NCBI RefSeq assembly: GCF_900209925.1 | Contig: NZ_LT907978.1 | Span: forward strand, 77,001-141,000 | DNA: 64,000 nucleotides | Source of the DNA: Anaerobutyricum hallii | GTDB taxonomy: Bacteria > Bacillota > Clostridia > Lachnospirales > Lachnospiraceae | Direction of reading: 5' to 3' | Part shown: in pieces, positions 1-64,000 of the stretch | How positions within the stretch are numbered: the stretch's first letter is position 1 | Layout of the letters: each line of letters starts with the position of its first letter | Notes under the pieces: model-generated | Seen by the model: only the letters and a program-made list of their open reading frames with translations | Database searches by the model: none | What the model was told of the DNA's origin: nothing | Program-made: the position numbers and the translations under genes

Positions 1-468
1 GATGTTCAGAACATGATGGATCAGGGAAATATAGATGCAGCACTTGTTCCGGAACCATGGGGTTCTACACTTGTAAAGAACGGAGCAGAAATCGTTCTCG
101 ATTATAATCAGGTTTATATGGAAGGCAATTATCCAGTAGCGGTAGTTGTTGTGAGAAATGAATTTTTAAAGGAGCATCCGGACTTAGTAAAAGAATTTTT
201 AAGACAACATGAGGAAGCGACAGATGCAATTAATCAAAATGTAGACAAAGCAGCGGAGATTATCAACAATGAGATTAATGCAGCAACAGGAAAATCACTA
301 AGTGCGGACATTTTAAAGACAGCATTTCAGAAACTTACGATTTCAACAGATGTAAATAAAGATGCAGTTGATGATTTTGCAGCAATTTCACTTGATCAGA
401 AATTTATTAATCAGAAACCGACCGATGATTTTATCTCCGTTGAGGAGACAAACACATCTGCAAAATGA
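1..468 (+). CDS. ABC importer substrate-binding protein, SsuA/TauA/NMT1-like (5' end missing)
   Basis: This is the C-terminal part of a periplasmic-binding-type protein. The reading frame is already open at base 1, so the gene starts upstream of the window. The visible 155 residues carry the Asp-Ala-Ala-Leu-Val-Pro-Glu-Pro-Trp segment typical of the second lobe of NMT1/SsuA-type proteins, followed by a helical tail (EFLKEHPDLVKEFL). It would be the lipid-anchored receptor of the transporter encoded by the next two genes (47-bp gap to the ATPase, then an overlapping permease). Family members bind sulfonates, taurine, nitrate or thiamine precursors. The ligand cannot be decided here because the N-terminal lobe is absent. 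Confidence 0.85.
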   Translation, partial: DVQNMMDQGNIDAALVPEPWGSTLVKNGAEIVLDYNQVYMEGNYPVAVVVVRNEFLKEHPDLVKEFLRQHEEATDAINQNVDKAAEIINNEINAATGKSLSADILKTAFQKLTISTDVNKDAVDDFAAISLDQKFINQKPTDDFISVEETNTSAK

Positions 469-515
469 TGGATAGGACAATGTTTTGAAGAATGGCATTT
501 TAAAGGAGACAGAGC

Positions 516-1259
516 ATGGCATTATTATTAAAAAATGTAGGAAAAACCTTTGAAAATACAGGGCAGGCTACTTTAAAAAATATAAATCTTGAAATAAAAC
601 CGGGAGAGTTCCTCTGTGTAGTTGGGAAAAGCGGATGCGGCAAAAGTACGCTGCTGAATCTGATTGCAGGACTGGAAAAACCGACAGAAGGAAAAATTCT
701 TTTAAATGGAAAAGAAGTGAAAGCACCCGGTTCGGAACGGACAGTGATGTTTCAGGAACACGCTCTGTTTCCATGGCTGAATGTAATTCAAAATATAAAG
801 TTTGGAATGGAGATAAACGGAGTTCCAAAGAAAGAGCAGGATTACCGCGCGGAAAAGTATTTGAAAATGATGCAGCTTGAAGACTATAAAAATTATGCGA
901 TACATCAGCTCTCCGGAGGTATGCGCCAGAGGGTAGCATTAGCAAGAGCATTTACAATGGATTCAGAAATTTTACTGATGGATGAACCCTTTTCCGCACT
1001 TGATAAACAAACATCAAACCATTTAAGACAGGAACTGCAGGATATATGGATGAAAACACATAAAACAATATTTTTTATTACACACAGTGTAGAAGAAGCG
1101 GTTTATCTTGGAGACAGAGTTGTAGTAATGTCAGGAGAAGACGGCGGAATCAAAAATATTGTACCGATAGAGTTAGATAGACCAAGGCATGTCTATAACG
1201 AGGACTTCATTGCCTATCGACATAAAATATTAGAAGAGATCCAGGGAGGGGATTACTGA
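516..1259 (+). CDS. ABC importer ATPase, SsuB/TauB-like
   Basis: Cytoplasmic ATPase of 247 residues that powers the importer. Walker A GKSGCGKST is at residues 37-45, the Q-loop in TVMFQEHALFPW, the signature LSGGMRQR near 133-140, Walker B ILLMDEPF shortly after, and the H-loop His in FFITHSVEEA. The Q-loop followed by LFPWLNV and the overall length are typical of the nitrate/sulfonate/taurine subfamily. AAGGAG lies 7 bases before the ATG. The stop codon overlaps the start of the permease gene (TGATG), which indicates translational coupling. Family assignment is firm; the substrate is unknown. Confidence 0.93.
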   Translation: MALLLKNVGKTFENTGQATLKNINLEIKPGEFLCVVGKSGCGKSTLLNLIAGLEKPTEGKILLNGKEVKAPGSERTVMFQEHALFPWLNVIQNIKFGMEINGVPKKEQDYRAEKYLKMMQLEDYKNYAIHQLSGGMRQRVALARAFTMDSEILLMDEPFSALDKQTSNHLRQELQDIWMKTHKTIFFITHSVEEAVYLGDRVVVMSGEDGGIKNIVPIELDRPRHVYNEDFIAYRHKILEEIQGGDY

Positions 1260-2044
1260 TGAAAAAAATATGGAAATCCAATATAACAGGAGAAATACTG
1301 TTCCTTCTTGGTGTTATTCTTTTATGGCAGATTTTATATATGATCGGTGTTGACGGACTTGGAATATGGAAAGCCTATGCGATGCCGTCACCAAGTGGTG
1401 TGTGGAATTCATTTACGGAAATGATAAAGCAGGGAACCTTACTATCGGCAATGGGGAACAGTTTACTGCGTGGGGCAATAGGATATATTCTTTCCCTTAT
1501 GATTGGAGGAGTTATTGGAGTATTTATGAATCATTTTTCATTTTTACATAAAAATTTAAGACCTCTGATTATGGGAATACAAACACTGCCAAGTATTTGC
1601 TGGGTACCATTTTCTATCTTATGGTTTGGATTAACACAGACAGCAATCATCTTTGTAGTAATTATGGGATCTGCATTCAGTATGGCAATCGCCGTAGACA
1701 ATGCGATACTAAACGTCCCTCCAATCTATAAAAAAGCAGCGCTTACAATGGGGGCAGATCAAAAACAAATTTATTGGAAAGTTATATTTCCCGCAAGCCT
1801 TCCGGAATTAATATCAGGTATGAAACAAGGCTGGTCATTTGCATGGCGCGCATTAATGAGTGGAGAAGTAATGACGACATCCATTGGACTTGGCCAGACA
1901 TTAATGACAGGGAGAAATCTTGCAGACATCAATCAGGTTATGCTCGTCATGGTAGTTATTGTGGTAGTTGGAATCGTGATTGATCAGGTGATCTTTCATA
2001 ACCTGGAAAAAAGAATACTAAGAAAAAGAGGATTGACAATTTAG
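1259..2044 (+). CDS. ABC importer permease, SsuC-like
   Basis: Inner-membrane subunit of 261 residues with about six hydrophobic helices, a BPD_transp_1-type protein. The EAA-type coupling loop is visible as AALTMGADQKQIYWKVIFPASLPELISGM, with the conserved Gly and the Ile-Phe-Pro-Ala. It starts inside the stop codon of the ATPase gene and uses AGGGAGGGG just upstream. Together with the two preceding genes it forms one importer operon that ends at the hairpin at 2060-2101. Substrate is not inferable beyond the sulfonate/nitrate/thiamine-precursor group. Confidence 0.92.
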   Translation: MKKIWKSNITGEILFLLGVILLWQILYMIGVDGLGIWKAYAMPSPSGVWNSFTEMIKQGTLLSAMGNSLLRGAIGYILSLMIGGVIGVFMNHFSFLHKNLRPLIMGIQTLPSICWVPFSILWFGLTQTAIIFVVIMGSAFSMAIAVDNAILNVPPIYKKAALTMGADQKQIYWKVIFPASLPELISGMKQGWSFAWRALMSGEVMTTSIGLGQTLMTGRNLADINQVMLVMVVIVVVGIVIDQVIFHNLEKRILRKRGLTI

Positions 2045-2059
2045 CAAAATACAGAAATG

Positions 2060-2101
2060 AAAAAGGACAGGGATTATCACTGCAATCCCTATCCTTTTTT
2101 C
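2060..2101 (+). terminator. Rho-independent terminator of the importer operon
   Basis: AAAGGACAGGGATT pairs with AATCCCTATCCTTT around a short loop and is followed by six T residues. It begins 16 bases after the permease stop. Confidence 0.9.
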
Positions 2102-2112
2102 GTTTCGTTTAT

Positions 2113-2141
2113 TTGCAACCCATTTCCTGTTCTGTTATACT
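2113..2141 (+). promoter_or_regulatory. Sigma-A promoter of topB
   Basis: TTGCAA at 2113-2118 and TATACT at 2136-2141 are separated by 17 bases, about 50 bases before the topB start. Confidence 0.65.
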
Positions 2142-2193
2142 AGAAAATAACTTTAGGACAGTACATAATGTATGAAATGGAGATTATTATAGA

Positions 2194-4356
2194 ATGAAAA
2201 AATTAGTAATTGCAGAGAAACCGTCTGTTGGACGGGATATTGCCCGCGTGCTTGGCTGTAAGCAGCAGGGGAAGAAATATATTGAAGGTAATGAATATAT
2301 TATTACCTGGGGACTGGGGCATCTGGTGACACTGGCAGACCCGGAAGGCTATGATAAGAAGTTAAAGACATGGAGAATGGAAGATCTTCCAATGATGCCG
2401 GAACGTTTTAAGCTAGTAGTTATACCACAGACAAGAGGGCAGTTTCAGGCAGTGAAGTCTTTGATCGAGCGAAAGGATGTTGGGGAAATTATTATCGCAA
2501 CGGATGCCGGACGAGAGGGTGAACTGGTTGCGAGATGGATTCTTGCGAAGGCAGGGAATAAAAAGCCGTTGAAAAGATTATGGATTTCTTCTGTGACAGA
2601 TAAAGCAATTCGTGAAGGATTTGCACATCTTAAGAATGCGAAAGAGTATGAGAATCTTTATCATGCTGCAACGGCGAGAGCGGAGTCCGACTGGCTGGTG
2701 GGAATGAATGCAACGCGAGCGTTGACTTGTAAGTATAATGCACAGCTTTCCTGTGGAAGGGTGCAGACACCGACTTTGGCAATGATTGCAGCAAGGGAGG
2801 AAGAAATCAGACATTTTACACCGAAGCCGTATTATGGTTTACAGCTTATTGGTAAGGGAATTACATTTACTTGGAAAGATAAAAAGTCCGGAAGTGCGGC
2901 AACATTTTCCAGAGAAAAAAATGAAGAAATTTACAAAAAGATTTTAGGAAAGACAGTAGAGGTTATTGAAGTAAAAAAGACGAAAAAGACTTCACAGCCG
3001 GAGGGACTTTATGACTTGACCGATCTTTCAAGAGATGCGAATCAGCGCTTTGGTTTTTCTGCCAAACAGACATTAAATATTATGCAGAGCCTTTATGAAC
3101 ATCATAAGGTGCTGACTTATCCAAGAACAGATTCGAGATATCTGACAACGGATGTGGCAGAGACTCTGCGGGAACGTGTGGAGGCGATTGCAGTTGGTCC
3201 GTATAGAAGCTTTACTAATACAGTGCTGAAGGGAAAGATTACTCCGAAGAAATCTTTTGTTAATAATCAGAAAGTATCCGATCATCATGCGATCATTCCA
3301 ACAGAACAGCCGGTTATCCTGGCACAGCTTTCAGTAGATGAGCGAAAGATTTTCGATCTTGTTGTTAGGAGATTCCTTGCAGTTTTATATCCTCCTTATG
3401 AGTATGAACAGACGAAGATTACCATACAATGTGAAGGGGAAACATTTTTTGCTGAAGGAAATGTTCCATTAAACAGGGGATACAAAGAAGTAACTGCGCC
3501 GGAAGGAGATGAGAATGGAAAGGTATTTCCATCTTTAAAAGAAGGCGAAGTAATCGGGGAATTTACTTTGAAAAAAACCGAAGGAAAGACAAAACCGCCG
3601 GCGAGATTTACAGAAGGAACGTTATTGAAAGCGATGGAGAATCCAGTAAAATATATGCAGCAAAAGGATGCAAAAGCAGCAAAAACGTTACAGGAAACCG
3701 GTGGACTTGGAACGGTTGCAACAAGGGCAGATATTATTGATAAGCTGTTTGGCAGCTATCTTATTGAAAAAAAGGATAATGAAATATTTATTACAGGTAA
3801 GGCAAAACAGCTGTTGTCTCTTGTGCCGGAAGATTTAAAGAAGCCAGAACTTACCGCTGAGTGGGAATCGAGGTTATCTGCGATTGCAAAAGGTAAGGCA
3901 AGTGATAGAAAGTTCATGAAAGAAATTGAAACATACACAAAAGAACTGATGAAACAGATCCAGAATGGAACAGGAACTTTCCGTCATGATAATCTGACGA
4001 ATAAAGTTTGTCCGGAGTGTGGAAAGCGTCTTCTTTTAGTAAATGGTAAACAGGGTAAGCTCTATGTCTGTCAGGATAGAGAGTGTGGATACAAGGAACG
4101 GATTTCCCGAATGACAAATGCTCGTTGTCCGGTTTGTCATAAAAAGATGGAACTGATCGGAGCAAAAGAGAATCAGAAGTTTGTATGTTCTTGTGGGCAT
4201 AAAGAATCGATGCAGGCATTTGAAAACCGCCGAAAGAAAGAAGGAGCCGGTGTTTCTAAAAAAGATGTGGCAAATTATATGAAAAAAATGAAGAAAGAAG
4301 AAAAACAGCCACTGAATAATGCACTTGCAGATGCGCTGGCAAACCTGAAGTTATAG
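2194..4356 (+). CDS. topB: DNA topoisomerase III (type IA)
   Basis: Type IA topoisomerase of 720 residues that breaks and rejoins one DNA strand to remove negative supercoils and resolve intermediates. The N-terminal TOPRIM domain has the DAGREGE acid cluster (around residues 105-112) and the MKKLVIAEKPSV start typical of TopB. The catalytic Tyr is residue 309 in LTYPRTDSRYL. The C-terminal tail carries paired zinc-ribbon cysteines (CPECGKR, CQDRECGY, CPVCHKK, CSCGH, roughly residues 606-668). Length matches plasmid and Firmicutes TopB proteins, and copies of this type also occur on conjugative elements. Nothing around it here suggests an integrative element, so it is probably the housekeeping copy. 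Own promoter at 2113-2141. Confidence 0.95.
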   Translation: MKKLVIAEKPSVGRDIARVLGCKQQGKKYIEGNEYIITWGLGHLVTLADPEGYDKKLKTWRMEDLPMMPERFKLVVIPQTRGQFQAVKSLIERKDVGEIIIATDAGREGELVARWILAKAGNKKPLKRLWISSVTDKAIREGFAHLKNAKEYENLYHAATARAESDWLVGMNATRALTCKYNAQLSCGRVQTPTLAMIAAREEEIRHFTPKPYYGLQLIGKGITFTWKDKKSGSAATFSREKNEEIYKKILGKTVEVIEVKKTKKTSQPEGLYDLTDLSRDANQRFGFSAKQTLNIMQSLYEHHKVLTYPRTDSRYLTTDVAETLRERVEAIAVGPYRSFTNTVLKGKITPKKSFVNNQKVSDHHAIIPTEQPVILAQLSVDERKIFDLVVRRFLAVLYPPYEYEQTKITIQCEGETFFAEGNVPLNRGYKEVTAPEGDENGKVFPSLKEGEVIGEFTLKKTEGKTKPPARFTEGTLLKAMENPVKYMQQKDAKAAKTLQETGGLGTVATRADIIDKLFGSYLIEKKDNEIFITGKAKQLLSLVPEDLKKPELTAEWESRLSAIAKGKASDRKFMKEIETYTKELMKQIQNGTGTFRHDNLTNKVCPECGKRLLLVNGKQGKLYVCQDRECGYKERISRMTNARCPVCHKKMELIGAKENQKFVCSCGHKESMQAFENRRKKEGAGVSKKDVANYMKKMKKEEKQPLNNALADALANLKL

Positions 4357-4403
4357 GATACAGCCAGTACGGAAGTGAGTAAATAAAAATGAGGATTTAA
4401 TTT

Positions 4404-5897
4404 ATGAGTATAAAAAGAGTGATTTTAACTTCTTTATTTTGTGTAGCAATGTTATTTGCAGCAGGAAAAAAAGCAGAGGCAGCTTTTCCTTATGATATGG
4501 AGCAAAAGCCAGTAATGGCAGCCTCTATAAAGAGCGAAAAAGTATCTGTTTATGAAGATGTATCACTGAAAAAGTTGTTAAAGGAAGTGAACGGCAGCAA
4601 GCTAAACATAGAGGCATACAGAGTCAGTGGAAAAAGTATTTACGGAAAGTATACAAGTGGAAAGGAATCTGGTTTCGGCTGGTTTTCCCTTGATACTTTT
4701 GTAGTCGATCCTGATTATAAAAATGTGTATGCAACAGTACGAGACGGGATGTACATTTATACGAATCGAAGTTTTTCAAAGGTACAGACAACGATTAAAA
4801 AGTATAGTGGGATTATCGTCATCAGTAAAAAAGATGGGGACCGTCAGGTGATTTGCGATAAAAAAGATCATTATGAGATTGGATGGATGACCGCTGGGGC
4901 ATTTTCTAATACATTGCTTTATGACGGAAGAGAAAAACAGACAGTAGCAGATGGCATCTATGAATTTGGATGTGGATATCAGGATGATAAAAACGGCGGA
5001 GCAAAAGATCAGACAGAAATGGAAGGCTATCAGAAGTACACATTTAAGATAATGCATATTACACAGAATAAATACTATATTCAAAATACAGAAGATGGAA
5101 AGTATTTATCTGTGGTATTTCAGAGTGTTTCAAGGGAAAATGCAGCGAAGGGGAAAAAGGGAAGTTATAAACTTTGTTGGACAGAAAAACCAGAAGAAGT
5201 ACGAGGGCGGTTTGAATTGCAGCGATTAAATGGAGCCTATACGATTCAGAATGTGTCGAGTAAGCGTTTCCTTGCGGAAGAAAAAGATTCTGCAGATTCT
5301 GTGAGCTTGACACTTTTCACAGGAAGAAGTGATATAGGGAGTCACTGGCGGATTCATGCGACACAAAAGATGAGTAATACAAAGAAGCCATTTGTCATTA
5401 CCCAATATGATCCGGAGTGGTGTGCGACACCATATGGCGGAGGTGGATGTATGGGAACTGCAGGCTGTGGAATTCTTGCAACAGTAAATGCTGTTTACGC
5501 ATTGAACGGTCAGTATATGGATGTAATGGAGCTTGCCAATTATGCAGTGAAGAAAAATTACCGTATTGTCGGAAGCGGAACAGATGATGGTATTTTTAAG
5601 GCAGCAGCAAAGAAATACGGAAAAAAATATGGATTTGCCTGGGATGGTGGAAGTGGAAGCATCGACGTTTTAAAGAAAAAGCTTAAGGCAGGAGATACAG
5701 CAATCGTTCATGTACAGGGACATTATGTTTGTATTTCTGATTATAATAAAAAAACAAAGAAATATCTTTTACTGGATTCCAATTATCTGCCAAAACGTGC
5801 AACTTCCGCTTTTGGTGATTGGATTAAAGTAGACAGACTTTTATCCGGGGCATTAGAATCCCAGTATTTTTATTTCTTTAAACTTAGTGAAAAGTAA
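4404..5897 (+). CDS. Secreted protein with C-terminal C39-like cysteine peptidase domain
   Basis: Predicted exported protein of 497 residues. The signal peptide ends near AEA (about residue 28). The N-terminal third resembles SH3-like wall-targeting modules, and a middle part around residues 170-310 has repeated 'YTIQN..S.RFL' strands like a beta-trefoil (ricin-type) fold. The C-terminal 170 residues fit a peptidase C39-like fold: Cys355 in GTAGCGILATVNAV, His440 in VQGHYVCISDY and Asp458 in LLLDSN. The likely role is cleavage or transfer on an extracellular peptide. It stands 47 bases after topB and 90 bases before the next gene, so transcriptional linkage is unclear. Domain assignment by eye is moderate; the substrate is unknown. 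Confidence 0.7.
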   Translation: MSIKRVILTSLFCVAMLFAAGKKAEAAFPYDMEQKPVMAASIKSEKVSVYEDVSLKKLLKEVNGSKLNIEAYRVSGKSIYGKYTSGKESGFGWFSLDTFVVDPDYKNVYATVRDGMYIYTNRSFSKVQTTIKKYSGIIVISKKDGDRQVICDKKDHYEIGWMTAGAFSNTLLYDGREKQTVADGIYEFGCGYQDDKNGGAKDQTEMEGYQKYTFKIMHITQNKYYIQNTEDGKYLSVVFQSVSRENAAKGKKGSYKLCWTEKPEEVRGRFELQRLNGAYTIQNVSSKRFLAEEKDSADSVSLTLFTGRSDIGSHWRIHATQKMSNTKKPFVITQYDPEWCATPYGGGGCMGTAGCGILATVNAVYALNGQYMDVMELANYAVKKNYRIVGSGTDDGIFKAAAKKYGKKYGFAWDGGSGSIDVLKKKLKAGDTAIVHVQGHYVCISDYNKKTKKYLLLDSNYLPKRATSAFGDWIKVDRLLSGALESQYFYFFKLSEK

Positions 5898-5993
5898 TGA
5901 TGAAGTAGCAGCGATGTAGTGGAGCAGGTATTCGGGATATGATTTTGAGAACGAAGTCTGTAGAGTGAAAATACGAAAAGCAGGGAAATGAAT

Positions 5994-6569
5994 ATGAAGA
6001 ATAAAGAAGATTTAAAAAAGGAACTGATCAAAATCGATCATAAAAGTTACGGAATGTATAAAACGCTTGGAGGTAGTTACAGTTACGGAAATTATATTTT
6101 GCATATAGATCATGTACAGGGAGATCCCTTTGCTTCTCCTTCCAGACTTCGTTTTGAAGTGAAGAAGGAAACGCATGGATTTCCGGAAGAGTATTATGAA
6201 GAAAAACATCGCAGACTGGCATTAGAAGATCAAGTGCTGCGCCGGTTTTTAAGGCAGCTTCGTCAATTAGATAAAGGATCTATGGGTTCTGGTAAGAGCG
6301 GAAGAATTACGACCTGTCCGGCAAATCAGACGGTGCAGGAAAGAATCGCGGTTGTTTTTTCTAAGGATAGAATGGAACTTCGTTTTGAAATGGGATTTCC
6401 GGCGAGAGGAAGAACAATTATGGCAAAAGAGATGCAAAAACTTGTTTTTGATATTTTGCCGGAACTGGCAGAAAGCTGTTTGTTTTATCGTAAATGGGAT
6501 ACAAAGAGTAAGAGCTTTTTGGAAAAAGCTGTTTCTCTTGCAGACGATCAAAAGGAATTACGCCGGTAG
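5994..6569 (+). CDS. ABC-class P-loop ATPase, N-terminal part (ends at in-frame TAG)
   Basis: First 191 residues of the predicted 'ATPase of the ABC class' family, whose full-length members have about 560-580 residues in one chain. The segment includes the family N-terminal domain (YGMYKTLGGSYSYGNY near the start; MELRFEMGFPARGRTI later). ATG at 5994 is preferred over the ATG at 5988 because AGGGA lies 7 bases before it. The frame stops at TAG (6567-6569) and continues in the same frame without any shift: the next sense codons read straight into the rest of the protein. So this is either a nonsense-mutated gene, a read-through gene, or two genes with the second starting at TTG 6585. Cellular role of the family is not established. 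Confidence 0.75.
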   Translation: MKNKEDLKKELIKIDHKSYGMYKTLGGSYSYGNYILHIDHVQGDPFASPSRLRFEVKKETHGFPEEYYEEKHRRLALEDQVLRRFLRQLRQLDKGSMGSGKSGRITTCPANQTVQERIAVVFSKDRMELRFEMGFPARGRTIMAKEMQKLVFDILPELAESCLFYRKWDTKSKSFLEKAVSLADDQKELRR

Positions 6570-6584
6570 CTAAAAGAAAGAGGA

Positions 6585-7703
6585 TTGATAGGTTTTGTGG
6601 CAAACGGTGCAATATTACCAAGAGAAAGTGGCATTTCCGATCGTCCAATGCGGGATGCAGTGCCATTTATTTCACCGGAATCCTTACAGATTGAAATAGA
6701 GCTTCCACATAAAGGAAAGATGATCGGAATGGGGATTCCTAAAGGAATTACTGTTATCGTAGGTGGCGGTTATCATGGAAAGTCTACATTATTAAAAGCG
6801 TTAGAACAGGGAGTATATAATCATATTGCAGGAGATGGGAGAGAATATGTCGTAGCAGATGCTACAGGAATGAAAATCCGGGCAGAAGACGGCAGAAGTA
6901 TTTTGCATACAGATATTTCTTTGTTTATTAATCATCTTCCTGCCGGACAGGATACCGTAGATTTTTCTTCGGAAAATGCAAGCGGAAGTACTTCTCAGGC
7001 GGCCAATCTGATAGAAGCCATGGAAGCTGGAGCAGAATTGCTGCTCTTAGATGAAGACACCTCTGCAACGAATTTTATGATTCGGGATAAAGTGATGGCA
7101 AAGTTAGTTTCTGATGAAAAAGAACCGATTACAACCTTACTTCGTCACATACGTGGAATTTATAAAACGATGGGAATTTCTTTTATCATTGTTGTAGGAA
7201 GTTCTGGAGATTATTTATCCGTAGCAGACCTTGTGCTTCAGCTAGATCATTATAAAGTAAAAGATGTTACAAAAGAAGCAAAGGAAATCTGCGAACAATG
7301 CCAGATTGCAGGGCAGTATGCGGAAAAAGAAGTTTGTATGCCGGAATTTTCCCGTAAATTAAAACCAATAAAATCTGCTAGAAGAAAGTTAAAATCAATG
7401 GGAACAGATACGGTGCTGATCGACAGGGAATCCATTGATGTGCGTTACTTAGAACAGCTTTCAGAAAGTGGACAGACAACAGCACTTGCCTATATGATGG
7501 GATGGATACTAGATCATGTAACAAAAGAAGAAGATATTCAGGAATTCATAGAAAATATGTATAAGCTTATCGAGAGAAAAGGAATGGCAGCGGTAATTCC
7601 TGCAAACTATTCTGCCGGACATCCCGTTCTTCCAAGAAAGCAGGAATTGTATGCCTGTCTTAGCAGATACAGAAGTGCCAAAATTGTAAAAAAATATATG
7701 TAG
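6585..7703 (+). CDS. ABC-class P-loop ATPase, C-terminal part (after in-frame TAG)
   Basis: Continuation of the preceding gene in the same frame after one TAG codon. A TTG at 6585 could act as a start, with a weak purine stretch (AAAGAGG) close in front. It opens with GFVANGAILPRESGISDRPM, which in the family lies inside a continuous chain. Then come the P-loop GGGYHGKSTLLKAL (near residue 60 of this part), the signature-like FSSENASGSTSQAAN and the Walker B LLLDEDTSATNFMIRD. The C-terminal domain is complete. All ATPase motifs lie in this part, so it could keep nucleotide binding alone, but the first half of the family fold would be separate. Calling it a damaged gene or a two-piece enzyme cannot be settled from one genome. 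Confidence 0.75.
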   Translation: MIGFVANGAILPRESGISDRPMRDAVPFISPESLQIEIELPHKGKMIGMGIPKGITVIVGGGYHGKSTLLKALEQGVYNHIAGDGREYVVADATGMKIRAEDGRSILHTDISLFINHLPAGQDTVDFSSENASGSTSQAANLIEAMEAGAELLLLDEDTSATNFMIRDKVMAKLVSDEKEPITTLLRHIRGIYKTMGISFIIVVGSSGDYLSVADLVLQLDHYKVKDVTKEAKEICEQCQIAGQYAEKEVCMPEFSRKLKPIKSARRKLKSMGTDTVLIDRESIDVRYLEQLSESGQTTALAYMMGWILDHVTKEEDIQEFIENMYKLIERKGMAAVIPANYSAGHPVLPRKQELYACLSRYRSAKIVKKYM

Positions 7704-7801
7704 ATTTTGTGAAAATGATTGAGAATAGAGTGAGATTAATGTAAAGTAGAATAAAGTAGGTGAAGGGTAAACTAACAATAAAAAAGGAGAATTTATAATT
7801 T

Positions 7802-8914
7802 ATGATAAAGAGAAAGATATTTATTGCGACGGTATTGTTAGCATCTATGTGTATGGTGGGTGGATGTGCTACCTCAAAGTCCGGAGAAAAGGCTGCGGAA
7901 GCGACAACAGAAGCAGCTGCTACAACAGAGCAGACAACACCGGTAGAACTGAACGCTTCTGAATATGTGAAGCTTGGGCAATATGAAGGACTTACGATTA
8001 AAGGTTCTTCAACTAAGGTCACAGAACAGGAGATAGAAGATAAGATTGATGAACTGGCTGAAGAATATACAGATTACAAGGAGATTACCAGTCGTGATAT
8101 TGTTCAGAAAGAAGATTATCTGAATATCGATTATGCAACAACGATTGATGGTAAGGAGAATGAAGATTATTCTGACAGCAGTATTGACATTCATTTAGGG
8201 GAAGGAAACCTGAATGTAGATGATGATGTCGATATAGACGAGAAGCTTGTAGGAAGTAAGGTTGGACAGGAAGTAGAGGTGGAATTTACATTTCCGGAAA
8301 GCTATGAAGATACTTCTGTAGCGGGAAAGAAGTGTCAGATGACAGTGACGATTAATGCAATAGAAAAAGAAGTTGTTCCGGAAATCACAGACTCCTTCAT
8401 TAAAAAGAATACAGACTATTCTACATTAAAGGAATATAAACAACAGGTCAGAAAAGATCTTATTTCCGATAAGAAGACAGAAGCACAGCAGAATAATGAA
8501 GATGCGCTCTGGACAAAGATTATGGAGAATGTAACGCAGATTAAAGAGTTCTCGGAAGATGCAGTTAAGCAGGAAGTGAAAAATGTTAAAATAGAGAATA
8601 AAGAAATGGCAGAGTACTTTGGCATGAGCGTAAGTGACTTTATTGAGCAGTATAACGATATGTCAATCGAAGAATATGCCAAAGATTCGCTTAAGAGACA
8701 GTGCGTGCAGGATTTGTTAGTAGAAGCAAAGAATGTAACGGTAACAGATGAAGAATTGAATAAAGAGATACAGTATTATATTGACGAATTAGGCTACAAG
8801 GATAAAAAAGATGTTTTAGATACAATGCCGGAGGAAGAAATCCGTTCAGAATTACTGTATACCAATCTGATGACAGCATTATTAAAAGATACAAAGATTC
8901 AGAAAGCAGAATAG
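7802..8914 (+). CDS. Lipoprotein peptidyl-prolyl isomerase, trigger-factor-like
   Basis: Predicted lipoprotein of 370 residues: the lipobox VGGC puts the lipid on Cys22, followed by a Thr/Ala/Glu-rich linker. Residues about 90-200 match the FKBP domain of trigger factor (KEDYLNIDYATTIDG ... GSKVGQEVEVEFTFPESY ... GKKCQMTVTINAIEKE). The rest is a charged, helical region like the trigger factor C-terminal domain. This suggests a surface-anchored folding chaperone for exported proteins, a PrsA-like job done with a trigger factor fold. RBS AAAGGAG precedes the ATG. It has no ribosome-binding N-terminal domain, in agreement with export. The identification of the fold is good; the clients are unknown. 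Confidence 0.82.
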   Translation: MIKRKIFIATVLLASMCMVGGCATSKSGEKAAEATTEAAATTEQTTPVELNASEYVKLGQYEGLTIKGSSTKVTEQEIEDKIDELAEEYTDYKEITSRDIVQKEDYLNIDYATTIDGKENEDYSDSSIDIHLGEGNLNVDDDVDIDEKLVGSKVGQEVEVEFTFPESYEDTSVAGKKCQMTVTINAIEKEVVPEITDSFIKKNTDYSTLKEYKQQVRKDLISDKKTEAQQNNEDALWTKIMENVTQIKEFSEDAVKQEVKNVKIENKEMAEYFGMSVSDFIEQYNDMSIEEYAKDSLKRQCVQDLLVEAKNVTVTDEELNKEIQYYIDELGYKDKKDVLDTMPEEEIRSELLYTNLMTALLKDTKIQKAE

Positions 8915-8995
8915 GGCCACAGTCAATCATGGAAAAGGAAATGAAAAAGAATAAAAGTAACGATAATTTTCAAATAAAATTAAAGTAAAAAATGC

Positions 8996-9024
8996 TTGCA
9001 TTCATCTTTTGTTTATGATAGAAT
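8996..9024 (+). promoter_or_regulatory. Promoter of tRNA-Leu
   Basis: TTGCAT, 17-base spacer, TAGAAT, 12 bases before the tRNA. Confidence 0.65.
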
Positions 9025-9036
9025 TAATATCCGTAA

Positions 9037-9121
9037 GCGGATATGGCGGAATTGGCAGACGCGCTAGATTCAGGTTCTAGTGAGCATTACGCTCATGCAA
9101 GTTCAAGTCTTGTTATCCGCA
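9037..9121 (+). tRNA. tRNA-Leu (anticodon CAG)
   Basis: Class II tRNA. Acceptor GCGGATA pairs with TATCCGC. The anticodon loop is TTCAGGT with anticodon CAG, closed by CTAGA/TCTAG. The long variable arm TGAGC/GCTCA is as expected for leucine tRNA, and the T arm contains GTTCAAGTC. CCA is not encoded. Confidence 0.96.
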
Positions 9122-9125
9122 GCAT

Positions 9126-9166
9126 AAAACCATTATGATTCGTTATGAGTCATAATGGTTTTTTTT
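9126..9166 (+). terminator. Terminator of tRNA-Leu
   Basis: AAAACCATTATGA pairs with TCATAATGGTTTT and runs into eight or more T residues, directly after the tRNA. Confidence 0.9.
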
Positions 9167-9249
9167 ACAAAAATTTTACGTATATATGATCATAATAAAA
9201 AAGTAAGACAGTCATTATTACGTAGGACCTGGAAAGGGAGGGTGCGCTT

Positions 9250-9786
9250 ATGAGTAACTGTATCACTACATACACGAGAAAACATTTTGACCCTGTAAAT
9301 CCTGAGCCAGTGGATATAGATATTAAAGACATTGCACATGCTCTTTCAATGATATGCAGAGGAAATGGACATGTCAGTTCTTTCTGGTCTGTAGGGGAGC
9401 ATTGTATTTTATGTGCAAAGGAGGCGGCTGCAAAAGGATATGCAGATCGTTTAGTACTCGCTGCGCTTTTACATGATGCAAGCGAGTGTTATATGTCAGA
9501 TGTGCCAAGGCCGTTAAAACAGAACATGAAGCAATATAAAGAGCAGGAGAATCATTTATTAGATGTGCTTTATACAAAGTTTTTAGAAACTCCGCTGAGC
9601 GAAGAAGAAGAAAAGCTTATAAAAGAAATTGATAATGCATTATTGTGGTATGATCTGAAGTATTTATTAGATGAGGAATTAGAAGAAAGGCAGCCGAAGC
9701 TTCATGTAGAGCCTGATTATACGGTAAGAGCATTTTCTGAGGTGGAAAAGGAATATTTAGAGATATTTAAACGATATAAAAGATAA
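9250..9786 (+). CDS. HD-domain phosphohydrolase
   Basis: Protein of 178 residues with a metal-dependent HD fold: His in SVGEHCILCAKEA, the HD doublet in LAALLHDASECYMSD, and a downstream Asp in KEIDNALLWYD. The helix with PRPLKQNMKQYKEQENHLL is typical of the YfbR/nucleotidase-type branch, which removes phosphate from nucleotides, but the N-terminal 'YTRKHFDPVNPEPVDIDIKDIAHAL' is also shared with uncharacterised HD proteins. RBS GGGAGGG sits a few bases before the ATG. It follows the tRNA-Leu terminator and is probably monocistronic. Substrate unknown. Confidence 0.85.
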   Translation: MSNCITTYTRKHFDPVNPEPVDIDIKDIAHALSMICRGNGHVSSFWSVGEHCILCAKEAAAKGYADRLVLAALLHDASECYMSDVPRPLKQNMKQYKEQENHLLDVLYTKFLETPLSEEEEKLIKEIDNALLWYDLKYLLDEELEERQPKLHVEPDYTVRAFSEVEKEYLEIFKRYKR

Positions 9787-9826
9787 GATAAAATATAATG
9801 AATTAAATGACAAATGTTATAAGATA

Positions 9827-9874
9827 TACGCTCGGAATTTTTGACACCGGTTTTCGGTTAATGTTCCGAGCGTA
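9827..9874. repeat. Inverted repeat / stem-loop after the HD gene
   Basis: ACGCTCGGAA pairs with TTCCGAGCGT across 26 bases that contain a second small stem (ACCGG/CGGT-like). There is only a weak T stretch after it (AGTTTT), so it may be a terminator or an operator for the methyltransferase gene 34 bases further on. Confidence 0.55.
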
Positions 9875-9907
9875 AGTAGTTTTAAGAAAGGCTGGAAGCG
9901 GAAAAAT

Positions 9908-10513
9908 ATGAAAGAGAAAGAAGATATAATAGAGAATAAATGGGACAAATTACTGAAAATACATACAATGGGACGTGATGATTCTAACGCAGATCAATAC
10001 CATTATCCATATGAACCTACACCATATTCTGTATTAGAAAGATTAGCTAATACAGGAATCATACGAAAAAATAATACACTGCTTGATTATGGCTGTGGAA
10101 AAGGGCGTGTAGACTTTTTCCTTTCATATCAGACCAGGTGTACATCTGTTGGTGTGGAATATGATGAAAGAATCTATAATAAGGCAGTAGAAAATAAAGA
10201 AAGTGCTATTTCTACAAGAAGAGTATCTTTCAAAGCGGAAAATGCAGAATATTTTGCTGTACCAAAAGAAGTGGATAGAATCTATTTCTTTAATCCATTT
10301 TCCCTGGAAATATTACAAAAGGTAATGCATAAAATATTAGAATCTTACTACGAAAATCCTCGGGAAATGAAATTACTTTTTTATTATCCGTCAGATGAAT
10401 ACATCTCCTATTTAATGACAGTAAATGAATTAATATTTGCAGATGAAATCGACTGCAGAGATTTATTCCAGAAAAATGATTCCAGAGAAAGAATTGTGAT
10501 ATTTGAACTTTAA
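9908..10513 (+). CDS. Class I SAM-dependent methyltransferase
   Basis: Cytosolic protein of 201 residues. The SAM-binding motif I is LLDYGCGKGRVDFFLS (about residues 59-74), motif II is the acidic VGVEYDE, and a later motif DRIYFFNPFSLEIL occupies the motif IV position (NPF in place of the NPPY of DNA/protein N-methylases). The N-terminal PYEPTPYSVLERL looks like the substrate-side helix of small uncharacterised methyltransferases. The gene stands alone between the HD gene and the CsoR-like regulator. Substrate unknown. Confidence 0.82.
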   Translation: MKEKEDIIENKWDKLLKIHTMGRDDSNADQYHYPYEPTPYSVLERLANTGIIRKNNTLLDYGCGKGRVDFFLSYQTRCTSVGVEYDERIYNKAVENKESAISTRRVSFKAENAEYFAVPKEVDRIYFFNPFSLEILQKVMHKILESYYENPREMKLLFYYPSDEYISYLMTVNELIFADEIDCRDLFQKNDSRERIVIFEL

Positions 10514-10596
10514 AAATAATCTTGATTTCTAAGAATACTCTTTTTTTGATACTGACATTATTTTTGAAACAAAATAAGACTACGAGGTAAAATAAA

Positions 10597-11034
10597 ATGG
10601 AAAATAAACATATTCATGAAAACGAATATATAAAAAATAAAGATAAAACACAAAATAAATACCATATTCATGAAGCAGCTTATATGGACGAACATATGCA
10701 GGAATATGTAGGACAGCATATATATGAACATACACATATAGATGAACATGGGAAAGCTCATACACATACTCATAATCCAGAAACCGTAAAAAATGAATTG
10801 AATCGTATTGCCCGCATTATCGGCCATATGAAGTCAATCAAGACGATGATTGAATCGGGGAGAGACTGTAGTGAAGTTCTTATACAGTTAGCAGCAGTTG
10901 ATGCCGCAATAAAGAGCCTAAGCAGAGTTATTTTAAAAGAGCATATGTCAACCTGTATCGTCGATGCGATAAAAACAGAAGATACTGAAGCAATTGAAGC
11001 ATTGAATGAAGCAATAGACAAATTTATAAAATAA
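10597..11034 (+). CDS. CsoR/FrmR-family metal-responsive repressor with histidine-rich N-terminal extension
   Basis: All-helical DUF156 repressor of 145 residues. The core (residues 61-145) has RIARIIGHMKSIKTMIE and the Cys-His-Cys ligand set Cys91, His116 and Cys120 (spacing H-x3-C), the CsoR-type Cu(I) signature rather than the RcnR type. The odd part is an extension of 60 residues with 12 histidines (positions 5, 7, 23, 25, 33, 41, 45, 47, 51, 55, 57, 59). Such a tail could collect or buffer a metal. No transporter or chaperone for a metal is adjacent, so the regulated genes may be elsewhere, or it may control only itself. The last base of the gene is followed after one base by palindrome A. 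Confidence 0.9.
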   Translation: MENKHIHENEYIKNKDKTQNKYHIHEAAYMDEHMQEYVGQHIYEHTHIDEHGKAHTHTHNPETVKNELNRIARIIGHMKSIKTMIESGRDCSEVLIQLAAVDAAIKSLSRVILKEHMSTCIVDAIKTEDTEAIEALNEAIDKFIK

Positions 11035-11035
11035 A

Positions 11036-11212
11036 ATACTAATTTGAGGGACTAAAGAAACGAAAACCAGAAATTTGATAGAAAAGAAAATGTGAAGATA
11101 GTCGCTTCGTAGAAAATGCCTGACCGGCATTTTTACTGGCTCCGACATCACATTTTCTTTTCTATCAAATTTCTGGTTTTCTGTCCTTTGGCTCCAGATG
11201 GAAATTAGTATT
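11036..11212 (+). repeat. Long palindrome A (177 bp), core in + orientation
   Basis: Ends AATACTAATTT and AAATTAGTATT are perfect inverted repeats. Long stem arms (ACCAGAAATTTGATAGAAAAG and its complement) enclose the core TAGTCGCT (11099-11106) facing GCTCCGA (11139-11145) and an apical AAAATGCC/GGCATTTT hairpin. It starts two bases after the csoR-like stop codon. Same type as copies E and J. Confidence 0.85.
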
Positions 11213-11235
11213 TAAATCTTGGATGGGAATAAGGG

Positions 11236-11475
11236 GATTGTCCAGAAGGCTATGGTTTTTAATCAGAGAACTGTTTCCCCATAAGAAATTCGCCATAAAA
11301 AAATAGCAGTGAAGGTCAAAGCCTTCCAATTAATAAGATTTCTTTCTCTATAATTCCGTTAAAATTTCGTTAACAATTCCTTTTCCTTTAGAAGACCGGC
11401 TACAAATCCAGTGGGAAAATATTCTCCTCTGGAGATTTTTATTCTAGTGAAAACCATAGACTTCTGGACAATCCC
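11236..11475. repeat. Second inverted repeat in the linker after palindrome A
   Basis: GGGGATTGTCCAGAAGG...ATGGTTTT at 11236 onward is repeated as its complement at 11450-11475. Related arm sequences flank the linkers after palindromes D and I, so the linker is part of the repeat unit. No reading frame or other signal is visible. Confidence 0.65.
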
Positions 11476-11650
11476 CTCTTTTTCCCTCAGACTAAAATAC
11501 TAATTCCTCATCAAGAACAGACAGCCGCTGAAACAAACTTTTATGCTGAATTGTAAGAAAAGCTATGATAAAGAAAAAAGAATGGTATGCTTCCTTTTAG
11601 GTAGACAGTTGAAAAAAATAAAACTGTTTATCTGAAAGGGGGCATTTTTT

Positions 11651-12310
11651 ATGGATAAGATTTCTCCAGAAGAAAAAATACAATGGATGGAAAAAATTCT
11701 TCAGAAAAAAGAATCCATCAGTTCTGTTGCATCAAAAATAGGAGTTTATTATACGACCGTTGATAAATGGCTTAGAAATTATCAATCAATTGGACCGGAA
11801 GCTTTTTTTCGAAAAGGTCATACCTATCGAACTCCTGCTCAAAAAGAAGCAGCTGTTTTCGATTATCTTTCTGGAAAAGGTTCTCTCCGGGATATCTGTG
11901 CCAAACACAAAATTTCAGATGCACAGATACTCAGAAGATGGATTATGAAGTATAATAGTCATGATAAGGAAACAGGAGGTAGACCAATCATGACTAAAGG
12001 CAGAAAAACTACATTTGAAGAACGTGTCGAGATCGTTCAATATTGCATAAAACATTCTCATAACTATTCGGAAACAGCAAAAAAATTTCACATTTCTTAT
12101 CATCAGGCCAGAAGTTATACTATAAGATATGAAGAAAACGGGGTGGATGGGCTGCAAGATAAGCGGGGAAAGAGAAAATCCCCAGAGGAAATGACGGAAG
12201 TAGAAAAACTGCGTGCAGAAGTAAGACTTCTGCGTGCGGAAAAAAGACGGGCAGAAATAGAGATATCTTTCTTAAAAAAATTAGAAGAGATAGAGAGGAG
12301 GGGAGGCTGA
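11651..12310 (+). CDS. IS3 transposase OrfA
   Basis: DNA-binding subunit of 219 residues with helix-turn-helix units near residues 12-40 (SSVASKIGVYYTTVDKWLRNY), 75-100 (SLRDICAKHKISDAQILRRW) and 120-155 (YSETAKKFHISYHQARSYT). A C-terminal leucine-zipper-like helix (KLRAEVRLLRAEKRRAEIEI) follows. The long multi-HTH form is typical of the IS150 branch. The run of seven A at 12274-12280 lets ribosomes shift -1 into orfB to make the OrfAB transposase. RBS AAAGGGGG precedes the ATG. Confidence 0.92.
   Translation: MDKISPEEKIQWMEKILQKKESISSVASKIGVYYTTVDKWLRNYQSIGPEAFFRKGHTYRTPAQKEAAVFDYLSGKGSLRDICAKHKISDAQILRRWIMKYNSHDKETGGRPIMTKGRKTTFEERVEIVQYCIKHSHNYSETAKKFHISYHQARSYTIRYEENGVDGLQDKRGKRKSPEEMTEVEKLRAEVRLLRAEKRRAEIEISFLKKLEEIERRGG
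12274..12280 (+). other. Programmed -1 frameshift site of the IS3 transposase
   Basis: A AAA AAA in the zero frame of orfA (codons TTA AAA AAA TTA). Slipping back one base continues as ATT AGA AGA GAT and stays open through the orfB domain. The orfA stop is 28 bases later. Confidence 0.75.
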
Positions 12311-13212
12311 GCCTGATACGCCAGGAACATATCTATCGGGCAATCAAGGAAGAACACGAAAAATATAACTATCCAATCCTGTTATTATGTGAAATAGGTG
12401 GAATCGCCAGATCATCCTACTACAAATGGCTCCATCACGTAGAGACACCGAACGAGAGATTTAACGAGGAATTGGCAGAGAAACTGGAACAATTACATGA
12501 AAAACATCCAGATATGGGATATAGAAGGTTAAATGACAAGCTGCGCCACGATGAAGACATTCGGGTAAATGATAAGAGAATCCTCCGTATTTGCAGAAAA
12601 AAACAGATCCGGTCCAACTTAAAGAGCCGGTATAATGGCTGTACCAGAGCATCAAACAACCCAGCATTTATTGCAGAAAACATTCTTAATAGAGAATTTA
12701 AGGCAGAACACCTTAATGAGAAATGGGTTACTGATGTAACGGAATTCAAATATGGAAACACCTTAGACAGTGTTCATAAAATATATTTAAGCGCTATATT
12801 AGACTTATGTGATAGACGGCCCGTTGCATATGTTATTGGGGATAGTAATAATAATGCGCTGGTATTTGAAACTTTTGATAAAGCAGTAAAGGCAAATCCA
12901 GAAGCCCATCCTATTTTTCACAGTGACAGAGGATATCAGTATACCTCCCGAAGATTCCATCAGAAATTGGAAGAAGCAGGAATGATACAGAGTATGTCGA
13001 GGGTAGCACACTGTACAGATAATGGAGTAATGGAAGGCTTTTGGGGAATCTTGAAACGGGAAATGTATTATGGAAAGAAATTTGAGAGCAGAGAAGAATT
13101 AGTGAAGGCAATCACAGAATATATAGATTACTATACAAACGACCGACCACAGAGAGGACTTGGAGTATTAACACCAATGGAATTTCATGAAAAGCAACGA
13201 TTGGCGGCATAA
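12280..13212 (+). CDS. IS3 transposase OrfB (integrase domain, made as OrfAB)
   Basis: The frame entered by the -1 shift is open for 310 codons; a TTG at 12472 is only an internal alternative start. The N-terminal part has the IS3 HTH_21-like segment (HPDMGYRRLNDKLRHDEDIRVNDKRI). The rve integrase core has DDE residues in WVTDVTEF, HSDRGYQYTS and NGVMEGFWGILKRE. It ends with the usual YIDYYTNDRPQRGLGVLTPMEF. It catalyses cut and copy of the element. No internal stop or shift is seen, so the enzyme looks functional. Confidence 0.9.
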   Translation: MRRDREEGRLSLIRQEHIYRAIKEEHEKYNYPILLLCEIGGIARSSYYKWLHHVETPNERFNEELAEKLEQLHEKHPDMGYRRLNDKLRHDEDIRVNDKRILRICRKKQIRSNLKSRYNGCTRASNNPAFIAENILNREFKAEHLNEKWVTDVTEFKYGNTLDSVHKIYLSAILDLCDRRPVAYVIGDSNNNALVFETFDKAVKANPEAHPIFHSDRGYQYTSRRFHQKLEEAGMIQSMSRVAHCTDNGVMEGFWGILKREMYYGKKFESREELVKAITEYIDYYTNDRPQRGLGVLTPMEFHEKQRLAA

Positions 13213-13216
13213 AAAT

Positions 13217-13262
13217 GTTGCCCGATATCCAACCGGGCAACACAAAAATTTTATATTTTTTT
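13217..13262 (+). terminator. Terminator at the 3' end of the IS3 element
   Basis: GTTGCCCG pairs with CGGGCAAC, followed by an A/T tract ending in seven T residues. It lies between the orfB stop and the right terminal repeat. Confidence 0.7.
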
Positions 13263-13289
13263 AATTGTCTACTTGACGGGATGCACACC

Positions 13290-13437
13290 AGAATTGTTAT
13301 AAGTATTGTATTTTGTGACTTTGCGCTATGGAATTCTGACCATAGGAACTTGGGACTCGTTTTTCCCAAGTTCCTGTTTTTCTGGGCAGAATGGAATGCT
13401 TAGCGCAACGGAACAAAATCAAACTTATAACAATTCT
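13290..13437. repeat. Long palindrome N (148 bp)
   Basis: AGAATTGTTATAAGT pairs with ACTTATAACAATTCT at the outside. Further in, TTGCGCTA/TAGCGCAA and GGAACTTGGG/CCCAAGTTCC pair in turn. It has the same architecture as the other long palindromes but I do not see the TAGTCGCT/GCTCCGA core. Confidence 0.75.
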
Positions 13438-13524
13438 TTTTTCTTTACAAGACTAACTACAATTCGGCTTGGTATCTTCTACATAAAGCGGTGTCTGTCT
13501 CCCCAGTAAATTAGTAGTTTGTTA

Positions 13525-13592
13525 TTGACATTTTCTTGGAAAAGGATTATGATATACAAACAAGTTCGCTAGTGAACAGATTCCTAACGAAC
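13525..13592 (+). promoter_or_regulatory. Promoter and probable MarR operator
   Basis: TTGACA (13525-13530), 17-base spacer, TATGAT (13548-13553). Just downstream, the near-palindrome GTTCGCTAGTGAAC (13564-13577) and a further CTAACGAAC half are well placed for autorepression by the MarR protein encoded next. Confidence 0.75.
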
Positions 13593-13685
13593 TAAATAAA
13601 GGAGATATGAAAGAAAATATGTATTCTCATAAAAGCAAGCAAGGAAAGCTTTGAAGAGTGCATGATAACAAACGGAGGATAAAAT

Positions 13686-14120
13686 ATGCGAGATTCTATA
13701 ATTAATATCTGTGGAATGAATATGCGTAAGCTTTTGGAGAAAAAATCTGAAGTGCTGGTGCAGAAATACGGAGTGAGAAATGTGGAGTTGGAGATTCTTT
13801 TGTTTTTATATCATTCATCATGTGGAGATACGGCGAAGGATATCGTAGAGCAGAAGAATTTATCTAAGGCGCATATTTCAAAGTCTGTGGATAATTTGCG
13901 GGCAAAGGGATTCGTTGTTTTGATAGAGGATGACAATGATCGTAGAAAGAGACATATTGAGTTGACACAAAAAGCGGAGGAGGCAGCGAAGGAGATGTTA
14001 GAAGTTCATAATGATTGTAAGCGTATTATTATGCGGTATGTGACAGAGGAAGAAAAGGCAGTTATGGATCGTGTGATGCAGAAGATGCTTCGCAGTTTGG
14101 ATGAGGAACTTCAAAAGTAA
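13686..14120 (+). CDS. MarR-family transcriptional regulator
   Basis: Winged-helix regulator of 144 residues. The recognition helix is DIVEQKNLSKAHISKSVDNLRAKG and the wing contains DDNDRRKRHIELT, the D-x-R-x-K/R pattern of MarR proteins. It is the first gene of an operon with a cytidylate-kinase-like gene and two ABC exporter subunits, a setting that suggests it senses a toxic small molecule and represses the exporter. Operator candidate at 13564-13592. RBS GGAGG is 7 bases before the ATG. The ligand is unknown. Confidence 0.9.
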   Translation: MRDSIINICGMNMRKLLEKKSEVLVQKYGVRNVELEILLFLYHSSCGDTAKDIVEQKNLSKAHISKSVDNLRAKGFVVLIEDDNDRRKRHIELTQKAEEAAKEMLEVHNDCKRIIMRYVTEEEKAVMDRVMQKMLRSLDEELQK

Positions 14121-14156
14121 CAGAATTAGTCTGATTAGAAGAAAGGAATGTAGTAT

Positions 14157-14753
14157 ATGAAGTCAATGGCAATAGAAAGGGAATTTGGCAGCGGAGGACG
14201 GGATATCGGAATTCGCATTGCGAAAGAGGCACAGATTCCTTACTATGATGGACAGCTGCTGATTGAGGCCGCTAAAAGATATGGCATAGAGATTGCAGAT
14301 CTTAAGGAGTTTGACGAGAATAAAGTAGGAAGTCTTCTCTATAATATCGCGATGATGGCAGGCTATAATCAGTATGAAAATATGGTGAAAATTAATGAGA
14401 TTTTCTATGGAATGAAAGAGACGATTAAGAATCTTTATGCAGAAGGTCCGGCGGTTTTTATCGGAAGATGTTCTACAGAAATTTTGAAATCCTGTGAAGA
14501 TGTTGTGACAGTTTTTGTCCGCTGTAGTGATAAGGAGAAGAGGGTACAGCGCATTTTTGATAAGGAAAATGTAGATACGATGCAGAAGGCACGTCGTTTA
14601 ATGGACAGAAAGGATTGGGGCAGGGAAAGGTATTTTAAGTTCTGGACGAAAAAGGACTGGAAGGACGAGAAGAACTATGATCTGATTCTTGATACAGCGA
14701 AGCTTTCTTTGGAGGAGTGTTCAGAGATTTTATTGAAGAGGATGAACGAGTAG
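14157..14753 (+). CDS. Cytidylate-kinase-like protein
   Basis: P-loop protein of 198 residues. REFGSGGRDIG (about residues 7-17) is the nucleotide-binding loop in the form used by the cytidylate_kin2 family, shorter than classical Walker A. FIGRCSTEIL and RRLMDRKDWGRERYFKFWTKKDW give the later Asp and Arg side chains expected for substrate and lid contacts. It is not the housekeeping CMP kinase, which has GxxGxGKS; the real substrate is unknown. It sits between the MarR gene and the exporter genes. A paralogue is encoded at 62622-63218. Confidence 0.85.
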   Translation: MKSMAIEREFGSGGRDIGIRIAKEAQIPYYDGQLLIEAAKRYGIEIADLKEFDENKVGSLLYNIAMMAGYNQYENMVKINEIFYGMKETIKNLYAEGPAVFIGRCSTEILKSCEDVVTVFVRCSDKEKRVQRIFDKENVDTMQKARRLMDRKDWGRERYFKFWTKKDWKDEKNYDLILDTAKLSLEECSEILLKRMNE

Positions 14754-14850
14754 GCATTGGAAAGCATAATAATAAACGATGCGGATTTTTGATGAACTTA
14801 GTAGTCAGAGTAAAATTGTTTTGACAAAAAGTAATTGGAGGACATAAAGA

Positions 14851-17211
14851 ATGACAAAAATATTTAAAAATATGGCCCCATACTGGTATATGATCGTTGC
14901 GATTGTGCTGTTGCTTATTGTGCAGGCGTTTGGCGATTTGTCGCTGCCGCAGTATACGTCAGATATCATTGATGTGGGAATTCAGAATAAAGGTGTGGAG
15001 CATATTCTTCCTGTGAAAATGATGGAGGATGAGTATGAGATTTCGCAGTTGTATATGACTTCAAAAGAGAAGAAAGTATGGAAAGATACTTATGAGAAAA
15101 AGGGTGAGTATTACATTTGCAAAGTAGAAGATGAGGAGAAGCTGGATCAGTTAGATGATACATTTCTTACAGCGATTTTCTTAAATCATAACATGTCAAA
15201 TGTAAAAGAATCGCAGTTTAAGAAGATGATTAAGAATTCGATTGCTTCGAATCCTGCGATGGCTCCGATGAAGGATAAAATAGATGATATGAGTGTCGAT
15301 GAGATTGGAAAGATGCTCAACATGGAGTTTAAGAGTTTTCAGGAGGAAGATGATAACGGGAAAAAGGTTACTTACGTTGATGTGCGCCCGATGCTGTATC
15401 AGATGAAGCAGACAGGCATGATGAGTGCCAAAGATATCCAGAAGTCCAGAGAAGAAATCGAAAAGAAAATGAACGATATTGGAGAGAGTACTTTATTTTC
15501 TACAGGTGTTGCCTATGCGACAAAATGTGATAAAGCTGCAGGAGTAGATATCGATAAGATACAGACAGATTATCTCTGGAAAGAAGGCGGCCGTATGCTT
15601 GGAATTGCATTTATGATTCTGGTAGCGGCGATTGGAGTCGGTTTTCTTGCTTCTAAGGTAGGTGCGAGTATTGGCAGGGATTTGCGTGGAAAAATCTATA
15701 AAAAGGTTATGGGATTTTCAAATGCGGAAATGAACCGTTTTTCTACAGCATCTCTTATTACAAGAAGTACAAACGATATTCAGCAGATTCAGATGGTTAC
15801 AGCAGTTATGCTGAGACTTCTTTTGTATGCACCGATTATCGGAATTGGTGGAATTATTAAAGTGTATCAGACCGGAGCAGGAATGGAATGGATTATTGCT
15901 CTTGCGGTTGTTGTGATTCTCGGATTTGTTATGCTGCTTGTTTCGATGGCGATGCCGAAGTTCAAAATTATGCAGACATTAGTAGATGGTCTTAACCTTG
16001 TTTCCAGAGAGATTTTAACAGGACTTTCTGTTATTCGTGCATTTGGCAGAGAGAAAACAGAGGAAGAGCGTTTTGATGAAGCGAATAAAAAGTTGACAGG
16101 TACGCAGCTTTTTACAAACCGTATTATGACGTTTATGATGCCGGGAATGATGTTTATCATGTACAGTGTTACCATTCTGATCACATGGGTTTCCGCACAA
16201 AAAATTGATGCGGGTACGTTACAGGTTGGTGCGATGACAGCGTTTATTACTTATGCAATGCAGATCGTTATGGCATTTCTTATGATGACAGCGATGTCTA
16301 TTATGGTACCAAGAGCGGGTGTTGCAGCAGATCGTATTGATGAAGTTCTTAAGACAGAAGCTTCTGTTCAGGATGTGAAGAAGCCAGAAACGCTTAAGGA
16401 GCATAAAGGTGTTCTGGAATTCTCACATGTAGATTTCAAGTATCCGGGAGCAGAACATAACGTGCTTTCTGATATTGATTTTAAAGTGGAGCCAGGCAAG
16501 ATAACGGCAATTATCGGAAGTACCGGCTGTGGAAAGTCTACGCTGGTTAATCTGATTCCGAGGTTTTATGATGTGACAGGTGGACAGATTACATTAGATG
16601 GCAAAGATATTCGTCGGATTTCTATGGAAGAACTTCGAGAAGAAATAGGATTTGTACCACAAAAAGGTGTTCTTTTCTCCGGAACAATTGCTTCTAACCT
16701 GCGATTTGGAAAAGCAGATGCGACAGATGAGGATATAAAAGAAGCAGCAGAAATTGCCCAGGCGACAGAATTTATTGAGACGAAAAAAGAAAAATACGAC
16801 AGTCCAATTGCCCAGGGTGGAAGTAATGTATCTGGTGGACAGAAACAGCGTCTTGCGATTGCAAGAGCGATTGCGAAAAAGGCAAAAGTACTTGTATTTG
16901 ACGATAGTTTTTCTGCACTTGATATGAAGACAGATGCAGCACTTCGTAAGGAATTAAATGAAAAGGTGCAGGATGCATCTATCGTAATTGTAGCGCAGAG
17001 AGTCAGTACGATTTTACATGCAGACCAGATTCTTGTTTTGGATGATGGAAAGATTGTTGGAAAAGGAACGCATGAAGAACTGCTGAAAAACTGTGAGGTA
17101 TATCTTCAGATTGCAAAGTCACAGCTTTCTGAAAAGGAGCTTGGACTTGAAAAATTAGGTTTGGTAAAAGAAAAAGCAGAGAAGGAAACAAATAAGAAAG
17201 GAGGTAAGTAA
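14851..17211 (+). CDS. ABC exporter half-transporter, subunit 1 (non-canonical ATP site)
   Basis: Fused membrane and ATPase protein of 786 residues. TM1 is near residues 9-28, a large loop of roughly 200 residues follows before TM2, then further helices and the ATPase domain: Walker A GSTGCGKST, signature NVSGGQKQR, Walker B VLVFDDSFSALD. The residue after the Walker B Asp is Asp, not the catalytic Glu, and the H-loop His is Gln (AQRVSTI). So its own catalytic dyad is degenerate, as in one partner of heterodimeric exporters (TmrAB/BmrCD type). The long first loop, probably extracellular, is also a BmrD-like trait. It pairs with the next gene, 1 base away. Confidence 0.92.
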   Translation: MTKIFKNMAPYWYMIVAIVLLLIVQAFGDLSLPQYTSDIIDVGIQNKGVEHILPVKMMEDEYEISQLYMTSKEKKVWKDTYEKKGEYYICKVEDEEKLDQLDDTFLTAIFLNHNMSNVKESQFKKMIKNSIASNPAMAPMKDKIDDMSVDEIGKMLNMEFKSFQEEDDNGKKVTYVDVRPMLYQMKQTGMMSAKDIQKSREEIEKKMNDIGESTLFSTGVAYATKCDKAAGVDIDKIQTDYLWKEGGRMLGIAFMILVAAIGVGFLASKVGASIGRDLRGKIYKKVMGFSNAEMNRFSTASLITRSTNDIQQIQMVTAVMLRLLLYAPIIGIGGIIKVYQTGAGMEWIIALAVVVILGFVMLLVSMAMPKFKIMQTLVDGLNLVSREILTGLSVIRAFGREKTEEERFDEANKKLTGTQLFTNRIMTFMMPGMMFIMYSVTILITWVSAQKIDAGTLQVGAMTAFITYAMQIVMAFLMMTAMSIMVPRAGVAADRIDEVLKTEASVQDVKKPETLKEHKGVLEFSHVDFKYPGAEHNVLSDIDFKVEPGKITAIIGSTGCGKSTLVNLIPRFYDVTGGQITLDGKDIRRISMEELREEIGFVPQKGVLFSGTIASNLRFGKADATDEDIKEAAEIAQATEFIETKKEKYDSPIAQGGSNVSGGQKQRLAIARAIAKKAKVLVFDDSFSALDMKTDAALRKELNEKVQDASIVIVAQRVSTILHADQILVLDDGKIVGKGTHEELLKNCEVYLQIAKSQLSEKELGLEKLGLVKEKAEKETNKKGGK

Positions 17212-17212
17212 A

Positions 17213-19078
17213 ATGGCTGAAAATAAAGCAGGAACATCAAACAGAGGCCCAATGGGTGGTCGTGGTCCGATGGGCGGCGGAAGAAAAATGATGCATGGCG
17301 GCGAGAAGGCTAAGAACTTTAAGGGCTCTTTTAAAAAGCTTTTACGTTATATTGGAAATTATAAATTTGCGATTCTTGCGGTAATGATTTTTGCGGCAAT
17401 ATCTACAGTATTTTCAGTAGCTGGACCAAAAGTTATGGGAAAGGCAACTACTGCGCTGGCCGAAGGTCTGATGAAAAAGATTGCCGGAACAGGTGGGATT
17501 GATTTTACCCGTATCGGAAAGATCCTTTTGCTTACTTTAGGATTGTATCTGACAAGTACAGTGTTTAACTTTTTACAGGGATGGATTATGACAGGCGTAA
17601 CACAGAAAATATGTTACCGCCTTCGAAAAGAAATCTCGGAGAAAATTAACCGTATGCCGATGAAGTACTTTGAAAGTCGTACTTATGGTGAAGTTCTTTC
17701 AAGAATCACCAACGATGTAGATACATTAGGTCAGGGATTAAACCAGAGTGTAACGCAGGTTATTACTTCAACAGCAACGCTTATTGGTGTCGTTGTAATG
17801 ATGCTCACTATTTCACCGTTAATGACATTAATTGCATTTATCATTTTACCGGTATCGGCAATCTTAATGTCTACAGTCGTAAAGTTTTCTCAGAAATATT
17901 TCCGCACACAGCAGGAATATCTTGGACATATTAATGGACAGGTAGAAGAAAGTTATGGTGGTCATCTGGTCATTAAAGCATTTAACAAAGAAAAAGACAT
18001 GGTAAAAACATTTGATGAAACCAATGGAGTCTTATATGAATCCGCATGGAAATCTCAGTTTTTGTCAGGTTTAATGCAGCCAATCATGGCATTTGTCGGA
18101 AACCTTGGGTATGCCGGAGTTGCCATTTCCGGTGGACTGTTAGCAATTAGAGGAACGATTGGTGTCGGTGATATTCAGGCATTTATTCAGTATGTAAAGA
18201 ATTTCACACAGCCAATCCAGCAGATTGCGCAGGTTATCAATCAGGTACAGTCCATGACAGCAGCCTCCGAGAGAGTATTTGAATTCTTAGAAGAAGAGGA
18301 AGAAGATCAGGAACACGAGGGAGCGGTATCTGTAGAAAACGTAACAGGAGAAGTGAAATTCTCTCATGTGAATTTTGGCTACAATCCAAATCAGACGATT
18401 ATCAACGATTTTTCCGTAGACGTAAAGCCGGGTCAGAAAATCGCAATTGTCGGGCCTACCGGTGCAGGAAAAACAACAATGGTGAAACTGCTTATGCGTT
18501 TCTATGATGTAAATAGTGGTCAGATTCTTTTAGATAATCATGATGTTCGTGATTATAACAGACGTGATCTTCGTAAAGCATTTGGAATGGTGTTACAGGA
18601 TACATGGCTCTATAAAGGAACTATTATGGAAAATATCCGTTATGGACGTTTGGATGCAACAGATGAAGAAGTTATCGAGGCAGCAAAAGCAGCTCATGCA
18701 GACAGCTTTATCCGAACACTTCCGGGCGGTTACAACATGGAACTTAATGAAGATGCAAGTAATGTGTCTCAGGGACAGAAACAGCTCCTTACTATCGCAA
18801 GAGCTATTTTGGCAGACAGCAAGGTAATGATTCTTGATGAGGCAACATCTTCTGTAGATACTCGTACAGAGGCTCTTATCCAAAAGGCGATGGATAACCT
18901 GATGGAAGGAAGAACGAGCTTTGTTATTGCGCATAGATTGTCTACGATTAAAAATGCAGATGTGATTCTTGTGATGAAAGATGGAGATATTATCGAACAG
19001 GGAAATCATGAAGAGTTGCTGGAGAAAAATGGTTTTTATGCACAGTTGTATAATTCGCAGTTTGAAGAAGCAGCATAA
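17213..19078 (+). CDS. ABC exporter half-transporter, subunit 2 (canonical Walker B)
   Basis: Fused membrane and ATPase protein of 621 residues, the partner of the preceding subunit. The N-terminus is a flexible Gly/Met/Arg-rich tail (RGPMGGRGPMGGG). Six TM helices are followed by an ATPase with Walker A GPTGAGKTT, Walker B MILDEATSSVD with the catalytic Glu, and H-loop FVIAHRLST. Its signature is NVSQGQKQ instead of LSGGQ, so the two deviations (Asp and Gln in subunit 1, SQGQ here) fall on the same composite ATP site, leaving one active site. It probably exports drugs, peptides or lipids. RBS AGGAGG lies inside the end of the upstream gene. Confidence 0.93.
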   Translation: MAENKAGTSNRGPMGGRGPMGGGRKMMHGGEKAKNFKGSFKKLLRYIGNYKFAILAVMIFAAISTVFSVAGPKVMGKATTALAEGLMKKIAGTGGIDFTRIGKILLLTLGLYLTSTVFNFLQGWIMTGVTQKICYRLRKEISEKINRMPMKYFESRTYGEVLSRITNDVDTLGQGLNQSVTQVITSTATLIGVVVMMLTISPLMTLIAFIILPVSAILMSTVVKFSQKYFRTQQEYLGHINGQVEESYGGHLVIKAFNKEKDMVKTFDETNGVLYESAWKSQFLSGLMQPIMAFVGNLGYAGVAISGGLLAIRGTIGVGDIQAFIQYVKNFTQPIQQIAQVINQVQSMTAASERVFEFLEEEEEDQEHEGAVSVENVTGEVKFSHVNFGYNPNQTIINDFSVDVKPGQKIAIVGPTGAGKTTMVKLLMRFYDVNSGQILLDNHDVRDYNRRDLRKAFGMVLQDTWLYKGTIMENIRYGRLDATDEEVIEAAKAAHADSFIRTLPGGYNMELNEDASNVSQGQKQLLTIARAILADSKVMILDEATSSVDTRTEALIQKAMDNLMEGRTSFVIAHRLSTIKNADVILVMKDGDIIEQGNHEELLEKNGFYAQLYNSQFEEAA

Positions 19079-19109
19079 TAGAGTTTGAATTCTGGTTTGC
19101 CGCAGGCAA

Positions 19110-19250
19110 GGAGACGCTCTTAGTAAATAAAATAACCTATATTTGTGACCTTAGTCGCTGCGGTTTGAATACTCGCTTACACACTCTCGTATCCAAACCT
19201 TGCTCCGAGGCCACAAATATAGGTTATTTTATTTACTGAGAGTTGTCTTT
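19110..19250 (+). repeat. Long palindrome B, core in + orientation
   Basis: Arms AGTAAATAAAATAACCTATA and its complement give a near-perfect stem of about 33 bp. The core TAGTCGCT (19152-19159) faces GCTCCGA (19202-19208), with an inner GGTTTGAATAC/GTATCCAAACC stem. It follows the exporter gene by 31 bases. The stem sequence is unrelated to copies A or D, yet the core is the same. Confidence 0.85.
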
Positions 19251-19480
19251 GGAAGTTGAAGAATAGTCAGAATTTATATTTTTGGGCGACTTGATAAGAA
19301 AAGTATGAAAAATATATATTCAAATATTTGAATGTGTATTTTGGGACGAAAATGATAAGTGAAATACACTGGTTTTAAGATGAAAAAAATCAAGGTGCGG
19401 AGTGTTTGATTTTAATGCTGGAATAAATTTTTGCCTTCTTGACATATTATTTTTAAAGAGGTAAGCTAGTTATAAAATAG

Positions 19481-19540
19481 TAGATAATATATTATCTAAA
19501 ATAGCTTAAAAACGGAGATTTTAGATAATATATTATCTAA
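19481..19540 (+). promoter_or_regulatory. Twin operator of hipBA
   Basis: Two copies of the perfect palindrome GATAATATATTATC with matching flanks (19481-19498 and 19521-19540), centres about 41 bases apart, or four helical turns. The spacing suits cooperative binding by dimers of the HTH protein encoded downstream. The remaining bases between palindrome B and here show nothing further except a TTGACA at 19439. Confidence 0.8.
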
Positions 19541-19629
19541 AAAATAAGAATAAATATGAAAATATGAATAAGATTGAGCACAAACAAGATTGAGTATAGA
19601 ATAGTGGAGCAAGAAAAGGAGATACATTG

Positions 19630-19929
19630 ATGGAGGCGTTGGTTTGGGAAACGGCGGAAGAACTTGATATGAAGCTGGCGCAGAGGGTGCGGAATATTAG
19701 GCGGAGGAGAAAGATTTCGCAGGAGGAACTTTCTCGTATGAGTGGGGTGAGTTATGGTTCTGTGAAGAGGTTTGAGGCTACGGGGAAGATTTCGTTGTTG
19801 TCGCTTACGAAGCTGGCGATGGCGTTGGATATGGCAGATGAACTTCGTGAGTTATTTACACAGGTTCCATATCGGAATATTCAGGAGGTTATTGATGAAA
19901 GAAAACGGAACACTACAAGTTTTATATGA
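19630..19929 (+). CDS. HipB-like antitoxin / XRE-family repressor
   Basis: HTH protein of 99 residues. The helix-turn-helix is RVRNIRRRRKISQEELSRMSGVSYGSVKRFEATGK (about residues 19-53). ATG at 19630 is preferred to the TTG one codon earlier because AAGGAG lies 8 bases before it. The 3' end overlaps the next gene by 35 bases, and that gene's strong RBS lies inside it, as expected for a co-made toxin and antitoxin. It probably binds the two palindromes at 19481-19540. Confidence 0.85.
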   Translation: MEALVWETAEELDMKLAQRVRNIRRRRKISQEELSRMSGVSYGSVKRFEATGKISLLSLTKLAMALDMADELRELFTQVPYRNIQEVIDERKRNTTSFI

Positions 19930-21055
19930 TGGAAAAGTAGTTGGAAAGCTGGCATTAATGGCAGGAAGAAAGATTGCATTTGAGTACAGTGAGGAATGGC
20001 TGGAAACAGGATTTTCTATTAGTCCTTTTTCTTTGCCGTTAAAGGAGCAGGTTTTTATACCAACAAAAGAGTATTTCGGCGGTTTATTTGGTGTTTTTGG
20101 GGATAGTCTTCCTGATGGGTGGGGTAATTTATTATTGAATCGTATGTTGTGGAAAAAAGGAATGAAGCCAGAAGAAATGACAATGCTGAATCGTTTGGCG
20201 ATTGTGGGACAGTCCGGAATGGGAGCATTGGCATATCGGCCGGAGGAACATTTTTCTTTTGAGCCGCAGGGATATGATTTAGATGATTTAGCATTACAGT
20301 GCCAGAAGATATTGAATACAGAGTATTCGGAAAAATTGGATGAGTTATATTTGCTGGGAGGAACCAGTGGAGGTGCTAGGCCTAAGATTATGACGGAAAT
20401 TGATAGAGAGGACTGGATTATAAAGTTCCCAGCTCATGTAGACGGTCAGGATGCAGGAGAGATGGAGTATGAGTATGCTTTATGTGCGAAAGCGTGTGGA
20501 ATTGATATGACGGAAGTGCGGCTTTTTCCATCAAAGAAATGCAAAGGCTATTTTGGTATTAAGCGTTTTGACAGAGAAAGGATAGTAGATGGAATAGAAA
20601 CAAAAGTAAAAGCAGGAAATAAGAAAAAGAGGATTCATATGTTAACAGCAGCGGCACTGTTGGAGCTGGATTTTGAACAGCCGAGCCTGGATTATCATAG
20701 TCTTATGAAATTGACTAAGATTTTGACGAGAGATAATGAAGATGATGTAAGAGAGATGTTTCGCAGAATGTGTTTTAATGTATTTGCACATAATCGGGAT
20801 GATCATTCTAAGAATTTCACATATTTGTATGATGAAATGAAAAAGGGATGGCGATTGAGTCCTGCGTATGACCTTACTTTCAGCAATACTTACTATGGAG
20901 AGCATACCACAATGGTAGATGGTAATGGAAGAAATCCAGGGAAAAACGAACTGTTGGCGGTGGGGCTGCAGGCAGGTCTGGAAAAAAGCTGGTGCGAGGA
21001 AGTAATAGAAAAGATGAAAAATACGGTGGAAGAACGATTGGAAAAATACTTATAG
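19895..21055 (+). CDS. HipA-like serine/threonine kinase (toxin)
   Basis: Kinase of 386 residues. The N-terminal subdomain (LYDGKVVGKLAL, FSISPFSLPLKEQ, FGDSLPDGWG) is typical of HipA. The kinase parts are GGTSGGARPKIMTE (P-loop), IIKFPA, KRFDRE, the catalytic NVFAHNRDDHSKNF with Asp, and SPAYDLTFS for metal binding. I chose ATG 19895, not an upstream ATG, because AGGAGG stands 6 bases before it. HipA of E. coli phosphorylates GltX and induces dormancy; HipA relatives target other tRNA synthetases. The target here is unknown. All key residues are present. Confidence 0.88.
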   Translation: MKENGTLQVLYDGKVVGKLALMAGRKIAFEYSEEWLETGFSISPFSLPLKEQVFIPTKEYFGGLFGVFGDSLPDGWGNLLLNRMLWKKGMKPEEMTMLNRLAIVGQSGMGALAYRPEEHFSFEPQGYDLDDLALQCQKILNTEYSEKLDELYLLGGTSGGARPKIMTEIDREDWIIKFPAHVDGQDAGEMEYEYALCAKACGIDMTEVRLFPSKKCKGYFGIKRFDRERIVDGIETKVKAGNKKKRIHMLTAAALLELDFEQPSLDYHSLMKLTKILTRDNEDDVREMFRRMCFNVFAHNRDDHSKNFTYLYDEMKKGWRLSPAYDLTFSNTYYGEHTTMVDGNGRNPGKNELLAVGLQAGLEKSWCEEVIEKMKNTVEERLEKYL

Positions 21056-21118
21056 AGGTGGAAGTATAGTAACAATATTTAAATAGCGTATAAGAGAATT
21101 TGGAAAAAAGAATGTGAC

Positions 21119-21168
21119 AGCCTATCTTAAGTAAAACTTAAAAATACTTAAGATAGGCTCTTTTTTTC
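21119..21168 (+). terminator. Terminator after hipA
   Basis: AGCCTATCTTAAGTA pairs with TACTTAAGATAGGCT around an 11-base loop, then a T-rich run. About 60 bases after the hipA stop. Confidence 0.92.
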
Positions 21169-21337
21169 TTTTTTCATGCCGAAATAAGGTATAATAAAAT
21201 AATAAAAAATGTTTTACAAAAAAGGTTCTTATCAGTATTTTTTTGTATAGAGGTTTTTATAAATCAAATATGAAATACAGTAATAAATACTGAGTTTGGA
21301 AGAAGTTTAAGAAATTATTTTAGAGAGGCGGATAAAT

Positions 21338-22045
21338 TTGGAAGAGAATAATTCAAGTATTTTGGTGGTGGATGATAATCCGGAAATTCAGGAAATTATA
21401 CAGGTATTACTTGGAGGAGAAGGGTATCTGGTAGAGACAGCAGGTAATGGTGTGAAAGCTTTGGAAATGCTTAGTCAAAGAGAGTATGATTTAATTATTC
21501 TTGATATTATGATGCCGGGACTTGATGGGTATCAGACATGCCGCAAGATGAGAGAAGAAAGTAACGCACCTATTTTATTTTTAAGTGCAAGAACGAAAGA
21601 CAGTGATAAAACATTAGGATTTTCGAGCGGAGGAGATGATTATCTGGCGAAACCGTTTTCCTATAATGAGTTGATCAGTCGGGCAAAGGCATTAATACGG
21701 CGATATCAGGTTTATAGAGGAAAAGCAGAACAGCCAGTGAAATTGAATCGTTTTTCCTGTAGGAATCTGATCGTGGATGAAGAGACTAAGAATGTATACT
21801 CTGATGGAGAGCTGCTGGAACTTACGGATACGGAATATGCCATCTTGCTGCTGCTTTTGAAGAATCGTCATCAGGTATTTTCGGCAGAGCGTCTTTATGA
21901 AGCTGTATGGAAGGAGAGTTTTTACTATGGTGCAGAGAATACAGTGATGGTGCATATTCGAAATCTCAGAAGAAAGGTAGAACGGGATTCTAAAAACCCG
22001 TCCATTATAAAGACTTCATGGGGAAAGGGATATTATTGTGATTAA
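21338..22045 (+). CDS. OmpR/PhoB-family response regulator
   Basis: DNA-binding regulator of 235 residues. In the receiver domain, acidic residues DDN lie near residue 12, the phospho-acceptor is Asp56 in LIILDIMMPG, and Lys is in LAKPFSYNEL. The C-terminal winged helix has ELTDTEYAILLLLLKN and NTVMVHIRNLRRKVE. It starts with TTG after GAGAGGCGG. The final 8 bases overlap the kinase gene, so the two are made together. Targets are unknown; VanR-like regulators of envelope genes are the nearest type. Confidence 0.92.
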   Translation: MEENNSSILVVDDNPEIQEIIQVLLGGEGYLVETAGNGVKALEMLSQREYDLIILDIMMPGLDGYQTCRKMREESNAPILFLSARTKDSDKTLGFSSGGDDYLAKPFSYNELISRAKALIRRYQVYRGKAEQPVKLNRFSCRNLIVDEETKNVYSDGELLELTDTEYAILLLLLKNRHQVFSAERLYEAVWKESFYYGAENTVMVHIRNLRRKVERDSKNPSIIKTSWGKGYYCD

Positions 22046-23402
22046 AAAAGTACGGGAAAAAACAAAGGGCTGGCAGATTCATAAACAGTTGATCGTTCTT
22101 ATTCTTTTAACGGGAATGGTGAGTGTTCTTTTATTTGAAGTACTATGGTTAAACAAGTGGAATATTTATGAGTATGTTCGACAGATTCCGGGATTGCATG
22201 ATGTATCATTGGATGAAGATTTTTGGGAAGATTTACGAGCAGAAGCAACAAAGTATGATATACCTTCTTCGGAAGACGATAAGGCAGGGATTAAGAAGAT
22301 TCAGCCGTTTCTTGAACAAGGAGATAAATATACCGGAATTTATATTTATGCGTTAAAAGAAGGGAATTATATAACCGGAAGGTTTCCAAAAGTGTTGGAG
22401 AATGTAGCATTTAGTACATTTTTTGATATGGGATATCAGCTTACCGGAGGCGAAGGGGAGGAAACATATGAGTTTCCTATGAAGTTCAAGAATGGATATG
22501 CGACAGTAATGGTATGGTTTTATCACAGAGTGCGCTTTATTTATCCATATTGTATTTTTTCATTAACTGTCAGTATTGGTTTATTTTTTACTGTCATTTT
22601 ATTTTTCATAAAAAAGAAAATGAATCTGGTTGCAGAACTAAAAGATGAGATTCTCAGAATGGCAGCAGGTAATCTCAGGGACAGTGTACCGAATATGGGG
22701 CAGGATGAGATTGGAATTATTGCGGAAGAACTGGATAATTTAAGAGCAGCACTGCAGGATACATTAGTTCGCGAGAAAGAAAGCCGCAGAGCGAATCAGG
22801 ATCTGATTACGGCGATGTCACATGACTTAAGGACACCGTTGACTATCTTAAATGGATATTTAGAAGTACTTCGCCTGAATAGAAATCCGGAAATGCATGA
22901 GGAATATTTAAAGAGGTGCCTGCAAAAGACCAGTGATATTCGAGAGATGACAGATAGGATGTTTGAATATGCGCTGGTATTTGAAGAAGGAGAAGAGCCA
23001 AAAGTAAAGGAAATTCCAATAAAGTTTTTCAGAGACTGTATCAATGAACATAGTGATTTTATACGTCTGGCAGGATTTCAGACAGAGATGGAATATACTT
23101 ATGTCGAAAGATGGATTACGGGGGATAAAGGGATGATAAAGCGGATTCTCAGTAATCTTTTTTCCAATATTTTAAAGTACGGAGATAAGTCTTCACCGGT
23201 ATTTATAAAGGGAAGCTTTACAAAGCAATCATACATTCTTGAAATATCTAACACTGTAAAACAACAAAATACCGGGGTGGAAAGCAATCATATTGGATTA
23301 ATGAGTGTAGAAAAAATGATGCACCAACTCGGAGGAGAAAGTACGTTCTCTGAAAAAAATGGATCCTTCGCCGTAGAATTAAAATTTAGTTTAGTTCATT
23401 AA
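22038..23402 (+). CDS. Membrane sensor histidine kinase
   Basis: Kinase of 454 residues starting with GTG. TM1 is about residues 19-36, an extracellular sensing segment of roughly 130 residues follows, TM2 is about 170-192, then HAMP. The dimerisation domain has His262 in AMSHDLRTPLTIL. The ATP-binding domain has the N-box RILSNLFSNILKYG, but the usual D-x-G-x-G box is reduced (NTGVESNHIGLMSVEKMM), a shape also seen in other clostridial kinases. It partners the preceding regulator. Palindrome C follows the stop. Confidence 0.9.
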   Translation: MIKKVREKTKGWQIHKQLIVLILLTGMVSVLLFEVLWLNKWNIYEYVRQIPGLHDVSLDEDFWEDLRAEATKYDIPSSEDDKAGIKKIQPFLEQGDKYTGIYIYALKEGNYITGRFPKVLENVAFSTFFDMGYQLTGGEGEETYEFPMKFKNGYATVMVWFYHRVRFIYPYCIFSLTVSIGLFFTVILFFIKKKMNLVAELKDEILRMAAGNLRDSVPNMGQDEIGIIAEELDNLRAALQDTLVREKESRRANQDLITAMSHDLRTPLTILNGYLEVLRLNRNPEMHEEYLKRCLQKTSDIREMTDRMFEYALVFEEGEEPKVKEIPIKFFRDCINEHSDFIRLAGFQTEMEYTYVERWITGDKGMIKRILSNLFSNILKYGDKSSPVFIKGSFTKQSYILEISNTVKQQNTGVESNHIGLMSVEKMMHQLGGESTFSEKNGSFAVELKFSLVH

Positions 23403-23444
23403 GAAAATGGATGGAGCGAAAAGATAATCGATTCCTTTCGGAGC

Positions 23445-23580
23445 CAACAAGCAGAAAATAAAAATTTCAGACCATAGTATAATGTAATGTGAGAGCAAGT
23501 AAAAATGCCGGGAAGGCATTTTCTACGCAGTGATATCTTTACATTTGCTATGGTCTGAAATTTTTATTTTCGTTTGTTTC
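23445..23580 (-). repeat. Long palindrome C, core in - orientation
   Basis: Arms CAGAAAATAAAAATTTCAGA and complement, then ACCATAG/CTATGGT. The variant core reads on the minus strand: TATCACTGC (23528-23536) facing GCTCTCA (23490-23496). It is in antisense orientation to the kinase gene before it. The 280 bases after it up to the next gene hold only AT-rich sequence and the short frame at 23831. Confidence 0.8.
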
Positions 23581-23862
23581 TTCAATAAATCAAATAATCA
23601 TCCAGTCTTTTGAAGGCCTCTTTTATTCTGCTAAGTGGCAAGGCAAGATTAAATGTTTTGCTTGAAGTAAATTGAAGCCTTGAAAGTGATATAATCTTTT
23701 CCATTATAAGAATGTTATAAAATATTTTCAATGTAATTTTATGAAGTTAAAAATGTACTAAATAAAGCTGATAATTTTCTTGAAAATACAGTACTACAGA
23801 CATTGCAAACAGAAGGGGGAGTGTGATAAAATGGGTGTGAATTTTTACAAGGAGGAAGATTT

Positions 23863-24504
23863 ATGGAAGGATTAAGAAAAAGTGAAAAGTTTATGTCAGA
23901 ATATAAGCTAAGTATTTTTCTGACATTAGCGATGCTGGCAATGTTGTTTTTTACAGCAGGAATGAAAACGGATGCCGCGGAAGTTCCAAATGGCCTTGTT
24001 GTAAATAATGGGGTAATTTCTTATTATGAAAATGGGACAGCTGTTAAAAACACATGGAAAACAGTAGATGGTAAGAAGTATTATTTCCAGAGTAATGGAA
24101 AGGCAGCTGTTGGTAGTGTAAAAGTAAAGAAAGCGTATTATATTTTTAATGAAGCTGGTGTTTTACAGACAGGTAAGAAGCGTCTAGTAACAGTGAAGAA
24201 CAAACAGTATTACGCAGGAAAGAATGGAAAGGCTCTTTCTGGAATTTACTATATAAAGAATAAGTTTTATGCATTTAATAAGAATGGGGTCTATAACCAA
24301 AAAAAGACAAAGAAGCTTAAAGCGGCTGCAAAGTATAATAAGAACTTTAAAAAGCTTAAAAAGCTTTTAGGCAAGCCAAAGAAGACGAAGTATGAGTCAT
24401 ATTCCTGTTATGGACCGGGAAATGACGGATACATTAAGTATGCTAATTTTACTGTATATGTATACAAGTACAAAGGTAAAGTATTGTATATGGGTGCAGA
24501 GTAA
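23863..24504 (+). CDS. Secreted protein with wall-binding (YG-type) repeats
   Basis: Exported protein of 213 residues. The signal or anchor segment covers residues 18-42, ending near TDAAE. Four short aromatic repeats follow (WKTVDGKKYYFQSNGKAA, VKKAYYIFNEAGV, VKNKQYYAGKNGKA, IKNKFYAFNKNGV), the pattern of choline-binding/cell-wall-binding repeats. The C-terminal 70 residues are very Lys-rich, then GPGNDGYIKYANFTVYVYKYKGKV, a small domain I do not recognise. Probably a wall-bound surface protein. First of a series of closely spaced surface genes. RBS AAGGAGGAAG. Confidence 0.8.
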   Translation: MEGLRKSEKFMSEYKLSIFLTLAMLAMLFFTAGMKTDAAEVPNGLVVNNGVISYYENGTAVKNTWKTVDGKKYYFQSNGKAAVGSVKVKKAYYIFNEAGVLQTGKKRLVTVKNKQYYAGKNGKALSGIYYIKNKFYAFNKNGVYNQKKTKKLKAAAKYNKNFKKLKKLLGKPKKTKYESYSCYGPGNDGYIKYANFTVYVYKYKGKVLYMGAE

Positions 24505-24542
24505 AGAATAAATCATTATATCTAACAAAGGAGAGAATTGAA

Positions 24543-25097
24543 ATGAAAAGTATCAAGAAGTATGTTGGGATTTTTCTGCTGGCATTATGTCTGATCGGAA
24601 CAATGCAGGCAGTACCATGTAAGGCTGCAAGTCTGAATTCAAATGTGAATGGGATCGTTAAAAGTCAGGTTCTTCCTGAAGACACGAAGGAAGTAAAGTT
24701 ACAGAAGTTATTCCAGTATACAGAGAAGACTTATGGTTACAAACGACAGATTGGTTTCAAGAATAAAAAAAGCTGGACAAAAACATATGCACAGAAGATG
24801 ATTAAGAGCAAAAAAGGAAGCTGTTATCATTTTGCTGCTGTTTATGGTTATCTCGCTAAAAAAGCAACAGGATATAAAGTTCGTGTTGCTGTCGGTCAGA
24901 CAAAAGGATTTAGCGGTTCATGGCAGCCACATGCATGGACAGAAGTTAAGGTTAAAGGTAAATGGTATATCTTTGATACTAATATGGATAAGTTTAAAGC
25001 GAACTCCACTTTAAAATACTATAACCTGTTAAAGACAAGTAAAGCTGCAAAGAAAGTTTATAAAAACAAAGGAGTAAAGTATGTTAACATCAAGTAA
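24543..25097 (+). CDS. Secreted transglutaminase-like protein
   Basis: Exported protein of 184 residues with signal peptide (residues 1-29, ...PCKAAS). The remainder is a transglutaminase-like core: Cys94 in KGSCYHFAAVYGYLAKK, His130 in WQPHAWTEVKV and Asp145 in WYIFDTNMDK form the expected triad. These folds act as cysteine proteases, as amide-forming crosslinkers or as peptidoglycan-peptide enzymes. The gene lies 38 bases after the wall-binding protein and overlaps the next gene, so a joint surface function is likely. Actual reaction unknown. Confidence 0.82.
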   Translation: MKSIKKYVGIFLLALCLIGTMQAVPCKAASLNSNVNGIVKSQVLPEDTKEVKLQKLFQYTEKTYGYKRQIGFKNKKSWTKTYAQKMIKSKKGSCYHFAAVYGYLAKKATGYKVRVAVGQTKGFSGSWQPHAWTEVKVKGKWYIFDTNMDKFKANSTLKYYNLLKTSKAAKKVYKNKGVKYVNIK

Positions 25098-26112
25098 TTT
25101 TACCTCCTGTATAGATTTTGTGAAGAAGAATTTTCGTGTTGTAAAGATGTTCCTTTTTGCTGCTGTTTTAGTATTTGCATTTTCTGTAAATGGACATGCA
25201 GAAGAAGCTGGTTCTCAGAATCCTGCGGAAGGAACAACACAAGCACAGGAAGAAACGACAACAGAACAGGAAGTAACGCCTGTAATTAAGAATGGTCTGG
25301 TAGAAGAAAACGGTAAATATTATTTTTATAAAGATGGTAAAGAACAGAAGAATGTATGGAAGACTGTAAATGGTAAGAAGTACTTCTTTAAAAAGAATGG
25401 GCAGGCTGCAACAGGTTCTTATAAAATTAAAAAGAAATATTATATTTTTAATGAAAAGGGCGTATTTAAGAAGTATAAGTCTGAACAGCCAGTAAGTGTA
25501 GGAAAAAGAGTATATTTTGTTTCTAAAAAAGGTATGGCAGCACCAGGATGGCATGTATATGAGAATAAATTGTATTATGCGAAGAAGTCCGGTGTATGTG
25601 CAAAGTCTCAGACAGTAGATGGCATTACATTTACTAAGAAGTCTTATGCAGCGAATAATACAAATACTAAGTCAAAGATCAAGGCAAGAAAGATTGTTGA
25701 AAGTATTACAACAAGTAAAATGAGCGGAGCGCAGAAGAGACGTGCATGCTGGAATTACATGGTAAGACGTGGACGTTTTCATTATGCATTAAAGTATCCT
25801 AACTTATCTAAAAAGGGATGGCAGAGAGCGACTGCTTTAAATATGCTTTCTACAAAGAGTGGAAACTGCTATAGTTTCGCTTGTGGATTTGCAGCATTAA
25901 CAAAAGAAATTGGTGACAGACCAGTTGTAATCTGCGGAAGAGTAAGCGGAAGAAGAGATCATGCCAGTGACGGTATGACAAGACACAGCTGGGTACAGAT
26001 TGGCGGAAGAAATTATGATCCAGAAGGACAGTTTGCCGGATGGGCAAGAGGAATCTATGGTTCTGCAGGATATCGTGTTCGTCATAGCATTCAGAGGAAA
26101 GTGGTGTTCTAG
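25081..26112 (+). CDS. Secreted wall-binding protein with transglutaminase-like domain
   Basis: Exported protein of 343 residues. A signal or anchor sits near residues 20-40, then a Thr/Glu-rich linker and wall-binding repeats (WKTVNGKKYFFKKNGQAA, IKKKYYIFNEKGV, ENKLYYAKKSGV). The C-terminal transglutaminase-like domain has Cys263 in SGNCYSFACGF, His302 in MTRHSWVQIGG and Asp313 in NYDPEGQ. It looks like the two preceding proteins joined in one chain. It starts inside the last codons of the upstream gene, with AAAGGAG 5 bases before ATG, so translation is coupled. The next gene starts 5 bases after its stop. Confidence 0.83.
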   Translation: MLTSSNFTSCIDFVKKNFRVVKMFLFAAVLVFAFSVNGHAEEAGSQNPAEGTTQAQEETTTEQEVTPVIKNGLVEENGKYYFYKDGKEQKNVWKTVNGKKYFFKKNGQAATGSYKIKKKYYIFNEKGVFKKYKSEQPVSVGKRVYFVSKKGMAAPGWHVYENKLYYAKKSGVCAKSQTVDGITFTKKSYAANNTNTKSKIKARKIVESITTSKMSGAQKRRACWNYMVRRGRFHYALKYPNLSKKGWQRATALNMLSTKSGNCYSFACGFAALTKEIGDRPVVICGRVSGRRDHASDGMTRHSWVQIGGRNYDPEGQFAGWARGIYGSAGYRVRHSIQRKVVF

Positions 26113-26117
26113 GGAAA

Positions 26118-27533
26118 ATGGTATTTAGTTCTTTTGAATTTTTATGTATATTTCTCCCTGTACTCTGCATAGTGTATGCAATACTGCCATCTATGCGATG
26201 GAAAAACGGGCTGCTTATTATAGGCAGCCTCCTCTTCTATGCATATGGAGAACCGATATACGTATTATTAATGATAGGAAGTTCCCTGGTACATTATTTG
26301 CTTGCTATGGGAATCAGTAAATCTGCTTCTGCAAAGAAGCCTCTGCTGGCGCTGGATGTTATTTTGAGTCTTGTTGTTCTTGGACTCTTTAAATATACAG
26401 GAATGATTGTTACAACGGTTAATCAGATTGCACATTCTAACATACCAGTACCAGCTATTGTTATGCCTATCGGCATATCTTTTTTTACGTTCCAGTCTAT
26501 GTCTTATGTAATTGATGTATATCGTGGACGTGTTGAGGTGCAGACTAACTTTTTTAAAGTACTGTTGTACATATCTTTCTTCCCACAGTTAATTGCGGGA
26601 CCGATTGTAAAATATAGAGATATCAGCAAAGAGATTGATGAAAGACATACGGATGCACAACAAGTAATGCAGGGACTTCAGAGATTTATTATAGGTCTTT
26701 CAAAAAAAGTTCTTATTTCTAATACAGTTGGACAGGTAGTCGATCATATTTTTGCGGCGCAGGCATCATCCATTAATGGTGTTACAGCATGGCTTGCGGC
26801 AATCAGCTACCTTTTACAGATTTATTATGATTTCAGTGGTTACAGTGATATGGCCATTGGCCTTGGACAGGTATTCGGTTTTCATTTTCGTGAGAACTTC
26901 GACCATCCATACGATGCAACATGCATTCGTGACTTCTGGAGAAAGTGGCATATTTCCTTATCTTCCTGGTTCAAGGATTATGTATATATACCATTAGGAG
27001 GTAATCGAAAAGGAAAAGTTCGTACAGCAATAAATAAATTGATCGTATTCTTTCTTACTGGTTTATGGCATGGTGCAAACTGGACATTTGTTGTATGGGG
27101 ATTATTCCATGGCTGCTTTTTGATGCTTGAAGAGTTTGTTCCAAAGCTTCAGAAACTTCCTCGTGTAGTGGCACATATTTATAGCTTAGTCGTAGTTACG
27201 GTTGGTTTTGTTATTTTCCGAGCAGATACCTTATCGCAGGGATGGATGTTTATTCGGAAAATGTTCTCCGACTTTCCTATGTCTGTGGCAGGAAACAGCC
27301 TTGCAATGCAGCAGATGACACCATGGTTTATTTTTATTCTTGTCATTGCTGTTCTTTGCGCTGCACCGGTAAATTCCCTTGTAAAAGGAATCAGAAGCAA
27401 GATGACGGAAGGAAGTAAAGGATTGGCTGTTTGCGGAACAATAAAAAGTGTATTTACACTGGTATTACTTTTATGGTGCATGATCCGACTTTCCGGAAAT
27501 GCATATAATCCATTTATTTATTTTAGATTTTAG
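26118..27533 (+). CDS. MBOAT-family O-acyltransferase (AlgI/PatA-like)
   Basis: Polytopic membrane enzyme of 471 residues, about 10-12 helices. MBOAT motifs are MPIGISFFTFQSMSYVIDVYRG, FFPQLIAGPIVKY, YYDFSGYSDMAIGLG, DFWRKWHISLSSWFKDYVYIPLGGNRKG, and the catalytic His in TGLWHGANWTFVVWG. It moves an acyl group, usually acetyl, across the membrane to be placed on a surface polymer by a partner. The next gene encodes a fitting SGNH-type partner and overlaps or abuts it. It differs from the dltB at 44557. Acceptor polymer unknown. Confidence 0.92.
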   Translation: MVFSSFEFLCIFLPVLCIVYAILPSMRWKNGLLIIGSLLFYAYGEPIYVLLMIGSSLVHYLLAMGISKSASAKKPLLALDVILSLVVLGLFKYTGMIVTTVNQIAHSNIPVPAIVMPIGISFFTFQSMSYVIDVYRGRVEVQTNFFKVLLYISFFPQLIAGPIVKYRDISKEIDERHTDAQQVMQGLQRFIIGLSKKVLISNTVGQVVDHIFAAQASSINGVTAWLAAISYLLQIYYDFSGYSDMAIGLGQVFGFHFRENFDHPYDATCIRDFWRKWHISLSSWFKDYVYIPLGGNRKGKVRTAINKLIVFFLTGLWHGANWTFVVWGLFHGCFLMLEEFVPKLQKLPRVVAHIYSLVVVTVGFVIFRADTLSQGWMFIRKMFSDFPMSVAGNSLAMQQMTPWFIFILVIAVLCAAPVNSLVKGIRSKMTEGSKGLAVCGTIKSVFTLVLLLWCMIRLSGNAYNPFIYFRF

Positions 27534-27543
27534 AGGAAGGAAT

Positions 27544-28968
27544 GTGATAAAAATGAAATATAAATTATATATCGTTATATTTATGGTAATGTGCATTCTT
27601 CCTTTTGCCGGAATGGCAGTTGCAAAAACAGAGACAACAACAGAGAATAGAACAATGGCTGCTTTCCCTTCTTTTATGGAAGAAGGAAAGTGGAATGTAA
27701 ATTACCTGCAGGACTTAGGAGCATACTTTGAAGATCATTATGCGTTTAGAAATCTTCTGGTTTCCGTAGATTCGCAGATACAGGCAAAGTTATTTAAAAC
27801 ATCAAATATGGATACTGTCATTGTAGGAAAGAATGACTGGCTGTATTACACAGCCTCTCTTGACAACTATCTTGGACAGAACCTGATGTCTGATCAGGAA
27901 GTTTATAATGCAGCATATAATCTGTCTATTGTGCAGGAATATGTCCAGAGCAGAGGCGCAAAGTTTTTAGTAGCAGTCCCTCCAAATAAGAATTCGTTAT
28001 ATGGGAAAAATATGCCATATTATGACCAGTCTAAGGTAAGTAGTGAGAGAAATTATACGAATATCATAAAGGCTCTTAAATCGAATAAAGTAGCATATAC
28101 AGATTTGTATCAGCTTTTTTCTAATAAGAAAGAAACTTTGTATTTGAAGAGAGATTCTCACTGGAATGAAAAAGGTTCTTTGCTTGCATATAATGCGTTG
28201 CTTACAGATTTAAATAAAGAGCATGAATTGTATGAAACGGTGCCGGTACTTCGAACAAAGACAGAAATCGGAGATCTGAATAAGATGATTTATCCGATGT
28301 GGAGCCAACCGGAATGGAATTATGATTATCAATATAAGAAGAATTATGCATACACATCTGATACAAAAAGCGTGGAAGATGCATATATCACGACAACAAA
28401 CAAAAAGGCCCAGGGTTCTCTTTTAATGTTTCGTGATTCCTTTGGAAATACATTACTTCCATGGATGGCACAGTCCTATGAGAAAGCTGTATTTTCAAAA
28501 GAGATGCCATATCCGTTAGAAAAATATATGCAGGAATCCAAGGCAGACACTGTTATTATAGAAAAGGTAGAAAGAAATTTAAAAGACTTTATAACAGATC
28601 CACCAATGCTTACTCCATCAGAGACAAAGTTATCAGGTGAAGCAAAACAGGTAGAGACAAAGACCACAGTTCATGTGGGTGTCAGTGAAGCGGATACTGC
28701 TTATACAGAAGTTTCTGGAAAGCTTGATTCTAAATATGTCACACCAGGAATGAAAGTATATGCAGCGGTTGGAGAAGATTCTGATCAGCATATTTATCAG
28801 GCGTATCTGGTGAATGATGATTCTTCTGATAATTCTTTAGATACTACAACTACACAGTATCGTCTGTATCTTCCACAGGAGACAGTAGATACAAAGACGA
28901 AAGTTCAGGTTTATGTAGAGTCAGAGCAGGGTCTTTATCTTGTGGGACAGAGCTTGAAGGGAGAATAG
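27544..28968 (+). CDS. DHHW/SGNH-like exported acyltransferase partner of MBOAT
   Basis: Membrane-anchored exported protein (about 474 residues; start either GTG 27544, with AGAGGA 6 bases before it, or ATG 27553). N-terminal anchor is KYKLYIVIFMVMCILPFAGMAV, then the ENRTMAAFPSF and YFEDHYAFRNLL segments of DHHW/AlgJ-like proteins. An SGNH-type active site is suggested by FRDSFGNTLLPW (Ser) and RDSHWNEKGSLLAYNAL (Asp-x-x-His-like). Such proteins take the acyl group delivered by the MBOAT protein and put it on an extracellular polymer. Directly downstream of the MBOAT gene and 1 base before the next gene. Confidence 0.82.
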   Translation: MIKMKYKLYIVIFMVMCILPFAGMAVAKTETTTENRTMAAFPSFMEEGKWNVNYLQDLGAYFEDHYAFRNLLVSVDSQIQAKLFKTSNMDTVIVGKNDWLYYTASLDNYLGQNLMSDQEVYNAAYNLSIVQEYVQSRGAKFLVAVPPNKNSLYGKNMPYYDQSKVSSERNYTNIIKALKSNKVAYTDLYQLFSNKKETLYLKRDSHWNEKGSLLAYNALLTDLNKEHELYETVPVLRTKTEIGDLNKMIYPMWSQPEWNYDYQYKKNYAYTSDTKSVEDAYITTTNKKAQGSLLMFRDSFGNTLLPWMAQSYEKAVFSKEMPYPLEKYMQESKADTVIIEKVERNLKDFITDPPMLTPSETKLSGEAKQVETKTTVHVGVSEADTAYTEVSGKLDSKYVTPGMKVYAAVGEDSDQHIYQAYLVNDDSSDNSLDTTTTQYRLYLPQETVDTKTKVQVYVESEQGLYLVGQSLKGE

Positions 28969-28969
28969 T

Positions 28970-29953
28970 ATGAGAGTAAATAAATATATAATTGCAATTG
29001 CAGCAGGTATATTTTCCCTGAGTATGTTGTCCGGATGTCAGTCAAATAAAAAGGCAGATATGAATGTAAGTATCCAGGATGGTCAGGTACAGACAAAACT
29101 TGCTGTAGCGAAAGGTTCCTCTGTATCTGATATTCTTAAAGAAGCGGAGATTACTCTGAATAAGAAGGATCAAATTACCCCATCCCTTACTACGAAACTA
29201 GATAGCGGAGAAGAAAAAATAGAGATAGCTCGTTATGAAAAGTTAAAAGTATCGGATGATAATAAAGAACAGGAAGTAGAAATCCTCGGCGGCAAGGTAA
29301 AAGATGTCCTTGAACAAGCAGGGATTACTCTTGGAAAACATGATATCGTAAATCATGATTTAGAGGCAAGCTGTACGGATGACATGGATATCCAGGTAAT
29401 CCGCCGGGTAGAAGTTTCTCTACGGGCAGATGGCAAGACAAAAAAGACAGTCACTCAGGCAAAAACAGTCAAAGAACTTCTTAACGAAAATAATATTGCT
29501 CTTTCCAAAAAGGATCGTATACGCCCTGCATTAAATAAACCTTTAAAAGAAGGAACAAAAGTTGTAGTAGAACGAGTTGAAACAAGAAAAGAAAAGAAGA
29601 CAGAAGAGATTGCATTTAGTGTGGAAACACAAAAATCCTCTTCTATGTATGTAGGTTCAAGTAAAGTAACAAGAGAGGGCGTGAATGGCTCTAAAGAAGT
29701 TACATATCAGATTACTTATGTAGATGGCAAAGAAGAGAGCCGCAAAAAAGTAAAAGAAAAGGTAATCAAAGAGCCTGTTTCTAAGATTGTTACAGAAGGC
29801 ACAAAAGAAAAACCACAGCAATCTTCACAGAAATCTTCTGGTTCTGGAAAACATATCGTTTCAAAACGAAAAGTACCGGACTGTGATGGTTCCGGTCATG
29901 GCTACTGGGAAATCAAGTATTCAGACGGAACAGTAGTAACAAAGAATTATTAA
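28970..29953 (+). CDS. Lipoprotein with DUF348 repeats and a G5 domain
   Basis: Surface lipoprotein of 327 residues; lipobox LSGC puts the lipid on Cys23. It has three DUF348-type beta repeats (for example SSVSDILKEAEITLNKKDQITPSLTTKL, VKDVLEQAGITLGKHDIV, TVKELLNENNIALSKKDRI), then a G5 domain (RVETRKEKKTEEIAFSVE...GVNGSKEVTYQITYVDGKEESRK). The same layout occurs in Rpf/YabE-like cell-wall proteins, but no lytic domain follows: the end is a short positively charged tail. It may bind wall amino sugars. Last gene of the surface cluster; a hairpin (29966-30078) follows. Confidence 0.85.
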   Translation: MRVNKYIIAIAAGIFSLSMLSGCQSNKKADMNVSIQDGQVQTKLAVAKGSSVSDILKEAEITLNKKDQITPSLTTKLDSGEEKIEIARYEKLKVSDDNKEQEVEILGGKVKDVLEQAGITLGKHDIVNHDLEASCTDDMDIQVIRRVEVSLRADGKTKKTVTQAKTVKELLNENNIALSKKDRIRPALNKPLKEGTKVVVERVETRKEKKTEEIAFSVETQKSSSMYVGSSKVTREGVNGSKEVTYQITYVDGKEESRKKVKEKVIKEPVSKIVTEGTKEKPQQSSQKSSGSGKHIVSKRKVPDCDGSGHGYWEIKYSDGTVVTKNY

Positions 29954-29965
29954 ACACAAATAAAA

Positions 29966-30078
29966 CGAATAAAAAAGTCATTATGTAAAACAGATTTACA
30001 GCACTGAGTGAGGATGCCTGCCAGCAGCCTTCATGTTTACGGAAGTTGAAGTTTTATATAATGGCTTTTTTATTGTTC
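29966..30078. terminator. Long hairpin, probable terminator of the surface operon
   Basis: AATAAAAAAGTCATTAT pairs imperfectly with ATAATGGCTTTTTTATT, and the interior has ACAGATTTACAGCACTGAG-like bulges. The A-tract and T-tract arms allow termination. It is similar in size to the long palindromes but lacks the conserved core. Confidence 0.65.
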
Positions 30079-30097
30079 ACAAAATGTTCACAAAATT

Positions 30098-30140
30098 TTA
30101 GCACTCAACGCTTGACATGGCTAATAATAGGTGTTATATT
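30098..30140 (+). promoter_or_regulatory. Heat-shock promoter with degenerate CIRCE (HrcA) operator
   Basis: TTAGCACTC, 9 bases, then CATGGCTAA (30098-30124) matches CIRCE in 9/9 positions on the left half and 6/9 on the right. It overlaps the promoter TTGACA (30112-30117), 17 bases, TATATT (30135-30140). HrcA binding here would block RNA polymerase directly. Confidence 0.7.
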
Positions 30141-30292
30141 ACAGCTAGAACAAAGGAAAGGACATAAAGAGATAAGAAGATAAAAAAGAAGTTCTGAACC
30201 GAAGTTCATAAAATTCATTTCAACATAGTCGAAAGAAAGAAGCTTCCGATTTGCTGAAGACAGTTTAAAGATTTCGAAAGGAGAAATGACTT

Positions 30293-30754
30293 ATGATGAT
30301 GCCTAGTATTTTTGGAGAGAATTTATTTGATGATTTTGATAGCTGGTTTGACGCACCGGTTGAGAAGAGATTTTTTGGTAAGAAGAATCCGTTATATGGA
30401 AAACATGCAAAGAACCTTATGAAAACAGATGTAAGAGAAAAGAAAGATAGCTATGAAGTAGATATTGATCTTCCAGGATTTAAGAAAGATGAGATTAAGC
30501 TGGAACTTGAGAATGGATATCTTACCATTTCTGCCGCAAAAGGTTTAGATAAAGATGAAACAGATAAAAAGACAGGTAAATATATCCGCCGTGAACGTTA
30601 TGCCGGTAACTTATCAAGAAGCTTTTATATCGGAGAAGGTGTAAAACAGGAAGATATTAAAGCCGCATTCAAGAATGGTATTTTGAGCATTACCGTTCCA
30701 AAAGAAGATAAAACAGCCAAGGAAGAGAAGAAATACATTACAATTGGTGAATAA
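30293..30754 (+). CDS. Hsp20 small heat-shock protein, copy 1
   Basis: Alpha-crystallin chaperone of 153 residues that holds unfolded proteins. The crystallin domain runs from MKTDVREKKDSYEVDIDLPGFKKDEIKLELENGYL to IKAAFKNGILSITVPK, with the A-x-x-x-G-x-L motif as FKNGILSI. Compared with copy 2 it has extra residues near the N-terminus (DSWFDAPVEKRFFGKKNPLYGKHAKN). It is transcribed from the CIRCE-type promoter at 30098-30140. The RBS region and first codons are identical over 37 bases to those of copy 2. Confidence 0.95.
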   Translation: MMMPSIFGENLFDDFDSWFDAPVEKRFFGKKNPLYGKHAKNLMKTDVREKKDSYEVDIDLPGFKKDEIKLELENGYLTISAAKGLDKDETDKKTGKYIRRERYAGNLSRSFYIGEGVKQEDIKAAFKNGILSITVPKEDKTAKEEKKYITIGE

Positions 30755-30923
30755 TTGATAAGATAATCTTAGAAAAAGATAAATCAGAATATTAATACAT
30801 GGAAAAATAACAGATACCCATGAGGTATTTGATAAGATATAGGTAATATGGATTATAAGAAAGGCGAAATATAGTAGCCTGAATATAGAGATTAAAATTT
30901 AGTTTTGAAGGGAGAAATGACTT

Positions 30924-31352
30924 ATGATGATGCCTAGTATTTTTGGAAATAATTTTGTAGATGATGTATTTGATGATATGTTCCCATTCGCAGGTAATTA
31001 TACAACTGCTAACTATGATCTTATGAAGACAGATGTAAAAGATGCCGGAGATCACTATGAACTCGAAATGGAAATGCCTGGAGTTGAAAAAGAAAACATC
31101 AAAGCAGAACTGAAAGATGGTTATCTGACAGTTACTGCACAGCAGAATACCAATAAAGATGAAAAAGATAAAGAAGGTAATTATATCCGTAAAGAAAGAT
31201 ACAGTGGAAGTTGCCAGAGAAGCTTCTATGTTGGTGAAGGCGTAAAACAGGAAGATTTGAAAGCTGCTTTTAATAACGGAATTCTTACGGTAGCAGTACC
31301 GAAAGAAGTTCAGAAACCGGTAGAGGAAAAACAATATATTGCAATTGAATAA
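30924..31352 (+). CDS. Hsp20 small heat-shock protein, copy 2
   Basis: Alpha-crystallin chaperone of 142 residues, paralogue of the gene 170 bases upstream. Domain MKTDVKDAGDHYELEMEMPGVEKENIKAELKDGYL to LKAAFNNGILTVAVPK. The leader and N-terminal MMMPSIFG codons (30911-30947) repeat those of copy 1 exactly (30280-30316), pointing to a duplication that included the ribosome-binding region. No separate CIRCE is seen in the 170-base gap, so it is probably co-transcribed or served by a weaker promoter. A bidirectional terminator follows. Confidence 0.95.
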   Translation: MMMPSIFGNNFVDDVFDDMFPFAGNYTTANYDLMKTDVKDAGDHYELEMEMPGVEKENIKAELKDGYLTVTAQQNTNKDEKDKEGNYIRKERYSGSCQRSFYVGEGVKQEDLKAAFNNGILTVAVPKEVQKPVEEKQYIAIE

Positions 31353-31382
31353 TAATCTATTCAGAAACGAATAGATAGAATG

Positions 31383-31424
31383 AAAAAGGTCTGGTGATTG
31401 CAGATGCGATTACCAGACCTTTTT
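31383..31424. terminator. Bidirectional terminator between hsp20 and the sulfotransferase-like gene
   Basis: AAAAGGTCTGGT pairs with ACCAGACCTTTT; A-tract on one side and T-tract on the other serve both convergent genes. Confidence 0.9.
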
Positions 31425-31429
31425 CTCTT

Positions 31430-32290
31430 TTATTTTAAAACTTTGGAAAGTATAGTTTTAGCTGGATGTTTTAGTTTTTCTTTGTCCGGGTCTTCGGAGG
31501 TAACTTCAGAAAGCATATGGTAAAAGAAAGTATAATCTTTCTGGCTGGCAGACGGAACACTATTGAGGATTCGTTGTATTTCATTCGTATTCCCGCTAAG
31601 ACGAGCATTTCTTTCAAAAGTGCTAATGGTATATTCGTCTGTTAGAGCAAGTCCAAAGATGTCCAGAAAATCATCATAAATAGAATGATTTTTAAAATAT
31701 CGTTTCCCATAGCGTCGTACGATAATGTTTTCACTTCCTAATTCGGCAGCGATTTCATTTAGTCCTTCTGCGTAATCAAGATATACTGCGGAAGGAGTAG
31801 TGTGGATAAATTCTTCCCATGTCATAGAGCAAAATCTTTTTTTAGATTTTTTTATTTTTTGATTCCACATGGCATTTAATAAAGCATCTTGTCGTCTGAG
31901 ATAAACGATAATTTTTATTTTAAATGCATTATGGAGAGATTCCTTTCGTAATGTTTCCCATAAGTCTCTTTTTTTAAAATGTGCGGCATACCAGATTCCT
32001 TCATCAGAGAGGAGAACATTATCATATTTAGAAAACATATGAATAATGTGGTCCATGTTAAAACGAAAGAGCCTTTTTTCTTCTAATATATTTATTTTAC
32101 CATTTTTATCATATTGTGGAGCAATAAGAAAATGTGCATTTCGAAAAGGGTTTATATCAGGATAAGTTTGTTCAAATACAGGAAAATAAACCCCATGTTT
32201 TGCAATGTTTTCTTTATTTTCGTTGCAAAAATATTGGATGGAAGTAGTGGCAGTTTTTGGACAGCCGATGTGTATATATAATGTTTTCAT
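31430..32290 (-). CDS. Sulfotransferase-like P-loop protein
   Basis: Protein of 286 residues. The N-terminal YIHIGCPKTATTSIQYF (about residues 5-21) is the PAPS 5'-phosphosulfate-binding loop (K-T/S-G/A-T-T/S). IKIIVYLRRQDALLNAMWNQKI later fits the 3'-phosphate-binding strand and helix with Arg and Ser/Asn. It could transfer sulfate to a surface glycan or lipid, yet in gut Firmicutes many such proteins are uncharacterised and sit in capsule or glycan clusters. It lies 69 bases after the kinase gene of a two-component system on the same strand, so it might be in one transcript. Function otherwise unknown. Confidence 0.72.
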   Translation of the reverse strand: MKTLYIHIGCPKTATTSIQYFCNENKENIAKHGVYFPVFEQTYPDINPFRNAHFLIAPQYDKNGKINILEEKRLFRFNMDHIIHMFSKYDNVLLSDEGIWYAAHFKKRDLWETLRKESLHNAFKIKIIVYLRRQDALLNAMWNQKIKKSKKRFCSMTWEEFIHTTPSAVYLDYAEGLNEIAAELGSENIIVRRYGKRYFKNHSIYDDFLDIFGLALTDEYTISTFERNARLSGNTNEIQRILNSVPSASQKDYTFFYHMLSEVTSEDPDKEKLKHPAKTILSKVLK

Positions 32291-32358
32291 GATATCCTCT
32301 TTTCTTAAAGTTTTTTTGTAAACGAAAAAGAGAATATCTTAAAAACATTAAAATTAAA

Positions 32359-33762
32359 TTAAAAAGCTTCCTGTGACCGCATATTAGAAATAGCTGCTTC
32401 TTTGGGGAGAGAAAGTGTAAAAATAGAGCCTTCATTCACTTTACTTTTTACAGATATTGATCCTTTATGCAATTCTGTGATTTTCTGTACCAGAGAAAGT
32501 CCCAATCCAAAGCCCGGTGTATTCCTGGATTTATCTGCACGATAAAAACGGTCGTAAATGTGCTTCTGTGTTTCTTCGTCCATACCACACCCATGATCTT
32601 CTATTTCAAAAATAGCAAGATTGTCTTTTTCCCATAATCTAAGTTTGACAAAAGACTGGTTTTCGCTATATTTCATCGCATTATTTATAAGATTTTTGAT
32701 AGCGATAGCCATAAGGCTTATGTTCATGTAAATAGATATGTTTTTGAGATCATATTGAACAGATATTTGTTTTTGCATACGAAGTGGTTCTGCCTCACAA
32801 ATAGATTCAATAAGATCTTTTAAACAGGAGTATTCAAAGTCTTCTTTTATTCTCCCCTGTTCTAAGCGGGAAAGTTGAAGAAGCTGAGTAATAATTTCAT
32901 TTGTTTTTGCATTTTGACGTGCGATTACAGTCAGGGAATCCATATAATCGTTTATTGTTCCCCCATATTTTTTTAAATATTGACATTCTGCTGATATAAT
33001 AGATGCAGGGGTTCGAAGTTCATGAGCAACATCAGAGGTAAATTGCTGTTGTTGATGAAACAGATCTTCTAATCGGTCCATCATACGATTATTTGCCTGA
33101 ATCATAGCATCCATTTCTTTAAATGCAGTAGCAGATTCAATACGCTTTGCAAGATTACCTTCGATACCGATAGTATCAGCAGTATCTTTTATTTCTTTCA
33201 TAGGAATTGTAAGTCGGGAAGAGACAGCGCCGATCAGTAAAAGACCAATAATACTGATTACAAAAGTAAAAGTATAGGATATGTATTTCATAGCCTGGTA
33301 TTGGCTGTTAAAATCCGTTTCTTTTCCAATGTTTCTTATAATAACAAGAATTTGCTTATTAGTAATGATGTCTTTTTTTAAAAAGGGCCGGTCAAAAATA
33401 TAATAATATCCAGAGGAACATTTCACTCGCCTAAAATCCCACTGATTTAGAGGATAATTGTTTAATTCTTTGTCTGGATAATGACCGCGGATTGTTCGGC
33501 CCTTATTATCTAAAACAAGTTTTTGTACATGATTTTCCCGGAAAATAAAATTTTTGTCTACTAAAATTTTCCCATTTCGGACTTCAACGTTAAGAAAATC
33601 ATAACGGCTTTCCCGGCGGATCTGCCTTCTGATATCAAAGTAAATTGTTTTATTGGAAAAATATGAAATAAACAGTATCATTATAGCTGCCATAATCAAT
33701 ATAATTGCGGCAAAGCGAATAGAAATATAGTGAGTAATTGATTGTTTTTCTTTATGGTTCAT
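32359..33762 (-). CDS. Membrane sensor histidine kinase
   Basis: Kinase of 467 residues. TM1 is about residues 14-35, an extracellular domain of about 120 residues follows, TM2 is about 158-182, then HAMP (LTIPMKEIKDTADTIG). His247 in SDVAHELRTPASII is the phosphorylation site. The ATP domain is complete: N-box IKNLINNAMKYS, G1 EDHGCGMDEE, F-box IYDRFYRADKSR and G2 GFGLGLSLV. Co-transcribed after the response regulator (18-base gap). Close to the CusS/CssS-type group by layout; the signal is unknown. Confidence 0.94.
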   Translation of the reverse strand: MNHKEKQSITHYISIRFAAIILIMAAIMILFISYFSNKTIYFDIRRQIRRESRYDFLNVEVRNGKILVDKNFIFRENHVQKLVLDNKGRTIRGHYPDKELNNYPLNQWDFRRVKCSSGYYYIFDRPFLKKDIITNKQILVIIRNIGKETDFNSQYQAMKYISYTFTFVISIIGLLLIGAVSSRLTIPMKEIKDTADTIGIEGNLAKRIESATAFKEMDAMIQANNRMMDRLEDLFHQQQQFTSDVAHELRTPASIISAECQYLKKYGGTINDYMDSLTVIARQNAKTNEIITQLLQLSRLEQGRIKEDFEYSCLKDLIESICEAEPLRMQKQISVQYDLKNISIYMNISLMAIAIKNLINNAMKYSENQSFVKLRLWEKDNLAIFEIEDHGCGMDEETQKHIYDRFYRADKSRNTPGFGLGLSLVQKITELHKGSISVKSKVNEGSIFTLSLPKEAAISNMRSQEAF

Positions 33763-33780
33763 AGCATTCCCTTATCTTTA

Positions 33781-34458
33781 TTATTGTTCAGGAGATTTTA
33801 GCATATATCCGATTCCTCGAATGGTTTGAATAAGTTTTACATCAAAATCATCATCCACTTTTTTTCTAAGATATCGTATATATACATCAATAATATTGGA
33901 TTCTCCATCAAAGTCAATCCCCCAGGCATTAGATTCTATCTGTGAGCGGGAAAGCGCGATATTTTTGTTTCGCATCATATATTCTAAAATAGAATATTCT
34001 TTTGGAGAAAGCTCGATGAGGATACCATCTCGCGAAACAGATTTTTGATCGGTATCAATGATCAGATTTCCGCAGGAATAAAAAGTACTGTGTTTTTGAG
34101 GACAGCGTTTTATAATAACACGAAGCCGGGCAAGAACTTCATCAAAAGAAAATGGTTTGACAACATAGTCGTCTGCACCATAATCAAGCCCTGTTACAAT
34201 ATCTTCGGTCTGGTCACGCGCAGTAAGGAACATAACAGGGGTCTCTATTTTTTTATTTCGGATATCTTTTAAGACTTCAAATCCATCCTTTCCGGGAATC
34301 ATAGCATCAAGTAAAATAGCATCATAACTTTCTTCTGTAATGTAATATACAGCATCATTTCCATTAAAACAGGAATCTACGATATATCCTTCTGCCTTAA
34401 GATGTTTTGCAATAATGTGATTTAAATCCGGTTCATCTTCAACTACAAGAATTTTCAT
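33781..34458 (-). CDS. OmpR-family response regulator
   Basis: DNA-binding regulator of 225 residues. The receiver domain has acidic EDE near residue 8, phospho-acceptor Asp51 in AILLDAMIPG, and Lys in VVKPFSFDEV. The winged helix contains ELSPKEYSILEYMMRN and NIIDVYIRYLRKKVDDDFD. It is the first gene of the minus-strand pair with the kinase. Its leader region carries the hairpin at 34492-34551, a possible autoregulation site. Targets unknown. Confidence 0.94.
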   Translation of the reverse strand: MKILVVEDEPDLNHIIAKHLKAEGYIVDSCFNGNDAVYYITEESYDAILLDAMIPGKDGFEVLKDIRNKKIETPVMFLTARDQTEDIVTGLDYGADDYVVKPFSFDEVLARLRVIIKRCPQKHSTFYSCGNLIIDTDQKSVSRDGILIELSPKEYSILEYMMRNKNIALSRSQIESNAWGIDFDGESNIIDVYIRYLRKKVDDDFDVKLIQTIRGIGYMLKSPEQ

Positions 34459-34491
34459 AGGAATCTCCCTTCATATATCTATATGTTTCGT

Positions 34492-34551
34492 GGGTCCCAA
34501 AGTCAAACACCTTAACGTGCAAGCACGAAAGGAGTTTGGACCTTTTGACCC
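34492..34551. repeat. Stem-loop in the leader of the minus-strand two-component genes
   Basis: GGGTC/GACCC, AAAG/CTTT, CAAAC/GTTTG, CCTT/AAGG and CGTGC/GCACG pair in order to make one long bulged hairpin. It stands 34 bases before the response regulator start. It lacks a T run in either direction, so it is not an ordinary terminator. Confidence 0.65.
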
Positions 34552-34677
34552 TGACATCATATCATAAAAATATTAAAGCAGGATTAAAAATATTATGAGA
34601 GATATGCTTTTGGTGCATAATTCCTCTATATCTCGTGTTAAGCTAAGTAATTTATAAATGAAATATATGTAAAAATC

Positions 34678-34706
34678 TTGTAATGAATGTAACGCTATGA
34701 TAGAAT
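34678..34706 (+). promoter_or_regulatory. Promoter of the lipid kinase gene
   Basis: TTGTAA, 17-base spacer, TAGAAT, about 68 bases before the start. The rest of the 315-base gap holds only the stem-loop at 34492-34551. Confidence 0.55.
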
Positions 34707-34773
34707 AAATGAACTGGAATTTGAAAGAAAAGTACCGAGAGTATATAAAAATTTATTAGGGAGGTATAGGAAA

Positions 34774-35682
34774 GTGATGAAAGGCTTGTTTATCATTAAT
34801 CCATCTTCTGGAAGGCAGAATTTTATTGACAAGATTAAGGAGATTGCGGGAATGCTGGTCATTGACCAGATATGTAATACAATAGATGTTTTCTATACAG
34901 AGAAACAGGATGATGCCTTGAATAAAGCAGCCGCACTGGAAAAAGGCCAGTATGATTTTGTCGTTGCTGTTGGAGGTGACGGAACACTTAATGAGGTAAT
35001 TAATGGAGTAGTGATGAGTAAAAGCGAGACTCCGGTTGCTGTCATTTCTGCAGGAACAGTTAATGATTTCGCTACATATTTAAATCTTCCGCAAACCCCG
35101 AGAGAATTCTGCGATATGATAGCAGATTTCCAACTTAAAAAAGTAGATGTTGGCAAAGTAAACGACAAGTATTTTATTAACGTAGTAGCCGCAGGCTTAT
35201 TGTCAGATACCGGATTTAAAGTATCGAAAGATAAAAAAGCAGTAATGGGTAAGTTAGCTTACTATTTAGAAGGAGCGGCAGAACTTCCAAAACAATTCGG
35301 AAAAAGCTGGAAAATGAGGTTTGCAACAGACGATAAGACAATAGAAGAAGAAGTTCTCTTATTTATGATTGCAAACTCACAGAGTGTAGGCGGATTTAAG
35401 GAGATTGCCCCGCTGGCATCAGTTTCCGATGGTTTATTTGATGCAGTGATTATAAAGAAAATGGATATTTTTCAGGTGCTTCCATTAATGATCTCTATAT
35501 TACAGGGGGATCATGTAAATCATCCGGCAGTAGAATATATTCAGACAGAAAACCTTCAGATAGAGAATCTGTCCGGAGAGGAAGTAAAAGTAGATTACGA
35601 TGGAGAAGAATTACCGGAAGGTTTCCCGGTAAATATCAGTATCATTCCACAGGCAATACAAATCGTGGTACCGGGAAAATAA
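34774..35682 (+). CDS. Diacylglycerol kinase-like lipid kinase (DgkB/YegS family)
   Basis: Protein of 302 residues, DAGK_cat domain. GLFIINPSSGR at the N-terminus, the nucleotide loop VVAVGGDGTLNEVINGV (about residues 67-83) and the following GTVNDFATYLNLP are family hallmarks; the Asp of GGDGT is catalytic. It phosphorylates diacylglycerol or a related lipid and so recycles it into phosphatidic acid, important where lipoteichoic acid or the dlt system produces diacylglycerol. Start is GTG 34774 or ATG 34777, with AGGGAGG upstream. Its stop codon abuts palindrome D. Exact lipid substrate not inferable. Confidence 0.9.
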   Translation: MMKGLFIINPSSGRQNFIDKIKEIAGMLVIDQICNTIDVFYTEKQDDALNKAAALEKGQYDFVVAVGGDGTLNEVINGVVMSKSETPVAVISAGTVNDFATYLNLPQTPREFCDMIADFQLKKVDVGKVNDKYFINVVAAGLLSDTGFKVSKDKKAVMGKLAYYLEGAAELPKQFGKSWKMRFATDDKTIEEEVLLFMIANSQSVGGFKEIAPLASVSDGLFDAVIIKKMDIFQVLPLMISILQGDHVNHPAVEYIQTENLQIENLSGEEVKVDYDGEELPEGFPVNISIIPQAIQIVVPGK

Positions 35683-35845
35683 ACACTAATTTGTAAATTT
35701 TGTGTAGACGAAAAAAGAAAGAATACCATATCCCATCTGCTCTGTAGTCGCTGTGTTTAAAATGCTCGTTCGCATCTTAAACATGCTCCGAAGCCGCATC
35801 TGGGATAGGTATTCTTTCTTTTTTCTGACTATACAAAACTCACAG
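35682..35845 (+). repeat. Long palindrome D, core in + orientation
   Basis: End AACACTAATTT begins at the last base of the lipid kinase stop codon. Arms GTAGACGAAAAAAGAAAGAA and complement, then ATCCCATCTG / CATCTGGGAT, core TAGTCGCT (35745-35752) facing GCTCCGA (35785-35791), apical TTTAAAATGC/GCATCTTAAA. Same type as F, G, H and I. Forms a composite (35682-36341) with palindrome E. Confidence 0.88.
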
Positions 35846-36163
35846 TTGGTGAGAATGGGGATTGCTCGGAAATCTATGGTTTTCATCCAAATAAAGGCTC
35901 CAGATGAAGAATATTTTCTTACGGCAAAATAGTTCTTTGATTAAAAATCATAATCTCCTGGAGAATCCTCTTCTCTTTCCAACAGAAATCACTAATTTGC
36001 TATTTATTATTAAAAACAGACAGCTGCTGAAACAAAATTCTATGCTGAATTGTAAGAAGACTAACTACAATTATTTAGGAGAAGATATTCTCTTCTGGAG
36101 ATTTTTATTCCAAATAAAAACCAAAGCATTCTGGGCAAGCCACTTATTCCCATCCAAGCTTTA

Positions 36164-36341
36164 AATACTAATTTCCATCTGGAACCAAAGAACAGAAAAG
36201 CAGAAATTTGAGATAGAAGAAAATGTGATGTCGGAGCTAGTAAAAATGCCGGTCAGGCATTTTCTACGAAGCGACTATCTTCACATTTTCTTCTATCTCA
36301 AATTTCTGCTTTTCGTCTCTCTAGTCCATCAAATTAGTATT
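36164..36341 (-). repeat. Long palindrome E (178 bp), core in - orientation
   Basis: Ends AATACTAATTT and AAATTAGTATT. On the minus strand TAGTCGCT (36270-36277) faces GCTCCGA (36231-36237). Same type as A and J. The linker between D and E (35846-36163) has no gene; it contains arms related to those at 11236-11475 and a CAGACAGCTGCTGAAACAAA stretch shared with 11519 onward. Confidence 0.88.
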
Positions 36342-36355
36342 TTAGAAAATAATAG

Positions 36356-36384
36356 TTGCAAAGAATTTCTTTCTGACTTATAAT
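36356..36384 (+). promoter_or_regulatory. Promoter of the serS transcript
   Basis: TTGCAA, 17-base spacer, TATAAT, starting 15 bases after the right end of palindrome E. Confidence 0.75.
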
Positions 36385-36390
36385 AGACAG

Positions 36391-36668
36391 GAATATAGAG
36401 TTGTTGCGTTGAGAGAAGCTACGGTATGGATGTTTTTAAGAGAGTTGATGGTTGGTGAGAATCAGCAGGCGGAAGTACCTTTCCACTTTTTGAGCATTGA
36501 CGAAAGTCAAAGGCTGGTATCCTTTAACGTACCGACGAGAGGCTGTTATCGTTTTTCATATTTAAGACAGGATCGTTTGATGTATTTGGATATGTTTATA
36601 TAACAGCAATTTGGGTGGCAACACGGAATTCTTCGTCCCATGATGTAGGGTAGAAGGGTTCTTTTTTT
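36391..36668 (+). promoter_or_regulatory. T-box riboswitch of serS
   Basis: The T-box sequence GGGTGGCAACACGG (36613-36626) is followed by the terminator arms TTCTTCGTCCC and GGGTAGAAGGG and seven T. Stem I elements are visible upstream: AGAGAG, GATGGTTGGTGAGAATCAGCAG-type distal loops around 36438-36470. Uncharged tRNA-Ser would pair with the T-box bulge and keep the gene on. Candidates for the specifier are UCC (in CUUUCCAC) and AGC (in UGAGCAUU); I cannot decide between them. A short reading frame inside it (36409-36603) is not a gene. Confidence 0.88.
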
Positions 36669-36819
36669 ATCTCAGTCGAGAAGACTCCCACCTCTTTCAG
36701 GTGGTGAGTGACAGCAAATTTGTCTCAGTGGGAGTCCAATCTCCGACTGAGATAAACGCTACGCGAGGATGAGCAGTGATTCTGTAAAGAATATGTCAGC
36801 TTACGCTGATCAGAATCAC
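36669..36819 (+). promoter_or_regulatory. Extra structured leader between T-box and serS (unassigned)
   Basis: An outer stem ATCTCAGTCG/CGACTGAGAT (36669-36678 with 36744-36753) encloses GACTCCCA/TGGGAGTC, which in turn encloses CCACCT/AGGTGG and TGAGTGACA/TGTCTCA hairpins, so a three-way junction forms. A further hairpin GTGATTCTG/CAGAATCAC with an inner GTCAGC/GCTGAT follows (36776-36819). It is downstream of the T-box terminator, so it exists only in read-through mRNA. I do not recognise it as a known class. Confidence 0.65.
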
Positions 36820-36897
36820 GCGCCAAGTCTCGCAGCAGCTCGACTTGAATTTAGTCGGGAGAATTCCCGCTTCTATAACACAGGAGGAATATTGATA

Positions 36898-38184
36898 ATG
36901 TTAGATTTAAAATTTGTTAGAGAAAATCCAGAAGTTGTAAAACAGAACATCCGTAATAAATTTCAGGATGAGAAGCTTCCTTTAGTAGATGAGGTAATTG
37001 AATTAGATGCACAGAGAAGAGCAACTCAGCAGGAAGCAGATGATTTAAGATCAAATAGAAAGAAGATTTCTAAGCAGATCGGTGCATTAATGGCACAGGG
37101 TAAGAAAGAGGAAGCTGACGCTGTAAAAGAGCAGGTTACGAAGAATGCAGAACGCCTGGCAGAGCTTGAAAAATTAGAAGCAGAACTTGGGGAAAAAGTG
37201 AAGAAAATTATGATGATTATTCCTAATATCATTGACCCAAGTGTTCCAATCGGTAAAGATGATAGTGAGAACGTTGAGATTCAGAAGTATGGTGAACCAT
37301 TTGTTCCTGAGTTTGAAGTTCCATACCATACAGATATTATGGAAAGATTTGATGGAATTGATTTAGATAGTGCAAGAAAAGTTGCCGGTAACGGATTCTA
37401 TTATTTAATGGGTGATATTGCGAGACTTCATTCAGCAGTAATTTCTTATGCAAGAGATTTCATGATTGACAGAGGATTTACTTATTGTGTACCTCCTTTC
37501 ATGATTCGCAGCAATGTTGTTACAGGTGTTATGAGTTTTGCCGAGATGGATGCGATGATGTATAAAATCGAAGGTGAAGATTTATATTTAATCGGAACTA
37601 GCGAACATTCCATGATTGGTAAGTTTATTGATACTGTTTTACCAGCGGATACGCTGCCAAGAACACTGACATCTTATTCTCCATGTTTCCGTAAGGAAAA
37701 AGGTGCACATGGTATCGAAGAACGAGGAGTATATCGTATTCACCAGTTTGAAAAACAGGAAATGATCGTTGTATGTGAGCCAGAAGAAAGCAAGATGTGG
37801 TTTGATAAATTATGGCAGAACACTGTAGATTTATTCCGTTCTATGGATATCCCTGTTCGTACACTTGAATGTTGTTCCGGAGACTTAGCAGATCTTAAAG
37901 TAAAATCTATCGATGTAGAAGCATGGTCTCCTCGTCAGAAGAAATATTTTGAAGTAGGAAGCTGCTCTAATTTAGGAGATGCTCAGGCAAGACGACTGAA
38001 GATTCGTGTAACAGGTGAAAAAGGTAAATATTTTGCCCACACATTAAATAATACAGTAGTAGCACCACCTCGTATGTTAATTGCATTCCTTGAGAATAAC
38101 TTAAATGAGGATGGCTCTGTAAGAATTCCAGCACCTCTCCGTCCATATATGGGAGGAAAAGAAGTATTAAAACCAATAAAATAA
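36898..38184 (+). CDS. serS: Seryl-tRNA synthetase
   Basis: Class II synthetase of 428 residues that charges tRNA-Ser. The N-terminal coiled-coil tRNA-binding arm is about residues 30-105. Catalytic motifs are motif 2 SYSPCFRKEKGAHGIEERGVYRIHQFEK and motif 3 GSCSNLGDAQARRLKIR with PPRMLIAFLENN near the end. The start is ATG 36898 (MLDLKFVRENPEVV) with AGGAGG 10 bases before it. The frame is open further upstream, but that part is leader RNA. Controlled by the T-box at 36391-36668. The stop codon touches palindrome F. Confidence 0.97.
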   Translation: MLDLKFVRENPEVVKQNIRNKFQDEKLPLVDEVIELDAQRRATQQEADDLRSNRKKISKQIGALMAQGKKEEADAVKEQVTKNAERLAELEKLEAELGEKVKKIMMIIPNIIDPSVPIGKDDSENVEIQKYGEPFVPEFEVPYHTDIMERFDGIDLDSARKVAGNGFYYLMGDIARLHSAVISYARDFMIDRGFTYCVPPFMIRSNVVTGVMSFAEMDAMMYKIEGEDLYLIGTSEHSMIGKFIDTVLPADTLPRTLTSYSPCFRKEKGAHGIEERGVYRIHQFEKQEMIVVCEPEESKMWFDKLWQNTVDLFRSMDIPVRTLECCSGDLADLKVKSIDVEAWSPRQKKYFEVGSCSNLGDAQARRLKIRVTGEKGKYFAHTLNNTVVAPPRMLIAFLENNLNEDGSVRIPAPLRPYMGGKEVLKPIK

Positions 38185-38350
38185 ATACTGATCTGTAGAT
38201 TTCGTGTAGACGAAAAAAGAAAAAAATAATACATCCCATCTGCTTTGTAGTCGCTGTGTTTAAAATGCTCGTTCGCATCTTAAACACGCTCCGAAGCCGC
38301 ATCTGGGATGTATTATTTTTTTCTTTTTTCTGGCTATTCTAAATCTACAG
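38184..38350 (+). repeat. Long palindrome F, core in + orientation
   Basis: End AATACTGATCT starts at the last base of the serS stop. D-type arms (GTAGACGAAAAAAG...), core TAGTCGCT (38248-38255) facing GCTCCGA (38288-38294). It forms a 710-bp composite with G (38184-38893). The 378-base linker (38351-38728) holds no gene; it shares CCAGAAG/TTCCGGGAAATTAA and GCTGAATTGTAAG stretches with other linkers. Confidence 0.88.
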
Positions 38351-38728
38351 TTTAATAACATGGACTACACCAGAAGCCTATGACATTCCGGGAAATTAAT
38401 TTCTAAAGGACTGACATTTAAATGGTTGTATGTTGTTTACACTTGAAAATTGAATGCAATTCAACAGAAATACGCTTCCTTCTGGAGATTTTATCTGAAT
38501 AAGAATCGTAGATTTCTGACAACCCCCTTTCTCTTATTTTTTAACTGATTTGTAGAATGAGGTTAGACAGCTACTGTAATAGAACTTTTGGCTGAATTGT
38601 AAGGCAAGTATAGCAAAGAAAAGAAGATTAAATACAATTCAATCACATACAACAATTTGAATGTCAATCCTTTAGACTTTAATTTCTCGAGAATTCATAA
38701 TCTTTTGGAGAATCCCCATTCTCTCCAA

Positions 38729-38893
38729 CTGTGGATTTAAAGTAGTCAGAAAAAAGAAAGAATACCATATCCCAGATGCGGCTTGGGAGCGTATTTAAGA
38801 TGCGGAAGAGCATCTTAAATACAGCGACTACAGAGCAGATGGGATATGGTATTCTTTCTTTTTTCGTCTACATTAAATCTACAAATCAGGATT
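38729..38893 (-). repeat. Long palindrome G, core in - orientation
   Basis: D-type palindrome, inverted relative to F. On the minus strand TAGTCGCT (38823-38830) faces GCTCCCA (38784-38790). Its outer end AAATCAGGATT contains the dacF-like stop codon (complement at 38886-38888). Confidence 0.88.
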
Positions 38894-40334
38894 TTTTTCT
38901 ATGTGATATGCGTTCTTTTCGACGTTTTTCTAATTCGTGTCTATGAATCATGTGCATGATTAAAATAATAAGAATGACAGCAATGAGGATTCTTAAAGAG
39001 AAAGAGATTCCTTTATGTATTGCCTCTTTTCTTTTGGATGCTACAGGAGCAGTTTTCAGGTTATCATCCAGGGATTTTCCTTCAAGGTAGGCTTTGCCCT
39101 GCTTAGAAGTTATGTCATAGGTTACTTCTGTACGACCAAGTTCTTTACCATCGCAGGAGATAATGATATATCCAAGACGGCCTGTTTTTTTATCTTCATC
39201 TAGTTTAAAAGCGGTTTTTAACGTGGATTCGTCGAAGTCTTTTTTTACAAGGACAGAAAAATTAGTATCATAAGAGCTGTTTAATAACTGGATCTGGTCA
39301 AGCTTTGCTGAGTCGATCGAAGAGTTTTCTGTCATGGCAGTTTTTAAACTGAAGTTGGTCAGTGGAGTGACTGCTTTTACCTGATTAAATGCCCATTTGA
39401 ATAAGTTTGCGGTGTCGGTGTAGCTTTTGTCTGCTCCATGATCTTTTAAGATAACACAGATTAATTCAACATTATCTTTTTTTGCATAGGTTACTAATGT
39501 ATTGAGGGCTACTTGAGTAAAGCCGGTTTTGGCTCCTTCGGCATATTCATAATAGTAGTCACTGTTTTGTCTTAAAATTTTAGCATGATTCCAGAGTTCG
39601 AGTGTATCGGTTAAAGAATCGCTCTTTTTTAAGGTATAGGAAATGGTTCCGGCAATTTTGCGGAATTCCGGATGCTTCATTGCTTCTTTGAGAATCAGTC
39701 CCATATCATAGGCAGTTGTGTAATGTTCTTCATCAGGAAGTCCATGAGGATTTTTAAACTGTGTATTTTTACAGCCTAATTCTTTTGCACGCTTTGTCAT
39801 AAGCTTTGCAAATTCTGTAGTAGAACCGGAAATGTGTTCAGCGATAGCAGCAGCGGCTTCATTAGCGGATACCAGCATTAATGCATATAAGCTGTCTTCG
39901 ACAGTAAGCTTTGCGCCGACATTGATTCCGGCGGTACTGCTTCCGGCTTCGATTCCATTAACAGCGGCATTGGAATATGTGATGATATCGCTCATGTTAC
40001 AGTTTTCAACGGCGAGTAAAGCAGTCATGACTTTTGTGATGCTGGCCGGGTATCTTTTTGTGCTGGCTTCTTTTCCATAAAGAACCGTTCCGGTACCGGC
40101 ATCCATTACAACAGCGGATTCTGCTACGATGTCAGGTGCTCCGCTTAGCTTTGAGGTTCCATAGGAAGCGCCTGTTGCCTGAGTGTTAGAGGTGTCAGCC
40201 GATGCTTCTGTTGTTGCAGCGGTAGCAGCGGTAGTTTCCGTAGCTGTAGTAGTGGTCGCAGCCGCCGCAAAGGAATTTACACAAAAGCTGAAGGCCATTG
40301 TCAGTGTCAATATAAACGTAAATAATCGTTTCAT
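38886..40334 (-). CDS. D-alanyl-D-alanine carboxypeptidase (DacF/PBP5-like)
   Basis: Exported, membrane-anchored enzyme of 482 residues that trims the terminal D-Ala of peptidoglycan peptides. The signal peptide runs to about residue 25 (NSFAAAA), followed by a Thr/Ala-rich linker. The peptidase S11 motifs are all present: SITK with the active Ser, the SANEA triad and KTGFT. The C-terminal part is a beta domain (PBP5_C-like), then a TM helix and a basic tail (RHELEKRRKERISHRKKS). ATG 40334 was chosen because AAAAGGAG lies 7 bases before it; the longer frame to 40370 has no RBS. Its stop lies inside palindrome G. Confidence 0.94.
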   Translation of the reverse strand: MKRLFTFILTLTMAFSFCVNSFAAAATTTTATETTAATAATTEASADTSNTQATGASYGTSKLSGAPDIVAESAVVMDAGTGTVLYGKEASTKRYPASITKVMTALLAVENCNMSDIITYSNAAVNGIEAGSSTAGINVGAKLTVEDSLYALMLVSANEAAAAIAEHISGSTTEFAKLMTKRAKELGCKNTQFKNPHGLPDEEHYTTAYDMGLILKEAMKHPEFRKIAGTISYTLKKSDSLTDTLELWNHAKILRQNSDYYYEYAEGAKTGFTQVALNTLVTYAKKDNVELICVILKDHGADKSYTDTANLFKWAFNQVKAVTPLTNFSLKTAMTENSSIDSAKLDQIQLLNSSYDTNFSVLVKKDFDESTLKTAFKLDEDKKTGRLGYIIISCDGKELGRTEVTYDITSKQGKAYLEGKSLDDNLKTAPVASKRKEAIHKGISFSLRILIAVILIILIMHMIHRHELEKRRKERISHRKKS

Positions 40335-40507
40335 TGGGATTCTCCTTTTGATTCTGCCCAGTTGGGCCATGTTTTAGAGTTTTGCCAGGTCATTTTTAGA
40401 CCTTGCTTTTCATTGTATCCTACTTCTATAGAAAAAGCAAAAATTAATTGCAAAAATAATGTGCAGCGATTAGAATAGTACTGTATGTCTAAAAATATCA
40501 GATATGA

Positions 40508-40581
40508 AAAATGTACGCGAAAAGTTTCAGGCGGAAAATCAGCCACAAAAGTAAGTGCAAGAACGACTCCGAGAGTACATT
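40508..40581 (+). repeat. Stem-loop with GACTCCGAGAGTACAT motif, copy 1
   Basis: AATGTAC near 40508-40515 can pair with GTACATT; the 3' side is GACTCCGAGAGTACAT (40565-40580). The same 16 bases occur at 62584-62599 and, with one change, at 44515-44530. It lies upstream of trmB. Confidence 0.5.
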
Positions 40582-40637
40582 AAATGCAGTGGAAAGCAAA
40601 GTGCGTATTAAAGTAGAAAAGTAGATAGGAGAGTTTG

Positions 40638-41285
40638 ATGAGATTAAGAAATGTAAAAGGTTCAAGAGAACAGATTGCAGCGAATGAATATACAATTAAA
40701 GATGCAGAGCAGATCAAGGGTCAGTGGAAAGATTATTTTCAGGACGGTAAGCCAATTCAGTTAGAGATAGGGATGGGAAAGGGAAAGTTTCTTATGCGGT
40801 TAGCAGAGAAAAATCCTCATATTCATTATATTGGAATTGAAAAGTATTCCAGTGTTTTAGTCAGAGCATTAGAAAAGATGGAAGAAACTCCTTTAGATAA
40901 TATTCATTTTATTCGAATGGATGCAGAGAATATTGTGAATGTATTTGAAAAAGGAGAGGTAGATCAGATTTATCTGAATTTCTCAGATCCATGGCCAAAG
41001 GACCGCCATGCAAAGAGAAGACTTACTTCCAGACAGTTTTTAGAGCGTTATCATAATATTTTAAAAGAAGAAGGAAGAGTTATTTTTAAGACAGATAACA
41101 GACCATTATTTGATTTTTCTTTAGAAGAAGTAGAGGAAGCAGGATGGACATTGGAGAAATGTACATTTGATCTTCACCATAGTGAATACTTAGAAGGCAA
41201 TATTATGACAGAATATGAAGAGAAGTTTGTAGCAAAAGGTAATCCAATCTGCATGCTTCAGGTTTTTTATAAAGAAAATAAGTAA
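40638..41285 (+). CDS. trmB: tRNA (guanine-N7-)-methyltransferase
   Basis: SAM-dependent enzyme of 215 residues that makes m7G46 in tRNA. SAM-binding motif LEIGMGKGKFLMRLAEKNP, then GIEKYSSVLVRALEKM, the catalytic-site NFSDPWPKDRHAKRRLTSRQFLERY, and FKTDNRPLFDFSLEEV. The last is the conserved Thr-Asp-Asn/Asp segment. ATG 40638 is chosen over the TTG one codon earlier (GGAGAG 5 bases upstream). Stands alone with a leader hairpin. Confidence 0.96.
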   Translation: MRLRNVKGSREQIAANEYTIKDAEQIKGQWKDYFQDGKPIQLEIGMGKGKFLMRLAEKNPHIHYIGIEKYSSVLVRALEKMEETPLDNIHFIRMDAENIVNVFEKGEVDQIYLNFSDPWPKDRHAKRRLTSRQFLERYHNILKEEGRVIFKTDNRPLFDFSLEEVEEAGWTLEKCTFDLHHSEYLEGNIMTEYEEKFVAKGNPICMLQVFYKENK

Positions 41286-41338
41286 TCTGTACGGGCATAT
41301 GTAGAATAATAAGAGAAGGTTGGAATTTGATAAATCAG

Positions 41339-41413
41339 GCGCACATCTTTAGTAATGTTCATAGAATAAATCAGGGGTGATATTTTATGAATTTTAAAGA
41401 AAAGATGTGCTGG
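41339..41413. repeat. Inverted repeat overlapping a possible small gene
   Basis: GCACATCTTT pairs with AAAGATGTGC, and TTCATAGAATA with TATTTTATGAA inside. The 3' arm overlaps the start of the small frame at 41387 and could hide its ribosome site. Confidence 0.5.
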
Positions 41414-41515
41414 AATATTCAAAGAAAAAGTTTTTGTGACAGGGGAATCTGGCGATGCCTATTTAACTTTTGCCGGAGTATTTCAGAAGTGTGCAATATT
41501 CTGAATGGAAAATAA
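41387..41515 (+). CDS. Possible small cysteine-rich protein (42 residues)
   Basis: A 42-codon frame with AGGGGTGA 6-7 bases before the ATG and five cysteines (residues 8, 17, 24, 29, 36), several aromatic residues and net positive charge. No family recognised. It lies in the otherwise empty 343-base gap between trmB and the Cof-like gene, and its start overlaps a hairpin. It may simply be chance; the cysteine spacing and RBS are the only support. Confidence 0.3.
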   Translation: MNFKEKMCWNIQRKSFCDRGIWRCLFNFCRSISEVCNILNGK

Positions 41516-41628
41516 CAGAGATCAGGCCTTATATGTATTTGGTTTGAAGAAATCAGTATACTTCTGAGGGATTACAGATAACAAAATATGCTTTATAATA
41601 GTTTTATAATAGATGAAAGGATTTACAA

Positions 41629-42447
41629 ATGAAAATCGTAGCAATAGATTTAGACGGAACATTATTACATTCTGACTGTACGATTTCTTCTTATTCAAAA
41701 GAAGTGATCGCTGAGGCAGGGAAAAATGGGATTATGGTAGTACCGACTTCAGGAAGAAGCTTTCGAAGCATTAAGAATCAGGTAAAGGATATTGAAGGTG
41801 TAAAGTACTGCATCTGTGCTAACGGGACTTTGGTTGGAAATATTCAGACAGAAGAACTGATTCATAATTACAAGATACCACAGCATTTTGTTTATGACAT
41901 TTATAAAGAAGTGAAGGAAAGGCATGGATTTATAGAGTTATATTGTGACAATGATGCGTATGTAGAAAAAGAGGATATTCCTGTCTTTTACAATACAAAA
42001 ATGGGAAAGGATTTTTGTGACAGTTTACTTTCTACCGATGTAAAAGCGCTGTCTTATGATCTGCTGTTACGTCGGGGAACAATGCGGATTAATAAAATCC
42101 ATGTTGCATTTCCAGATCCGCAGGAATTGAGAGAATTTGCTGCTAAAATAGCGAAAAACGAGAATCTTGTTGTGACATTTCCAAGTGAATATAATATGGA
42201 GATTTTCCCAAAGGGATGTAATAAAGATGTAGGGATTCGTATTCTTGCTGAAAAATATAATATTGCACATGAAGATACCGTAGCGATTGGAGATAGTGAT
42301 AATGACGTGGCGATGATTGAATATGCACATATTGGAATTGCGGTAGCAAATGCGATGGAAGTATTAAAGGAGAAAGCCGATTATATTACGAAATCAAATG
42401 ATGAAGATGGTCCGGCGATTGTACTGAAAAAAATACTTAAAAAATAA
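41629..42447 (+). CDS. Cof-like HAD phosphatase
   Basis: HAD-IIB phosphatase of 272 residues. Motif I IDLDGTLL (residues 6-13, nucleophile first Asp), motif II PTSGRSF, motif III Lys near FPKGCNKDVGI, motif IV IGDSDNDVAM. The cap domain is the mixed alpha/beta Cof type. These enzymes hydrolyse sugar phosphates, flavin or pyridoxal phosphates with broad specificity. Preceded by TATAAT-like sequence and followed by the tRNA-Lys promoter. Confidence 0.93.
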   Translation: MKIVAIDLDGTLLHSDCTISSYSKEVIAEAGKNGIMVVPTSGRSFRSIKNQVKDIEGVKYCICANGTLVGNIQTEELIHNYKIPQHFVYDIYKEVKERHGFIELYCDNDAYVEKEDIPVFYNTKMGKDFCDSLLSTDVKALSYDLLLRRGTMRINKIHVAFPDPQELREFAAKIAKNENLVVTFPSEYNMEIFPKGCNKDVGIRILAEKYNIAHEDTVAIGDSDNDVAMIEYAHIGIAVANAMEVLKEKADYITKSNDEDGPAIVLKKILKK

Positions 42448-42457
42448 AAAATAATGC

Positions 42458-42486
42458 TTGCAATCTATGAAAGGTTGTTATATAAT
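42458..42486 (+). promoter_or_regulatory. Promoter of tRNA-Lys
   Basis: TTGCAA, 17-base spacer, TATAAT, 43 bases before the tRNA. Confidence 0.8.
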
Positions 42487-42529
42487 AGTCCTTGTCGTTG
42501 AGAGAAACGAAAACAAAACACAAGGATAT

Positions 42530-42602
42530 GCGCTTTTAGCTCAGTTGGTAGAGCAGCGGACTCTTAATCCGCGTGTCCAGGGTTCGAGCCCCTGAAGGCG
42601 CA
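42530..42602 (+). tRNA. tRNA-Lys (anticodon CTT)
   Basis: Acceptor GCGCTTT pairs with AAGGCGC. D arm TAGCTCAGTTGGTAGAGCA, anticodon loop CTCTTAA with anticodon CTT closed by CGGA/TCCG, T arm CAGGGTTCGAGCCCCTG. CCA is not encoded. Confidence 0.97.
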
Positions 42603-42606
42603 TTAC

Positions 42607-42651
42607 AAAGCATCGTTTTTAGGATTTAGGCCTGGGGATGGTGCTTTTTTT
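42607..42651 (+). terminator. Terminator of tRNA-Lys
   Basis: AAGCATC pairs with GATGGTGCTT and is followed by seven T; it lies just before the RBS of the next gene. Confidence 0.8.
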
Positions 42652-42673
42652 GTTGCCAAAAGGAGGAACAACG

Positions 42674-43366
42674 ATGAACTTGATTTTTGACTTAGATGAT
42701 ACCCTTTATGACCTTATGGGACCTTTTGAACTGGTTCATAAAAAGTTATATGCAGATAAAACCGATGCGGATTGTACGGAACTGTTTATAAAATCACGAG
42801 CTTATTCGGATGAGATCATGGAAGCAGAGATAAAAGGAGACATTCCACATGAGGATTGTTTTTATGAGAGAATTAAAAGAACGTATCATGATGTGGGAAT
42901 TGAGATGAGCAGAGAAGATACAGAAGAGTTTGAACGATTATACAGAGCTTATCAGAAAGAAATATCTCTTAGTGAGGGAGTGGAAGAGTTCCTTGATTAT
43001 TGTAAAGCTCATAATATTTTCATTGCCATTCTTACGAACGGAAGACCGAAATCTCAGTATGCGAAGGTAATTGCTTTGGATTTACATAGATGGTTTGACG
43101 ATGACCACATCTTTATTTCTGGTGGGATTGGCTATCAGAAGCCAGATCCGATGGCATTTCAATATATCGAAAAGATGTTTTCACTTAATCCGGAAGAAAC
43201 ATGGTATATCGGAGATACTTATGAGGCAGATGTTGTTGGGGCAGACGGTGCAGGCTGGCATACAGTCTGGTTTAATCATCGTAACCGAGAATGTCTGGAA
43301 AACTGTGCTGATGTGACAGTAAGAAGTATAGAGGAATTAAGTAGATTCATAAGAGAAAGAAGCTAA
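42674..43366 (+). CDS. HAD hydrolase, YjjG / pyrimidine 5'-nucleotidase-like
   Basis: HAD-IA phosphatase of 230 residues. Motif I DLDDTLYD, motif II ILTNGRP, motif III Lys in YQKPDPMAFQYIEK, motif IV IGDTYEADVVGA. A four-helix cap lies between motifs I and II. The DDTLYD start is shared with YjjG-like nucleotidases and pyrimidine 5'-nucleotidases. Start ATG 42674 has AGGAGGAAC just before it; the extended frame reaches into the tRNA terminator. Substrate uncertain. Confidence 0.88.
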   Translation: MNLIFDLDDTLYDLMGPFELVHKKLYADKTDADCTELFIKSRAYSDEIMEAEIKGDIPHEDCFYERIKRTYHDVGIEMSREDTEEFERLYRAYQKEISLSEGVEEFLDYCKAHNIFIAILTNGRPKSQYAKVIALDLHRWFDDDHIFISGGIGYQKPDPMAFQYIEKMFSLNPEETWYIGDTYEADVVGADGAGWHTVWFNHRNRECLENCADVTVRSIEELSRFIRERS

Positions 43367-43371
43367 AAGTA

Positions 43372-43467
43372 TGAAATCAGTAATATCTATATGGAAATTA
43401 GGACTTTAAACCTATTAGAAAGAGTAATGGTTTCTAAGAGAAATTTTTTATGATATTACTGATTTCA
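43372..43467. terminator. Long hairpin between convergent genes
   Basis: TGAAATCAGTAATATC pairs perfectly with GATATTACTGATTTCA (16 bp) across 64 bases that themselves fold. It stands between the HAD gene and the dltD-like gene, which converge here. No TAGTCGCT-type core is present. Confidence 0.65.
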
Positions 43468-43506
43468 TCAGAGAATGATAAGATAATCAGGATAGAATGA
43501 TATTGG

Positions 43507-44463
43507 TTACTTCGTGTTTAATTTTAATAATTTATGGTATTCAAGTACATCATTATCCCACTGTTTATATTTTTGATCTCCGCGGCGGTCAGGAAGACCA
43601 TATTCGTTTTTGAGGTATTCACCGAGATAGGCTGTAGTCTTTTGGGCTCCTTTGATATTAAGATGATCGCCGCCGTCCGCAGTATCTTTTTTCCAATTGA
43701 TATTCTTTTTTAATTCAAGGTTCAAATCGATAAAGTTGATTTTGTTCTTGTCGGCAATCTGCTGCAATGCATTATGCTTTCTGTAGTTCCATCCATTGTA
43801 ATTCGGAACGGAGATCAGTACAGGAATAGAACCCTGACGTTTGCAATAGTGAATACATTTTTCAAAGGTAGATGCACTGATATCGTTGATTTTCCAGGTT
43901 TTTCTGGTGAACTTCATTCGGTGCTTTTTTTTATGGACTTTGTGTGTTGATTTACGGTAATAGTAACCTTTCATAACGGAATATCGGTTTCCCCAAATGT
44001 TCTTAATTTTATGTGGGTTTAAGTTTTTGTGGAAGCTGATAACCGGAAAAAAGGTTGCGAGCTTTGCTTTTGTGATAGAGTCGAGATTAGCGATATCGGT
44101 TTTATCACGAAAAAGATTATTGCCGTCAATCAGTACGATAGAAGGCTTTTGGTGTTTATAAATCTGCTTTAAATATTCATAAGTCTCAGGAATACGCTGG
44201 CTTGCCTGTCCCCAGGTATATCCGGTGAATCCGTCCTGTTCCCACCATATGAGAGGAAAAATTCCGCTGTATACATTACTGTCTCCTATTGCTAATACAT
44301 CAATACTGTTATCCGGTTCCTGAAAAATGCTATAGCCGGAGTAATTAAATAGCGGATTGGCATTGTACCCCATGGCAATGGATAAGGAAGAAAAGATTTT
44401 CAGTGCAAATGTTAAAATCAGCAGGAAAATAATGCTTCGTGCTGCTATTGATTTTTTTGACAT
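43507..44463 (-). CDS. SGNH-type exported protein in the dlt operon (DltD position)
   Basis: Protein of 318 residues with an N-terminal membrane anchor (about residues 9-30). The rest is an SGNH hydrolase-like fold: IGDSNVYS gives the Ser-type motif, NNLFRD the Asn, and ADGGDHLNIKGAQ the Asp-x-His. It occupies the last place of the dlt operon, where DltD attaches D-Ala to teichoic acid, but sequence similarity to classical DltD is not evident by eye, so it may be a functional substitute. RBS GGAGGAAC. Stop faces the hairpin at 43372-43467. Confidence 0.75.
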   Translation of the reverse strand: MSKKSIAARSIIFLLILTFALKIFSSLSIAMGYNANPLFNYSGYSIFQEPDNSIDVLAIGDSNVYSGIFPLIWWEQDGFTGYTWGQASQRIPETYEYLKQIYKHQKPSIVLIDGNNLFRDKTDIANLDSITKAKLATFFPVISFHKNLNPHKIKNIWGNRYSVMKGYYYRKSTHKVHKKKHRMKFTRKTWKINDISASTFEKCIHYCKRQGSIPVLISVPNYNGWNYRKHNALQQIADKNKINFIDLNLELKKNINWKKDTADGGDHLNIKGAQKTTAYLGEYLKNEYGLPDRRGDQKYKQWDNDVLEYHKLLKLNTK

Positions 44464-44485
44464 TTTAGTTCCTCCTGTAAAGTGA

Positions 44486-44530
44486 ATGTACTCTCACGAA
44501 ATCAAGCACAAAAAGATTCCGAGAGTACAT
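44486..44530. repeat. Stem-loop with GATTCCGAGAGTACAT motif, copy 2
   Basis: ATGTACTCTC pairs perfectly with GAGAGTACAT around a 25-base loop in the gap between dltB and the SGNH gene. It may tune the ratio of the two mRNA parts. Confidence 0.65.
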
Positions 44531-44556
44531 ATGAAAGTGTTCGATAGTAAATCATA

Positions 44557-46149
44557 TTAAAACTTCGCATAAATAAAGTCGGCAACGCCCCATCCGGGTC
44601 CATAGGCACCGGCAATGATGATCAGTATAATAGGAATCATATATAGTCCCCAGCGAATTGGTAAGGACTGTTTTGATATGAGTTCGCGGATAGAATGTCC
44701 CTCTTCCTGGCTCTTTCCGATGAGATAGAGAAGAATAATACTAAAGACGATTAACAGGAAATCCAGTTTAAATAATCCTCCTTGATCAAAAGCTATCTGC
44801 CAGAAAGAGACTTTGCTGTTCCATGGACGAAATACAGAACAGAGCATAGCGATAGCAACGTTTAAGTTTCGTGCCCGGAAAATGAGCATACCAATATTTA
44901 CAAGAATAAATGTGCGGGCTGTCTGCATTATGTGATACCAGGATGCATTTCGATCAATGTTACATTTCCTGCAAAAAGCAGCAAAAACAGGTTCGAAAAG
45001 CATACCAAGGACCATGATGACATAGTAATAAAGACCGTAAATAATGTATTTCCATTCTGCTCCATGCCAGATTCCATTACCGAACCAAACGGCGAACAGA
45101 GCAAAAATACCGGGAATCGTGGCAGCATAATAACGATTCATGTGGGCTCGGCACTTTTGGCAGAACTTCTGAAAATGTGTTCCAAGAGAAATCGGGTAAA
45201 AAATGTAATCTTTGAACCAGGCTCCCAGAGTAATATGCCATCTGCGCCAGAAATCATTAACGGAAGTGGCGAAAAATGGACGTTTGAAGTTCTCTTCTAA
45301 AGTGATGCCGAAAAGCTGGGCGCTTCCTCTTGCAATGTTAATACATCCGGCAAAGTCCATGTAAAGCTGGAAAGTATATAAAAGAATTGCCATGATAACA
45401 GGAAAACCGGAGTATCGTTCGTGATTTGCAAAAATAGCACGAACATACATATTTACGCGGTCAGAAAGAAGTACTTTTTGAAAAAGTCCCCATGTAATAA
45501 GCTGGGCACCAAAACAAAACTGTTTATAATCAAAGCGATGCTCTGCTTTTAATTCTTCACCAAGCTGCCCATAGCGGGAGATTGGTCCCTCGGTGATGAC
45601 TGGGAAAAAGATTAAAAACAGAAGCAGGCGCAGGTAGTTTCTTTCGACCTTACATACGCCGCGGGCAACATCTGTCACGTAGCTGATGGCAGACAGTGTG
45701 TAAAAAGAGATTCCGAGAGGAAGAAAGATATTTAAAAACGGAATCTGGGCGGGGATATGTAAAGCATTAAAAAGTGCATTGATATTTTCACCAAAAAAGT
45801 TAAAATACTTTGTAACAAATAAAATACCGAAGTTTATAAAGCATAAGAATGCGATAACATAGCGGATTTTTGTCGTGGTCTTATTCTTTAGTTCTTTTCT
45901 TGTAGCGCGGTCCAATTCTTTCTTTTTTAATTTAAATGTTTCGTTGAACTGCTCGATAACTCTTGCACCAAGATAAATGGCTGCCGTTGTAAACAGGACA
46001 ACGACAACCAGACTTTTCATTGTAAGAATATAGAACAGCAGGCTCGAAAAGAGTAGTCCGATCCAACGGCGCTTTATGGGAAGTAAATAATAAAGGATCA
46101 GACTGCCGCCAAGAAATGGAAAAAGATAGAGCCATGAATTATACTGCAT
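44557..46149 (-). CDS. dltB: D-alanyl-lipoteichoic acid transport protein DltB (MBOAT)
   Basis: Polytopic membrane protein of 530 residues. MBOAT motifs are PLGISFYTLSAISYVTDVARG, FFPVITEGPISRY, LYMDFAGCINIARGSAQLFG, DFWRRWHITLGAWFKDYIFYPISLG, and the catalytic His in GNGIWHGAEWKYIIYG. With DltC it passes D-Ala across the membrane. It sits directly behind dltC (8-base gap), rather than between dltA and dltC as in the common order. Longer than typical Bacillus DltB (about 395) because of insertions in the first 110 residues and near the middle. Confidence 0.9.
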   Translation of the reverse strand: MQYNSWLYLFPFLGGSLILYYLLPIKRRWIGLLFSSLLFYILTMKSLVVVVLFTTAAIYLGARVIEQFNETFKLKKKELDRATRKELKNKTTTKIRYVIAFLCFINFGILFVTKYFNFFGENINALFNALHIPAQIPFLNIFLPLGISFYTLSAISYVTDVARGVCKVERNYLRLLLFLIFFPVITEGPISRYGQLGEELKAEHRFDYKQFCFGAQLITWGLFQKVLLSDRVNMYVRAIFANHERYSGFPVIMAILLYTFQLYMDFAGCINIARGSAQLFGITLEENFKRPFFATSVNDFWRRWHITLGAWFKDYIFYPISLGTHFQKFCQKCRAHMNRYYAATIPGIFALFAVWFGNGIWHGAEWKYIIYGLYYYVIMVLGMLFEPVFAAFCRKCNIDRNASWYHIMQTARTFILVNIGMLIFRARNLNVAIAMLCSVFRPWNSKVSFWQIAFDQGGLFKLDFLLIVFSIILLYLIGKSQEEGHSIRELISKQSLPIRWGLYMIPIILIIIAGAYGPGWGVADFIYAKF

Positions 46150-46157
46150 ATTCTCAC

Positions 46158-46388
46158 CTACTCATCTTCTAAAATTTCCTGAACCATGTGGTAAATACTT
46201 TCTACAGATTTAAAGTTCTCTGGCTTAATATAAGGAAGTGTAATGTTGATATCAAATTCATCATTAAGCTCAGAGACAAGCTGAAGAATTTCCATAGATT
46301 CTAAAAGGTGTTCATCAATAAAATCTGTTGATGCCGCAAAGTCAGCGCCAGGTTTAATAGTTTCTAAAATTTCAAGAATAGTGTCCAT
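46158..46388 (-). CDS. dltC: D-alanine carrier protein
   Basis: Acyl-carrier-like protein of 76 residues. The 4'-phosphopantetheine Ser lies in DEHLLESMEILQLVSEL (the usual D-S-x-x-x motif is changed to E-S-M). Four-helix ACP pattern with acidic surface. DltA loads D-Ala onto it and DltB uses it. Start ATG at 46388 (AGGAGAT upstream); a longer frame to 46415 overlaps the RBS. Order in the operon is A-C-B-D. Confidence 0.9.
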   Translation of the reverse strand: MDTILEILETIKPGADFAASTDFIDEHLLESMEILQLVSELNDEFDINITLPYIKPENFKSVESIYHMVQEILEDE

Positions 46389-46422
46389 AGTTAATCTCCT
46401 TTGTGTATTATTCAAGAATGTC

Positions 46423-47982
46423 TTAACATTCTTGATAGCTTTCTTTTAATAGTTTTCTGTCGATCTTTCCGTTTGCATTGTAAGGCATCTGTTTGATTCG
46501 GATGAACTTATTCGGTCGCATATACGCAGGCAGTTTAGAGGTTGCTGTAACGGAAAGTGCATCTGGTTTTACCTTTCCCTGATAAAAAACAAGAATTTGA
46601 TCAGTTGTTTCTAAGTAAATACATACGCAGGCATGAATTTCCGGCAAAGCCCCAATAGAAGCTTCGATTTCACCGGGTTCAATGCGGTATCCCATATGTT
46701 TGATCTGGAAATCTTTTCGTCCCTGATATCTTAAAAGTCCATCTTCCCCTCGATATACAAGATCTCCTGTGCGATATACAACTTCCGGATAAGCATCATT
46801 CAACGGATTTTGTACGAAAGCTTCAGAAGTTTTTGATGGATTATGATAATAACCGTCTGCAAGAAACGGACCGCTGACAAGAAGTTCCCCGCTTGTAGCT
46901 TCTTTCCCGTTCTCATTTACGATGATCAGGTCACAATTGTCACAGGCAACGCCGATAGGAAGTGTTTCCTCATCGGAAAAAGTGTGATTAACAACATAGT
47001 AACTGCAAATATCGGTTGTCTCTGTCGGACCGAAAAGATTTGCGTAAAAAATATCAGGAAGTGCCTGGCGCCAGTAATTCAACTGCTTTACAGGCATAAC
47101 TTCTCCGGCAAACAATACTTTCTTAAGATATTCCGGTTTAATATAAGAAAATGTATCCCAGTTCGCTACAATATTAAGCGCAGAAGGAACCCAGTAGATG
47201 GTATTTACTTTATAAGTATTCAGATATTCCATAAGCTGCATCGGGAATGAAAAATACTTCTTTGGAATAATCTGATAAGTTGCCCCGGTACGAAGTGCTG
47301 CATAAAAGTCAGAGACAGACATACTAAAGTACAATGGGGTCTGGCTTCCAAAAATAGTTGCTTGATCAATATCAAATGCATGGATAAACCAGCTTCCATA
47401 AGAAATCAATGCACGATGGCTGATCACAGTACCCTTTGGCTGACCGGTAGAACCGGAAGTATAGAGAATATATGCCGGATCACGTTCCGTCATCTGGTCA
47501 CGTACTCTGTCAAGAAGCTTGTTATCTATTCCTGCCAAAGCACTATCTTCTATTAAAAATGTCTTAATTGTCTTTGAGAACGGTTCACTCTGGTCCTCTT
47601 CAAAAGAAGAAGGCATATCAGAACGGCTAGTGTGAAATGCATTCACTTTATCAATGTATGAGCTGTCTGTAAGAATCCCAGCCGGCTGTAATGTTTCAAA
47701 AATACGGTGTACACGTTCTACAGGCATCTGTGTGTCAAGTACGACATAAAAATTACCACTGTAAAGAACGCCGAGCATTGCCTCTGCCAGAGCAGGGCTC
47801 TTATCCATATAAATAGCAACAGGAATACGGTGCTTCTTCAAAGTAGAAGCAAGCATGGTACCTGTCTGTTGGCTCTTTCTTTTCAGATCATGGAAAGTAA
47901 CCGAAGCATGGTCGTCTGCAACGGCTATATGATCAGGAAAACGCTCACAGGTTTTCTCGAAATATTGTAATATATTTTTCAT
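46423..47982 (-). CDS. dltA: D-alanine--D-alanyl carrier protein ligase
   Basis: Adenylating enzyme of 519 residues that activates D-Ala with ATP and loads DltC. The AMP-binding core motif is PAYILYTSGSTGQPKGTVISHRAL, later NLFGPTETTDICSYYVV, YRTGDLVYRGEDGLLRYQGRKDFQIKHMGYRIEPGEIE, and the catalytic Lys in NANGKIDRKLL. Start ATG 47982 with GGAGATAC before it; the upstream in-frame extension lacks an RBS. First gene of the minus-strand dlt operon, which lowers negative charge of teichoic acids and helps resistance to cationic peptides. Confidence 0.94.
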   Translation of the reverse strand: MKNILQYFEKTCERFPDHIAVADDHASVTFHDLKRKSQQTGTMLASTLKKHRIPVAIYMDKSPALAEAMLGVLYSGNFYVVLDTQMPVERVHRIFETLQPAGILTDSSYIDKVNAFHTSRSDMPSSFEEDQSEPFSKTIKTFLIEDSALAGIDNKLLDRVRDQMTERDPAYILYTSGSTGQPKGTVISHRALISYGSWFIHAFDIDQATIFGSQTPLYFSMSVSDFYAALRTGATYQIIPKKYFSFPMQLMEYLNTYKVNTIYWVPSALNIVANWDTFSYIKPEYLKKVLFAGEVMPVKQLNYWRQALPDIFYANLFGPTETTDICSYYVVNHTFSDEETLPIGVACDNCDLIIVNENGKEATSGELLVSGPFLADGYYHNPSKTSEAFVQNPLNDAYPEVVYRTGDLVYRGEDGLLRYQGRKDFQIKHMGYRIEPGEIEASIGALPEIHACVCIYLETTDQILVFYQGKVKPDALSVTATSKLPAYMRPNKFIRIKQMPYNANGKIDRKLLKESYQEC

Positions 47983-48230
47983 ATGTAGTATCTCCTTAGT
48001 GCTGTTAGCGACTATTGATTCATAGTTATACATACAAGATAACAAAGAAATCTTAAGTAATAACCAAAGAGAATCTAAAACATTCTTAAGAGATAATTCT
48101 GGATTTATTTCCTTGCGCTGTTTGTTTCTTTTGCTTGATCAATGAAAACTTACATATATTTTACAAGACAATCTCTTTTGATTTTACATCTTTGTGTTAG
48201 AGTTATGCACATAAAGGAAAGGACAGATGG

Positions 48231-48491
48231 GTGATGAAAGTGAAAGAAATATATAAAATATCAGAGACTGTTCATAGAGCAGCAGGGGGAAAAATAGAAA
48301 ATATTTTCCTGTTTTTAAATACAATGTTCTGGGCATTGCTTGCGCTTATTATTGGCGCGGCAGGATTTTCCCTGGCAACGGGAAGTGTGATTGGGCATGG
48401 AATTACATTATTTTGTATTGTAGGATATACTGGAATGATTATAGGATTTTTTGGTGGAAGTTATTATTTATATAGAAGAGATGAGAAATAA
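48231..48491 (+). CDS. Small membrane protein of unknown function
   Basis: Protein of 86 residues with two membrane helices (about residues 24-46 and 53-76) and a short basic tail (YRRDEK). No family recognised. Start GTG 48231 or ATG 48234; AAGGAAAGG lies 9-12 bases upstream. A terminator follows directly, so it is a single-gene unit, divergent from dltA. It could act as a regulator of membrane proteins, but nothing supports a specific role. Confidence 0.65.
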   Translation: MMKVKEIYKISETVHRAAGGKIENIFLFLNTMFWALLALIIGAAGFSLATGSVIGHGITLFCIVGYTGMIIGFFGGSYYLYRRDEK

Positions 48492-48497
48492 AGTAAG

Positions 48498-48555
48498 CAA
48501 GAAGCTATCGCAGTAACAGTGTTACAACTGTAACTGTGGATAGCTTCTTTTATTT
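48498..48555 (+). terminator. Terminator of the small membrane protein gene
   Basis: AAGAAGCTATC pairs with GATAGCTTCTT, with an inner CAGTAACAG/CTGTAACTG stem, then TTTATTTT. Confidence 0.85.
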
Positions 48556-48719
48556 TACAGGAAAAAATGCTGCGAAAATGCCGGGGTCCGTTTGAATGTA
48601 TTTATGTGCCTACTGTTATTATATTTACAAAAGTAAAAATAATAATAAAAAATTGCCCAAAAACAGGGCAAAATATTTGGTTATATTGAAAGAATGTAAA
48701 AATATATGTCATGTTTTTG

Positions 48720-48748
48720 TTGACAATCTAGAGGGAAAATTTTATAAT
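48720..48748 (+). promoter_or_regulatory. Strong promoter of the SorC-regulated operon
   Basis: TTGACA and TATAAT, both perfect, separated by 17 bases, ending 25 bases before the regulator start. Confidence 0.85.
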
Positions 48749-48773
48749 ATAGGTAGTTACGGGAGGGGGAAAT

Positions 48774-49721
48774 ATGAGGAAGGTAATTGATGATCCACGC
48801 CTGATGGTTCGGGTATGCGATTTGTATTATAATCAGGGTATCAGCCAGCAGCAGATTGCCAAGGACCTGAATTTATCCAGACCGACGGTATCTAGAGTGT
48901 TGGCGCTTGCTAAGGAGCAGGGAATTGTAAAGATTAGTATTTCCAATGTGAATGCAGTAGAGCATTGGGAGCTTGAGAGAAGACTTGAGAAAGAATTTGG
49001 TCTTCGGGAAGTAATCATTGTAGGAGAGAATTCCTCAGAGGATGGGATGAAGGAGTCGCTTGGAGAAGCGGCCGCCAGATATTTGGAATATACGATTAAA
49101 GATGGGAATATAGTAGGTGTTTCTATGGGTTCCACTTTATTTGAAGTCGTGTCCCATGTTGTACATCCTGCCGCACAGAAAGTTACATTTGTTCCGTTAG
49201 TCGGTGGAGTTGGAAGAGTTCGTATGGAGCTTCATGCGAACAGTCTGGCGGAATCACTGTCTCGTATATATAATGGTAAGTTTGTACCGCTGCATGCACC
49301 GGCCCGCGTTTCCAGCAGAAATATCCGAGATGAGCTTTTGAAAGAAGATAGTTTATTACCGGCGATTTATCTGACACAGAAATTAGATATTGCAATAGTT
49401 GGTATCGGATATCCGAATGAGAAGTCAGCAATTATGGCGACGGGATATTTTAAGGAGAATGAGATAGAATCTCTTATTGACCGTAAGGTAGCCGGAGAGC
49501 TATGTATGCAGTTTTATGATATTTACGGAGATACTGCTCCGTATAAAGATGATAATAATGTTATTGGAATGGATATCAGTATGCTTCGCTCTGTTCCACG
49601 TTCTATCGGTATTGCCGGAGGTGTTGAGAAGCTTCGGGCAGTCAGAGGAGCGATTAACGGACACTATATTAATACGTTGATTACAGATATTGAATGTGCA
49701 GAGGCATTGATATCTGAATAA
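48774..49721 (+). CDS. SorC/DeoR-type sugar-binding transcriptional regulator
   Basis: Regulator of 315 residues. The N-terminal HTH is YNQGISQQQIAKDLNLSRPTVSRVLALAKEQGI (about residues 19-51). The C-terminal sugar-phosphate-binding domain is of SorC type (VGVSMGSTLFEV, FVPLVGGVG, DIAIVGIGYP, AGGVEKLRAVRGAINGHYINTLITD). It is the first gene in a transcript with phosphosugar enzymes and probably senses one of their intermediates. RBS GGGAGGGGGA. Confidence 0.93.
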   Translation: MRKVIDDPRLMVRVCDLYYNQGISQQQIAKDLNLSRPTVSRVLALAKEQGIVKISISNVNAVEHWELERRLEKEFGLREVIIVGENSSEDGMKESLGEAAARYLEYTIKDGNIVGVSMGSTLFEVVSHVVHPAAQKVTFVPLVGGVGRVRMELHANSLAESLSRIYNGKFVPLHAPARVSSRNIRDELLKEDSLLPAIYLTQKLDIAIVGIGYPNEKSAIMATGYFKENEIESLIDRKVAGELCMQFYDIYGDTAPYKDDNNVIGMDISMLRSVPRSIGIAGGVEKLRAVRGAINGHYINTLITDIECAEALISE

Positions 49722-49816
49722 TAAATCATGGTGCAGCAGTAATAAATACTGCCGATGCAGTAGATGCAGCATCAGAATATATCTAGTTCATAGTTTTGAT
49801 CAAGGGGGTAAATATC

Positions 49817-50995
49817 ATGGATGAAATTCTAAACCTGTCAATTAATGAGATGCCACAAACTGAGTTTGATTGTTCTTGTGGAAAGCACCACAATTTTAGC
49901 GTACACGATATGTCTATCCGTAAAGGAGCAATCGAAGATTTACCAAAGATGGCAGAACCATTTAAAGATGGTAAGATTCTTGTAGTATTTGATAATCATA
50001 CTTACGAAGTAGCAGGTAAAAGAGCTGTAGAACTTCTAAAAGAGAATGGATTTAATGTAAAAGAACTGTTATTTGATACAGGCGATGATATCTTGATTCC
50101 AGATGAGAAGACCTTAGGAAGAATTGTACAGGAACAGGATTTAGATACAAGCCTTATGGTAGCAGTTGGATCTGGTGTTATTAATGACTCCGTTAAGTTC
50201 GTAACTTCACGTTCCGGACTGCCATATATCATTGTTGCGACAGCACCATCTATGGATGGATATGTAGCAGATGGAGCCCCGATTTTCTCACAGGGATATA
50301 AGTATTCTCCGGTAGCTCATCTTACATACGGACTCGTTGGAGATACCGATATTTTAAAGACTGCTCCTCAGGATCTGATTCAGGCAGGTTACGGTGATGT
50401 TGTTGGTAAGATTACTGCGATCGCAGATTGGGATTTATCAGTTAAGGCCAATAACGATTATCGTTGCGATACTTGTGTTACATTAGTTAACAGAGCATTA
50501 GACAAGTGTTTTGCAAAAGCAGAAGGATTAAAGGAAAGAGATCCTGAGTCACTTGGAGCATTATTAGAAGCATTAACTTTAACAGGTGTTGCGATGGCAT
50601 TAGTTAATATTTCCCGTCCGGCATCAGGTGCAGAGCATATGTTATCTCATTTCTGGGAAATGGATTACATTGCACGTGGATTAAATCCAAATCATCATGG
50701 AATTCAGGTTGGTGTAGCAACTCCGATTATTGCTCGTTTCTTTGAAGAATTAGCAGATATCCTTCCAGAAGGAACCGGAGCACTTTGTCCGCCTCATGAG
50801 GAGATTGAAGCACTTTTAGCAAAAGGTGGAGCACCAACAAGTCCAAAGGATATTGGTATCAGCAAAGAACTGTTCCATAACAGTTTACTGAAAGGATATA
50901 CAGTACGTCCTCGTTACTCTATCATGCAGTTTGCAAAAGATAATGGACGTTTAGAAGAAATCGCAGATAAGATTACAGAAGAGATTTACGGCTAA
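49817..50995 (+). CDS. sn-Glycerol-1-phosphate dehydrogenase (AraM/EgsA-like)
   Basis: Iron-type NAD(P)-dependent dehydrogenase of 392 residues. Nucleotide site VAVGSGVINDSVKF, then APSMDGYVADGAPI. Metal ligands include Asp in QAGYGDVVGK and His residues in GAEHMLSHFWE and NHHGIQVGVA. AraM of Bacillus makes glycerol-1-phosphate from dihydroxyacetone phosphate and lies beside the phosphatase AraL in the arabinose operon. The next gene here is an AraL-like phosphatase, the same pair. ATG 49817 has AGGGGG before it. The exact substrate could be another polyol phosphate. Confidence 0.87.
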   Translation: MDEILNLSINEMPQTEFDCSCGKHHNFSVHDMSIRKGAIEDLPKMAEPFKDGKILVVFDNHTYEVAGKRAVELLKENGFNVKELLFDTGDDILIPDEKTLGRIVQEQDLDTSLMVAVGSGVINDSVKFVTSRSGLPYIIVATAPSMDGYVADGAPIFSQGYKYSPVAHLTYGLVGDTDILKTAPQDLIQAGYGDVVGKITAIADWDLSVKANNDYRCDTCVTLVNRALDKCFAKAEGLKERDPESLGALLEALTLTGVAMALVNISRPASGAEHMLSHFWEMDYIARGLNPNHHGIQVGVATPIIARFFEELADILPEGTGALCPPHEEIEALLAKGGAPTSPKDIGISKELFHNSLLKGYTVRPRYSIMQFAKDNGRLEEIADKITEEIYG

Positions 50996-51088
50996 AGAAT
51001 GCCGGGCTATTCTTGAGGAATTCTCAGAATTTCTGACGACGATGATAGATATGATCAGGAATATATAAACAGGTAAGAGGTATATTTT

Positions 51089-51883
51089 ATGCAGAAAAAG
51101 GAAGACGCATTAAAAGGTGTGAAACTATTTGTCCTTGATATGGATGGAACAGTATATTTAGGTGATCAGCTGATTGAAGGTGCATTAGATTTCATTCGTG
51201 AGGTAGATGCATCAGAAGACAGAGATTTCATTTTCTTTACGAACAATGCTTCTCGTGTCCCTGCAGTTTATGTTGAAAAGCTTCATAAGCTGGGACTTGA
51301 TGTAGAGGAAAGTAAAGTTGTAACAGCTGGAGATGTCTGTGCAGAATTTTTGAAGGTGAATTATCCGGGAGCAAGAGTTTATCTCAATGGTACTCCTGTT
51401 CTGGAAGAGAACTGGAAGGAAAAAGGAATTAATCTTGTAGAAGAAGATCCAGATGTTGCAGTACAGAGTTTTGATACAACATTAACTTATCATAAACTAG
51501 ATCGAATCTGTCACTACGTAAGAAATGGTGTTCCGTTTATTGCAACACATATGGATACAAACTGCCCGACAGAGTATGGATTTATGCCTGATTGTGGAGC
51601 AATGTGCAGTCTTATTACAGATTCTACAGGAGTGAAGCCTCGTTTCCTTGGAAAGCCATGGAAAGAAACAGTAGATATGGTTGCAGAGATTACAGGTTAT
51701 AAGGCAGAAGAGATGGCTTTTGTTGGCGATCGCTTATATACAGATGTGGCAACAGGCGTGAATAACGGAGCGAAAGGATTTCTTGTTTTAACCGGGGAAG
51801 CAGATATGCAGACTGTAGCTGAATCTGACGTAGAGCCAACTTGTATCTATGATTCTTTAAATGAAATGAGAAAATATCTGTAG
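51089..51883 (+). CDS. HAD-IIA sugar phosphatase (AraL/NagD-like)
   Basis: Phosphatase of 264 residues. Motif I FVLDMDGTVYLGD, motif II FFTNNASR, motif III Lys in FLGKPWKETVDMV, motif IV FVGDRLYTDVATG. The C2-type cap between II and III is typical of NagD, AraL and 4-nitrophenylphosphatase. In B. subtilis AraL removes unwanted sugar phosphates and neighbours AraM; here the order is AraM-like then AraL-like. It probably detoxifies phosphosugars formed in the pathway. Confidence 0.92.
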   Translation: MQKKEDALKGVKLFVLDMDGTVYLGDQLIEGALDFIREVDASEDRDFIFFTNNASRVPAVYVEKLHKLGLDVEESKVVTAGDVCAEFLKVNYPGARVYLNGTPVLEENWKEKGINLVEEDPDVAVQSFDTTLTYHKLDRICHYVRNGVPFIATHMDTNCPTEYGFMPDCGAMCSLITDSTGVKPRFLGKPWKETVDMVAEITGYKAEEMAFVGDRLYTDVATGVNNGAKGFLVLTGEADMQTVAESDVEPTCIYDSLNEMRKYL

Positions 51884-51942
51884 TTTTAAAGTATAAATCA
51901 AAAGGGATTTTTTACCACTCAAATAAAGAAGGAGATTAAAAA

Positions 51943-52380
51943 ATGAAAGTAGTATTTGGATGTGATCCTAACGCAACACAGTTTAAATTAGACTTAATGG
52001 AATATGTAAAGAGTCTTGGACATGAAGTAGCAGACTTAGGAAGTGATGATCCGATTTATGCGAATACAGCCATTGAAGTAGCAAAAGCTGTAGCTGCTAA
52101 AGAATATGACAGAGGTATCATCGTTTGTGGAACAGGTATTGGTGTTTCTATTGCAGCCAATAAAGTAAAAGGAGCTTATGCTGCATGTATTCATGATGTA
52201 TATCAGGCTCAGAGAGCACAGCTTTCTAATCATGCAAACATTATTACTATGGGTTCACAGGTTATCGGAATCGAACTTGCAAAACAGCTTGTTAAAGAAT
52301 ATCTTTCTGTAGAATGGGATCCTAACTGCAGATCTGTTGCAAAAGTACAGAGAATCATTGACTTTGAAAATGAAGAATAA
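51943..52380 (+). CDS. RpiB/LacAB-type sugar-phosphate isomerase, copy 1
   Basis: Isomerase of 145 residues. Family active-site segment VCGTGIGVSIAANKVKGAYAA is present. The usual N-terminal Asp-His pair of RpiB is changed to Asp-Pro (VFGCDPNATQFK), and QRAQLSNHANIITMGSQV follows. The change suggests a substrate other than ribose 5-phosphate, for example a tetrulose or other pentose phosphate as in EryH/EryI or Ler/Der isomerases. It lies between the phosphatase and the kinase genes. A second member follows at 54140. Confidence 0.88.
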   Translation: MKVVFGCDPNATQFKLDLMEYVKSLGHEVADLGSDDPIYANTAIEVAKAVAAKEYDRGIIVCGTGIGVSIAANKVKGAYAACIHDVYQAQRAQLSNHANIITMGSQVIGIELAKQLVKEYLSVEWDPNCRSVAKVQRIIDFENEE

Positions 52381-52489
52381 TCTATCAGATCTTACATGCG
52401 TTTGATTGGGAATATATGAAATAAAAGTGGGTATTGGGTAAAACAATATAGCATAGAAAGTATGCGTTAATGATGAAAGGAGTTACAAA

Positions 52490-54043
52490 ATGGCAGAATA
52501 TTTAATGGGTATTGATGCAGGAACCGGTAGTGTACGAGTAGCGTTATTTGATTTTAGAGGACAGAATCGTGCATACGCTGTTGCAGAGTATGGAACAACT
52601 TATCCTAAAAATGGATGGGCAGAGCAGAGCGACTACGAATGGTTTGAGGCATTAAAGAAAGCAATTCCTGAGTGTATCAAGAAGGCTGGTATCGCAGCAG
52701 ATAATATCGCAGCGATTACCTGTGATGCTACAACAAACACATTAGTGTACTTAGATGAGAATGATACTTCTGTACGTCCACCGATTCTCTGGATGGATGT
52801 TCGTGCGACAGAAGAAGCATCCTTCATCGATACTATTCGCGAAGAATATGATGCAACGAAGTTCTATAAACCAGGATTTAGAGCAGACACTATGGTTCCA
52901 AAGTGTATGTGGGTTAAGAAGAACGAGCCTGAAAACTGGGCAAAAACTAAGACGATCATGGAATTTGAAGACTGGCTGAACTGGAAGCTTACAGGAAGAA
53001 AAACAGTAAGTATGTCTGTTGCAGCATTCCGTTGGAACTATGATGATAAAAATGGTGGATATCCAGTAGACTTCTATAATGCAGTAGGACTTGATGATGT
53101 TGTTGATAAGTTCCCAGAACCAGTATTAAAGGTAGGAGAAGTTGTTGGTAATATCAGTGCAGAAGCTGCAGAAATCTTTGGTCTTAGCAAAAAGACAGTT
53201 GTAGTAGAAGGTACAGCAGACTGTAATGCATGTATGTTTGGTGTTGGTGGTGTAAGACCAAACGGTATGACATTAATTGGTGGAACATCTACCTGTCTGT
53301 TAGGTCTTTCCGAAGAAGAATTCCACGTAGACGGTGTAAATGGAACATATCCAAACTGTATGTATGACGGAACCAGCTTGTTAGAAGGTGGACAGACAGC
53401 AGCAGGTTCTATTCTGACATGGTTCAAGAATAACCTTCTTCCGGCAGCATGGATGCAGGAAGCTGTAAACCGTAACATGAATATCTATGATCTCATCACA
53501 GAAAAAGCATCTTCTGTTCCGATCGGATGTGACGGTCTCGTTATGATGGATTACTTCCAGGGTAACAGAGCTCCTTATGCAGACTCAAAAGCAAGAGGAA
53601 TGTTCTGGGGATTATCTATCGGTACAACACCAGCTCATCTTGCAAGAGCGGTATATGAAGGTGTTGCTTATGGTGCAAACCATTGTATCGTCAGCATGAA
53701 AAAGGCTGGATATGATGTAAAAGAAATCTACGCATGTGGTGGTTTAGCACAGTCTGACTTCTGGATGCAGATGCATGCCGATATTATCGGAGTACCAATG
53801 TATACAACAGTAGAGAGCCAGAGTGCAGGATGTCTTGGTGACTGTATCATCGCCGCTGTTGGTGTTGGAATCTATCCTAACTTCTGGGAAGCAGCAGACA
53901 GTATGATTCGTGTAGATAAAGAGTACATTCCTAACATGGAAGCACATAAAGAATATCAGTTCTATATGGAAAGATATATGGAAACATGGCCACAGATGAA
54001 AGAAATCGTACATAAAACAGTAGACCACAACAACAAAAAATAG
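52490..54043 (+). CDS. FGGY-family carbohydrate kinase
   Basis: Sugar kinase of 517 residues. N-terminal ATPase fold: MGIDAGTGSVRVALFDFRG (phosphate loop) and AITCDATTNTLVYLD. The catalytic Asp is probably in LIGGTSTCLLG / FEDWLNWKLTG region, and the C-terminal domain has ACGGLAQSDFWMQMHADIIGVP, which holds the adenine site. QSAGCLGDCIIAAVGVGIYP is the family end motif. It resembles ribulokinase and D-ribulose/erythritol kinases. It would phosphorylate a keto sugar or a polyol that the two isomerases then handle. RBS AAAGGAG. Confidence 0.93.
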   Translation: MAEYLMGIDAGTGSVRVALFDFRGQNRAYAVAEYGTTYPKNGWAEQSDYEWFEALKKAIPECIKKAGIAADNIAAITCDATTNTLVYLDENDTSVRPPILWMDVRATEEASFIDTIREEYDATKFYKPGFRADTMVPKCMWVKKNEPENWAKTKTIMEFEDWLNWKLTGRKTVSMSVAAFRWNYDDKNGGYPVDFYNAVGLDDVVDKFPEPVLKVGEVVGNISAEAAEIFGLSKKTVVVEGTADCNACMFGVGGVRPNGMTLIGGTSTCLLGLSEEEFHVDGVNGTYPNCMYDGTSLLEGGQTAAGSILTWFKNNLLPAAWMQEAVNRNMNIYDLITEKASSVPIGCDGLVMMDYFQGNRAPYADSKARGMFWGLSIGTTPAHLARAVYEGVAYGANHCIVSMKKAGYDVKEIYACGGLAQSDFWMQMHADIIGVPMYTTVESQSAGCLGDCIIAAVGVGIYPNFWEAADSMIRVDKEYIPNMEAHKEYQFYMERYMETWPQMKEIVHKTVDHNNKK

Positions 54044-54074
54044 TATTATATTAATATTGTAAATAACTAATAAG

Positions 54075-54109
54075 CCCGCGGAGGATACGCTACCTGTATG
54101 CTTCGCGGG
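54075..54109 (+). promoter_or_regulatory. Stem-loop inside the sugar operon
   Basis: CCCGCGGAGGATAC pairs with GTATGCTTCGCGGG around a 7-base loop, in the gap between kinase and second isomerase. No T run follows (TATATTAGATTTT), so it is more likely a processing or mRNA stability element than a terminator. Confidence 0.7.
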
Positions 54110-54139
54110 TATATTAGATTTTAACTTGGAGGATTAATT

Positions 54140-54604
54140 ATGTCAGAAGTAAAAGTAATCGGAATTGGTAATGACCATGCAGCAGTAGATCTTAAGAATG
54201 AGATCAAGGCATATCTTGAGGAAAAAGGTTATAAGGTAGTAAATTATGGAACAGATTCTTCCGAAAGCTGTGATTATCCAATCTACGGAGCAAAAGTAGG
54301 CCACGCAGTTGCAAGTGGAGAGGTAGATGCCGGTGTTTTAATCTGTGGAACAGGAATCGGTATCTCTATTGCAGCCAATAAAGTAAAGGGTGTACGAGCT
54401 GCCGTTGTCAGTGAACCGGTGTCCGCAAGATTAACAAAAGAACACAACAATGCAAATATTATTGCATTTGGTGCAAGAATTGTTGGAAGTGAGATGGCTA
54501 AAGCAATCGTAGACGCATGGCTTGATGCTAAATATATCGGAAGCGGCCGTCACGAGAGACGCGTAAACATGATTGAAGAGGAAGCAGCAAAGTATAATAA
54601 ATAA
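54140..54604 (+). CDS. RpiB-type sugar-phosphate isomerase, copy 2
   Basis: Isomerase of 154 residues. It keeps the RpiB N-terminal Asp-His (IGIGNDHAAVDLKNEI) and the active-site ICGTGIGISIAANKVKGVRAAVVSEPVSARLTKEHNNANIIAFGARIVG with Cys and His. The C-terminal GSGRHERRVNMIEE is typical of RpiB. It interconverts an aldose and ketose 5-phosphate (ribose 5-P or a related pentose/tetrose phosphate). It shares the ICGTGIG core with copy 1 but not the N-terminal acid-base pair. Confidence 0.92.
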   Translation: MSEVKVIGIGNDHAAVDLKNEIKAYLEEKGYKVVNYGTDSSESCDYPIYGAKVGHAVASGEVDAGVLICGTGIGISIAANKVKGVRAAVVSEPVSARLTKEHNNANIIAFGARIVGSEMAKAIVDAWLDAKYIGSGRHERRVNMIEEEAAKYNK

Positions 54605-54630
54605 AAAGTATATGGTTACGGAGGAAGAAG

Positions 54631-55050
54631 ATGAGTCGTTTTATGGAAATAAAATCAAAGGATATAGAGAAAGCCTTTGAAGATGAGAGAAGACAGTATT
54701 TCGTTGGAAACTTAAAGAAACCACAACATATCCCTTTTGTTAAGTCAGACAATACGGAAATGGGATTAACTGCTTATGATAAATTCACTGGTGAGCCGGC
54801 TCATCGTCACTCTGTGGCAAAAGAATATGCTTATGTCATTTCCGGTAGAACACAGTATATGGACCTTGATACAAGAGAAGTATATGAATATCGTGCGGGC
54901 GATTTCTTTGCGACCTTTCCGGGAACAACTTATGTTCAGAAATCCGAAGCTGGAACAAAGATGATCTTTGTAAAAGAACCATCGATTAATGATAAAGAGC
55001 TTGTACCGATGGACGAAGAAGCTAAAAAATGGATGGAAACGGAATTCTGA
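54631..55050 (+). CDS. Cupin-domain protein
   Basis: Single-domain cupin of 139 residues. Motif 1 is FTGEPAHRHSVAKEYAYVISGRTQYM with metal-binding His residues and Glu; motif 2 is EYRAGDFFATFPGTTYVQKSEAGTKMIFVKE with Gly-Asp but a weak His. It lies 26 bases after the second isomerase, last gene of the operon. It could be a sugar isomerase or epimerase, or a sensor domain; it is too short for lyxose isomerase. The stop TGA lies inside the end of palindrome H. Confidence 0.85.
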   Translation: MSRFMEIKSKDIEKAFEDERRQYFVGNLKKPQHIPFVKSDNTEMGLTAYDKFTGEPAHRHSVAKEYAYVISGRTQYMDLDTREVYEYRAGDFFATFPGTTYVQKSEAGTKMIFVKEPSINDKELVPMDEEAKKWMETEF

Positions 55051-55210
55051 TTTGTAGATTTAATGTAGACGAAAAAAGGAAAAAATAATACATCCCATCT
55101 GCTCTGTAGTCGCTGTGTTTAAGATGCTCATCCGCATCTTAAACACGCTCCGAAGACGCATCTGGGATGTATTATTTTTTCCTTTTTTCTGGCTATCTAA
55201 ATCTACAGTT
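55043..55210 (+). repeat. Long palindrome H, core in + orientation
   Basis: End AATTCTGATTT contains the cupin stop. D-type arms (GTAGACGAAAAAAG... and complement), core TAGTCGCT (55107-55114) facing GCTCCGA (55147-55153). A shortened linker follows (to about 55320, related to 38351-38460), and no facing partner is present. The rest up to 55437 is AT-rich with nothing recognised. Confidence 0.88.
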
Positions 55211-55436
55211 GGGCAACGTAGAATGTACCAGAAGGATATGACTTTCCGGGAAATTAAATTTCGAAAGGATTGATATTCAAATTGTTGTGTATACTTGGAA
55301 TTTAGAATTATAAAGAATTCTTAAGAAACGGTGATAAAATTGACGATAATATATATAGGAAGTATAATATAACATATTTTGGAAGAAAACTCTTCTTAAG
55401 GAGCAGATTGAAACGGAGTAGAAAGGCAGCTTAAAG

Positions 55437-57419
55437 ATGAATATTTTAATAAAACCAAGAAAGAATAGATATATTATTTATGCTATAATTATCGCGCTTT
55501 TTTCTACGATTGGAATGCAGATTTCGTTATTACATACCAATATAGGAAAAGTACTGGAAAAAATAGAATATGATTCCGTATGGAATCATATGATGAGTGT
55601 TTTAAGAATAAGTATAACAAGAAAAAGTGATGTATTGTTGTTTTATCAGATAGCAGCGGCAGTTATTTTTATTATATTTCTTATTGTTTTTTCATACAGG
55701 TTTTCTGTTCGGGAAGTAGTAAGTGCAGGGTTATTATCAATATTGTTTGGATTTACCATGTGGTTCCGGACTGTATTTTCGCATAAAGAATCATGGAACT
55801 ATTTTGTACGAAACAGTTATGTCAAAGTATTAAATGGATGGTATATACTTGGATATGCGTTGCTGGCTTTTGGAATTTTTCTTTTAGTTGGCAAGGCTGT
55901 AACAGGGCATTGTATAAAGCAGGAAAGTTCAAAAGATTCCCTTAGAAGTAGAGGAAAGGGAAAGAATTATAGTGCCAAAACAGTATTTTTAATATGCATG
56001 GCTGTATTAATTGTTTTTTGGTTACCATATTACATTGTTTTCTGGCCGGGATTTCAGCATACAGATTTGCCAACGCAGATGTTGCAGTTTTTTCATATCC
56101 GTACGAGATTTCAGGGGAGAGTTATAACAGATGGAATCAATATATTTTATAGTAATGATCATCCTTTTTTACAAACAATGTTAGTTGGCGGGGCACTTAA
56201 ACTGGGACTTGGAGTTCATAATATCAATTTTGGATATGCAGTATATAGTTTTATTCAAATGCTCTTATTTATTGTAGCTTTCAGTGGTATTTTAGCTACG
56301 TTATATCATTTCAAAGTAAGTGTATTTATATTAAAGATAAGCTTGTGTTTATATGCCATAGTTCCTGTTTTTCCACTATATGCTTTATTAATAGGTGGTG
56401 ATAGCTTTTTTTCTGTTTTTTATCTGTTTTATATGGTAGGAATTTTATGGATTTTTTATACAAAGGGTGACATTCTGAAAAATAATAAATTTATAATTGC
56501 AATGATAATAGAAATAATCCTTATGTCTACATCTAAAAATCAAGGAGTATATGTTGCAGCGGCAGTTTTTGTACTTTGTTTAATCTACTTTAAAAGATAT
56601 AGGATAAGGATATCCGTATGTATGTTAATACCAATATTATTATTTCAGTTTGTATATTGTGGTCCATTTTTTAAAATTGCCAGAGTTGGTACTACAGGAA
56701 AACAGGAAGCTTTATCTGTTTGTTTTCAGCAGACAGCCAGATATATAAAATATCATGGAGATGAAGTTACATCCCAAGAAAAAGAAGCGATTAATAAAGT
56801 TTTAAATTATGATGTGATTGGAGAAAAGTATGATCCGAATCTATCCGATCCTGTAAAAATGACATTTAAGTTAGAAGCGACAGGAGAGGATTTAAAAAAT
56901 TATTTTGCTGTCTGGCTTCAAATGGGGTTAAAACATCCCAGCGAATATATACAATCATTTATAGACAATACATATGGTTATTATACTATTAGTTTTGATA
57001 ATCATAAGGGAGTATATTTTAAACCGGAAATTATGAATTTTTATATTGGTAAACGTGATTGGGTAAAAAAGGATAAACATATTGTAGAATTATTAAGAAA
57101 AATTCAGGCAGAAGTACCGGAAAAACGGAAACCTATTAGGGAAAACGGAGTACAAATAATAAAAGTAATTCAAAAAGTTCCGATTTTTAATTGCTTTTTT
57201 AATCCGGGAACGCTCACTTGGCTTATGGTAATGGGATTTTTTGTATTGTGGACAAAAAGAAAATATAATTCTATGCTTGCCTTTTTGCCAGTATTTTTGA
57301 TTTTTGGTGTATGTTTGCTTTCGCCTAAAAATAATAATCTTCGATATATTTATCCACTTTGTTGTATGATACCGGCGATGCTGGCAGCGGCATTTGGAGA
57401 GAAAAATCCTGATTTATAG
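55437..57419 (+). CDS. Large polytopic membrane protein (DUF6020-like)
   Basis: Membrane protein of 660 residues with roughly 12-14 hydrophobic helices, first near residues 13-33. Conserved-looking polar spots include WLPYYIVFWPGFQHTDLPTQMLQFF, YSNDHPFLQTMLVGG and PRYLY-like NLRYIYPLCCMIPAM near the end. A long soluble segment runs around residues 420-580. The shape (Asp/His motifs between early helices) resembles GT-C glycosyltransferases, and clostridial proteins of this kind are named DUF6020. Activity unknown. The last codons and TAG stop are encoded by the end of palindrome I. Confidence 0.72.
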   Translation: MNILIKPRKNRYIIYAIIIALFSTIGMQISLLHTNIGKVLEKIEYDSVWNHMMSVLRISITRKSDVLLFYQIAAAVIFIIFLIVFSYRFSVREVVSAGLLSILFGFTMWFRTVFSHKESWNYFVRNSYVKVLNGWYILGYALLAFGIFLLVGKAVTGHCIKQESSKDSLRSRGKGKNYSAKTVFLICMAVLIVFWLPYYIVFWPGFQHTDLPTQMLQFFHIRTRFQGRVITDGINIFYSNDHPFLQTMLVGGALKLGLGVHNINFGYAVYSFIQMLLFIVAFSGILATLYHFKVSVFILKISLCLYAIVPVFPLYALLIGGDSFFSVFYLFYMVGILWIFYTKGDILKNNKFIIAMIIEIILMSTSKNQGVYVAAAVFVLCLIYFKRYRIRISVCMLIPILLFQFVYCGPFFKIARVGTTGKQEALSVCFQQTARYIKYHGDEVTSQEKEAINKVLNYDVIGEKYDPNLSDPVKMTFKLEATGEDLKNYFAVWLQMGLKHPSEYIQSFIDNTYGYYTISFDNHKGVYFKPEIMNFYIGKRDWVKKDKHIVELLRKIQAEVPEKRKPIRENGVQIIKVIQKVPIFNCFFNPGTLTWLMVMGFFVLWTKRKYNSMLAFLPVFLIFGVCLLSPKNNNLRYIYPLCCMIPAMLAAAFGEKNPDL

Positions 57420-57569
57420 ATTTAATGTAGACGAAAAAAGAAAAAATAATACATCCCATCTGCTCTGTAGTCGCTGTATTTAAGATGCTCATCCGCATCT
57501 TAAACACGCTCCCAAGCCGCATCTGGGATGTATTATTTTTTTCTTTTTTCTGGCTATCTAAATTTACAG
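57405..57569 (+). repeat. Long palindrome I, core in + orientation
   Basis: End AATCCTGATTT; the upstream gene stops at TAG inside it (57417-57419). D-type arms, core TAGTCGCT (57468-57475) facing GCTCCCA (57508-57514). Forms a 481-bp composite with J (57405-57885). The linker contains arms related to those beside A and D (GGGGATTTTCCAGAAGG, TTCTGGGGGACCAT). Confidence 0.88.
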
Positions 57570-57708
57570 TTGGCGAGAATGGGGATTTTCCAGAAGGTTA
57601 TGGATTCTCGGGGAATTAAAGTCTAAAGGATTGACGCATTCTTCTGGAGTTTTCCATTTGAATAGAAATTGTATATTTCTGGGGGACCATCTTATTTTTC
57701 CTGCTCAA

Positions 57709-57885
57709 AATGCTGATTTCATCTGGCGTCAAAGAACAGAAAAGCAGAAACTTGATATAGAAGAAAATGTGATGTCGGAGCAAGTAAAAATGCCGGTCAG
57801 GCATTTTCTGTGCCGCGACTATCTTCACATTTTCTTCTATATCAAGTTTCTACTTTTCGTTTCTTTAGTCCATTAAATCAGTATT
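57709..57885 (-). repeat. Long palindrome J (177 bp), core in - orientation
   Basis: Ends AATGCTGATTT and AAATCAGTATT. On the minus strand TAGTCGC (57815-57821) faces GCTCCGA (57775-57781). Almost the same as copies A and E in its stem. Confidence 0.88.
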
Positions 57886-58007
57886 TGTAAAATTCCACAC
57901 AATAAGAGGTAATATTTGGCTATTTGTTTACCAAAATAAAACGTGTGATTTTTTAGAAAAATGAAAGATTTTATTCATAAAAAAATAAGAATGTGCAGAA
58001 AAATACA

Positions 58008-58035
58008 TTTACAAGAAGAAAAATTGTGATATAAT
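58008..58035 (+). promoter_or_regulatory. Promoter of the cbi operon
   Basis: TTTACA (58008-58013), 16-base spacer, TATAAT (58030-58035). It would make a leader of about 350 bases. Between palindrome J and this promoter I see nothing else. Confidence 0.55.
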
Positions 58036-58044
58036 AAACGAAGT

Positions 58045-58380
58045 TTGAGTGGATTGATAATTAAAATCAATAATGCTTATAAAGTATTCGTATATCTATT
58101 TTAGGAAATCAACACAGTTTTTAACAGAGTTTTCTTGTTTACAGAGTAACAATTATGGTTATATTCTGGTGAATACAGAGTTTTCTGTCCAATTGGTGTT
58201 AAAGTTCTATCCATCCTGTTATCTAGGTTTATGTAACAGGTTCTTTTAACTTTTATTTTCTATTATCTATTATACATTTTACCGATTGAAAATTGAATAT
58301 TTTAGTACATGAAAAGAAACATAAAGAATAAAGAAAGAGTGTAAAAAGCAGGGGCTTGTATAGAGTAAGTCCTGTTTTGT
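58045..58380 (+). promoter_or_regulatory. Structured leader of the cobalt transporter operon, unassigned
   Basis: The leader contains CCTGTTA/TAACAGG with TTCTTTT (58215-58247) and, just before the first gene, CAGGGGCTT/AAGTCCTG followed by TTTTG (58345-58380), both terminator-like. The upstream 150 bases have repeated ACAGAGT stretches that can pair in more than one way. The B12-riboswitch box and core sequences are not found. The layout fits transcription attenuation by a metal- or cofactor-responsive RNA. Confidence 0.5.
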
Positions 58381-58393
58381 TATGGAGATTTTT

Positions 58394-59206
58394 ATGAAAG
58401 AGAAGAAAAGAAAGTTCAGGCATGAGCATGGAGGAAGCTTTTCAGTAGATTATTATGCATATGCTTCTCGAATGAGAAGTTGGAATGCAGGTTTTAAAGT
58501 ACTGTTTTCGATTATTAGTTTACTTTTATGTATTGCGTGTAATAATCTGTTTGTTTCATTGGCAGTTATTTTTTTTATGGGATTTTTGACAGTGGCTGTT
58601 GGCGGTTTGAAGCTGCATCATTATATTTCGATGCTCCTTGTTCCAATCGTATTTTTGATTTTTGGAACAATTGCCATAGCGATTGGGTTTTCAATGCATC
58701 CAGTAGGACAGTATCATGTTCATTTTTTGAATTTGTTTTACATTTATTGCTCAAAGGCAAGTTTGCTTAAAGCAGGGAATCTTGTGTTTAAGGCATTAGG
58801 CGCTGTCAGTGCACTTTATATGATGACATTGACGACACCGTTAAGCGAAATTATTGCTGTTTTGAGGAAGGCCCATGTTCCAAAGCTGATTATAGAGCTT
58901 ATGAATATGATTTACCGATATATTTTCATTATGATCGATACGCACAGCCGTATGAAGAATTCAGCGGAATCCCGACTTGGTTATTGTGATTTTAAAACGT
59001 CTTGTTATTCCTTTGGACAGGTTGCCAGCAACCTGCTGGTTGTTTCACTGAAAAGAGGAAATAATTATTACAATGCCTTGGAAGCACGTTGTTATAACGG
59101 GGATTTACAGTTCCTTGAAGAGGAAAAGCAGGTAAAAGCAGGCCAGGTTGTAATGGCAGTTATTTTTATCATTATTTTATTGCTTATATGGTTTTTTACA
59201 AAGTAA
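58394..59206 (+). CDS. cbiQ: Cobalt ECF transporter, transmembrane protein CbiQ
   Basis: Energy-coupling membrane component of 270 residues with about five helices. The coupling motifs are near AESRLGYC and ALEARCYNGD (the A-R-G-type signature), in the cytosolic loop following TM4. LSEIIAVLRKAHVPKLIIELMNMIYRYIFIMIDTHSRM is typical of CbiQ. ATG 58394 is chosen because GGAG lies 6 bases before it; the ATG at 58382 has no RBS. Works with CbiO, CbiM and CbiN to import Co2+ for cobalamin. Confidence 0.88.
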   Translation: MKEKKRKFRHEHGGSFSVDYYAYASRMRSWNAGFKVLFSIISLLLCIACNNLFVSLAVIFFMGFLTVAVGGLKLHHYISMLLVPIVFLIFGTIAIAIGFSMHPVGQYHVHFLNLFYIYCSKASLLKAGNLVFKALGAVSALYMMTLTTPLSEIIAVLRKAHVPKLIIELMNMIYRYIFIMIDTHSRMKNSAESRLGYCDFKTSCYSFGQVASNLLVVSLKRGNNYYNALEARCYNGDLQFLEEEKQVKAGQVVMAVIFIIILLLIWFFTK

Positions 59207-59302
59207 TTTAGAAGATAGTATACAGATATCCTGTATGTGTTATTTGTGATTTGAAAAATTTTAAATAGTTACAAGATAGATGTATGACCTGTGGAGGTAT
59301 TT

Positions 59303-60139
59303 ATGCAGGAAAAAGAACCAATATTAAAGGTAGAAGATTTACATTATGCATATAATGGCGAAAAAGCAGCGTTGAATGGAATTGACCTTAATATTTATGA
59401 AGGTGAAAAAATTGCGGTGCTTGGCTCTAACGGAGCCGGAAAGTCTACATTTTTTCTGAATATTAACGGAGTTTTGAAGTCTCATCATGGAGAAATATAT
59501 TATCGTGGGGAGAAAATTACGAAAAAGAATCTGAATAATCTTAGAAAGAATGTAGGAATTGTTTTTCAGGATGCAGATAATCAGATTATTGCATCCACAG
59601 TAATGGCAGAAGTTTCTTTTGGACCGATGAATTTAAAGCTGCCAAGAGAAGAAGTGATTTCCAGAGTGGATAAAGCTCTTGAATATATGAATATCTCAGG
59701 ATTTAAAGATCGTCCGCCACATTATTTAAGCGGTGGTGAGAAAAAGAGAGTCAGTATTGCAGATATTATTGCAATGGAGTCAGAAGTTATTATTTTTGAT
59801 GAGCCTACAGCAGCACTTGATCCGCTGAATGCAGCAATGCTTGAAGAGGTTCTTCAAAAAATGGGTGATGAGGGCCGGACAATGCTCATATCTACACATG
59901 ATGTAGATTTCGCTTATCGATGGGCAGAGAGAGTTATCGTATTCTGCCATGGAAAGATCATTGCGGATGATACACCACTTGCTGTATTTAAGCAGGAGGA
60001 TATCTTAAAGCAGGCGAACCTGAAGCATCCGATGATGTTTGATGTCTATGACATTTTAAAAGAGAAAGGTATCGTTCCAAAAGGGGACGTTTATCCTAAA
60101 AATATTGCCGAATTTCAGGCAATGGTAAAAGGTTTATAA
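59303..60139 (+). CDS. cbiO: Cobalt ECF transporter ATPase CbiO
   Basis: ATPase of 278 residues. Walker A GSNGAGKST, Q-loop VFQDADNQI with the ECF-type DADNQ, signature LSGGEKKRVSIA, Walker B VIIFDEPTAALDP, and H-loop STHDVDFAY. The extra C-terminal 60 residues are as in CbiO. ATG 59303 follows GGAGG by 5 bases; the GTG at 59291 is inside the RBS. It would form the usual ATPase pair as a homodimer, since only one cbiO is present here. Confidence 0.94.
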   Translation: MQEKEPILKVEDLHYAYNGEKAALNGIDLNIYEGEKIAVLGSNGAGKSTFFLNINGVLKSHHGEIYYRGEKITKKNLNNLRKNVGIVFQDADNQIIASTVMAEVSFGPMNLKLPREEVISRVDKALEYMNISGFKDRPPHYLSGGEKKRVSIADIIAMESEVIIFDEPTAALDPLNAAMLEEVLQKMGDEGRTMLISTHDVDFAYRWAERVIVFCHGKIIADDTPLAVFKQEDILKQANLKHPMMFDVYDILKEKGIVPKGDVYPKNIAEFQAMVKGL

Positions 60140-60166
60140 ATGAAAAATTAAAAGGAGGAGAGACAA

Positions 60167-60901
60167 ATGTCTAAAAAACAAAAGAGTCTTGCAGTTCTTG
60201 CGAGCGTATTTTTAATGCTTTTTACAATCGCACCAGTTTCTAATGCGATGCACATCATGGAGGGATTCCTTCCAGTGAAATACTGTATCTTATGGGGAGT
60301 AATCTGTGTACCATTTTTAGTAATCGGTTTTATGAATATCAAAAAGGTACTTGGAAATGACAGAAGAACTCTTACAGTACTTGCTTTAACAGGTGCTTTC
60401 GTGTTCGTACTTTCATCTTTAAAGATTCCTTCAGTAACAGGAAGCTGTTCCCATATGACAGGTACAGGTCTTGGAGCAATCTTATTTGGACCATGTGTAA
60501 CAAGTATTTTAGGTATCATCGTATTAATCTTCCAGGCAATCTTACTTGCACATGGTGGATTAACAACATTAGGAGCTAACTGCTTCTCTATGGCAATTGC
60601 TGGACCAATCATTTCCTGGGTATTATATAAATTACTTCAGAAAGCAAATGTAAATAAGAGAGTAGCTATATTCGTTGCGGCATTCTTAGGTGATTTATTT
60701 ACATATTGTGTAACAAGCTTCCAGCTTGCACTTGCTTATCCTTCAGAAGTTGGTGGTGTAGGAGCATCCATCGTAAAATTCCTTGGAATCTTCGCTACAA
60801 CACAGCTTCCATTAGCAGTTATCGAAGGTATTCTTACTGTAGTTATCGTTATTGCACTTGAGACATATGCAAAAGACGAATTAAGCAGTCTGGAATTTTA
60901 A
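60167..60901 (+). CDS. cbiM: Cobalt ECF transporter substrate-binding membrane protein CbiM
   Basis: Membrane protein of 244 residues. The N-terminal signal segment ends near SNA and leaves Met-His-Ile-Met-Glu-Gly-Phe-Leu-Pro, whose second residue His forms the Co2+ site with the chain terminus. Other metal-site segments are [18 protein letters not shown] and [20 protein letters not shown]. About six further helices. RBS AGGAGGAG. CbiM is the core of cobalt selectivity, so this operon imports Co2+ (or Ni2+ as NikM does; the MHIMEGFLP end occurs in both). Confidence 0.94.
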
Positions 60902-60915
60902 TAGGAGGAAAGAAA

Positions 60916-61248
60916 ATGACAAAAAATACAAAAACAGTAGTTATTTTATTAGTAATTGCAGCATTGATCGCAATTGTTCCACTGTTTGCGCTTAAAGGTG
61001 CAGAATTTGGTGGATCTGATGATGCCGGTAGCGAAATGATTTCTGAAATTCAGGGAAAAGAATATGAACCATGGTTCACACCAGTACTTGAAACAGCACT
61101 TGGTGGAGAACTTCCTGGAGAAATCGAAAGCTTAATCTTCTGTCTTCAGACAGGAATCGGAGTAGGAATCGTAGCATTCGTACTTGGACGATTTGTAGAA
61201 AGAAAGAAGTGGCAGGATAAAGATAACAATTCTACGTCTTCTAAATAA
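60916..61248 (+). CDS. cbiN: Cobalt transporter accessory protein CbiN
   Basis: Small membrane protein of 110 residues with two helices (about residues 7-26 and 72-94) and an extracellular loop (FGGSDDAGSEMISEIQGKEYEPWFTPV) typical of CbiN. It contacts CbiM and lets metal reach the site. Its presence supports cobalt rather than nickel specificity of the system. Last gene of cbiQ-O-M-N; palindrome K starts 10 bases after the stop. Confidence 0.92.
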   Translation: MTKNTKTVVILLVIAALIAIVPLFALKGAEFGGSDDAGSEMISEIQGKEYEPWFTPVLETALGGELPGEIESLIFCLQTGIGVGIVAFVLGRFVERKKWQDKDNNSTSSK

Positions 61249-61258
61249 TCGATAGACA

Positions 61259-61389
61259 AACGAAAACCAAAGAATCCTATCCTTATATTTGTGAAAGTAT
61301 CACTGCGGGTTGAATGTTCGCTTAACGGCTCACATTCAATCCTCGCTCTAATATCGCAAATATAAGGATAGGATTCTTTGGTTTTCTGT
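61259..61389 (+). repeat. Long palindrome K, core in + orientation
   Basis: Near-perfect stem of about 29 bp (AACCAAAGAATCCTATCC and complement). The variant core TATCACTGC (61298-61306) faces GCTCTAA (61345-61351), with an inner GGTTGAATG/CATTCAATCC stem. The stem sequence differs from all other copies. Confidence 0.85.
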
Positions 61390-61418
61390 TACTTTTTTCT
61401 GTTACTTTTTTCTGTTAC
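61380..61418. repeat. Three tandem 13-bp repeats
   Basis: TTTTTTCTGTTAC repeated three times (61380-61392, the first with GGTTTTCTGTTAC, then 61393-61405 and 61406-61418), overlapping the end of palindrome K. It looks like slippage. The following 125 bases show nothing recognisable. Confidence 0.85.
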
Positions 61419-61545
61419 TTTACAATGATCTATCAGAATGGGTCAGTCCTTCACAAATGCTATTCCACAGAAGTCCTGTATCTTCTGTCTTATTCCCCAT
61501 CCCACCCAACATAATTGCGGATTTGAAATAATTATAGCATTACAA

Positions 61546-61677
61546 CAAACAGAACCCCGCCACCCTTTATTATGTAAAAATGCGCCTTAGAGCAAACTCT
61601 TAATGCGGGCGAGCATTAAGAGTGCAGTGATACGAAGCATTTTTACATAATAAGGGGTGGTGGGGTTCGTCTGTTTA
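61546..61677 (-). repeat. Long palindrome L, core in - orientation
   Basis: Arms CAGAACCCCGCCACC / GGTGGTGGGGTTCGTCTG, then TTATGTAAAAATGC/GCATTTTTACATAA. On the minus strand TATCACTGC (61624-61632) faces GCTCTAA (61587-61593), inner ACTCTTAATGC/GCATTAAGAGT. It faces palindrome K across about 160 bases between convergent genes. Confidence 0.85.
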
Positions 61678-61695
61678 TTCGCACAATTTAAAAAA

Positions 61696-62250
61696 CTATT
61701 GACTTGTTAACCATTCAACTGCATTAAGTACCTCTTCCGGTGTTTCGCATACAGAGAAGAGCGACTTTACGGATTCGCGGATAAAGCCCATGCCGATAAG
61801 TTTATCAATATTTGCAATCGTGTCATCATAGAAACCGGCAACATTGTATATAATAATCGGCTTTGCGCTTCGACCAAGTTCGGTCAAAGTAAGTATCTGG
61901 AAGAATTCATCAAAAGTTCCGATTCCACCAGGGGCGATAACGAATGCATCTGCATTCTCTTCCATGACTTCTTTTCGAAGACTCATAGTTTCTGTGCGTA
62001 CAATTTCAGTGCATTCACTTTTAATCGGTTCAAACTTGTTCATGAAGGTCGGAACAACGCCTGTTACCTCTCCACCGTTTTCTAATACACCGCTTGCACA
62101 GGCTCCCATCAGTCCGCTGGCACCCCCGCCATAGATGAGTTTATGGTGTCGTTTTGCAATTTCCTTTCCCAATTCGTTCGCTGCATTTATATAGATGGAA
62201 TTGATGCGGTCGCTTGCTGCGCCATACATACATATTGTAAGTCTGGTCAT
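61696..62250 (-). CDS. LOG-family protein (nucleotide 5'-monophosphate phosphoribohydrolase type)
   Basis: Rossmann-fold protein of 184 residues. LIYGGGASGLMGACA and the family motif APGGIGTFDEFFQILT (PGGxGTxxE), with FEPIKSECTEIVRTETMSLRKEVMEENADAFV between them, which brings the catalytic Arg and Glu. LOG proteins remove ribose phosphate from N6-modified AMP; bacterial ones act on purine or pyrimidine monophosphates. ATG 62250 lies after GGGGGTG; the longer frame to 62295 has no RBS. Single gene, convergent with the cbi operon. Confidence 0.92.
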   Translation of the reverse strand: MTRLTICMYGAASDRINSIYINAANELGKEIAKRHHKLIYGGGASGLMGACASGVLENGGEVTGVVPTFMNKFEPIKSECTEIVRTETMSLRKEVMEENADAFVIAPGGIGTFDEFFQILTLTELGRSAKPIIIYNVAGFYDDTIANIDKLIGMGFIRESVKSLFSVCETPEEVLNAVEWLTSQ

Positions 62251-62500
62251 AATAGCACCCCCTCGTTTTTTATTTGTAGAGTTTAATTTTAACATTTTAT
62301 TCGACGAAAAACAACAAAATATTAAGGGAAAATAGATAATAGATACGAATTGTCTATATATTTCGACAAAAAGAAAAAATTATCTAAAGATTATGTTATG
62401 AAAAAAGTATAAGCTGTGAATAAAGAAAAAGTACACTTTTTTTATTGTATGAATAAGGAAGACAGAAGGTGTATAAAGACAGAAAAATTGTGAAATATGC

Positions 62501-62529
62501 TTGTTTTTTTGCATAAATATTGCTACAAT
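62501..62529 (+). promoter_or_regulatory. Promoter of the second cytidylate-kinase-like gene
   Basis: TTGTTT, 17-base spacer, TACAAT, 92 bases before the start. The remaining bases of the 370-base gap hold no other gene. Confidence 0.45.
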
Positions 62530-62552
62530 ATAAACAAAGATATGCATAATTA

Positions 62553-62601
62553 TCTATGTCGATAGTGTGTCTTGGTGGATAAAGACTCCGAGAGTACATA
62601 G
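62553..62601 (+). repeat. Stem-loop with GACTCCGAGAGTACAT motif, copy 3
   Basis: CTATGT can pair with ACATAG; the 3' side is GACTCCGAGAGTACAT (62584-62599), ending 6 bases before the RBS of the kinase-like gene, so it could influence translation. Confidence 0.5.
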
Positions 62602-62621
62602 TATTAAAAGGGGTGATTTTT

Positions 62622-63218
62622 ATGAAGAAGGTTATAACAATCAGCAGAGAATTTGGAAGTGGCGGTCATGATATAGGAATGGAAGTAGCAAAGCGTTTGA
62701 ATATTCCGTTTTATGATCAGGAAATCGTGGATAAAGCCGTTGCAGAGAGTGGCTTTACGAAAGAGTTTATAGAAGAACATGGCGAATACAGTACACTTTC
62801 TTCTGTATTACTTGGAACTTCCGCACCTTTTGACAGCTATTATTATGCAGAGGATCCTCAGGATAAGATTTTTAAGATTCAGCGCAGGATCATTAAGAAG
62901 TTTGCACAGGAAGGTCCATGTGTTATTGTAGGAAGATGTTCAAACTATATTTTAGAGCAGGCAGATATTGATAGTTTTGATATATTTATCAAGGCAGATA
63001 TTGAAAAGAGAGCGGAGAATGTAGCGGACAGAGTTGAACTGAAGGGAGACGAATTGATTAAGTTCCTTCAGAGAAGAGATCATAAGAGAAGGGTATATTA
63101 TCGTTTCTATACTAGGAGAAAATGGGGCGATTATCACGACTATAATATGATGCTGGATAGTGGAATGATTGGCAAGGATAAATGTGTTGACATGATTATT
63201 AGTGCGATTGGTGAATGA
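62622..63218 (+). CDS. Cytidylate-kinase-like protein, paralogue 2
   Basis: P-loop protein of 198 residues, same family as 14157-14753. Nucleotide loop SREFGSGGHDIGMEVAKRLN near the N-terminus, IVGRCSNYIL, and the lid KFLQRRDHKRRVYYRFYTRRKWGDYHDYNMML with Arg/Lys. Here it has its own promoter and no exporter beside it. ATG 62622 has AAAGGGG 7 bases before it. Substrate of this family is not established. Confidence 0.86.
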   Translation: MKKVITISREFGSGGHDIGMEVAKRLNIPFYDQEIVDKAVAESGFTKEFIEEHGEYSTLSSVLLGTSAPFDSYYYAEDPQDKIFKIQRRIIKKFAQEGPCVIVGRCSNYILEQADIDSFDIFIKADIEKRAENVADRVELKGDELIKFLQRRDHKRRVYYRFYTRRKWGDYHDYNMMLDSGMIGKDKCVDMIISAIGE

Positions 63219-63263
63219 TAGCATATAATAATATGAAAGGAACTTGATAAAGTAAGATAAGTT

Positions 63264-63306
63264 TAAAAGCAGGACATTTCAGAAGAAGAGATGCCCTGCT
63301 TTTTCT
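63264..63306 (+). terminator. Terminator after the second kinase-like gene
   Basis: AAAAGCAGGACAT pairs with ATGCCCTGCTTTT, ending in five T. Confidence 0.88.
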
Positions 63307-63343
63307 AATATAGTTTTCGGAAGGATTGAAAGGAATAGGAAAA

Positions 63344-64000
63344 ATGAAGATTACACAATGTAAATATGGGCATTATTATGATAAAGCGTATTTTGCCAAA
63401 TGTCCACATTGTTACAGAAGAAATGGCGGCAGGGATGAGGACATCATAATCAAAGACGTAAAATTGACTGCAAATTTATCAGATACAAATCATGTAACGA
63501 AAACGCAGGATAAAAGAGCGAGTGACCGAAAGAATGTGAAACGTTGGATTGGAGAAGCATGGGATGAATTAGAGGAAATCTTAGCGGATGAAGAAAGTGA
63601 GCCTGAAGAAAAAGAAAGGCAGCAGCATAAAAAGAAAAATGAGTCATATAAAACAGGAGAATTATTAACAGGAAATGCAGAAAGCTATATGCTTTTTGCT
63701 GCGATGCCTCTTAAAGTAATCAAAAATCAGGAATTTTGTATGGATTTTTGTCTTTTTCCAGAAAAGGAATGGGAGACAGGTGCGAAGATGCTCACTTTTA
63801 AAAGCCAGGAAAGTATACGGGATTTAAAGCCGGTGCAGATGATATTACCGGCTGCTGCAATATTACATATTTTGTACAAAGAAGAAGAGATTTTCCGTAA
63901 AGAGATTGAAATCAGCACAGAAAAGAAAAATGAATTTTTTACATTTCCTGTTATGGTAACGGATACAAGAGACCGTCGTTTTCATATGGTGAAGGTCGTT
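63344..64000 (+). CDS. Zinc-ribbon protein, C-terminal end outside window
   Basis: Open frame of 219 codons from ATG 63344 (AAAGGAATAGG upstream) to the end of the window with no stop. The N-terminus CKYGHYYDKAYFAKCPHCYRR is a zinc ribbon of the form Cys-x3-His...Cys-x2-Cys. The same start occurs in clostridial signalling proteins that continue into an FHA (phosphothreonine-binding) domain, but that domain is not clearly visible here. A charged linker follows (ESEPEEKERQQHKKKN), then a beta-rich part (MLFAAMPLKVIKNQEFCMDFCLFPE, LPAAAILHILYKEEEIFRKEIEIS). Function unknown. Confidence 0.75.
   Translation, partial: MKITQCKYGHYYDKAYFAKCPHCYRRNGGRDEDIIIKDVKLTANLSDTNHVTKTQDKRASDRKNVKRWIGEAWDELEEILADEESEPEEKERQQHKKKNESYKTGELLTGNAESYMLFAAMPLKVIKNQEFCMDFCLFPEKEWETGAKMLTFKSQESIRDLKPVQMILPAAAILHILYKEEEIFRKEIEISTEKKNEFFTFPVMVTDTRDRRFHMVKVV

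Follow-up and report, generated by a model that had tools for sequence, protein, structure and literature searches.

Long palindromes at gene ends in two sister species of Anaerobutyricum: a family of dispersed DNA repeats whose arms are probably kept paired by DNA-level copying

Introduction

Why should the two arms of a long palindrome stay complementary when its sequence changes from one subfamily to the next, and does this complementarity speak for RNA or for DNA? The question is raised by a window of 64,000 nucleotides (the window being the whole stretch of Anaerobutyricum DNA that was analysed), in which a first-pass annotation had seen an undescribed-looking family of twelve intergenic palindromes, with a common core and stems that always pair, and had taken their compensating changes as the mark of a selected structure, RNA or cruciform DNA.

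Twelve hairpins with a common plan

All twelve palindromes are present where they had been placed, as long hairpins on either strand (-50 to -89 kcal/mol as RNA), and their cores and subfamilies match what had been described. A covariance model of the kind the annotation had proposed (R1) was built from 28 copies, six of them from the window (B, C, H, J, K and L); 31 copies had been picked for the alignment, and the alternative-core rows L025, L026 and L028 were omitted. With E <= 1e-19 it recovers exactly these twelve sites from the window, and besides them two antisense echoes, of B and K. The boundaries first drawn include an outer, imperfect stem, which makes palindromes of 131-178 bp near stop codons; the sharply bounded unit is an inner cassette of 121-133 bp, running from GACG to CTG. 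The term intergenic needs a rider, as in G, H and I the stop codon of the upstream gene lies inside the outer flank. The cassettes are listed here with the orientation of their core (+ in A, B, D, F, H, I and K, - in C, E, G, J and L).

11059..11183, +, cassette A: A/E/J type, inside the outer palindrome 11036-11212, 24 nt past the stop codon at 11032-11034
19113..19245, +, cassette B: B type with a long apical loop and TTG at the 3' base
23452..23574, -, cassette C: TATCACTGC core, in antisense to the gene upstream of it
35707..35827, +, cassette D: D type, 24 nt past a stop codon, one arm one base short (by eye)
36193..36317, -, cassette E: A/E/J type; a search of 120 nt revealed no stop codon in sense
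38209..38332, +, cassette F: D type, directly 3' of the gene used in the 3'-end comparison
38747..38868, -, cassette G: D type, sense to a convergent gene on the minus strand, with the TGA stop of this gene in the flank
55068..55191, +, cassette H: D type, where the ortholog of A. hallii has a B-type hairpin
57430..57552, +, cassette I: D type, 10 nt past a stop codon
57737..57861, -, cassette J: A/E/J type; a search of 120 nt revealed no stop codon in sense
61259..61388, +, cassette K: TATCACTGC core and a long apical loop, 10 nt past a stop codon
61550..61671, -, cassette L: TATCACTGC core, sense to a convergent minus-strand gene, 24 nt past a stop codon

The gene upstream of cassette F is one which we take to encode seryl-tRNA synthetase; no counterpart of the cassette was seen in those flanks of the same gene that were inspected in relatives.

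Read from 5' GACG to CTG 3', a cassette consists of a near-perfect stem of about 34 bp, then the conserved, asymmetric core, and innermost a stem-loop. Asymmetry is thus conserved at two spots, the base of the cassette and a point some 34 bp above it, and the 5' arm measures 34-36 nt in 71 of 73 hairpins. The GACG...CTG foot is found in 97 of 103 copies of the window's own genome and in 111 of 134 copies of A. hallii, the remainder showing mostly variants of the same foot. The conserved core is real, and it is probably under selection. Cassette A and its surroundings provide examples of the core and of neighbouring repeats.

11099..11107, +, 5' half of the core (TAGTCGC...)
11138..11145, +, 3' half of the core (GCTCCGA)
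11232..11259, +, repeated downstream block (GGGGATT..CCAGAAGGCTATGG), by eye and with an approximate boundary
11503..11559, strand not assigned, repeat of family D6 with a short GACAGC..GCTG remnant
36002-36058 and 38549-38605, other D6 copies, 86% and 61% identical to the first

Inspection by eye places the GGGGATT..CCAGAAGGCTATGG block 3' of many copies. As for the GACAGC..GCTG remnant of D6, it is possibly the scar of a deleted hairpin.

A family found in two sister species

The window's own genome holds at least 150 copies, since all 150 scored candidates matched, out of 1,406 found at first look. When this genome and that of A. hallii were treated alike, 138 of 138 scored candidates matched in each, so that each has at least 138 copies, while none of the other 22 genomes of the genus gave a match (up to 138 candidates scored per genome). 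The two carriers are sister species, in which the copies are dispersed rather than arrayed. At the gathering score, Rfam recognised only two tRNAs in the window and no family for the hairpins, which look undescribed. We found no description of them in the open-access literature searched (subscription journals being barely covered), and the excerpts consulted of surveys of stem-loop and REP families (PMC2267715, PMC12306157) do not mention Anaerobutyricum. An origin from phages or plasmids was considered and set aside on the basis of searches covering hairpin D and one core pattern: no counterpart of hairpin D turned up among 50,697 phage and 72,556 plasmid records, and the core pattern matched no viral contig of IMG/VR.

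A preference for gene ends

The hairpins lie predominantly in sense orientation, directly after the stop codon. Among 108 hairpins, a gene 3' end is found within 120 nt of the GACG side in 74 and of the CTG side in 15, the stretch having no ORF on the GACG side in 6 and on the CTG side in 12. A sense stop codon within 120 nt is absent for 48 of 227 copies, and at least two copies of A. hallii stand, by eye, beyond a terminator-like stem. A role of the hairpins at the 3' ends of mRNAs is possible. In relatives, terminator-like stems are seen by eye at the positions of hairpins. No other terminator was detected between stop and hairpin in any of 31 genes followed by a hairpin, and one was detected within 250 nt after the hairpin in 3 of the 31, an absence that says little, because the finder picks up no more than 35 of 191 gene ends that have no hairpin (and 8 of 222 sites inside genes); the gap between stop and hairpin is usually too short for another terminator. 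As judged by eye, B-type stems are followed by no T run; in A- and D-type copies the arms are rich in T, but these bases are paired and the arms end in CTG.

How the arms vary together

The covariation is very strong. Measured by pair counts with shuffled and slid controls, its score is 0.70, against 0.16 for the shuffled and 0.09-0.15 for the slid alignments, and double changes are found in 37 of 37 modelled pairs. That the stems always pair is true of 95.1% of cells, and untrue of positions 7-8 from the core, which pair in about 40% of 103 own-genome copies. In 237 hairpins, the stems contain 86 G.T and 90 A.C oppositions (24 vs 22 in the 103 hairpins of the own genome, 62 vs 68 in the 134 of A. 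hallii). In the best-paired subset, chosen by a score that itself counts G.T as paired, G.T comes slightly ahead (own genome 17 vs 14, A. hallii 27 vs 22, together 44 vs 36). Sixteen tRNAs in the same loci gave 31 G.T and no A.C, with a finder that favours G.T, and a smaller tRNA control of 14 cells gave 5 and 0; two stem controls, both small, gave 6 vs 6 and, for terminator-like stems, 18 G.T vs 12 A.C. Compensated changes comprise 72 double transitions and 90 double transversions. Signs of exchange between arms were also noted by eye among the 237 copies, the base being inverted relative to the core in 2 and symmetric in 4. Parity of G.T and A.C, compensated transversions and symmetrised or inverted bases together point to DNA-level copying between the arms, and the covariation does not look RNA-driven. 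Thus the view that it is the mark of a selected RNA finds no support; of the two structures that had been proposed, cruciform DNA fits better.

Possible exchange of cassettes and the search for a mover

D-type hairpins occur within two unrelated flank types, and are 91% identical across them, against 34% and 26% for the flanks; the hairpin variant matches its flank type in 32 of 39. The flank types appear by eye to have TIR-like ends, yet similarity runs on past them. Of 23 orthologous gene ends that could be compared between the two carriers, 17 bear a cored hairpin (14 according to the detector and 3 by eye). In 12 of these 14 detector sites the hairpins have turned over in sequence, their mean identity being 0.619 vs 0.624 for random pairs; cassette B has retained a near-identical hairpin at the orthologous A. 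hallii site. The 22 nt beside the hairpin keep a weak memory of orthology (0.622 vs 0.580), and fresh insertion at the same preferred sites is therefore possible as well. Other sites hold a hairpin in only one of the two species (A. hallii C111 102038 and 27097, own genome 1197073). No clean target-site duplication was found; site 27097 may be read as a deletion in the own genome between short direct repeats.

Two families of movers were searched for, Y1 transposases and reverse transcriptases. Neither qualifies as a dedicated mover: the former is present in 16 of 24 genomes of the genus and the latter in 8 of 24 (the own genome gave nine matches, and A. hallii two, in one open frame), so that neither is exclusive to the carriers. 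Hairpins were found at 6 of the 13 Y1 loci scanned in the two carriers. The closest ones are separated from the gene by roughly 0.3 to 2.7 kb, and their arrangement is not constant. Loss of SbcCD was entertained as a permissive change; SbcD is present in both carriers, and loss of palindrome cleavage is therefore not the permissive factor.

Weighing the explanations

In our opinion the hairpins are probably a family of dispersed palindromic DNA repeats akin to REP or YPAL elements, whose arms are kept paired by copying at the DNA level and which spread by hairpin replacement. DNA synthesis or recombination in folded DNA would copy arm from arm, or hairpin from hairpin, keeping the arms complementary. 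The cassette would be overwritten time and again by the current subfamily of the species, through ectopic gene conversion or single-stranded hairpin transposition, and replacement would stop where shared sequence stops, at GACG and CTG. Core and base would be retained because a putative protein of the copying or moving step recognises them. Their position at gene ends makes it probable that the hairpins are transcribed, and they may have a secondary use in protecting or ending mRNAs. Several counterpoints deserve mention: strong sense polarity is equally expected of a functional RNA, a strictly Watson-Crick double-stranded RNA would show no G.T excess either, the terminator-like control departs from parity by 18 to 12 only, and variants follow their flank type in 32 of 39 cases.

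Among the rivals, the one that retains most of our attention, though we doubt it, is a non-autonomous element actively transposed in trans by an IS200/Y1-like or other transposase, which would target gene ends and hit favoured sites repeatedly, thus accounting for shared positions. Patchy presence, sites filled in one species only and sharp cassette ends speak for it; against it stand the lack of exclusivity of both tested mover families, the want of a clean end duplication and the second reading of site 27097. A selected cis-acting RNA of the 3' UTR (a hairpin stabilising or processing the mRNA, with a protein-binding core, whose covariation would come from selection on RNA) would explain the sense orientation directly after stops, the strong covariation and the conserved internal core; we hold it to be improbable, for G.T does not exceed A.C, unlike in tRNAs (31 vs 0, with a finder favouring G.T), transversions are compensated as commonly as transitions, bases are symmetrised or inverted, and some copies lack a nearby sense stop (48 of 227) or lie past a terminator-like stem. 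It is just as improbable that we are looking at large intrinsic or bidirectional terminators which have replaced the ordinary ones: the hairpins do occupy the terminator position, where relatives carry terminator-like stems, with few other terminators in sight (0/31 before, 3/31 after), but B-type stems end without a T run, the missing terminators are uninformative for the reasons given, and termination needs no conserved unpaired core. Sense hairpins directly after genes, species-typical subfamilies and free stem sequence resemble the attC sites of integrons, whose boxes follow the consensus RYYYAAC/GTTRRRY. Scattered attC-like sites that a tyrosine recombinase would act upon in folded, single-stranded form are nevertheless very improbable, as boxes of this consensus are not apparent by eye at the base and the copies are dispersed, not arrayed. 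Finally, there is a speculation that we consider unlikely: the 122 bp hairpin would be a cassette that a putative enzyme exchanges in the form of a folded single strand of DNA, reading two conserved asymmetric loops about three helical turns apart, targeting gene ends along transcription and overwriting older hairpins in place, as a mobile system for swapping hairpins that is distinct from RAYT/REP and from integrons.

Relation to known repeats

De Gregorio (2006) reportedly found that the YPAL repeats of Yersinia prefer sites directly after stop codons and terminators; the present palindromes, of 131-178 bp and close to stops, are alike in size and in placement. A published review describes YPAL (or RU-2) as an intergenic mobile repeat of about 168 bp, whose targets span or adjoin dyad symmetries and are duplicated over 3-26 bp, and which is reportedly co-expressed with upstream genes, perhaps affecting the stability of their RNA (PMC2229807). 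Compared by description only, our family differs in its phylum and in having no clean target duplication, and its seemingly swappable cassettes and proposed DNA-level correction of arms have no counterpart in the passages of that review that were consulted. The same source presents the miniature elements ERIC, NEMIS and RUP, which likewise lie between genes, measure about 100-200 bp and give transcripts that fold into long stem-loops. They are bounded, however, by terminal inverted repeats, have TA ends and duplicate their targets, whereas here a fixed unpaired core is held within a stem of free sequence.

REP, BIME and REPIN elements, which go with the RAYT transposase, are likewise high-copy extragenic palindromes, mostly downstream of coding regions, with an unpaired foot tag and inverted pairs (PMC3733652, a paper whose main text lacks the word Firmicutes). 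REPs measure 20-40 bp, against 121-133 bp here with a stem of about 34 bp, a foot which is not GTAG, and no Y1 transposase gene regularly flanked by hairpins. The same paper reports CGTC-tagged families without a dedicated transposase and with stems of 8-9 bp; our foot is 5' GACG, and CGTC is confined to the 3' terminus of the opposite strand. As to mechanism, Monttinen and Loytynoja (2022; PMC8794818) show template switching restoring perfect pairing by arm-from-arm copying, with loop inversions as its footprint. Their hairpins are those of RNA genes under selection, while here the process would explain hundreds of dispersed repeats.

What the family may teach us

The hairpins look like a clear natural case of textbook RNA covariation that lacks the G.U signature of RNA selection, a warning not to take covariation by itself for proof of a functional RNA. 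A species of the same genus, A. soehngenii, is reportedly in trials as a beneficial gut microbe (PMC12087665). With reference to genome maintenance, the two sister species offer a large set of sites at which the survival, correction and replacement of long palindromes can be followed in bacteria that bear SbcD.

The hairpins and their folding

All twelve of the long intergenic palindromes described by the first-pass annotation are present in the window, and both strands of each can form a long hairpin:
A, 11036-11212
B, 19110-19250
C, 23445-23580
D, 35682-35845
E, 36164-36341
F, 38184-38350
G, 38729-38893
H, 55043-55210
I, 57405-57569
J, 57709-57885
K, 61259-61389
L, 61546-61677

A covariance model trained on 28 copies, of which six come from the window, recovered exactly these twelve sites, the weakest with E about 1e-19; two extra matches were antisense echoes. 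At gathering score, Rfam recognized in the window tRNA (two genes) and no other family. It gave no T-box match at that score; we nevertheless take as T-box-like a stretch, GGTGGCAACACGG...CGTCCC, at 36600-36700, in the leader of the gene ending at 38184.

Read in the orientation of their core, the copies comprise an outer flank, a base (5' GACG, 3' CTG) and a stem of about 34 paired bases; above this stem come the core, an inner stem and a loop. The core reads TAGTCGC / GCTCCGA, replaced in C, K and L by TATCACTGC / GCTCTMA. The 5' arm measures 34-36 nt in 71 of 73 copies from the genome holding the window (the own genome); one has 33 nt and one could not be parsed. With copies anchored on the core, allowed one shift each and preselected for pairing at 22 or more of 32 positions, pairing reaches 91-100% at each of stem positions 10-34, nearly all of which display all four Watson-Crick pairs. 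Across 118 own matches, 95.1% of the cells are paired and double changes occur in all 37 modelled pairs. Covariation scored 0.70, compared with 0.156 for shuffles and 0.09-0.15 for slid partners, in an alignment that leans towards structure because it was fitted to the model.

The window holds other repeats as well. A block, GGGGATT..CCAGAAG..TATGG (window 11232-11259, 38702-38708, 57589-57595 and elsewhere), lies 3' of many of them in both species, often followed by AATTAAATTCTAAAGGATTGACA. At 30272-31356 two short ORFs resembling each other lie in tandem (repeat families D4 and D8) and may represent a duplicated small heat-shock gene. A CGTGIGISIAANK-like stretch (repeat D7), at 52126-52172 and 54344-54390, is common to two ORFs that in our estimation resemble sugar-phosphate isomerase B.

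Copy number and spread

The own genome, a single 3.52 Mb contig, holds at least 150 copies: all 150 scored matched, from 1,406 first-look candidates. In a search of the genus, the own genome and that of the sister species, A. hallii DSM 3353 (hereafter A. hallii), had at least 138 matches each (138 of 138 scored in both); with up to 138 candidates scored in each, no match came from the other 22 genomes. The same two carriers were the sole source of matches in 397 genomes of the family, where weak or rare copies could be missed elsewhere since eight candidates per genome were scored under stricter filters. A core pattern covering two subtypes, scanned over 84,980 species (one genome per species, own-genome records possibly excluded), found 75 stretches, all in A. 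hallii DSM 3353. In contiguous stretches, counting matches with E below 1e-10 and disregarding antisense echoes, we found 20 hairpins over 200 kb of the own genome and 18 over 195 kb from A. hallii; at this density each genome would carry about 300-350.

Selection on RNA or copying of DNA

The annotation had seen in the conserved core and the compensating stem changes the mark of a selected structure, RNA or cruciform DNA. Covariation is indeed very strong; selection on RNA as its cause is not supported, as G.T and A.C mismatches are about equal, transversions are common and some bases have become symmetric. Selection on RNA should tolerate G.U better than A.C. At positions 10-34 we counted 24 GT and 22 AC in own stems (2,575 cells, 103 hairpins), and 62 GT and 68 AC in A. 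hallii (3,350 cells, 134 hairpins), the GT counts being biased upward by a detector that scored GT as paired. In the best-paired subsets GT is slightly ahead, 17 against 14 (own) and 27 against 22 (A. hallii). Sixteen tRNAs, compared at the same loci, gave 31 GT and 0 AC, with a tRNA finder that itself favours GT; terminator-like stems gave a weak contrast (18 against 12, or 6 against 6). Along minimum spanning trees, fully compensated changes comprise 24 double transitions and 20 double transversions in 56 D-type copies, 48 and 70 in 108 B-type copies. Pairs changed on one side alone number 9 GT and 10 AC in the D-type, 22 and 22 in the B-type. In RNA genes, according to PMC8794818, G-U or U-G is involved in 78.5% of two-step compensations. 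The main way round this argument for DNA is that a strict need for perfect double-stranded RNA could explain the absent GT excess. The base tells more: among 237 copies, classed by motif and then by eye, six have lost its asymmetry, L088 and L149 being inverted relative to the core and L095, L097, L108 and L172 symmetric, which is what template switching or arm-to-arm recombination leaves.

A cassette and its turnover

The inner hairpin behaves as a cassette. Two flank types, unrelated to each other, surround the 122-bp D-type hairpins: type I accounts for 13 and type II for 26, 3 of 42 being unclassified and dropped. The hairpins have 91% identity across types, 93% within type I and 91% within type II. 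The 24-nt flanks share 34% upstream and 26% downstream across types, against 48% and 90% within type I, 73% and 66% within type II; identity breaks within one base of GACG, and at CTG. Mixing is not free, as variants tend to match their flank type: the nearest-neighbour hairpin has the matching type in 32 of 39 cases (300 shuffles: mean 21, maximum 29).

Comparison of 103 own hairpins with stretches of A. hallii sequence left 24 orthologous gene ends after repeated matches were dropped, one at a contig edge; with gene-end identities of 71 to 98%, a few pairs may be paralogs. Of the 23 ends compared, 14 carry a detected hairpin in A. hallii; by eye, the other nine comprise three cored hairpins (one sense, two antisense), two core-less ones and four without any. 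At 12 of the 14, between-species hairpin identity is 0.619, against 0.624 for random pairs; at the other two it is 96-98%. The adjoining 22 nt are slightly more alike than random (0.622 against 0.580). Either old hairpins were overwritten at shared gene ends, or both species were hit there repeatedly. Some sites differ clearly between the species. At A. hallii C111 27097, a hairpin lies past a terminator-like stem; in the own genome the hairpin is missing there and the downstream block is kept. The site at C111 102038 has no own match. No clean target duplication was seen at the sites compared. Short core-less hairpins with a similar base occupy orthologous sites (L100, and C111 near 100,900, opposite own position 1257662); they probably arose from the long hairpin by internal deletion.

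Position relative to genes

Within 120 nt, 74 of 108 hairpins have a gene 3' end on the GACG side and 15 have one on the CTG side (67 own, 12 window, 29 A. hallii; simple ORF calls, with no ORF on the GACG side in 6 and on the CTG side in 12). Under a second ORF rule, among copies with a readable base, a sense stop codon occurs within 120 nt in 78 of 101 own cases and in 101 of 126 from A. hallii, most commonly 16-18 or 23-26 nt away. Nine of the window's twelve copies (A, B, D, F, G, H, I, K, L) follow a stop in sense; C, E and J do not. Stop codons are frequent in the flanks, so that the palindrome includes the end of some genes, and the flank start can be the gene's own sequence, since genes of relatives end naturally in a similar AAATTCTGA-like stretch at own position 1196444. 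Convergent genes often bear one hairpin each, hence many plus-then-minus pairs.

In the relatives examined, gene ends matching those before F, H and own 1196444 lack such a hairpin; several show, by eye, ordinary terminator-like stems. A terminator was detectable between stop and hairpin in none of 31 genes, and within 250 nt beyond the hairpin in three; in the controls one was detected at 35 of 191 gene ends that lack a hairpin and at 8 of 222 sites inside genes. A role at the RNA 3' end is possible: the detector being insensitive and the stop-to-hairpin gaps short, these counts simply permit it.

Mechanism and relatives

Two mover families were tested, and neither yielded a dedicated enzyme: of the 24 genomes of the genus, 16 have Y1 transposases and 8 have reverse transcriptases, with hairpins near 6 of 13 Y1 loci, in no constant arrangement. 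An IS3-like element (11651-13212) starts about 440 bp past the outer palindrome of hairpin A; its two neighbouring ORFs encode transposase HTH and integrase-core (rve) domains. Both carriers have SbcD, part of a hairpin-cutting nuclease, so that break-induced conversion is possible. We favour a process whereby hairpins would be copied while the DNA is folded, with exchange between copies. As to REP/RAYT membership, the hairpins have neither the defining foot tag, GTAG, nor, at the 13 loci scanned, the arrangement of a Y1 transposase gene flanked by the repeats. By description, the nearest kinds are REP and CGTC-tagged repeats (PMC3733652) and the YPAL, ERIC, NEMIS and RUP elements (PMC2229807), and it is in the manner of these repeats that the hairpin family works.
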